Source of the DNA: Chromera velia
Lineage: Eukaryota; Sar; Chromeraceae
NCBI GenBank assembly: GCA_018398765.1
Contig: JAHBMJ010005785.1
Span: 6,827 to 46,213 of the forward strand
DNA: 39,387 bases
Reading direction: 5' to 3'
The notes under the pieces were generated by a model, which was not told the origin of the DNA, did not search any database, and was given only the letters and a program-made list of their open reading frames with translations. The position numbers were made by a program, and so were the translations under genes. Shown here piece by piece: positions 1-39,387 of this stretch; position 1 is the stretch's first letter; each line of letters opens with the position of its first letter.

Positions 1-109
1 CCCCCCAACACACAGAGAGAGAGAGAAACAAAAACAGCCTGGGAGTCGGTCGGGCCGATTGACTGCCGCCGAGTTTTATCATCACCTACTGACTGTCTGA
101 CTGACTGAC

Positions 110-3100
110 CGGTTTCCCGTACCGAGCCCCCAAGAGCATTTCCGGGGCCATGTACACATCTGTGCCTGCCTGGGTCATCGCGGTCCCTGCCGGTGTGCGT
201 CTGTGCTCCTCCCTCCTCCCCTTCTCCAATTTCTCCCGTCTCCCGAACAGCTTCAGAAGACGTCGGGGTTTCAGGTGACGCACCTGTAGTCAGAAAGAAC
301 GATTAGATCAAATGAAAAAATCAGAATTTGACCATCGAGGCATCAGAAAAAGGAAGCCCCAAAGGATAAGCAGAAAACAAACGAAGAGAACAAGGAAGTG
401 CAATCCCTGTGCCCAGAGGGATGTTTGTCTGCTTTCTCAAGGACAGAGAAAAAGGCCACCGAAGAGCTAGAGAGAGACACCACAACGAGAAAAGAAAACG
501 CACAACACACATCAAGAAGCCCACCCACCTTGTCTCTCGGGTGAAACTTTCGAGAAAGGCCCAAGTCGCCTGCACAGAGAGACAGAGACACAGAGAGATT
601 GTCGAACTACACAAAGGTAAGTCAACGAAACGACTGGCTGACAGGAAACTCACCGGAAGAGGCAAGGACATTTCTTTCCTTCCTTCTTCTTCGCAGAGGC
701 ACAGGCCTTGCGTCAGAGCGAAACAGACAGACAACCAGGCAGGAAGAAACAGGCAAGGAGGCATGAAGGAAGGAAGGCAAAGTGGAGGAACAGAAGCAGA
801 AAGAATGCGAACTCACCAAGTCTGAGCGTCCCGTCGGCAGAGAGAAAGATATTTTGGCTCTTGATGTCCCTGCGGAGGAACAAAAGGGAAATGGCTTTTC
901 CTTTTTTGAGAGAGACGGCATCCAGGGAACACAGGAGGAGGAGCAGAGAGAGATCGAGGGGCAACGAGAGAGATGCAACATCGAAAGGAATAACAAACAG
1001 TCTCCCCCCCCCCCACTCTGTGCGGACAAGAAGGGCCTGTCCTCCTATTCTTTCTTCTTGTGAAGTACCAAATCCTCCCCTCCGACCCACCCACCTGTGG
1101 AGGAGATTATTCTCATGCAGATAGTGCACCGCCTGGAGGGTCTGGAAGAAGACTCTTCGAATCTGCACACTCGATCAGGCACACACATGTACAGACACAG
1201 ATCCGTTTATTTACTGGATCCTGAAGGAAACTGTACAAAGAGAAAACCCGACAAAAGACCGTTTGCAGGGAGTACAAAAGACGGGAAGAGAGACAGCGCC
1301 GGCCCAACAAACACTCGAGAATTTGGACCTCAACACACGAATAAACGACTGCAAATGTCGGTTCTTTCCTATCATACGCATCTCCTGAGCCTGTCTGCTT
1401 CACTCCCTGCCTGACCGTCTCTTCTGTGAACTCTCTGTGTTCGTGTTCAATCTTCTGTTTCAAGTCCCCCCCTGAGCAGAATTCCATCACGATCATGAAG
1501 AAGCAACGAGGATCGAAACGACCTGCACACATGTGTAGACAGACAGATAGATGCACGCATGTCAATCAAATCAATAATCCCACAGAGCATGCAAGACGAA
1601 AACAAAAACAGCCACAGACATCCAGTCCCCACCCCCCACCCAACCCAATGCATGTAATGCTTCCGTCTGCATGACGACGCTGCAGAAGGCAATCGCGAAG
1701 CTGCAATATCAATAAAACCAGAGAAAAGAAACCTCCTCGCTGTATGACTCGCTGACCGACTGACCGTACTCGAACTCGAAATGAATGAAGTCGCTCTCAT
1801 AGGACACCTGAGCGTGGTCAACGAGGGGGAAGGAGAGGAGAGAAGAGGGGCGTGAATGGGGGTACGAAGAGCGTTTGCAGCACACATAGGCATGGAAGCA
1901 GAGACTCGAGCACCCCTTCATGCATTCATTTTCACACAGAATTCATTTTCATACAGAATTCATGTATGCACTTTTTGAAAAAGAATTCTGTATGAAAATG
2001 AATGCATGGAAGCAGAGACTCAAGCACCCCTTCTTTTTGCACAGAAAAAGAAAGAGAGGGACAGACCCGACCTACCGACTGACTGACCACATATTTGTGT
2101 CTGAGTGTGAGGAGTCTCTTTGCCTCCAGAGAATAAGAATCGGCCTCTGTGATGTCCGTCACGGGGATCTTCTTCATCACAAACACGTCCTTCTCCTTCT
2201 CCTTTCCCCTCCTCTCTCTCTCGACTGTGAACACAGTCCCATACCCCCCTTCCCCGAGCTGCCTCCGCTGGGTGTACACACCCTGACACAAAGGACATTT
2301 GCATCTTCGGTTCATTGAAGTCGCAAGTTTCCACAAATACACACAGCCGAGAATGGCCAGCACGCCCAAGACAAAAAGAGCGCACAGGTTGTCAGAAGAC
2401 AACACCAAAACAATTTGAGCAGGGGGACGAGAGGAAGGGACGGCTGGGGACGATTCGTTCACAGCAACCGCATTTGTCTCTCTCTCCTTCTCTGACTCTC
2501 TCTCCTTCCGAGAGGACGCCTGCTGATGCTGAGAGCAGATGCTGCCCAAACCTCCCACCCCGCCCTTTTTGTCCCTTTCCGAAGTCGGCCTTTTGTGTTT
2601 TGGGCCCTTTTCAGATCCTGCCGGGGCCCCCCCTCCAGAGCAGCCCCTCTTTCTCTTCTGCGGCCTGCTCTCCCTCTGAGGAATCGCATCACTCACCGCA
2701 CTGGGGCTTTCACGGGCCCTTACTGTCTCCTCTTCCTCCTCCCCTAGTGTTTCGACGTCTCCAGACACGGAGAGAGAAACGGAAGAAGGACAGTCAGAAG
2801 ACACCAACACATCCCCGCCTCCCCCCTTGTCCGTGTGAGTACGTATTGAAGAAGAAGAAGAAGAAGAAGATGGCACAGGTTCCTCCTCTGGCTCCTTCTC
2901 TGGACGATCAGGTTCGCACCTCTGTCCCTGGCCATACACACAAGGTCCACCACCCCCAACGCACAACTCCTCAAGGAGAGGCTCGGGCACAAACGGCATG
3001 GAAAGAGACATTGGTTTCCGTTCTCTGTCATCTTCTAACGACGGGCCCTTCTCCTTCAAGGCTGCGACTGCTGCAGCCTCTGCCTGTTCCTTCTCTCTCT

Positions 3101-3326
3101 GTCTCTGTGCTACCCTGTCTCTCTCCGCTCCACTCTGGGCCCATTCGTCTGCCTCCCCCCAAGCCGCTGTCTTCCTCTCTGTCGTTGCAGAGACGGACGG
3201 AACAGAATGGCCGTCCTCGAGCGCTGCGGCTGCGCTTGCAGAGGCCGTGGAACATCTGGAGGAATAAATTCGCAACTGCGAGATGACGATTGTCAAAGTG
3301 ATGGTGCACCGGCTTGATCTAAACAT
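110..3326 (-). CDS. NEK-like Ser/Thr protein kinase with N-terminal transmembrane anchor (3' end beyond window)
   Basis: Seven exons, 5' to 3' on the minus strand: 3326-2088, 1807-1765, 1522-1416, 1162-1095, 869-817, 569-529, 169-110. They encode 537 residues so far. The phase closes at every junction and the last exon ends at a GTCAGT donor, so the gene continues past base 1. Residues 1-313 are low-complexity (Ser, Glu, Arg). Residues about 314-335 (LCALFVLGVLAILGCVYLW) form one membrane helix. The kinase domain starts near 354: glycine loop GEGGYGTVF, lysine in VMKKI (about 385), VMEFCSGGDL hinge, HRDIKSQN (485-492), DLG (505-507) and APE (525-527). The DLG triad and the hinge match NEK kinases; NEK6 and NEK7 also carry DLG, so it should be active. 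NEKs act on centrosomes, cilia and mitosis; a membrane anchor is unusual for them. The start is the first ATG of the open frame; an upstream exon is possible. Confidence 0.82.
1890..2033. mobile_element. Short TIR element with 30-bp direct repeats, in kinase intron 1
   Basis: An 84-bp insert (1920-2003) has near-perfect inverted ends: left TGCATTCATTTTCACACAG, right the complement of TGCATTCATTTTCATACAG. It is flanked by direct repeats 1890-1919 and 2004-2033 (29 of 30 identical). The insert contains an extra internal copy of the TTTTCATACAGAATTC motif. No coding capacity. It lies wholly inside intron 1 of the kinase gene, about 50 nt from the donor. Confidence 0.75.
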
Positions 3327-4106
3327 TCTCTTCTCTCCTTTTCCTTTTGACACAGCGTCTCTCTTGTGTTCCTGTTCTTTTGACTCTTTGCACAAAGGAC
3401 AGCGCGTCTTCCTAGATCTTCGACAGACCCCTCACGACAGAAAAGGAGTGCGCCGAAGTCTGATCAGCGTCCCTCTACCTATATACCTGATACGGCAACA
3501 GGCACCCTGTTGCCCGTTCACAATTCCTCCTTTGTGATGACACACGGTCAAAGAGCACTGCGCGTAGCGGTAAGACCAACGACGAAGATTGCAAAAAGAT
3601 TAGTCCTGCCTGCTGCACTGTCTTGCCAAACAAGAAGCCCAACTCATTCATACTCATTCTGCCTCACACTGTCAGACCTTCGATCAACGCGCGGTGACGT
3701 TGAATCTGAAAAGTGCCCCTCAACCATTCATGACAAAATTCGAGTGCGTATATTCAGGCCGCCAGTCAAGTTCGCACGCGCGCGCGTGCGAGCGAAACTG
3801 TTTGTTTGGCCGAAGTTGCAGGTTTTTTCCTCTTTTTCTCAGACTTTTTGTTTGTGTTTGACCCTTTACACCAAAAATGCAATCGAAGGGGACTGCTGGT
3901 CGGAGAGTCATACAATCTGCTCATATATATATACCTTTACAGCTTTCCAACTGTCCCTGTAGGTTCAACAGTTTCAGAAGCAAAGAAGCAAAACACAGAG
4001 ACGATGCACCCGGTTGGATTCGTACATATCAGGCACTACAATTGACGCTCTTCAGGGTTGAGGCTCTCCTTTTGCAGGTGGACAGAGAGAGCGACGGAGT
4101 GAGGCG
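3327..4106. promoter_or_regulatory. Divergent intergenic region between kinase and kinesin
   Basis: About 780 bp separates the two start codons, so it should hold both promoters. It is not AT-rich. It contains a perfect 20-bp palindrome of alternating purine/pyrimidine (3772-3791) and a TATA-like run (TATATATATACC, about 3924-3935) about 175 bp before the kinesin ATG. No convincing gene is seen. Confidence 0.45.
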
Positions 4107-5340
4107 ATGATACCAGAGAGCAGAGAGAACGTCCGGACGTTCGCACGCGTTCGTCCTCTTCTTCACGAAGAAATAGACAGCTACCGAATTTCCATCTGTA
4201 CTGATGTCGTCACAGACAGGGAATTGGTGCTGGCAACAGAGACAAAGAAGGAACGGTCAGGAAAGCACACGAAGAAGCCCTCACACAATCAAGTCAACAA
4301 TTCTCAACCACCTCTTTTATTTGCTGCGGCTTTATGCAACCCTTGCGAATGCCGATTTTTCAGTCCCTCTACGTACCCCCAGAGTAGGCATGCTTTTATT
4401 CACATGCTGCGCGAAAGAAATGAAGAGAATGGTTCATGGTTTGACCCCTCTCTGTCCTCGTCCTGTGCCTTTATGGTCATGTGAGAAAGAAAATTGGTCA
4501 TTTCTCCCCTTCTAAGGGTAAAGCTTTCCCTTCTGTCGGTGGGTGCAGGTTCTACACAGATGGGGTGTTCGGTCCCAAAAGCGGGAACTCGGAGCTCTTC
4601 CAGACAGTCAGAGAGCTCGCAGATGCCGCTGTGGGGGGACACACGGGGTTCTGCCTCTCAATCGGGGCCATCGGTCAGTGCATATGCGTACACGTGCATG
4701 AAGAGAATGTGAGCGCGAGCGTGTGAGTCTGTGTGTGGGGGGGGGTTCGTCTGCATGTGAATGTGTGGGGATGCACATGTGTCTTTGAATTCATCAATTT
4801 ATCTCGTCTATCGTTCTGCTCCCCTCCTGACAAAGCATCTATTCATCTGACTCCTTCATCTTCTAATGAAGTTTTGTCATGTTCTCCTCTTTCCCCTTTC
4901 AGGGTCGGGAAAGTCCCACACCCTCTGGGGCCCCGACCACTCGGCGGAGGCCACCAACGCTCTCGTGAAGGCTCTGGAGGAGAAGAGGGGGCCTGAGGAA
5001 ACTCTATCGGACGCTCTCGGAAATGATCAAATAGTCAGCATACGGAACGGGAAAGGCAGAAAGCCAAAAATGAATGTATGAATTTCTGCTCGGGTTTTTC
5101 TTCGTTTTCTTCGTCTTCTCAAATCATTTCCTGGGTGCCGAAAAAGAATCGCACGGAAGGGCATTCAGGTATTGTGGAGAGGGGAGTGCAGTTTTGAGGC
5201 AAAAAGTCGATCGAAGATGTATATACATCTCAATCTACATGTCTGCGGCGAGAAGCTGTTCAGGCGACCTGGTAGCTTCCGTCTCTGTATGTGATGATCA
5301 TTTCATCTCTCTGTATTTGTGTGCATAGACAGACGTATGA

Positions 5341-5420
<80 letters not shown>

Positions 5421-6341
5421 ATGCATGTGCAGAAAAGCTTCACAACTCGTTGGACGGAGGTCCGGCAGGCTGCCGCAGAGAGAGCACGGCAGGTTGCGGC
5501 ATCCCGAAGCCAAAAGGGAGCAGGGGAGGCGTTGAGGGAGGGCTCCAACGAGGCTCCAGGAAAGAAGGGGGGAGGGAAAATGAGGCAAATGTTCGAGGAG
5601 GTAGATGCGGACCTGATGGAACCTCCTGTGGCGTTTAGAGAGAGGTCACAAGAAATGGAGATGGGAGACAGATTCTCCGAGAGAGGCGTGATTCTCCGAG
5701 TCATCGAGTCAGTCAGTCAGTTCGTCTGTCTGGTTGGCTGTTTTTCATTTTCTCCGCCTTCTCTCTCTCTCTCTCTTTCTCTGTCTGCACGCTTGTGTGT
5801 TTGTGTGCCTGTTTGTCGGTCAGTCCGAGTGTGTGCATGCATCTGCACCCTCCGCCCCCCCGTCTGCAGACGTCTGTTGAGTCGAAAGGATCACCAGAAA
5901 GAGAGGGCGGCCGCGAGGGCCTCTGCCGGCCTCCTCGGGAGTTCCGCCAACGACCCGGCGGGAGCGGCAGATGGGGGTCTCGTCTCGGGGGCCTCCGGGG
6001 TCACTCCCCCGCAGCCCTCTGGTCCTTCCTCGTCCTCCTCTGGGCCTCTGATCCAGTCCGTCTCCGTCTCTGTGGTGGAGATCTTCGACGGGAAAGTCAC
6101 AGACCTCCTGCAGGACTGGAAGGATCCGCAGGGAGGTCTCCATGTGCCATTCAAGGTCGGTCTGTATGCGTTTATTTTCACACAGAATTCTGAATGCCCT
6201 GAAAAAGAATTTTGTACGAAAAAGAATGCTGTATGAAAATGAATGCCTCCATGTGCCATTCAAGGTCGGTCTGTAAATCGGCTCCGAGGAATCTTCCCCA
6301 CCCTCTCCGACCACGTGGAAGTATTGCAAATAAACGGACAG

Positions 6342-6413
<72 letters not shown>

Positions 6414-9400
6414 TTCTCTTGTTGAAGGGTGACAGTCAATTGATTGGACTGCGGGGGGATCAAATCATGAAGATGCGGGCAATGGATCTGCCGATGAGAA
6501 AAGTATCTGTTTACTACCGCACAGACACAATCAAGGTCACATTCAACAGATGCGCTACTCAGGCCCTCTCATGCCTATCCCTCAAACACTTATCCGCATA
6601 GACAAAAATCACATTATAAACGCGCTTCTCTGCGTGTTCCATGCAGTCATCTTACAGATAAATATCCTGCGCCCCTCTCTCCTCTCCTCTTGTGCAGCCC
6701 ACGTCCCCCTGGGCCACCATCGAGGGCGCGTCTGAGTGGTTCGTGAAGAGGCCGGAAGAGGCAGCCGTGCTTCTTAGACACGCAGAACAAAGGTGGGCTA
6801 CACGTTTTGTTGTTCTTGCGTGTGGGTACCTGCATAGAGACGAAATAGTATTTTGCCTAGACACGCAGGGGAGAGGTGGCCATGCAGGGCAGCAAGATGG
6901 GATACTGACAGAATGATCAACGCTTTTCTGCTTTGGCTAAATCGCAAAGAGAAAGGAAACGGACGTATCGTGAATGTCTTTCTCGCTCTCTCTCTTCCTG
7001 TCTCTGTGCATCTGTATGTGAGATGAACAGATCACTCAGCAGCGGTGTCTTTCCCACCCATTAGAGACATCGCATGTGCTATGCATTTCTTTGAGTGTGC
7101 AGACGCCAGCTTCGTCACTGGCAGCTTGGGAAGGCAGGGAATCTGAGTCGGTCGACGGTGGTTGTGCAGATCTTTGCGGACTCCCTGGCGGCCTCCCCAC
7201 CCCCTGCTCCTGCGGTCTCTCAGCTCGGCATCGGCAGTTCTTTTGCGTCTCCGAAATCTGCTCTGGGAGCCTCTTGGAGAGGGAGGAAGGACAGGGAAGA
7301 GACAGGGTCTGCAGCAGACAGAGGGATTATAGATGGCGGGGGTCATATGGAAAGTTTGGCGTCAAAACGCTTGGGGGGCAAGGAAGGGGAGAAGGAGAAG
7401 AGGAGGCTGAGAGAGCGACTGACGAGAGGGAGCGTAGTGCTCGTAGACCTCTCTTCTTTCCAGAGATGGGAACCTGGACTGTCAGTCAGTTTTTCTCTTT
7501 TTTTCTCTCTCTTTTTCTTCAATCCAGTTAGCCGCCCTTTCTCTTCGCAAATCTGCCATGAACCTATCTATTGAATGGGTAGACTATCATCCATTTGATT
7601 TCACTGGTTGACGTGAGCCCATTTCTGTTTGATTGAATGCAGAGAGGGCACGGCTTCGCTGGCCCCAACTCTCCGGGCTATGTCCTCCGATGGCGGGAAG
7701 GACGAAGAGGGGGAGAGAAGGGAGACAGGGAACGAGAAGGAGAAGGAGGGGGAGGGAGAAGGGGAGGAGAAGAAGGACGAAATCCCGGCAGTTGTCCCTC
7801 CCACACAACTCCGAGAGGGTTCTCAGATTCTTCGGTTGGCATTGGAAGATGTGGACAGACAGAGGGCCAGATTCGATAGAGGACAGGTCAGTGCATTTAC
7901 TTTCATACAGAATTCTTTTCATGCAGAATTACTTTGTTTCGTATGGGAAGAAAAGCATTGGAAGATGTGGACAGACAGAGGGCCAGATTCGATAGAGGAC
8001 AGGTCAGCACGCAGAGAATGGTCTTCGCTGCTTGATGCTCCAGAGAAACGTTGTCAGGGATTCGGACAAAAGAAATGTGCGATACAGAAACAAATTCAAG
8101 TTTCACATTGAACATCCGCATCCTCTCTTCTCTTCTTCCTCTCGCCCATTCATCGTACTGCATCGACACGCACCCATTCAATGCATGGTGGTACAGATAT
8201 TCGTCTTCACCTTCTTCATCTTTTTCTTTTCTGTGCAGCTTCGTCACTCTGCTCTGACTCGTCTCCTCGCCCCCCTCTTCTTTGGAGGCGCCAGAGCAGT
8301 AGTGATTGCTCATGTGTCCCCTGCACCCTCAAAGGCACCTGAGGGCATGGAGACACTCCGAATTCTCACGCTGTTCAAGAAGGTCAGTCAGGAGATGCAT
8401 TTATTTTCATACATTTTCATACAAGAATATTCTGTGTGAGAATAATGAGGGCATGGAGACACTCCGGATTCTCACGCTGTTCAAGAAGGTCAGTCAGAAA
8501 GGAACACTGTGCAAACAAATCCGCTGAGAAGATCCGATTCCATTCAGACTCCACGTTGCAGGACATCTGCATATGTGGGCCTTCCTTCTCGATTCATTCC
8601 CTCCCTCCCTGCAGGTGTTCTGTGTTCCGCGTCCTCTCTGGCTGGCTTTGTCTGACGTTCAGCTCGGTCACCTTCTTCTCCGTTGGCTGAATTACCTCAA
8701 GAGGGGCCTCGGGGGAGTCACCATCGATACCCATGCAAGCGCCAAAATGAGCGACCCCCTCGTCCTGCGGGTAAGTAGATAGATCTTCAATGAATTGGAC
8801 AGAAAACAGAATCCCGTTTTGAAAAGGTGCTTTTGACGCACACACACGAGAAGGTGAAAAGGCAGACAGACCCTTTTGAAAAAGTGCAAAGCATTTGATT
8901 TGAGACCATCTCAGTTTCATGTGAATTTGTTCTCGTAGCACCCCTCTGCTTCAGAACCTCCGCCTGCATGTCAGGAAGATCTTGGAAGAGCTCAAAGCAT
9001 CGACGCTTGATGTCAGGGGCCTGTGGAGACATTCGCTTTCTTTCACATCATATTAATATTTCGTCTGTATCCCTACTATGCATACATGTGACCGCGTAAT
9101 GAATGCTGCAGAACTTCCACCTGATGGTTCTCGAGGAGTTGCGCCTCTCCGCTCGGGAGCTCCAACAGAGACGGCTGAAGGGACTGGTCAGAGATCCGTT
9201 GCCGTGGCAGCATGTGGCGACGTCTGCTGAGGGGCTGGGAGAGGAGGAGGGGGGTGAGGGGATTGAGGGGCCGAGAGGGGTCGGGAAGGAAGGGAGACTC
9301 AGCGCAGCAGCATTCGTCAGTCTCTTTCTGCACCGAGTCTGAGCAAGGGCTTTTTGGGGTCATTCATTTTCGTCAGAGGGAATGGAAGTGAGGACAGAAG

Positions 9401-10421
9401 TTAAGGTTTTTCCGGTATCGGAAGTTTTCAGGCAGTGAACGGTAGTTTGGAGCTTTTGGGGGAGAAAAAACATCAGTGTGTTTTTGCTTCTTCAACGTGT
9501 GTTCCACTGAGGAGTATGTGCGCTTTTTTGACGTGGCATCGAGGTCATCCGTTTCTCTGCCTTCAGAATTTGGAGAGTGTGCATGCCAGTTTTCACGTCC
9601 TTTTCTTGTTCTGCGTCTACGATCTGCAGATGACGCTCACAAAGCGACTGAAAGAGACAGACGGAAAGAAGGTCGGTACAGATCGGGATGAAGAGAGGAG
9701 GGAGCCTTGCTCTTTCTACGATAAGGACGGAACATTCGTTGACCCTTTCGCAACATACTCATGCACTGACTTCAGTCACTTTTTGTTTTTCATCTGATTC
9801 ACTCTTTCCTCCCAATGTCCTTTTTTGGTTTCGTTTTTTCGATTCTTTTCAGGGAAGCGAGAGGAGCTACATTCCTGCAGAGCCCGACGAGGTTCTAGAG
9901 ACTCTGCAGACAGTGGAAGAGGAGGAAGAGGAGGGGGGGGGCAGGGGAGGAGAGAGCATGCACACCGGATCCGCGGCCTCCCTGAGGGTCCACTCAGGAG
10001 GGACTCCCGGGGCCTCCAACGCACCCACACGACAGAGCCACAGGGAGAGGGAGGGAACTGAGGGGGGACGAGGAGGAGGAAACCAAACGCTAGGGGCAGA
10101 GGAGGAGGGGGACCTAGATCTAGACACGCTCATGGCCGCACGGAAGCGGGTGGAAGAGCTCCTCAAAGTCAGTCGGTTGGAATACATGTGTAGTAGGAGA
10201 ACGACTTCAAAAGACGAAAGTGGCGTACAGTTTGTTTCACTTTGCCGTGACCCAATGAGTGGGGGAGTAGAACTGAAAGGTCTCTTCAAGGCAAATTGTG
10301 CAGTCATTCAGTTTCTCTCAGCGTCGATTGTATAAATCCCCCTATGTCTGTATGCATGTACATGCATTTGTGGATGAATCTTCTTGTATGTGTAATTGTG
10401 TGTGTGTGTGCGTGTGTGTGT

Positions 10422-10457
<36 letters not shown>

Positions 10458-13400
10458 CAATCCGATTGGACGAGCCACAATTGGAAGGATGTGAAGGAGG
10501 CTCTGAATGCGCTGAAGGTAAGAAAGAAAGAAAGAAAGAAACAATTTGCCTGTCCGAAGCTCCTTCTGACCCTTATCCCTGTCGTTCCTATTCTACCCAA
10601 ATCTCCATGTGCTTTTGCAACTTTGAGTCAAGCATTGGCGGAAATGTGAATGAAAAGACACAGAGCGCATGCACATACACCCTACTGCATGTGTGCAATT
10701 AATTCTTTGCTTGCAGCGTGCGAACATCAAGAGAGAGGCCGAGAAGGAAGCGAAGGATCTCTCGTCCCAGAGGCGCTGCAGAGTCTGCACACTCCCCTTG
10801 GCACTGTGTCGCAACGAGAAGCATGCACTTGAGACAATGAGGATGAAAGAAAGAGAAGAGGCGATGGGCGCAGATGCTACAGGAGAGGGAGAAGGGTGAG
10901 TACAGGGAGCAATACAAGATCGTGGTACGGTATCGTGCTCTTTGCTGGGAAAGTTCATCGCTAAGTAGAATGCTTTTTTTTTTGTCAAAAACACATCATT
11001 GCAAGAATGAAGTGCGGAATGCAAAAGGGCACGAATGTCCTCAAGTTCACTGTGGGGAAGCATTTGTGAGGAGGAAATGGAGGGTGAATGATTGCGATTG
11101 CTTCATCGATCCGTCCCTCTCTGTCTTTTTCGTTGGTACTCATCTTTCTTCCGTCCTTTCTTCCTTTCTCTCTCGCCGAACTCCCCCCCTATTATCACCC
11201 CTGCCACTCCCTGCAGTCTTGAAGGAACCGCCGGCCTAGAGACTGGAGAGGAAGAAGGGGTTCCGGGTGACGGCAATGATAGCGGAGGGGAGACAGAAGG
11301 ACACACACAGGCCGCACCAGGTCGGTCTATAAAACATCACTTTTGATTGTAAAAAAATGGATCTACCCACAGCAGAAAATACGAGCTCACTCTCTGTGTG
11401 CTTCCAAGTTCAAGTGCAGACGCCCAGACAAACCTCTCTTTCCCCATACGTGTCCTGTGATACTCCCGGCTTTGCTGTCAAGCCCCCACTTTTCTGTTTC
11501 CTCTCCGACAGCAGGTACTGAGGCTGAGAATGCGGAAGAAAGGAGAGAGGGGTCCCTTACTGACCGTGTGTTTCGGACAGCAAACGAGATCAAAAGCCTT
11601 CTCAGAGACGCAGAGACGGAAAGAGAAGAACTCGAAATGGAGGAGTGCGCACACGCAAGCGATCAAGAAAGGTCAGTCAGTCTCTCAAATTTTTGGACGA
11701 CGTCTCTCTATCCATCTGCCTGGACAGACCCAGAAAGCGATGACCTCCTTTCGTTTTGAGGACAAGACACCCAGTATGATTCGCTAACTTTGCAGGGACA
11801 TGCAAAGAGGAATATTTGGAGTTTCGTAGACGCTGGAAATCTTTGACGTGACTCGATTAACACTATTAATCCCATGACACCGACTCCGTATGCATGTCTA
11901 TTCAGATTTCTGCGAAACGTCGAGGCCAGTCTGCGGAACATCGGGGCCGTCGGTTCCTCGTCTTCTGGTCGCAGAGGCAGTGGAGCAAAGGGGGCAAGAG
12001 AGAAGGGGACTCAGAGAGAGAGCGTGGGTCTTCGATCACTCCCGCAGGGGCACTCGAAGGATCACACGGAGAGAGAGGGAGAAGAGGAAGGGGACGATAG
12101 CCCAGATGCGATGGCAGAGGAGGCAGAGAACCTCGGGTCTCTCATTCCCAAAAGGTCAGTGAAGGAGTCAATGTATGCAGTTGAGAAGAAAGAGACAAGA
12201 AAGAAGCGAGGAGGGTTCCATTTCTCACAGAGCGATCAGAGAGAGTCTCTCTCCGCTTTCAAAAAGAGAGGCCTAGAGAGAGCACAAGATGAAGACGAGA
12301 GACCCTCACTGTCTCTGTCAGTCTGGGCTTTTTCTGTATCAACACTATCTATCCATCAATGTAGCGATGTCCAATTACCGACGCATCTGCACACTTGGCT
12401 TCATGCAGGTACATCAACGTTCATCGATCGGAAACGAATAAATTCGTGGAGGCTCGAAAACACTCGGTCAGTCTGTCAGTAGGTGTGCATGTATTCACAC
12501 ACTGGCATGTGCTAAAGTGTTTTTCAAAAAGGGGTGAACAGGATTCCTTTCGGCTTTTTTCCACCCTGTGAACCCTTGATTTCTCTGAATGATTGACGCC
12601 GTTGATTTTCTTCCTTCACCGATTTCCTCATTTTTCTCTTTTCCGACCGACCCCTCTTTTGAGGTTCATTGACGTCTCTGCACAGGCCCGTGCGGAGTTC
12701 TGGAAGGCGGCGCCTGCAGAGATGAAGGAGGCCCTCGAGAGACTCGGGGTGGACCCCCGGGCATGGAAGGAGAAGGAACGGACGGTCGGTCGGTCGGTGT
12801 GTCTCCCTCGAATGTGATTGCATGCAACGTGTGGGGATGGGATGATTGGATCTACGAGAGAGAGAGAGAGAGAGAGAGGGAGAGACGCTCAGGTTGACGC
12901 AGAGGGACAGAGAAGTTTCGACACTGTTCTTCTGGTCTCAATTTTGCTGCGTGTCTGTCAGGTAGAAGGGTTGCAGTCCATGTATGAAGTAGCCGTATTC
13001 AAACATCTTCACCCTAATTGGGAAACCAGAAACAGCATTCTGAGATGAGTGTCTTGTGTGTATACATGCCTATGCATAAGCAAAGTCATGCATACCAAGG
13101 CGTTTCAATGCATGTCCATGTTTTTGCAGAGATGGGAACAGTCCCCTGAGGGCAAACGCGCAAAGGAAATGGAGGTCAGTCGGTCTGTCGTGAAGAATGC
13201 ATGCCCGAGCATAGGAGAAAGAGCTGGAGAGAGGCATCAGACACCCTTTGCCTCTTTCTCTTCTCAGCCTGTTTCTTCTTCCTCTCTTCAGCCTTCGTGC
13301 TTTGCTGTTGCTTTTCCATCCGTGTCCTTGTCTTCTTCTTGTCCGTAACCTTCCATCCGATCCATGAACTTTCTCTCTGTCGTTTCGGACAGATTTAGAA

Positions 13401-14076
13401 CTCTCCTCTATCTGTGTTCCTGTCTTTAATCTGGGTCCCTGCAGCGGCTGAAGAAGCTCGCCGATGTCGCCGCGTTCCGGGAAAGGAGGCTCCAGGTTGG
13501 TCTATGAATTCAGTTTCATACAGAAGTCTTTTTCATACAGAAACATGTATGAAAGTGAATGAAGGCTCTAGGTTGGTCCGAGAAGGAGTTTTCTGGGAAG
13601 GGAGGGGAGAAGAAAGGAGTGCGTCTGCATATCGGTATGCATTCCCGGGGCCTACTTTTGAGGTTGCTCATCCTTTACCGCTCCTTGATTGACGTCGAAG
13701 CATGATGATTCCGCTGCAGCTTGGAAAGGATGGATGCATCGATAGAAGGCATGCGTGTATTAAGAGCACATGTAATTCGCACCTACACAAAACAATATTG
13801 CAGGAGCGCATTCAGCAGTTAGAGGAGGAGCGACAGGCAGAGGAGGCCGCGTTGAAGGAGGAGCAGGAGAGGGAGAGGAGACGGAGGAGACGCAACGAGG
13901 AGCTGAAGAAGAAAATTGCAGAGCATCACGCAGCCAGACAATCAAGGTGAGAGAGAATTGAGGTGGAGAAATGACATGAGAAGTAGACAATCTTGAAAGG
14001 CAAGAGGCAAAAACGGTCTGGTCTTGAAGTCTGGCCGCATAAATGGGGTCCTTATTCTCTCTCTCAGTGTCTGCCT

Positions 14077-14115
<39 letters not shown>

Positions 14116-15530
14116 TGTGTGTGTCTCACACACACACTCTTCGATCCTTTCAGGATTTCGCAGGATTATCTGCGAAAGAGGTCGAATAAAAACTCATGGA
14201 AATGGAGTGAAAGAGAATTGCAATGGAAGACAAGGAATAGATAGAAGTCTGCGAACGAGACTGAGAATGTGCTGATTGAGTCTCTCTCCTCTCTTTGTGT
14301 GGGTGCAGGTGGGGGGACGAGGAAGCGGAAGAACGGAAAAAGCAAGAGAAGGAAAAGGACAACAGAGCAAAAAGGTCAGTGAATGAAATCTACCTCTGTC
14401 GGTTCTCCCTCTCACCTTCTCACTCTCTTTTGCTTTCGTTTTTTCTACGTTCCTGTGTGATACAGAGGAATGGGATTTCATTCTTGTTCCCAATGAGATC
14501 CCTCGCTGGCGTCATGAAGGCAGTCAATCCTCATGGAGGCTCCTCTTTTCATTCAATGCAGAGAGAAGACTGCGGAGCTCCGACTGCAACACCTGAGGGC
14601 GGTCGAGAAGGACAAGGAGAGGGAAAAGGAGACGGCGAGGTTGCAAAAGAGGTCGGCAAGCTAGGCGGTGTAATTGACGGTACGCAAGCAGGCGTGTGTG
14701 CACGTGTGGGGGGGGAGTTGTGGGCTGCATGTGGGGGGGGAGGGAGTGTGGAGTCCAATCAGTCATGAAGTGTGCATGAATGTGCAGACAGATGCCGGAA
14801 CTCACATGTATGCATCGTGCGAATGCTTGAATGGACTCGCATGGCCGTGCCTGCCTGTCTACCTGTATGTCTGTGCAGGTCAAGCAACCAGACAGAGCAG
14901 GAGGCGGTGAGTCTGGTCTTCCGTGCGACCCCAGCTGGAACTGCGGACGCGTCAGAGGGGGGGAGGGGGGGGTTGGGATCGGCGAACAAAGGGGGGGGGA
15001 AGGAGAGCGGCAGGGGCCCCGGCACAGGTATGGTGTTGAGGAATGCCGGGGCCCTAGTTGTGGCCCCATCCCAGCAGGGGTCTACCAGGCGTCAGACCCT
15101 TCCGAGTCGTGTGAAGCCGTCGGGGTCTGTGGGAGGAGGAAAGGGGGGTGGCAAGGGGAGTAGGCCTTTGAAGGCTGCTTTCATGAGGGAGGTGCGGGCC
15201 ATTTCGGACACATACGGTCTCACTCCTGCAGACTTTGTAGCGTTGTGTGCAAAAAAGGAGAAGGAACTCGGCACCCCCCCTTCCCGTCTACCCTTTCCCG
15301 TCTCTTCGATCGGGGGAGAATCTGAAGATCCGTCAGTTGCTCTACCCGACGAAAATTCCATAAACGGAAAGGAGGGCGTTGCATCTGCAGAAGCGTCCCC
15401 GTTGATGTTTTTTGACGTTGTGCAAGGAGTGCAAGGCGAAGAAGACACGGGGGGCGGCGGTGGTTGTGACGCAGAGGGTGCGCATCATCCTGTAGGGGTC
15501 TCTGAAGCTCTCATAGAAGGTGTAAATTGA
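4107..15530 (+). CDS. Divergent kinesin-like protein, 27 exons, 1523 aa
   Basis: Exons: 4107-4255, 4549-4673, 4903-5033, 5433-5707, 5870-6155, 6428-6502, 6698-6792, 7103-7480, 7643-7886, 8239-8382, 8615-8770, 9112-9315, 9630-9671, 9853-10167, 10458-10517, 10717-10895, 11217-11320, 11515-11671, 11906-12154, 12409-12466, 12686-12784, 13130-13174, 13445-13495, 13804-13946, 14309-14374, 14562-14651, 14879-15530. Phase closes at all 26 junctions. Motor core (about 10-634): RTFARVRPLL at the start, P-loop GAIGSGKSHT (89-98), GVILRVIE, VSVVEIFDGKVTDLL, LRHSALTRLL, then VVIAHVSPA. Switch I is reduced to NLSRST (392-397) where kinesins have NxxSSRSH. Switch II reads VLVDLSSFQ where DLAGSE is usual. 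Long acidic and glycine-rich inserts interrupt the motor. The tail is low-complexity with a charged coiled coil (1208 on) and a CRVC motif (914-917). Motor activity is doubtful; the kinesin fold is well supported. Confidence 0.85.
5341..5419. repeat. (TC)n/(TG)n microsatellite
   Basis: A run of TC dinucleotides passes into about 20 TG units. It sits in kinesin intron 4 and ends just before the acceptor ATGCATGTGCAG at 5432. Confidence 0.9.
6138..6275. mobile_element. TIR element with 29-bp direct repeats duplicating the kinesin exon 5 donor
   Basis: An 80-bp insert (6167-6246) is bounded by TGCGTTTATTTTCACACAG and the complement of GCATTCATTTTCATACAGC. The flanks 6138-6166 and 6247-6275 are identical over 29 bp. 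Each holds the exon 5 end (CCATTCAAG) plus the donor GTCGGTCTGTA. Reading through the first donor meets a stop inside the element, so only the first copy of the donor gives a full-length kinesin. Confidence 0.85.
6343..6412. repeat. (CA)n microsatellite
   Basis: About 35 CA units, with a few CG interruptions, lie just upstream of the kinesin exon 6 acceptor (6427). Confidence 0.9.
7839..8007. mobile_element. TIR element with 53-bp direct repeats duplicating the kinesin exon 9 donor
   Basis: A 63-bp insert (7892-7954) starts TGCATTTACTTTCATACAG; its right end is a decayed inverted copy. The flanking repeats 7839-7891 and 7955-8007 are identical over 53 bp. Each contains 48 nt of exon 9 end plus the intron start GTCAG. 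Confidence 0.82.
8340..8497. mobile_element. TIR element with 51-bp direct repeats duplicating the kinesin exon 10 donor
   Basis: The insert (8392-8446, 55 bp) carries TGCATTTATTTTCATACAT at its left side. The repeats 8341-8391 and 8447-8497 match at 50 of 51 positions. Each holds the exon 10 end (CTGTTCAAGAAG) and GTCAGTCAG. Read-through of the first donor reaches a stop within the insert. Confidence 0.82.
10390..10455. repeat. (TG)n tract forming the end of a kinesin intron
   Basis: A TG repeat runs directly into the acceptor GTGCAG (10452-10457), taking the place of a polypyrimidine tract before exon 15. Confidence 0.88.
12857..12882. repeat. (GA)n microsatellite
   Basis: Short GA run in the kinesin intron after exon 21. 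Confidence 0.8.
13487..13578. mobile_element. TIR element with 16-bp direct repeats duplicating the kinesin exon 23 donor
   Basis: A 60-bp insert (13503-13562) has TTTCATACAGAAG twice and ends with GTATGAAAGTGAATGA, the inverted form. The flanks 13487-13502 and 13563-13578 match at 15 of 16 positions. They contain the exon end CTCCAG and donor GTTGGTC. This is the shortest repeat of the set. Confidence 0.72.
14079..14136. repeat. (TG)n microsatellite
   Basis: TG run inside the kinesin intron between exons 24 and 25. Confidence 0.85.
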
Positions 15531-16125
15531 AAGAAAGTATTTTTTGTGTTGAATCTTTTGCTTTTTTTCAGACTTAAATTTTTCAAATTTAAGATAACAT
15601 TAATTGCAGGATTGTTCTTTTATCCATTTCTTTGTAAAACTATTGGAATGTGCAATTAATCATTAGATTGAAACCGTATGTAATTAAGGTTTTCATTAAG
15701 ATCTGAGTTTTCAATTTTGAAATTCCGCAATTAAACATTTATTATTATTACTCGTCTAGTCATTCATTTACACTCATTTTTCTAGTTCTACTATTCGTAG
15801 CATCAGCAATTATACTAGCAATTATAATTGACTGAATACTAAGCCGCACATTATCAGTAATAATAAACAATTTTAAGGGGAAAATGTTCAATCTGTCCAT
15901 ATTTATCTATATTTACAATCTTGTTAAAAACGGTTAAAAGTCCGTTGAAACTCCTTTTCTCCCAACTTTTTCTTCTTATTGTCATATCTGTTGAACACCA
16001 ACTTCAAGTCATTTTAATACATGTAAACTTCATAGATCTTCATAGCTAATCTTGTTTCATTGAAGAGGTTTTGCTGTGGCTTTCTCAATTAATTTATCTT
16101 AAGTATAATCTCTCACACCCAGACT
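15531..16125. other. AT-rich intergenic island downstream of kinesin
   Basis: The composition changes abruptly after the kinesin stop codon to long A/T runs (for example TTTTTCAAATTTAAG-like stretches). No open frame of note and no recognisable gene. It probably holds the 3' end and transcription stop of the kinesin gene; that role is inferred from position. Confidence 0.6.
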
Positions 16126-16129
16126 GCGG

Positions 16130-16395
16130 CCCTCTAACCCACTTGGCACCAGTTGCCCTCCGTGTTACAGTTTTTTGCATGTAAACCTTTTTTTTGCACC
16201 TGAATCACCATGCACGTTGGGGGGGAATCGCCGTACACAGGCCGGGTTTTGAAAAATGGAATGATGATGATATTGAGCTCACCGCCCGGTCCTTGAAAAA
16301 TGGAAAGGTGACGTTGTGGGCCCGGTGCATGGCAACACCGGCCCGCGCCGCCCCCGAGGCCGCCGGGCCGCCGCCCGCCGTGGGCCGAATCTAGC
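16130..16395. other. GC-rich patch of unknown origin next to an AT-rich island
   Basis: A short segment with very high G+C, especially 16310-16390, follows directly on the AT-rich island and precedes the next gene. Its base composition differs from both neighbours. A similar patch occurs at 24228-24345. It may be a decayed mobile element or the promoter of the next gene. No conserved protein was recognised. Confidence 0.3.
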
Positions 16396-16598
16396 CCATG
16401 CATGAAGGATTCTATCCTGTTCTGTTGGCAATCTAAAGCTGGTGTTCTGTGCTGTGTTCCGCGTTCAGTTCACTCCGACAATCTCCGACAGCACACCCCG
16501 ATTGCACATTTCGCAAGCAGTCCCTCGCAACAACAATCGGAGAAATCTGCAGAGAACTGACAGAAATCTTCACGCAGAGAAAAAGAGGATCTCCACCC

Positions 16599-19500
16599 AT
16601 GGAGGGACTTGTCGAAGTTGAGGACTCTCGGAGTTTGAGTAGATGCTTCTCCCAGGAGAGTCTCAGATCAGCCGTGCAAGATCTGTTGCGTGTGGGGAAC
16701 TATCACTCTGATGTTGGGCCCCTAGGCTCGCGGCATGAGGAGACGGATGACGTCTCAGAAAGAAACAAAGATGATGGAGACGGCGTTGATGGAGGACCGA
16801 ACAGTGAGGTGAGTTACTGCAAGTCTCCTCATCTGAGCGTGATTCGGCAGTTCCTTTGACGTCCCTCCTTGCGTGCTCTTTCCGCCTTTTCTCAGGATTC
16901 ATCCGCGCGAGGGGGGCCCGACTCTTCGGCAGAGGAGAACTTTCATGCGAACAGAGACGGAGACGGAATCGAAAAGCAGAAGTCATCGGCAAGCGTGGGG
17001 CCAGCTGTCTGTGCCGGTGTCGTGCCATCTGGCCATTCGTCTCCTGAGTTTGGAAAAACGGGGGATGGAAGAGATGAGGATGAAGGTCTCGTGGATGAGG
17101 AAGGTGGGGTGATTCCTCGTCCCATGGTCTCTTCAGATTGTGCATCTACAGATCTGGAGGGAGGGGGGGGGGGGGGACGTGAGGGGGGAGCTCTTTGTGA
17201 TCAGCAAGAGAGGCTTAGTGTGGATGTTGCGGGAAGGATAGAGGGACAGAGTCAAGGCACAAGACAGATCCATCGTCCTGCCAGTGGTCCCTCTTTTGCT
17301 GTGGTGAGGGTGCGCTCGTTCTGCTGTCGGAGACGGGTCGTCTTCTTGGACTCAGATCTGCAGATCACATCGCATTTGTACGCGTTCTTCGTGCTGTCAC
17401 TAGCCTTTACGTTCAGCGCAGCTTTCGCGGCTGCTGTTGCAAGTGCAGGGGGCTCTCCTTTTTTCTATCTGTTATTCTCTCCTTTTCTCTCCTACGGAAT
17501 TTACGCTCTCCTCACTCTGTTCCGACATTCTAGTCAAAAAGGAGTTTCCAGGAGATTTCGTCGAGAGATTCTGGCTACTGTGGGGGGGTTTGTGTTGTCA
17601 GCTGTCTTTTTGTCAGTATTTGTCTCTCACGAGAAGCAGGCCCTGCATTTGTTTTTCTTCGGAACCATTGCAGTCCCAATCGTCTGGGGTCTGTTAATTC
17701 CCCTCTTCCAACTGCCCTGTCTCTTCCTCATACCTCTGTCGGTTACAGACCGTTTTGTCTCTCTGTTCGCCTATCTGGCCCTACTCGCATCCGCAGGAGC
17801 GGTAGTGATTGGAGCAACGAGGGGGTCGGGTTTTGACCTTAACAAAGACGTAGAGAGTGGGCACACACGCACGCCAATTTTCGGTTTGCTTTTCGTGCTC
17901 ACTGGTTTTCTCGTGTTTCCAACTGCCAATTTTGTTCGCCGTTCCATTCCTCGGCAGTTCACGGAGGGGCAGGTCGAAGAGATGAGGGCAGAAGGAAGTG
18001 GGTTCTTTTGGTCGAGAGTTGAGATTGATCTTTTGAGAGAAAAGGAGGGGCTGGAAGGAGGCTCCAGAGAAAAGGAAGGCATTAGCGGGGATCAGACCGC
18101 TGCTGACGGTCAAGAAAATGGTCAGATGAGAAATCTCTCACAGAGTGGAGGGAACAGAGGGAGGGTTCTGTTGCAAGTACAGCGAATCAGTTGGAGGGGG
18201 GAGGCAGGAATCGACAAACGGGGATGGGGGGGGAAGGTGAAGATGATCAGGTGAAAGGAGAACCGACGGGCGTCAAGGGTTTGTTTGCTCGTGTGGGGCG
18301 CCGAGTGGAGAAAATCTGGGGTCCCCCTCACCACCGGAACAAGGAGCGATTCTTCTTTGCCCTGGGGACGTTCATGTTGGTGTTTGACTTCTTGACAGAT
18401 GCGTTTGTGGGAGGGACTTTGTTGGGGATTGGGGATAGGTTGGATAGGGCAGAGGGGAAGGGAGAAGAGACGGGAAAGTTTATTGCGTTTGGTTTTACTG
18501 TCAGCTGTCTTGCCCAGCTCGACCTGGCTAATCTGTGGCTGCTGCGGCGCGACGTCAGGGCGCCGCTTTGTGAGATGGTGGGAGGGCTCCCTCCCTCTCG
18601 CACAAGTCTGGTAAGACTCGTTGCGTTCGTTCTTTCACTGAACGAACTGTTGATTCTTGCCCTCACTGCCTTCAGTTTCTCCCAATTTAGGGGGTGGGCT
18701 CTTGGAATGTCCATCACCACAACGGTTTTGGGGGTTTTGTGGAAACTCCTACAATTCCTTCTGTCTGCCTGCAAGAGAAACAAAGAAGAAACTGGAGGCA
18801 GTAGACAGGGGGCGATAGAGACAGTGTCAACGTGTTCAGCGTGCGGTTCTGTTCTCTCGAAAGGGCATTGGTTTTGCCCCAATTGCGGTTCTGCAACGGT
18901 TGCAGACAGAGTGCAAAACTCAACGGAAGACTCCCTCAGCATTACTCCCTCAGTCTCCGCCTCTGCTTCTGCCTTCTCATACGCAGCTCAGAAGCACTGC
19001 TTTCTCCGGGCGCAAGAGAGACAGAGCCAGACAAGCAGAATCAGCCTCAGCACCGCAGCAAGCCAATCTCAAACACCGCAGCTCAATCAGTCCACAAGCT
19101 CTTCAGGAGTAAAACCACCAACAGCCCTGTCCGCCCCCCCACACGCATTCAACCCTCCTTCCTCTTCCTCTTCCGTTCAGCATCACATGATGCAAGGCAG
19201 TCACAGGCACCCTCAAAGCTTTCACTGTCAGGCGGCAGGAAAGCTCCGGGTGGAATCTTCCTCTTTCCCTGAGAGCACCTGTCTGCACAGAAGCAAGGGA
19301 AACTTTCCTCTCACGATGCCTCGCGAACTTGAAGAACTGGTCAGTCGTTTTGGTTCCTTATTCTTTAGATTGCACGGAAAGAGGTTGCTTTGGTTCTTTG
19401 TGGTTTTGAGGTCTTCTCTCTTCCGTGTATGTGCGGTGTTTGTCCGTTGCCGGCATTTGTCTCCTTCCTGCACACTTCTTCACCCTTTCTTTCCATCAAT

Positions 19501-20210
19501 TGACGCTGTGAGGAAAGACAACACACTTCGCTCGCCGAGTCCCTTCCATTCAATCGACCTCTCCTCTCAAACTCGTCTGCTCTGTCAACTCTTCCTGCTG
19601 GCTTGTCGGTAGGAACTAGAGCTAGAAAATCCGTCTGAAAAATAGTGACGGGATATTTTGACACTCTCTCATCGTGCCGGCAGCCTCAACTGAGAAGTGA
19701 AGCCTTCCTCTTCCTTCGATATGTATTTTTGTTTTGACGTCTGACTGCATGACCCTTCTCATGCTGCAGGTTTCCCCTGAGGTGTGGAGGGAGACCGTTG
19801 TGCCCATTAACAGAACCCCTGCTTGGTACTGGTTGGTCCCTGTTTCCTACTGCTTCCCCTTCCTTCTCTTTGCCGACCGCACAAGCTCCACACTGGACGT
19901 CTTTTTAATGCTTTTCTTCATCTGGATTCCTGTCAGCATTTGCGTCATGCAGTGCTGTCTGGGTCCGATGACCCGTCGTCGTGTGTGTGCGCACGTGAGC
20001 CGGATGAACTCCCAATACTGGCACGGGACGCTGGAACACGAAAGGTCCCGATGCTTGCGGCAGGGGGCAGCTCTGGTGATAGACGTTCAGCGCATTCGTT
20101 CCTTCGGGGGGCCACACAGAGTTCCCCCCCAGCAGGTGCCGATGGCTCTGCCGGGAATGCATTGCCCCCAGGGACAGGTGTTTGTGATCAGTACCCCTCA
20201 GATGATGTGA
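16599..20210 (+). CDS. Multi-pass membrane protein with a zinc ribbon, 1010 aa, unknown function
   Basis: Exons 16599-16808, 16896-18120, 18183-19339, 19770-20210; phase closes. The ATG at 16599 has a good context (ACCCATGG). Residues 1-225 are acidic and low-complexity. About 230-417 holds six hydrophobic segments, for example LYAFFVLSLAFTFSAAFAAA and PIFGLLFVLTGFLVF. A second group of about four (534-675) begins RFFFALGTFMLVFDFL. Then comes a zinc-ribbon pair CSACGS...FCPNCGS (about 696-716), a Ser/Gln-rich linker, and two more helices (about 880-920). The last 90 residues are cytosolic-looking. The intron 18121-18182 is only 62 nt (GTCAG...TACAG) but it is the junction that restores frame; a run of eight Gs at 18226-18233 offers a sequencing-error alternative. 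I do not recognise the family. It could be a transporter or a membrane scaffold. Confidence 0.72.
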
Positions 20211-21239
20211 GATTGGAGAGAGAGAGCAGGACGGACGGAAGAAAGGAATAAATCGACACTCCGTTGGTTTGAGAACGTGAAACGAGGAAAGGGGGGGAGG
20301 AATAAATCGACACTCCGTTGGTTTGAGAACGTGAAACGAGGAAATGGAGGCATAAGGCACCCTTGAGTATGTACACACCTGTGTACGTGTCCGTGTGTGA
20401 TTAAGAGAGAGAAAGAGGGAGATGAAGAGAAAGAGAGAGAGACAGACAGAGGGAGAGAGAGATAGAGAGATAGAGGGACGAAGACAGACAGTTTATTTAA
20501 GCGTATGTATGCGTGTGAATAAGATCTTGAGTCTGCATCTGCATCTCCCCGCCGCCCCCCCTCTGTGAATGATATTGATATTCCTCGCAATGCATGGGGG
20601 CACTTGCATGATAGCGAATGAATCAATAAAAAGTTCCCAGGTAAATGTCAGAAATCCAAGTCGACCTGACGCAGCGTACAACAAAAGGGATAGAATGCGA
20701 GCGTAGTGCTCAGTTCTCTTTTCTCTTCTCGTTTATGAGTTCAGGTCAGTGTCGTTGAGAGATTGTACTTTTGTGCGCGTTTGTGAACCGTGTGGGTTCA
20801 CTGTGACGCAGGGTTGGGTTTGCTGGATGGCTGAGTCCGGTTCTGCTTTGCTTTTTCCACTTTGGGCGTGCTTCTATATGCACTGCCCGTGCACATCCCA
20901 TGCAGTCAGGAGGCCAGAGGAACGAAAGACAGCGGGGTGTAACGGGATTTTTTTCGTCGATTGACATTTGCTTTTTCTCTCTAAAAAAGGCTCGTGCGTA
21001 GACATGTAGATGCGTGCAAAAGCCTCGTTGGGGGGCGCACAAATTTAAGGAAAAGGGAGCAGCAAGACCAAAATGAGAGAGGTGTTTAATGTATGGATTC
21101 ACGCACTGGCTGGAAATGCCGTTTTCGTCTCTCGAAGACATTTTGGAAGAATGAGAGCGCGATTGCTTGTTTTGCAGTAGAACTCGCACTGTTTTGTCGC
21201 ACATGCGAGTCGAGATGCGAGTTTTCCGAGAAAGTCGAG
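20211..21239. other. 3' flank of the membrane-protein gene, no gene seen
   Basis: It contains a 46-bp direct repeat (20245-20290 and 20299-20344), a purine-rich GA tract (20405-20480), and then ordinary sequence. Open frames here are short and without recognisable domains. Confidence 0.5.
20245..20344. repeat. 46-bp direct repeat with 8-bp spacer
   Basis: Copies 20245-20290 and 20299-20344 are identical and begin GGAATAAATCGACACTCC; a G-rich 8-bp spacer separates them. They lie just after the stop codon, probably in the 3' untranslated region. No inverted-repeat element lies between them. Confidence 0.88.
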
Positions 21240-22075
21240 CTTTCAACTTAAAGTTTGAATGAGCATTCTGGTTTAGATTAATTAGATTCTGGTTGGTACT
21301 GGTTAAGATTTTCTTGGTTTTATGCCCAACAAATCTAGGAACAAATCCATTTTGTTCTGCTCTCTAATCTGCTCTGGATTTTAAGTTTGTGTATTAAAAT
21401 TTACTTTGAAAATTCACCCATAATTGATTAATTATTCCCCTAACGAAGTGTGGTGCAGTAGCTAGCTTCTTGTACGGGGCTCATATGGTATAAGAAGTTC
21501 TGTCATGCAAGGTTGTTACATCCAGATGCTTTTCTACAGGCTCTTATGCAGAGACTTGGCTAATTGCTGACTGCATGCATGTGACTGCATTAATTGCATG
21601 GAGCCGGCTACGGACACAAGCTCACTCGTTATGCGCGCACTCTAAGGATCCTGACATGACTTGACACTCTAGGATCCCACAATGCTACGATTCCGACTTA
21701 TAACTAGACTTTGAATGAGATTCTAGTTTTAATTTTATACAAGTTTTATGATCAATATCGAAATTGATTGATTAACTGATTGATGGATTTTTCTTGAATA
21801 TCTGAGTCCTTTAGTTATTACTCAGTTGTTCTCTAATGCTAAACACGTAAGCACATCATAAGCACAGACTGATACCTTAATTTTAAAAATTACTTATGAT
21901 TGATTGATTGATTGGTTCCGCGCTAGGCCTTCCCGCTATGTCAAGGTGTCGCCAACACATGCTATGACAGCTATATACATGTTCTAGTGTATGCTATCAT
22001 TGCTATGGTCTTCTTCATTACAGCTAGCCATTAGAAAATCGGTGCTTTAAATTGGCTATGACGCTGCTGCCTCTC
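21240..22075. other. AT-rich island between two convergent genes
   Basis: Long AT-rich segment with GATTGATTGATTG-type runs (about 21765-21785 and 21898-21914). No gene. It lies between the 3' ends of the membrane-protein gene and the Arg-rich gene. Confidence 0.6.
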
Positions 22076-22408
22076 ATCTAGCTTCTCCTGCAGAAACTCA
22101 TCAAATCTTTTGACACCTTTTCAAACGAATTAGTACCCGGTAGACTTACAAATAAACTGATGAATTGCTCCGTAGACAAATCCGCGCGACCCTCATTGGG
22201 TGTCATTAACACGCTATAAACAAACACCGCCCCCCTCCTTTCCCTTCTCGACCGCGGCGCAGTCTCTCCTCCTGGGACTGCCTTTGCGATGACACAAGAC
22301 ACAAAACGCGCAATACAAAACCCCCAGCCCTCTTCATATTCTCTCTGCGATCCTGATAACAACAACCCTGTCGAAGAGACAAGAACCCCCTCTCCTTTTC
22401 CTTCCCTC

Positions 22409-23818
22409 TCACAGGTGCCCAATCTTTGACTTGAAGTCGCAGGAGAACTTCTGGAGAAGCTCGTCGGATCGAAGGGCCAAACGGCCCAGGGGGTCCAGGT
22501 AGGGGATCTGAAGGGGATCTGTCTCAGGGTGCTGGTGGGTCCTCTGTCCATCCCTCTTTCTGCCTCTGTCACTGTCTCTCTCCCTTTCTTTTCCTCTGTC
22601 TCTGTCCCTTTCTCTTTCGTGACGGTCGGCATGCCGACCGTGCTTTCTTTCCTTTTCCCTCTCCCTCCCTCTCTCTGTGTGATGTTTGTCCCTTCCTCTG
22701 TCTCTGTCTGGGTGCCTTTCCCTGTCCCTGTGCTTTTCCCGGTCTCTCTTCCCGTCTTTCTCTGCACGTCTCTCTGTGTGGTTGTCCCTTTCTCCCTCTC
22801 TGTGCCTTTCTCCATCCCTGTCTCTGCGCCTCTCCCTCTCTCTCTCCCCCCTGTCGACGCCACGTCCTCCGTGCCCGTCTCCCCTTTCCTTTTCCCGCTC
22901 TCGGCGCTTTCTCCCCTCCTCAGCGTCACGCTTCCGTTCCCCCTCTCTCGCGTTCCCTCGCCAATCGGAAGAACGGGAAGAGACTGCATGGGGACCGGAG
23001 CTGGACCCAAGACGAACTTGTGACCTCTTTTCATTTAGACTTTTCGAGGAGGAGGAAGACGAAGAAGAAGACGAAGAAGAAGAGAGTGGACGCTGTCTTC
23101 CCGTCTCTCTTTTGCGTGGGGGGGAGATGTCGCGACTAGTGTCTCTGTCTGATTCATCACTGCTGCTGCTACTGCTACTGCTGGAAGAATGACGGCGTTT
23201 GGCTTTCTCTTTTCGGGCCTTGAATTTCCTTTCCCTTTCCTTACCGTGAGACTTCTTGCTTTTCTTGCGATCGGATTCCCTTTGCATCGTTCTCTTTTGC
23301 TCTTTTCTTTTTCGTTTCGAGCGATCACCACGAGGAGCATGCTCCTTTTCTCTCTTCCGTCTCTTCGCCTCTCTTCCCGCATCACCGTCTCCATCTTCCT
23401 CTTCGCTCTTCACCCTCTTCTCACCAGCCGTCTCTCTGTCTCTCCTCTCCCCCCCCCTCTCGTGGTCTCTGCCCTTTGACGAATCATCAGAAGACGACGA
23501 ATCCTCTGAACTTGCGCCGTCTACGTCAGAAGAAGACGAGGACGAGGAAGAAGAACATGGAGACGAGAGGGCGGGGAGGGGGGGGAGGGGAACGACTTGC
23601 GTGCACACAAAGGGACCAACCAGGCCTGTTCCTGCTCCACCGTCAGCACCCAAATTACCTTCCAACCCTCTGACGGGATGGGGCCTCTGGGCTTTCGCGT
23701 CAGGGCCACTTGGTTGGACAGTCATCGCTGCCTCTAGTGCCGCCATAGGATCTATTGAGGTACCCTTCTGGGCTGTCCCTGCGGGCAGACGCTCATCATC
23801 TGACTCAAAGTCCTCCAT
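22409..23818 (-). CDS. Arg/Ser/Glu-rich nuclear protein, splicing-factor-like, 469 aa
   Basis: Single open frame from an ATG at 23818 to a stop at 22409. It starts MEDFESDDERLPAG with an IDPMAALEAAM motif near residue 22. An acidic serine stretch follows, and then two long poly-Ser blocks inside a KR-rich zone. Residues 270-430 are an almost unbroken RD/RE/RS alternating domain, as in SR-related spliceosome proteins. The C-terminus is a short ordered segment (DPLGRLALRSDELLQKF). No RRM or helicase core is present, so the exact family is open. The stop overlaps a GTGAG that could be a donor, so the true C-terminus may lie in a further exon. The lack of introns contrasts with most neighbours. 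Role in pre-mRNA splicing is inferred from composition only. Confidence 0.65.
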   Translation of the reverse strand: MEDFESDDERLPAGTAQKGTSIDPMAALEAAMTVQPSGPDAKAQRPHPVRGLEGNLGADGGAGTGLVGPFVCTQVVPLPPLPALSSPCSSSSSSSSSDVDGASSEDSSSSDDSSKGRDHERGGERRDRETAGEKRVKSEEEDGDGDAGREAKRRKREKEHAPRGDRSKRKRKEQKRTMQRESDRKKSKKSHGKERERKFKARKEKAKRRHSSSSSSSSSSDESDRDTSRDISPPRKRETGRQRPLSSSSSSSSSSSSSKSLNEKRSQVRLGSSSGPHAVSSRSSDWRGNAREGERKRDAEEGRKRREREKERGDGHGGRGVDRGERERERRRDRDGERHREGERDNHTERRAEKDGKRDREKHRDRERHPDRDRGRDKHHTERGREREKERKHGRHADRHERERDRDRGKERERDSDRGRKRDGQRTHQHPETDPLQIPYLDPLGRLALRSDELLQKFSCDFKSKIGHL

Positions 23819-24895
23819 CGGACAGTAAGACGCTCTGCCAGAAATTAATGGAAAGGCAGAAAACAGAAGATCGACTTGAGCGTCACGTAGATGCCTCGTT
23901 CATTCCCTGAATGACAACTGACTGGAAAAGAAACTCACTGATCTGAACAGGAAGACCTAAGACCTTGGCAAGAACAAGAAGTCTCTATGGATGATCCATC
24001 GAGAGGCAATCACAACAGACGACGTCACTCTTTAGTGTACTGTACGCATGTATATACGTCTGATTGCTTGTTGTCTTGGCACTGCTGACTGCATCGCTCT
24101 CCAGTCTGAAATAGTCTGAAGATTTGTCTGAAGCATTCGTTCTGAAACCATACGACCAAATTATTTTCATCTCGGCAGATTTTAATTTCGGCCGTCTCCA
24201 TACATCCGTCTCCAAAATGTTTCCATGCTCCTGCGGGCATGCCCGCCGCGCGGCCGGGCAGCCCGACCGCTGACCGGCCGCGGCGCAGTCTAGGGTCTAG
24301 AGTTGCCCTGGTCATGTAGCCGCTGCCCGGGCGGCTGCCGAAGTATACCAATTAAAGTCAAACTGCCTCGAGCACCTCGACTTTAATAAGCAGTTCGACT
24401 TTAGTTTTATTGTAGCTTTTAATAAACCCCTGTGGAGTCCTACCTTGTGGTGCCGCCTTTTGAGCCTTTGCATGCGCCGTGACTGCGTGAGCCCGCGTGC
24501 CACGCCACATTCCACCGCTGCGCTTTGCTTCGCACGTGTCGCACGCGTCGATCAAAGTCGAGTCTGACCTTTGCCTTCAGGCATGCAACATGTCACTTGA
24601 GCAACGGATATTAATAGCATCGATCGTTTGAGTCTGATGCCTGTTCGACAGTTCTATATAGACACAGCTCCAGAGAAAGGAATGAGCAGAAACCGTGCAT
24701 AATAGAATGAATCCAGCTGATTGGAATCCCAGATCGCGCTAGAGCTTAAACTAATATAGAGCCAAACCTTCTGTAAAGTGTTGTCTGAGTTAGTGTTGCT
24801 CACGTTCCTTCTCTTAACCTCCCCTAGGGTTCTTATCCTCGCTTAACCTTCTGTCTGGATACCGTAAGGTGGCCAGACAGGAGGGACAAAGCACC
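23819..24895. other. Intergenic region with a GC-rich patch, no gene seen
   Basis: This is the upstream side of the Arg-rich gene. A very GC-rich stretch (24228-24345) resembles in composition the patch at 16310-16390. Around it the sequence is of mixed composition, without convincing coding frames. Confidence 0.4.
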
Positions 24896-25290
24896 TCCTA
24901 ATTACAGCCTAAGTTATAACGTGCGTCTTTTAAAATTTAGATTTATTTAATTAAAATATGATCTCAAAAGTTATGGATTTTATAATCAAAACGTAGTATA
25001 AAACGAGTGAAACATTTTAAGGTCCATTTATTAGTATTTATCTAGGCAATAAAATTTTATACCAGATTCGTAACCAGAGTAACCAGAATCTAAACGTACT
25101 ACACCAGAGTACAATCATATGTTCTTTTCAGACATCATTTTTTTAGTTTTAGCTTAATTTAGAATAATGTTTTAGATATTCAACGCCTTGGCTTGAATCT
25201 ATCATCAAAAAGACCTGCAAGTACCTACAAGTAGACTTTGTTCTCTGTATATGAAATTATATATATTTTTTTAAATATAGAATTGGATGA
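24896..25290. other. AT-rich island at the 3' side of the ankyrin gene
   Basis: Runs such as ATTTATTTAATTAAAATATG and TATATATTTTTTTAAATATAG dominate. No gene. Together with the others it marks a gene 3' end. Confidence 0.55.
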
Positions 25291-25497
25291 AGATGGTTGG
25301 TAAACTGTTGATTTACGGTCTCACTCGCATGGCTAAATTCAAAATCTTTCAAAACGCAGGAGCAACGTGCAAGCTGCAGTCTCAGTGGAGGGACATTGGA
25401 GGCGTTCGGATTGAGCAAGTGATTGACCGACTTCCCTCCTCCATAGGGCCTTGACCTCCTTAGATGCCCGACCCCTCCTTCTTCCCCCTTTGTCCAC

Positions 25498-26877
25498 TCA
25501 GGTGGTCTGCGCGACCCCTCGAAATCTCTCGGGAAGGCGCGAGAGCAGGCCCTCCCCCTGGAGGTAATCGTACACGCTGACACCGTATCTGTTCCTAGTG
25601 TGGAGACTAGCCCCGTGCTCCAAAAGAACACTCATCAGAGCTTCCCACCGGAGTGCGTCGCTGGTCTGTGCAAGGGCTCGAAGGGGAGTTCGGTCAAGTG
25701 CGTCTAGAGCGTTCACAGGGGACCCGTGGGAAAGGAGCATCTCAAGGATCTCCTGTCGCACCTCCACCCTTGACCATCGAAGCATTGCTGTGACTGAAGA
25801 GTCACAAATGTAGTGAAGTGCCGTCTTCCCCTGAAATCCGGCCAACCTCACATCGGCTCCGTGACGGAGTAGGAAGGCGACCCCATCGACCACACACTGC
25901 TTTACGGCACAGTGAAGAGCGGTGTTGTCGTTATCGTCGACAGCGTTGATGTCATGACCACGATAGAGGCAGACCTCTGCAAGGTTCATGAAATTGTTCT
26001 CAACTGCGAAATGCAGAAGAGGGTAGCGTCCCACCCCACTGGATTTGGAGATTGTCAAATCTTCCATTTCAGAGGAAGACATACGTTTGGTGATCTCACA
26101 AATCACCTCCTCTTGCTCTCTCAAATTCACATAGTTATCGAAATCAGGCATGAAAGAGAATTGAACTTTGCATGCTGCCTGCACAATTTTCAACCCGTCC
26201 GCTGCTACTGCGCTCACAGAAGCGCCAGAGTTCAGAAGGCTCTTTGCCATCCTCCATCGACGTCTGTCACAAGCAAACATCAAAACGGTGCTGCCAGGTC
26301 TCTGTGACCCTTCGGCACTTTTCACTTCAAGGTCTGGGTTGTCATCCAGCAGGAGCATGAGGGACTCCTCATGATTCTCGGCAACAGCCTTCATCAGGGC
26401 GCTCTGTCCCGACACCAACCCGTTGATATCAGCACCCACTTTCAGAAACAGACGCAAATCCTCTCCGTTGTTCTCTCCCTTAATGAATGAGGCAAGCTCT
26501 TCCTGCGTGATCTCTGCCGCAATTGGACGGAAAGAGCGAACAACCTCACCCACCCCCACCTCAAAGAGAGAGCCAACGTCGAGTTTGAAGTGCTGTGCGA
26601 CAAGCGGCTCTAGCTTGCATTGGAGCTTACGGTTGAAGCATGTCAATTTCGTTTCAAGTTCTTCTATGGTATCAATGTGGGTCTTTTCCATCTCGGGGGA
26701 AATGTCCAGAGGAAATGTGTTGAATGCTCCCCCCACTTCATCCTGCATTCCCTCGTTTCTGATCCCATTCTCCACCATTTCAATTCTCTTCATTGCATTG
26801 TCAAAACAACGGGAGAGCGAAGACTTGAGGGCCTCAAGCTTCGAGAGGACGAGGTCTCTCTTGCTGGATGTGCTCAT
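25498..26877 (-). CDS. Ankyrin-repeat protein, 459 aa, intronless
   Basis: Open frame from ATG at 26877 (MSTSSKRDL) to a stop at 25498. Residues 1-100 form a charged, probably coiled-coil N-terminal part (SKLEALKSSLSRCFDNAM). Ankyrin repeats follow from about 145 to the end, roughly seven. Clear ones read NTALHCAVKQ...FLLRHGADV, KTALHYICDSS...MLLSHGSPV and TPLRALAQ...LLEHGASL. Each shows the TPLHxA-type turn and LLxxGA helix ends. Some repeats are degenerate, and the long spacer in the middle (KVQFSFMPDFDNYVNLREQEE) replaces one. Ankyrin arrays bind other proteins; no enzyme domain is attached, so the partner is unknown. Confidence 0.85.
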   Translation of the reverse strand: MSTSSKRDLVLSKLEALKSSLSRCFDNAMKRIEMVENGIRNEGMQDEVGGAFNTFPLDISPEMEKTHIDTIEELETKLTCFNRKLQCKLEPLVAQHFKLDVGSLFEVGVGEVVRSFRPIAAEITQEELASFIKGENNGEDLRLFLKVGADINGLVSGQSALMKAVAENHEESLMLLLDDNPDLEVKSAEGSQRPGSTVLMFACDRRRWRMAKSLLNSGASVSAVAADGLKIVQAACKVQFSFMPDFDNYVNLREQEEVICEITKRMSSSEMEDLTISKSSGVGRYPLLHFAVENNFMNLAEVCLYRGHDINAVDDNDNTALHCAVKQCVVDGVAFLLRHGADVRLAGFQGKTALHYICDSSVTAMLRWSRVEVRQEILEMLLSHGSPVNALDALDRTPLRALAQTSDALRWEALMSVLLEHGASLHTRNRYGVSVYDYLQGEGLLSRLPERFRGVAQTT

Positions 26878-27635
26878 CGTTGTCAGAAGTGCTGAGTTGA
26901 GGGTAGCCTTCAAAACACCGCTTCAATCAGAGATCGTGCAGAGTCGGAGATCGATTGGGTAAATGAGCGTTTCACAGACAGCTCTCTTTGCGCTCCGGAA
27001 GCATACATACGCATGTATGCAGTCAGAGTCAAGCAACAGAAGACTGTTGAATCAGAGGCGAGTTCTTTGTTGGCCTGTCAGCATCTGTCAGTCGCACAAA
27101 TACGAATGCCTATGGCAAACAAGGACCCCTGATCACATTCAGGCACTGTCAGACAGCACTTTCATATATATCGATTTATGTTCAGTATGGTGGACACAAA
27201 GCGTATACAGTAGCGTACAAATTAAGCGCAACAGATTAATACAGAATCAGTATATATTATATACAGATTTTCTGTACGTATCGATGCATGCATGCATGCA
27301 TGTTCATGTGTTGTTTGCCTCGGGCCATTCCGAGCTATATTATATATAGCCATTTCCGACGCCAGCTTAGTCGCTGCCGTATCGCTGTCTCATGCAGGTC
27401 CACTACAGGACGGTGCCAGGACCACGAGTGTGCAAGGCACTTCATCGCCATCGGCTTTCGTCTGCTTCAATTCTCGCCAAGCTAGACTATACATGTAGAC
27501 TGACAGGAACAGGGCCGAAAAGAGTCCACTGAAGGATTGGTTTCGCGAGCACCATCAGACTGCAGTCTCAGTCTGAACACGTCACTGAAGGACTTCTCAG
27601 ATCTGTCAAAGAGAGACTTATTTGATCGACCGATC
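26878..27635. promoter_or_regulatory. Divergent intergenic region between ankyrin and four-TM genes
   Basis: About 760 bp between two start codons. It contains overlapping TGCATGCA motifs (about 27283-27301), a TATATATTATATA run (27252-27264) and a GAGCTATATTATATATAGCC near-palindrome (27329-27348). In apicomplexans TGCATGCA is bound by AP2-domain factors; a similar role here is inference. Confidence 0.45.
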
Positions 27636-29300
27636 ATGTCTTGGTTGAAGACGAGGGCCCTGACCCTCTTTTACCTGGTGTGCTTCACGCTGGCGACAGG
27701 GTTGTTGCTTGTGGGCGTTCTGATGGCAGGAATATTGGAGAACGCGAAGGAGTGGGAAGGGAAGGACGGGCAGAAGTTCTACACGAATGCAACTTGGGAG
27801 GTGGGAGCAACACGCTTTTGTCACAAGCCACACGAAGGGAGCGAGGTGACGTGCACGGGCCTCGACTCTGCCTGTATGAGAACGACGAACGAGACAAGCA
27901 ATCCGCTCGAAAAGGCAGAAGGGGGAGAGGGAGATGGAGGAGTGTTCGGACACAAAGAGTTGTGCGAGTAAGTCCCCGTCTACCTGCTTCGCCTTTCTCG
28001 TTTGCTGTCTTCTTTACCTCAGCCACCCTGCTTTCTTCATATCCCTGCTGGTGTCTATGTGTGCAGTCACCACAATGCTGCGAGCATCATGTTGTTTATT
28101 GGGATGGCCACTGTCGGGTGTTGCGCTGCAATACAAGTGGTGGCCTTGTTGCGGTGTTGCATGAAGATCTGGGACCTCCTCACCCTCATAGGCGGGGGGT
28201 TTTCAAGTCAGTACGAGTGCTCTAGTATCAGTGCGTGTGTTTGTTGGGGTTGGAGGGCCTCGATAGCCAAAAATCAGTATGTAGACGGGCAAACTTTCCG
28301 GCCGTGTGTCTAGCTGGAATGCGCACGGCACTGAGTGTATGAGGACTTCCACTTACTGGGTCCCGGTGATGGACGAAAAGACTCACGGGGTGATGAATGG
28401 ACAGATTGGTTGACTGACTGACTGACTGACTGACTCACTGACTCACTGACTCACTGACTCACTGATTGACTGGCTGGCTGACTGACTGAGGGGCTGACCA
28501 ACTGACAGACAGAACGACAGACAGTAAAGCGACGGAGAGACGGACAGACACAGAGAAAAGGAGGGGCCGACCGACGGACCAACAGACAGACCGACAGACA
28601 GGTGCCTAGGCAGGCGAGAGAGGAGAAGATTGAAAACGGGGGGCCGGGTTTCCTTGTTCACTGGGGGCTTAATTTCTTCTCTCGTTCAGACTGTCACCCG
28701 TCTCTATCCTTTGTTCGCCCCCCCTCCCCCAGGTCACTCCGGCTCTCCTCTTCTTTTCTCTTGCTTTCTCCCCACCAGTCTTTCCTTGCCTGCGACCAAG
28801 ACTGCTTTCACGCAACTAACTGCCTTGGATTCGTGTGCACACAGTTGAGAGGTTCTCTGTGATGTGCAAAGCATCTCCAAATGCAAAAAAGAAGGTGCAT
28901 GTCTCCCTGAGCATGTTTGTGTAAGAGCACAAGGGCACATTTTGTTTGCGTAGTCATCAGGCTCACATTGAATGTGCTACACATATCTGCAGCAATAATT
29001 CTGGGGATTGCTCTGGCGTTGTGGGGCACGATACCTGAGTCAAAGAAGAACGCGGACGGGGAGGAGGACATAGGGCAGAACTACATTCTACTACAACAAG
29101 GCCCGATTTATTGGGTGATTCTATCGGGGTTTGGGCTTTGTATGATCGCCTCAGTGACGATCATCATCATGTACTTCTTTTGCAAAAAGTGTCAAGGAAA
29201 TCAAGAGACGCAAAATCTTCGGGATAATCCAAATCCAGAAGATTCCAGCAAAGTGAAACCAGACGTACATGGAAATCAACAAAACACCATGCAATACTGA
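27636..29300 (+). CDS. Four-transmembrane protein (claudin/tetraspanin-like topology), 259 aa
   Basis: Exons 27636-27967, 28067-28206, 28993-29300; donors GTAAGT and GTCAGT; phase closes. The ATG at 27636 begins MSWLKTRALTLFYLVCF. TM1 is residues 7-32. A first outside loop (33-111) holds three or four cysteines and an NATW and an NETS glycosylation site. TM2 is SIMLFIGMATVGCCAAIQVVAL. TM3 straddles the second intron (LTLIGG ... IILGIALALWG). A short second loop is followed by TM4 (YWVILSGFGLCMIASVTIII). The tail is cytosolic, 40 residues, with a KKC start. The layout recalls claudin/PMP22-type or small tetraspan proteins, but there is no W-GLW-C-C or CCG signature, so no family is claimed. 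Confidence 0.75.
28411..28480. repeat. (GACT)n/(TCAC)n microsatellite
   Basis: A run of GACT units shading into GACTCACT, in the 786-nt second intron of the four-TM gene. Confidence 0.85.
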
Positions 29301-30089
29301 CAGAAGGAGGAGGGTAGAGGGTAATTGAATGACTGTGCATGCATGCATGTTTTGTGAGGACCCAACACCTTTTCCCACCCCCGTCCGGTTTTCCTCTTTC
29401 TGTGTGATCAGAGAAGGCAACTGGAACTTTCCCATTCCTCTGTACGCCTTTGCTTTCTCTCGCCTATCTCTTTCTCTCTCTCATCCAATCGGGGTGATGA
29501 CTGACTTGAGAGAGATCGTGCATGTCCTTCCTCCCCTCGATCATTTGTGTGAATCTGTGTCTGTCTGTCTGTCTGGATGTCAGAATTTGCCTCCCTCGAT
29601 CCAAGTTTCAAAGGGTGAAATGAAAGACAAACAATGGCCGGATGACTTGACAATTTACTGATCGAGTCAGTGACCCAGCCTATCAATGAATGAATCTGTG
29701 TAGATGAATGCATCTCTTGGGTGATTATTTAACGGACGATGGCCGGGTCGTGGCAGGATGGCTGTCGGACTCAAACAGTGTCGGAAGGATTCCATTCGCA
29801 TGACATTGTACGTATGAACTCATACAGCCACCATTGCCCTGAATGCGGATGTTTCACACGGTGGGAAGGCTGTAAAACAAGGCGGCCGGACGAGAAGCAA
29901 GGTTCAGAATGTAGAGAACTAGGTGAAGAAAGAGTGGTAAGCTTATTTGGACTTTTGGGCGTAAATCTTTGAAAAGAGGTAGAGACTTTTGCACAGAGTT
30001 CAGCATGGCTGCCATCACGTAAGGTTTCAAGCCCGCAAAGTCGGTCTGGCTGGATTGTGCATGGTCGTTTAGTTGGACTCATTTTAGTA
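29301..30089. other. 3' flank of the four-TM gene, no gene seen
   Basis: Mixed-composition sequence with only short open frames. A 77-codon frame (29739-29972) has several cysteines but no support from neighbours. Confidence 0.4.
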
Positions 30090-30830
30090 GACTCTGCTTG
30101 CATTCTGTGGAGTTCAATTCTCATCACTACGCATCACTACATTCTTTCAAGATTATTGATGATTATTCGTGTTCTATCATCAAATTCTCTTGCATCTACT
30201 TGCATCCAAGGCTCCGTTTGCAATAAATCTGTACGTTTTATTGCTTAAATCATAGTCTTAATCATTCATAAATAGTTTTAAATCTTCAGATAATTCACAA
30301 ATAGTACGTAGGATAGTTTCGTATTATTCATAAGTATTCTAGTGACAAACTCATTATAATTTGCAAGTAATCAAAAATTGATGCTAAAATTGATGTTGAA
30401 ATCGTTTTACAGCCTAGTTTGCAGCATTTCTCACTGTATTGGTTACTAATAATCTGAACGATAATAGAATTTTTTCTTAATGAGAATTAATCAGAACTCT
30501 TCTATTTGTAGCTCAACTTTATTCAATTTTAAAGAATATGTAACATAATACGTTTTACTAAATCATTCAAGTTTTATGACTTTCAGTTCTTAAAAATTCT
30601 TTGGATAAATATTTTAGTGATGATTTTTTGGCCTTCTGAATAATATTACAAGTTCTTTTGTGTCAGATTTAAGACTCAGTCTGCATCTAGGTCTGCATCG
30701 TCTCAGCAACATTCAATCAACTACGGTATTGCAAGGTTATGCCATGTACATATCGTGAATTTATAATCGACAAGAGACAATTCCATGCAGTAGTAACTCC
30801 GTCTTGGTGTTTTCATCGAAAAGAGAATTC
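30090..30830. other. AT-rich island between two convergent genes
   Basis: About 740 bp of strongly AT-rich sequence without a gene. It lies between the four-TM gene and the scramblase 3' end. Confidence 0.6.
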
Positions 30831-30978
30831 GATTGATATCCTGTCCACCAGTCGCCCTCTTCAATCTTCCTTCCCCCCCCGCTGCCTGCCTAACGAATCC
30901 ATTCCCAATCTTTAGAAATAGGCGCCCACATTCGAAGATCCTTCTTTTGTGTTCCTCATCCCGTTCTTCTTCCTTCCT

Positions 30979-32316
30979 TCAGCCGGTGCTGTTCTCGTCC
31001 TTCTTTCCCCCCTGGAACATTCGGAAGTCGATGAAGATCGCCGCAGTGACCAGCATTGCCTTCCACTGGGGCTCGCTGACTGCACCGAAGTCCACCCTGC
31101 AGGCAGGCACTCAATCAATCAAAGGCAGAATGTCATTCATTCAGTTATCTTGGACTCTTCCATTTGATCAAACCTTCATCTCAAGGGACCAGTCAGTCAG
31201 CTAGTCCGTAAGTCATTCACTCACCCTCTCACTTACTCACTCCCTCACTCCCTCCCTCCCTCCCTCCCTCCCTCCCTCACTCACTCCCTCACTCACTCAC
31301 TCACTCACTCACTCGATCAAGGACTCACGGAAATCGAAACCAAAAGAAGCGACTAAACAATTCAAGGAAAGACAGACCACCACTGTTGCTATATACGGGG
31401 GGAAAAAAGGAAAGACGGACCAGTATTTGTCGTTCATGTCATCCGCAATAGTGCCCAAGCACGTGTTCTCCTGCATGCGTGCCAACACATGTCGATCAGA
31501 ATTGTACAGGAGAAACGAATGCATACAGACGAATGCATCGATCCATGCATTTACTTTCATACAGGAAAAAAAAAAGAATTGTGCAGGAGAAACGAATGCA
31601 TACAGACGAATGCATCGATCCATGCATTTACTTTCATACAGGAAAAAAAAAGAACCGTACAGGAGAAACGAATGCATACAGACGAATGCATCGATCCATG
31701 CATTTACTTTCATACAGGAAAAAAAAAAGAATTGTACAGGAGAAACGAATGCATACACACGAATGCATCGATCCATGCATTTACTTTCATACAGGAAAAA
31801 AGAAAGAATTGTACAGGAGAAACGAATGCATACACACGAATGCATCGATCCATGCATTTACTTTCATACAGGAAAAAAAAAAGAATTGTACAGGAGAAAC
31901 GAATGCATACAGACGAATGCATCGATCCATGCAGTGCCTGGCACGGGCATATTCTGCACCATGCCACAAGAAAGCAGTCCAAACATGCAGAGCCATGGAA
32001 AGCCTCCTTTTCTTTCAAGCTGGCCAACGATCTCCTTCGATAGAAAGCAAAGGGGCACCTTTGGTCTTATCGACTCACAGATAATCTTTCCCTCAAAAAG
32101 CTTTCGCGCTCTGTTTCTCTGTGTCTCTTACCTCATCATTTTCTGTCTCTGTGTCTCTTTCTCTTTGTCTTCTGTCTCCCCCCTCTCTCCTTGTCTGTGT
32201 GTTGTCACCAAGACGATCTCTGTAAGTCGCATGCTTGTGTGATCTTGAGTGAGTGAGTGAGTGAGTGTGTGTGTGTGTGTGTGTGTGTGCGTGTGCGTGT
32301 GCGTGTGCGTGTGCGT

Positions 32317-32360
<44 letters not shown>

Positions 32361-35289
32361 ATTTCTATTCGAGTATGCATGAATCCACATTTTCCCTCCT
32401 TCCCTCCCTCCCTCCCTCCCTGCAGACCTTCACGATCTGTCCCACGGCCTGCTGCGACTTCATGTCGGTGATGTCGAACTTCACGTACTTGCACGGACCT
32501 GCACAGGCACGCACACACAGTTAGAAAATCGGACATTCTCATGCACATACACGCAGAAATAAAGACAAGCTCAGACACATACACAGGCACATACACACTC
32601 ACACACGTATCCTCACACGTAATAGTTCCTCTACCCAGATGGACATAAACGTGTGTCTCCTGACAAAACCCCAACCCCCTCCCTCCCTGGCCGCCATAGC
32701 AATTTTCATTCTGCCTGCCTGCCTGCCTGCCTGACTGACTGACCACAAGGGCACTTGCAGCAGATCCCGCACTGCATACAGTTTCCCTTGATGCGGAGGG
32801 TGGGGTTCTCCTGCAGACAGGGAGAGAGAGAGAGAGAACACGGGGGGTGAGGGAAGACGTACACTGACAGACAAAGACAGAGACCGGAAGAGGTACAAAG
32901 GCAGATGGAAAGACGGAAAGACAAAAAGTGGGCAGAGAAAGAGAGACAAACATGCAGACAGGGAAGGACATCGAGACAGCTTGATGGACGCAGGCAGTCA
33001 GGCAGACAGGCGGGCAGACAGACAAGGAGGCACGGACAAAGACAGAGAAAGCGACTTTCTTTCGGAGTGACTCTGCAGACGTACAGACAGACGTACAGAC
33101 GGACTGGCTGACCTGATTGTCATTGATGGAGAAGATGTGATTGCAGCAGTCAAAATCATCCTTCAGGATTCCGATCTGCTGACCTGCAGGCAGATTGGTT
33201 GTAGAAGGATTGATTGATTGATTGATTCATTGATTGATTGCTTGCTTGCTTGATTAATTGATTGATTAATTGATTCATTGATCGATTGATTGCATGGATA
33301 GATAATCGTTAATTCATTCTGTACCCATCGCATCCGCAGAATCACAAATCCCGCTGCAGCGTTTCGGACGACAGATCTAGTGGAAAGCGGAGCATAGAGG
33401 GACAGAGAGAGACAAAATATGAAAGACAGAGACCGAGAGAGACTGACCGGTGTGGTTGTTCATCACTTGCATCTTCGGTCTGTTGAGGCAGCAGCAGGTC
33501 ATCTGGCACTCCTTATCGGCCTTGATGAACGGTTGGGGGGACTGTCCGGGAACTGCAATCAAGCAAAAGAGTCACAGCGATAGCAAAGATCGAGGTCAGG
33601 GATAGAACTGGGAGGGCTTCCCAAGGCTCAGACAAATCGGACCAAACCAGATTGAAAGTCGAAGCCGACACTCTTCAGAGCACGCGGATCAATCCACGTG
33701 CAGCCAAGACACTTCTTCATACACGCAGGCGAGACGATGTCTGCATACCTTCACATGCGGACATATTCACACGTACACTCGCGCACGCACGGAGAGGGTG
33801 AGAGGCAAAGAGAGCCTAGACAGATGTCCGACCGATCAACCGACGGACCTTTGATGAACATCTCCTGCATTCTTACATACAAAATTTTGATACATACATA
33901 CATAATGCATGCGACGGACCTTTGATGAACATCTCCAAGTTGAAGGGACGACAAGTCGTTCTGCAGCCAGACAGCATGCGGTCATGAACTGAAAGGGTGC
34001 GGACTAGACGATGAAGCACAAAACAAAAAGAAATACGACATGCAGGGTCCCGCAGTCTCCATTGAGCAGGCAGAGGAGGATAGACAAAAAGAGACGGGCA
34101 GACAGGTCCAGGGGCAGGCAGCCACGCAAGGACGGAGGTCAGCAACGAGACAGCGAAAGGAGGACAGGCAGGCAACCAGACATTCATGTTTGAGTGTTCT
34201 GATCGACAGCCGTCGGTTACGCACGCACCCATACAAATATTCTATCGGCCAGTACGTAAGGACTCGACTGACGGCAGACAGCATCTAGCGCAGAACCCCG
34301 TGGTCTCCTTGGCGATGAACATTTCGTTCCCGTTCACATCCTTTACCGCATATCTGTGTATGGATCGATCATTCGTATGCGTGCGTGAAGGAGCACCGCG
34401 TCTTTTTCGCATCAAAATGACATTCAACGAGTAAGCTGCAGAAACACTTTCCCTACTGAAGGCCTTCGTATAGCCGATCTGTGAGAAATTCCTCTTCGGA
34501 AATTCTGCATCAGTCTGTGCTCATCAATGTGTGAATCCATCCGCCAAAACAATAGTGACTGAATCTGCATGTATGAGATTCGCTGAATGACCGTTTTCCC
34601 TTAAGAAACTTTACACTGTCAGGCAGTTGAACGGCAAAAAGAAAAGAAAAGAGTCCATTTGCGGAGAGAGAGTGTGCTGGAGGAAAACAAACTTTGCACT
34701 CCAATAATCGCTCCATTAGAAACAAGAATTCACGCGGCTGTTTTTGAATCATCTCTCAGGCACAAAGCAGAAGCGAGAGCCCTCTATGTACATGTTTGTG
34801 TGAACACAATTGTTTTCACATCAGTGTTCCTCGACTACGATTATCTCCAGATCCAAACGCCCCCCTTCACGTTCTGCCCTCCGGTCCTCAGGAGGATAGA
34901 TGGAGGGACGCGTACAAGGTTGGATGCCTGACCGTGATGGTGCTTTGAACCGATACGTATGCATATATGTATGGATGCACCCATGAGGGCGTTCTTTCCC
35001 TTTCCATCCCTTCCTTCTCTCTGTCTCTAATCCTACTGACTTGTTCGCCTGGTCGATGCCGATGAATTCGAGGATCTTGATCTTCTCCTTCACGTACACC
35101 TTCTGCTGAGCTGCATGGAAGCATGAATGTTACTCATCGATCGGTCTCTGCATATAGATGCTCGAAAAGACGCATATGTAAGTACTGTCACTGACATGCG
35201 AGCATCTGGAAGGGATCCATTGTGAACTGCATCGGTGGAGCGGCCATGGGCTGCCCGAACTGCTGGGGAGGGGGCTGAGGAGGCTGCAT
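30979..35289 (-). CDS. Phospholipid scramblase (PLSCR family), ten exons, 255 aa
   Basis: Exons 5' to 3': 35289-35196, 35110-35041, 34353-34273, 33960-33920, 33552-33448, 33183-33113, 32810-32744, 32498-32428, 31470-31421, 31096-30979. Phase closes at all nine junctions. Order of scramblase signatures: Pro/Gln-rich N-terminus (QPPQPPPQQFGQP), KIKILEFIGIDQANKYAVKD, GNEMFIAKETTGFCARCCLP, CRPFNLEMFIK, CQMTCCCLNRPKMQV (Cys-rich, palmitoylation-type), QQIGILKDDFDCCNHIFSI, NPTLRIKGNCMQCGICC, KYVKFDITD...AVGQIVK, and the C-terminal hydrophobic WKAMLVTAAIFIDFRMF. This family moves phospholipids between leaflets, or tethers and signals at the plasma membrane. The usual calcium loop before the C-terminal helix (DADNFGIQFPLD type) reads ADDMNDKYWVDFG here, so calcium control may differ. 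An upstream exon cannot be excluded, since TGCAG precedes 35371 in frame. Confidence 0.88.
31205..31315. repeat. (TCCC)n/(TCAC)n microsatellite
   Basis: A run of TCCC and TCAC tetranucleotides in the last intron of the scramblase gene. Confidence 0.88.
31499..31932. repeat. Tandem array of TIR-element end plus 51-bp flank, period 76-77 bp, six copies
   Basis: Copies start at 31499, 31576, 31652, 31729, 31806 and 31883. Each unit has a 51-bp segment (GAATTGTACAGGAGAAACG...) followed by TTTACTTTCATACAGG and an A-run. The last copy stops after the 51-bp segment. The end of the segment and its neighbour spell TGCATTTACTTTCATACAG, the inverted-repeat end of the short elements elsewhere in the window. 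So the array is (flank + element)x5 + flank. It lies in the scramblase intron before exon 9. Confidence 0.9.
32247..32359. repeat. (GAGT)n/(TG)n/(GTGTGC)n microsatellite
   Basis: A compound repeat in the scramblase intron between exons 8 and 9: GAGT units, then TG, then GTGTGC units, then TG. Confidence 0.9.
33207..33296. repeat. (GATT)n microsatellite
   Basis: GATT/GCTT/GATTAATT units in the scramblase intron upstream of exon 6. Confidence 0.85.
33841..33936. mobile_element. Short element with 25-bp direct repeats duplicating the scramblase exon 4 donor
   Basis: A 46-bp insert (33866-33911) begins TGCATTCTTACATAC and ends in a weak inverted match. The flanks 33841-33865 and 33912-33936 are identical over 25 bp. 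On the coding (minus) strand they read the exon 4 end GATGTTCATCAAAG followed by the donor GTCCGTCG. The exon-proximal copy (33912-33936) is the one that keeps the frame. Confidence 0.75.
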
Positions 35290-35920
35290 GTCACAGATGG
35301 GGTCCGGGTTTGAGAGTCTGACAAGGTCCGAGTTCCCTGATTTGCCACCGAGCGCCAGAGCGAAAGAGGCCTGCACGCGTCCGCTTGTTCGCCAGAGAGG
35401 TGTCTGAGGACTTCAGTCGCGATCTGTAGAATTCAGAGTGAATATCTGAATCACAATCGGACAGCGAAACTGCATGCTAGAGGGGTCGAGGTGCTCCTTT
35501 TGCATGCATGTGTTGAAATTGCCGCGAATTAACTTATATATATATGCATGCATGCATGCAGGCGTCCGCAACCGCGCGGTTCCGCAAAAAAATTATGCAT
35601 GCATGCGAAATCTTTTGATTGCGATCATCCGACTCAACATATATGCAAAACAGATTGATCGAGAGATGATTGCATGAGAGACTCGGCAAGATTGCAAGAG
35701 AATCTGCCTGCGTCATTACAAAACTTCGTACTGTTTGAAAGGCAACGAAGGCGCAGCACTTCTTGCGTGAAGCCGCTAGGGTACTCTGCTAAAGCACCCT
35801 TACCCTCAGGCGAGTACTTTTGACACACGTGGTACAATCAAAAACGTCTCCATTTGTACCCGCTTCCACCTCAGGTTGCTTCCCTGCAAGTGGACGAGAG
35901 GCCCTAGAGCGAGTTCAAGA
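35290..35920. promoter_or_regulatory. Divergent intergenic region between scramblase and the signal-peptide gene
   Basis: About 630 bp. It contains several TGCATGCA motifs (about 35545-35560, 35595-35605, plus one near 35503) and a TATATATATATGC run (35535-35547). The frame upstream of the scramblase ATG stays open to about 35376, so part may be scramblase coding or 5' untranslated sequence. Confidence 0.45.
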
Positions 35921-38900
35921 ATGACTCGTCCTCTCCCCCGGAGCAGCCTCTGTGGGTGGAGGATTGGGGTCACTTTTTCTGTCTGGCTGCTCTTCTGTGT
36001 CAGTCTCTCCGATGCTAAAGGAAACACACGGGCACGAGAGCGGCTCTTTGCTTCTTACAGCGACCCGGGTCTTACTCATAAATCTCTTGCAGAGGAACTG
36101 GGAATAGGTGAGTCGTCTCTGTCTGCATGAGTGTCGTGGTTCATGTGTGAAGACGTATATGCACGTGCATGCGGTTGTATATTGATCCTTGCTTCCGGCA
36201 GACATGCATGCGTCCTCATGTATACATCTATGTCTCTCTTTGTAATTTTCAGTCACCGCGTGCCTTTTTTCTGAGACTCTGTCTGTTTGAATAGTATAAA
36301 AACAGTCCTTCTCTATCTGAATGGATACAAGGCTGAATGCACATGCGTCCCGGGAATGTGTGTACAAACACAGAGACAAGAAGGATATCTAGACGCCCAT
36401 GTCTGCTTGCTGATCCTTAAGTCGGTCCATGAAATATTTTGCTGTTTGTCTCTGTACATGACTGAGCGGTTGCAGAGACGGGAAGCATCCGTCTGTTGAA
36501 GCACAACAGAGGGAGTGTGATGGACTTGGCAGGTGCCGTTGAGGAGGCAGAGGCGTGCGTGCTGAAGGGAACGGGAAGGAAAATCATCCCCGAGTTCTCG
36601 GATGCTCAGATGGCAGATCTGAAAAGCGAGCAGGCTCTCGATGCTGCAGAAGAACATGAAGGTGTCAGAGAAGCCAAGAAAAACGACAAAGCATTGAAGG
36701 GAAACAAGAAACAAAAGGGAAGAGTGGCAAAAACTTTGAAAAGATGGAGAGCATGGGTGAAGGGCCGATGGAAGAAAGTGAAGTCGTTCAGGTTCTCGAA
36801 GGTGCGCGCGAGCCTGTCCAAAAAGTACAAATTGTGGGAGGTCGCACGATCAAGAGCCAAACTCGCGGGGGTGCTAAAGAAATACGAACTAATCGACCCT
36901 ACTGCAAAGTGCTTCCGCACACTTCGCCGCCTCCCTCAGGTCGGACAACCCTCCCCTCCTGCACAAGGTGCGAATGAATGTTGTGCCTTCATGGGCAACT
37001 AACAAGCACTCATACATACTTGGATGAGATGTCCGTCCCCACTTCACATCGTCCCTCCGCGTGCCTCCCCAGAGGATAAAGCGATGTGTTCTTTCTTCTT
37101 TTTTGTTCTCTCTCACTCCGACTTTCCTCTCAGCTCTTTGCTGTCTCCCTCTTCTTTTCTCTGATACATCACATCCATCTCCTGTTCACTCCTGTATCAG
37201 CACACAATGCTCGTTTTCAATTTTGACTCCCGTCAATCTTCCTTCCTCTCTCATCATCTCAGAGCCATGTAGACCAAAAGGGCACACACAATTCGACCTT
37301 CTCAGGTCTCTTTACATATTCTTGTCTGCAGGTGAAGAGGACAGACTTTGACCTTCTCACCTTCTGCAAGCTGACCACTGACCAGGTCTGTGGCGAGGCC
37401 TATGTTCACATGGACGGCGCAACTTTAGAGAACACCTACAAGACCCGTCCCCAGAAACTGCAAGGCAACACCATCACAGAGCAAATTTCGGATAGAAACC
37501 TTGCCAAACACAGCAACGCTACGAGCAAAGACTTTGAGAGAGAATATTTGAAGCAGCACGAGGACCCGAGTGCCACGAGTGCCCCAGTACGGGACCAGTA
37601 CGACGCCTTCCACATGGATGACCCGAATTTATCGGAATTCGAAAACAGATTTTGGACACAAAAGGAAAGTTTCAGGTGAGTGGGACCTGCGATTCGCCCT
37701 GTTTACAAACGAAAAGAAGAGTAGAGGACATGATATGATGCTTTTCTTCTTCGTTTCTGAGCATTGAGAGGAGAAGGCATCGGAGAGAATGAGTACATAG
37801 ACTAAACGAAGGAATGAACTCATGAATGAATGGACGTCTGGAGAAATATCGCCGAAAGAAAAGAACGACTAAATGGACAGATGAATCCAATGCCAAGTGC
37901 ACGTAGGTACGCCCAAATCCGAGCATGCCATCACATGTTGATCCACAAGACTTACGTCCCGATGGAGAAGATGATCAAAGACCTTATCTGGCAGAAGAGA
38001 AAGAACCTCATCGGCATCACACTCAAGTTCTTCATCATCGCGGGGGCAGTCACCGCAGCGGTCCTCGTGCCTCCCGTCAGTCCAGTCTCTCTTCTTCTCT
38101 GTGTTGTTTGATATGCCTCCCGTCAGTCCAGTCTCTCTTCTTCTCTGTGTTGTTTGATGTGTTTTTTGATGTCTCCCGTCAGTCCAGTCTCTCTTCTTCT
38201 CTGTGTTGTTTGATGTGTTGTTTGATGTGCCTCCCGTCAGTCCAGTCTCTCTTCTTCTCTGTGTTGTTTGATGTGTTGTTTGATGTGCCTCCCGTCAGTC
38301 CAGTCTCTCTTCTTCTCTGTGTTGTTTGATGCCTCCCGTCAGTCCAGTCTCTCTTCTTCTCTGTGTTGTTTGATGTGTTGTTTGATGTGCCTCCCGTCAG
38401 TCCAGTCTCTCTTTTTCTCATCTCAGCTCGCTTACTCGCTTAGTGCTTCGCTTCGCTTTGCCTCCCTCCCCCCCCTCTTGCCTCTTCTCTTGTGTCATCT
38501 CATCTGTCGTGCCTTCCTTCTTTTACACGGACTCATGCAGCCCTTGCTTGGGTCTCAGCAGCCTCCCTCCCTATTGCAGCCAAGAATATTGAGAGTCAGA
38601 ATGGCATCTCGGAATCTTCTTCCCTGCATGCGTGTGATACCTATTGCAGACCCTGGGCCTCAGCATTTTCTTTTTTTTTCTTTTCTGTATGAAAATAAAT
38701 AAATGAATTCTGCTTGAAAATAAATGCAGACCCTGGGTCTGAGCATTTTCGCGACAGCGGGTCTGGGAACAGCGATCGCCGTCGGGTCATTTGCTGGTCG
38801 GAACGCGGTGGATTACGTGACGGGGCAGGAGGACGCATTCTCGTTCGCGAAGATCAAAAAGTTCGGAATGCAGGAGACGGCTGTGTACGCTCTGTCTATA

Positions 38901-39104
38901 GGAGCACAGATGGTCGGCATCCCTGCCGTCCCTATTCTGAGAGGCATAACTGGAGTAATCAAGTCAGTCGCACAGGGGGCACGAAGAGGAAAGGAGGTGA
39001 AGGATCGGTCCAAGGGAGACAAAAGTGCCGATTCTTTTCTGTATCACAAAAGTCCTGAAGTGAGTCGCATACAGCTCTATTCCGTTCAATTCAGACGTAG
39101 GTGA
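35921..39104 (+). CDS. Unrecognised protein with signal peptide and central hydrophobic segments (may continue past window)
   Basis: Exons 35921-36107, 36476-36939, 37332-37675, 37907-38075, 38730-39059 (or to a stop at 39104); phase closes. The ATG at 35921 opens a likely signal peptide (WRIGVTFSVWLLFCVSLSDA, residues 13-32). Exon 2 is very basic (KKNDKALKGNKKQKGRVAK). Exon 3 is polar. Exons 4 and 5 together give two adjoining hydrophobic segments (GITLKFFIIAGAVTAAVLVP and TLGLSIFATAGLGTAIAVG), a possible helical hairpin or pore-like pair. After GDKSADSFLYHKSPE the sequence shows GTGAGT, a donor, so more exons may follow; otherwise a stop comes 15 codons on, giving 512 aa. I do not recognise the family. 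Its fourth intron carries duplicated splice sites at both ends. Confidence 0.65.
38069..38413. repeat. Minisatellite of the exon 4 donor, seven copies
   Basis: Seven copies of CTCCCGTCAGTCCAGTCTCT start at 38071, 38117, 38173, 38231, 38289, 38333 and 38391, spaced 44-58 bp. Each repeats the last exon 4 codons (CCT CCC) with the donor GTCAGT and about 35 nt of intron. Only the first copy is in frame with the gene. Confidence 0.92.
38645..38750. mobile_element. TIR-element remnant with 26-bp direct repeats duplicating the exon 5 acceptor
   Basis: The insert (38671-38724) ends GAATTCTGCTTGAAAATAAA, close to the family's right end; its left end is a T-run. The flanks 38645-38670 and 38725-38750 match at 24 of 26 positions. 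Each starts TGCAG|ACCCTGGG, a 3' splice site plus 21 nt of exon. Using the upstream acceptor leads into a stop, so the downstream copy is functional. Confidence 0.78.
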
Positions 39105-39332
39105 TACTGATAGACAGACGAGACAGTAAGACAGAGGGGTATCGCAAGAGTCAGCAAGTCACTGGCAGGCAGCCGCGTACGGACCGATCATCTCCAGATA
39201 AACTTGACAAAGCTGCAAAGAAGACGAAAGACAGACAGACAGACAGACAGACACACACACACACACACATACACACACACACACACGTACACATACACAT
39301 ACACACCCACACACACATGCATACACACACGC

Positions 39333-39386
<54 letters not shown>

Positions 39387-39387
39387 A
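39105..39387. repeat. (GACA)n/(CA)n microsatellite at window end
   Basis: After a short unique stretch, GACA units (39231-39252) pass into a long imperfect CA repeat that runs off the window. No gene seen. Confidence 0.85.

What the first reader, a model, noticed from the sequence alone, without database searches (positions are those of the whole stretch)
1890..38750. Family of tiny TIR elements whose long flanking repeats duplicate splice junctions
Eight loci carry an insert bounded by TGCATTYATTTTCATACAG and its complement, or remnants of it. Inserts are 46-84 bp outside the tandem array. The flanking direct repeats are 16-53 bp, far longer than target duplications of ordinary cut-and-paste elements. 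In six loci (6138, 7839, 8341, 13487, 33841, 38645) the repeat spans an exon/intron junction and stops only 5-11 nt inside the intron. The result is a decoy copy of the exon end and splice site within the intron. The exon-proximal copy is always the one that keeps the frame. This resembles introner-type elements, known from other algae and dinoflagellates, but the long junction-spanning repeats suggest a different insertion or copying mechanism, perhaps one tied to splicing or to R-loops at donors.
Basis: partly seen in the sequence, partly recalled or inferred. Interest (0 to 1): 0.93.

Follow-up and report, generated by a model that had tools for sequence, protein, structure and literature searches.

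The report
Mobile elements that duplicate splice junctions
In the alga Chromera velia, tiny hairpin-like mobile DNA pieces are found mostly where exons meet introns, flanked by a long duplicate of that boundary, which appears to leave the gene's message intact and hints at an insertion process that recognises splice sites.

Summary
Confirmed, and it extends beyond the window. The genome matches Chromera velia CCMP2878. The 19-bp end occurs 1904 times at up to 2 mismatches, against 14 for the reversed pattern. Of 127 element clusters sampled from the window and 105 loci, 108 have strong direct repeats of 15-69 bp (median 36) around inserts of median 73 bp. A home-made gene finder run on insert-free sequence puts a splice junction inside the repeat in 64 of 123, against 14.1 +/- 3.6 for random placements. 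If intronic and junction-spanning insertions simply survived, 17% of the two together would span a junction; 61 of 80 do. One repeat edge lies near the junction (intron part at most 11 nt in 48 of 60); the other is loose in the exon, without a clear motif. At the six junction loci of the window, deposited proteins fit use of the exon-proximal copy. This is not a standard introner: those six copies lie in existing introns. Likeliest process: a long staggered break with one nick at the splice junction. No empty site, enzyme or RNA data were available; what marks the junction is unknown.

The parts
1890..2033 (.). Repeat (1890-1919), element (1920-2003), repeat (2004-2033); inside a predicted intron of a minus-strand kinase-like gene, not at a junction
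6138..6275 (+). Repeat 6138-6166 spanning a donor (junction 6155|6156), element 6167-6246, repeat 6247-6275; kinesin gene
7839..8007 (+). Repeat 7839-7891 spanning a donor (7886|7887), element 7892-7954, repeat 7955-8007; kinesin gene; the two copies are identical over 53 bp
8340..8497 (+). Repeat 8340-8391 spanning a donor (8382|8383), element 8392-8445, repeat 8446-8497; kinesin gene
13487..13578 (+). Repeat 13487-13502 spanning a donor (13495|13496), element 13503-13562, repeat 13563-13578; kinesin gene. Short repeat, score 13, below the 15 used for most counts
31498..31933 (.). Tandem array of (repeat + element), five units of about 77 bp, in a predicted intron of the scramblase gene (minus strand), 27 nt from an acceptor
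33841..33936 (-). Repeat 33841-33865 spanning a minus-strand donor, decayed element 33866-33911, repeat 33912-33936; phospholipid scramblase gene
38645..38750 (+). Repeat 38645-38670 spanning an acceptor, element 38671-38724, repeat 38725-38750; exon starts at 38730 in the copy used by the deposited protein

Best explanation
A family of tiny, apparently non-coding palindromic mobile elements (TGCATTYATTTTCATACAG and its complement around a short variable middle) enters C. velia genes through a long, variable staggered break. One strand is cut within about 2-11 nt of a splice junction, on its intron side; the other is cut at a loose position some 5-50 nt inside the exon. Fill-in duplicates the 15-69 bp between the cuts on both sides of the element. 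The exon-proximal copy keeps the exon end and the splice site, so element and decoy copy lie in the intron and the message can stay unchanged. SHOWN: the repeated family; long repeats around most sampled copies; the excess at predicted junctions; one edge near the junction; deposited models that fit the exon-proximal copy at six loci. INFERRED: that the repeats are target-site duplications (no empty site was found), that the junction is recognised during insertion rather than only favoured by survival, and that the mark is linked to transcription or splicing. The enzyme is unknown.
For: 1904 ends at up to 2 mismatches against 14 for the reversed control. 108 of 127 clusters have a repeat of score 15 or more; at random positions 12 of 243 do. 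Junction inside the repeat in 64 of 123 against 14.1 +/- 3.6. 61 spanning against 19 intronic where survival alone gives 17% spanning. Intron part at most 11 nt in 48 of 60 (19.6 expected), 43 of 54 with gaps allowed (17.5 expected), 16 of 17 single-junction identical repeats. 34 of 57 local repeat pairs in 237 kb hold the element, and 22 of the 26 that span a junction do. TGCAG at the repeat edge is a predicted acceptor in 22 of 32 against 245 of 1502 in the same loci. Arms match in subfamily letter in 38 of 45 elements. Keeping the insert in the mRNA would bring a stop or frame shift in 50 of 54. Six deposited junctions fit the exon-proximal copy.
Against: Junctions outside three window genes are predicted only; the predictor agrees exactly with 27 of 41 deposited introns it was compared with. 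59 of 123 repeats hold no predicted junction; among the 108 strong ones 19 are intronic, 15 outside predicted genes and 12 exonic. In acceptor-type copies the upstream decoy acceptor scores higher than the one that must be used in 30 of 37. Mismatches between copies show no sign that the exon-proximal copy is the constrained one (14 of 25 and 7 of 11). Filler bases often separate repeat and element, unusual for a transposase. No empty site and no coding partner was found.
Confidence: 0.55

Rival explanations
1. Exon targeting plus selection. The element enters exons in general, with long duplications; insertions wholly inside exons are lost, and those whose duplication includes the splice site survive, so the junction looks targeted.
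For: The exon part exceeds the intron part in 46 of 54, and the minimum intron part is about what a splice site needs (2-3 nt). Exons differ from introns in composition (GC 57% against 48%, purine 55% against 43%). Only 12 of 108 are wholly exonic.
Against: It still needs exon borders to be respected within about 10 nt, which composition hardly gives. Hit exon edges are not unusual in GC or purine.
Confidence: 0.25
2. Sequence targeting. A transposase or nuclease reads splice-site motifs in naked DNA (TGCAG, GTCAGT) and makes an unusually long, variable stagger.
For: TGCAG lies within 11 nt of a repeat end 32 times where 4.3 are expected, and the element itself ends in TGCA, giving short overlaps with the target in some copies.
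Against: TGCAG at repeat ends is a predicted acceptor in 22 of 32 against 245 of 1502 generally, although some of that contrast could come from longer motifs or from loss of exonic insertions. Donors and acceptors share little sequence.
Confidence: 0.12
3. Repair product. Staggered breaks at exon edges are patched with filler, or a replication fork switches template, and the element is captured or copied as filler rather than moved by its own enzyme.
For: Variable repeat length, filler bases and occasional microhomology; Daphnia new introns are explained by staggered breaks (PMC4202315, passages).
Against: The insert is one repeated family whose two arms match in subfamily letter (38 of 45); 34 of 57 local repeat pairs carry it, where random filler would vary. 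Daphnia repeats are 4-12 bp.
Confidence: 0.06
4. Artefact of assembly or of gene prediction.
For: The published assembly is short-read based (PMC4501334, passages); the gene finder is home-made and agrees exactly with 27 of 41 deposited introns.
Against: The same predictor scores the random placements. Six of eight window loci span junctions that fit deposited proteins; a rough binomial gives 7e-7 counting the 54 agreeing junctions or 8e-5 counting all 118 predicted junctions of the window. The pattern recurs in 108 sampled places.
Confidence: 0.02

Closest known systems
Introners (Gozashti et al. 2022, PMC9860276; passages and section 7 read)
   Same: Small repeated elements inside introns, some with TIRs and target duplications; splice sites may be recruited from the duplication; insertion can leave the message unchanged
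   Different: Introners create new introns and the reported duplications are 3-9 bp; here the six window copies lie in existing introns and sampled repeats are 15-69 bp, often across an old junction
Amoebophrya introner elements (Farhat et al. 2021, PMC7789003; passages read)
   Same: Alveolate host, inverted repeats able to form a hairpin, direct repeats overlapping exon/intron borders
   Different: Direct repeats there are 3-5 nt and the repeats bound the whole, often non-canonical, intron; here canonical introns contain the element beside one junction
MITEs, non-autonomous TIR transposons (described in passages of PMC7789003; otherwise recalled)
   Same: Short, apparently non-coding, terminal inverted repeats, many copies, flanking direct repeats
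   Different: Duplications of TIR transposons are short and nearly constant within a family (recalled; PMC7789003 gives 10-15 bp for MITEs); here they vary from 15 to 69 bp; no parent transposon was found
Daphnia new introns from staggered breaks (PMC4202315; passages read)
   Same: Direct repeats explained by staggered double-strand breaks, with inserted sequence between them
   Different: Repeats of 4-12 bp, new introns rather than old junctions, and inserts described there as break-repair insertions rather than one TIR family
Direct repeats near intron borders (Rogers and Bendich 2025, PMC11782384; abstract read)
   Same: Direct repeats at or near intron/exon borders read as insertion footprints
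   Different: 4-30 bp, mean 11.4, across many classes of intron; the abstract names no single element family

Membership tests
Introner | Insertion creates a new intron | tested here: not met
   At the six window junction loci the element lies within an intron that extends beyond it. Elsewhere judged by prediction only; the 12 repeats predicted wholly exonic were not examined for new introns
Introner | Many similar copies in introns of one genome | tested here: met
   1904 ends; of 108 strong-repeat copies 61 span a junction and 19 are wholly intronic by prediction
Introner | Target duplication of 3-9 bp where present | tested here: not met
   15-69 bp, median 36, in 108 clusters; reference range from PMC9860276
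MITE / TIR DNA transposon | Terminal inverted repeats | tested here: met
   45 elements with both arms recognised; arms match in subfamily letter in 38. Many copies have only one recognisable arm
MITE / TIR DNA transposon | Duplication of short, nearly constant length | tested here: not met
   Quartiles 29-43 bp, range 15-69
MITE / TIR DNA transposon | A coding relative with the same ends | tested here: inconclusive
   108 clusters have short inserts (up to 332 bp); the repeat search could not see longer ones, and 19 of 127 clusters were weak or unresolved
Target-primed retroelement (LINE or SINE type) | Variable-length duplication with one specific and one loose nick (recalled) | tested here: met
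   One edge near the junction, the other loose and without a clear motif
Target-primed retroelement (LINE or SINE type) | A-rich or fixed 3' tail, RNA promoter, 5' truncation (recalled) | not tested
   The palindromic element shows no obvious tail by eye; no search was made
Staggered-break insert (Daphnia type) | Direct repeat of the target around an insert | tested here: met
Staggered-break insert (Daphnia type) | Inserts are not one mobile family | tested here: not met
   34 of 57 local repeat pairs carry the same element. My wording of the feature, inferred from the passages

The most novel reading that the evidence does not exclude
A mobile element whose insertion process reads splice junctions themselves, acceptors and donors alike, through a transcription- or splicing-linked structure such as an exon-length RNA:DNA hybrid. 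It opens a staggered gap from the junction into the exon and duplicates the whole junction, so that insertion into genes is harmless by construction. I know of no transposon that integrates this way, and the searches listed none.
Probability: 0.33. Interest if true: 0.96.

Novelty: new variant of a known kind. Interest (0 to 1): 0.85.

Why it matters
If an insertion process respects exon borders to within about ten nucleotides, DNA integration must be coupled to something that marks exons: RNA, splicing factors or chromatin. That would give a mobile element a way to enter genes without harm, a route by which introns grow and gain decoy splice sites, and a natural test of which of two near-identical splice sites a cell uses. 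The material is ready-made: 1904 recognisable ends in one sequenced relative of malaria parasites, with identical repeats around 30 of 108 strong sampled copies.

Tried and rejected
Decay of similarity in introns as the cause of short intron parts: unlikely, because identical repeats behave the same (16 of 17 with one junction have an intron part of at most 11 nt) and gapped extension changed 3 of 54.

Junction duplication as a general habit of this genome: not supported by the scan of 21 stretches, 237 kb. A donor-spanning tandem array without the element does exist at 38071-38413 and was not among the pairs kept by that scan.

TGCA microhomology as a rule: not general; some ends overlap, many have filler.

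Insert kept in the mRNA: a stop or frame shift in 50 of 54.

Coding constraint on one copy: no signal (14 of 25 acceptor type, 7 of 11 donor type).

Composition or strength of hit splice sites: no clear difference (donor strength p 0.07).

First training of the gene finder drifted into repeat-rich false exons and was redone with changes to masking, transition costs and splice-site priors. These settings were chosen by hand before the element test.

Empty sites: none in two 10-kb genome queries nor among the fetched loci. Only these were tried.

Literature: searches listed no account of this family or of long junction-spanning duplications. The 2016 Nature work on DNA transposons making introns was not read (recalled).
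Full report
Where it is. The window lies in a 178-Mb assembly of 4040 contigs. A scramblase predicted from the window matches a Chromera velia CCMP2878 protein at 100% identity over 93% of the query; two more window genes match C. velia proteins. The published C. velia assembly is 193.66 Mb in 5953 scaffolds (PMC4501334, passages), so the copy held here may be a part of it.

The observation. The 19-bp end has 17 matches in the window at up to 3 mismatches; shuffles average 0.01. Eight loci hold the element or its remains. Outside the array, flanking repeats are 16-53 bp and inserts 46-84 bp. At 6138, 7839, 8340, 13487, 33841 (minus strand) and 38645 the repeat spans a junction and ends 5-11 nt into the intron. 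Deposited proteins read across all six junctions as expected if the exon-proximal copy is used. At 13487 the donor agrees but the deposited next exon starts three codons earlier than predicted. The published models came from Augustus with mapped RNA-seq as intron evidence (PMC4501334, section 17); whether reads cover these introns was not seen. Six of eight loci on junctions has a rough probability of 7e-7 if the 54 junctions on which prediction and deposited proteins agree are counted, and 8e-5 if all 118 predicted junctions of the window are counted.

The sample. At up to 2 mismatches the end occurs 953 + 951 times; the pattern read backwards occurs 6 + 8 times. I took the sites of the 100 places listed (perfect ends, in contig order) and 20 of 25 further sites listed, leaving out four arrays and one single site. 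Nothing was chosen for genes, but perfect ends lean towards young copies. With the window and without L003 (which overlaps L002), this gives 105 loci and 127 clusters at least 120 bp from a stretch end. 123 have a flanking repeat of score 10 or more and 108 of 15 or more; at random positions 37 and 12 of 243 do. Among the 108, repeat length is 15-69 with median 36, the insert median is 73 (23-332), 30 pairs are identical and mean divergence is 4.2%.

Splice junctions. I trained a simple gene model on 21 long stretches with elements removed (232 kb; a first training drifted and was discarded). It learned GTCAGT-like donors and TTTGCAG-like acceptors, and it agrees exactly with 27 of 41 introns in three deposited window genes: 9 of 9 in the scramblase, 15 of 26 in the kinesin and 3 of 6 in the third. 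Run on insert-free sequence it puts a junction inside 64 of 123 repeats (41 acceptor, 22 donor, 1 both). Random placements of the same lengths within 350 bp give 14.1 +/- 3.6, at most 25 in 200 trials. 59 of 123 have no predicted junction; a few of these look like acceptors by eye (L022, L046, L105).

Survival alone. If insertions fell evenly and intronic and junction-spanning ones survived alike, 17% of the two together would span a junction; 61 of 80 do, p 2e-31 (the other 28 of the 108 are 15 outside predicted genes, 12 exonic, 1 mixed). If a repeat merely had to contain a junction, the junction's place within it would be even. Instead the intron part is at most 11 nt in 48 of 60 (19.6 expected), in 43 of 54 with gaps allowed (17.5 expected), and in 16 of 17 identical single-junction repeats. 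The exon part ranges from 5 to 50 nt. The exon-side edge has no clear motif; the one deviation, few T just outside (p 0.003, not corrected for 16 positions), is what delimiting would cause when the element starts with T.

Peculiar to the element. In 21 stretches (237 kb), 34 of 57 analysed local repeat pairs (58 kept; score 16 or more, spacing 20-300 bp, low complexity excluded) hold the element, as do 22 of the 26 that span a junction. Two of the four exceptions have inserts that look like decayed copies by eye.

Not the motif alone. TGCAG lies within 11 nt of a repeat end 32 times (4.3 expected), and in 22 of the 32 it is a predicted acceptor, against 245 of 1502 TGCAG in the same loci. For the donor motif the figures are 10 of 15 and 207 of 1168. 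Loss of exonic insertions could add to this contrast.

The element. It is near-palindromic with a variable middle. Position 7 of the arm matches between arms in 38 of 45 elements with both arms recognised (p 1e-5), while none of 45 other left-arm variants is shared (2.0 expected). This suggests two subfamilies copied as units, with later changes private to each copy. Extra bases often lie between repeat and arm. Tandem arrays of repeat plus element occur, one with 24 exact ends at 119-bp spacing. The repeat search could not see inserts over about 330 bp, and 19 of 127 clusters were weak or unresolved, so a rare coding relative is not excluded.

Effect on genes. Keeping the insert would bring a stop or frame shift in 50 of 54. 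In donor-type copies the two donors score alike. In acceptor-type copies the acceptor that must be used follows the element's own end and scores lower than the upstream decoy in 30 of 37. How the earlier, stronger acceptor is passed over is open; the one acceptor-type model with a deposited protein (38645) fits the later one. Mismatches between copies do not show which is constrained.

Mechanism. The best fit is a staggered break with one nick at the junction and one loose nick in the exon, filled in around the element. The family, the repeats, the junction excess and the near-junction edge are shown, by prediction outside the window's three deposited genes. The break, the enzyme and the mark are inferred. 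A structure made by transcription or splicing would treat donors and acceptors alike and end at exon borders, but hit exons show no clear purine or GC bias, and there were no RNA or chromatin data. The nearest rival, exon targeting followed by survival of junction-spanning cases, also needs exon borders to be respected within about 10 nt.

Known things. Introners make new introns and show 3-9 bp duplications (PMC9860276, passages and section 7). Amoebophrya introners have 3-5 nt direct repeats (PMC7789003, passages). Daphnia new introns have 4-12 bp repeats (PMC4202315, passages). Repeats near intron borders in a survey of 213 introns average 11.4 bp (PMC11782384, abstract). The present family differs in duplication length and in sitting on old junctions. 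Searches listed no account of it.

Noticed in passing
window 38071-38413: Seven copies of a donor-containing unit (CTCCC|GTCAGTCCAGTCTCTCTT...), 44-58 bp apart, at the start of an intron, without the element: a junction-spanning tandem array of another kind (positions).
   Followed up: partly
window 20245-20344: A 46-bp sequence is repeated in tandem at 54-bp spacing just after the stop codon of a predicted gene, without the element.
   Followed up: no
L021 6729-6975: A different repeat family of about 215-250 bp, with 37 other listed places at 70-85% identity (a lower bound).
   Followed up: no
G000:C3687 11288-14612: A long array of the element with its repeat: 24 exact ends at 119-bp spacing in two runs (positions; sequence not fetched).
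   Followed up: no
acceptor-type loci such as L018, L027, L041: The upstream decoy acceptor scores higher than the downstream one, which follows the element's own end; how the spliceosome passes over it is unexplained.
   Followed up: partly
loci L009-L028: Away from the middle of these seed stretches, element ends are about nine times denser than the genome average (17 in 170 kb against 1.8), so copies cluster; L021 alone has six. Some of the 17 may be second seeds in the same stretch.
   Followed up: no
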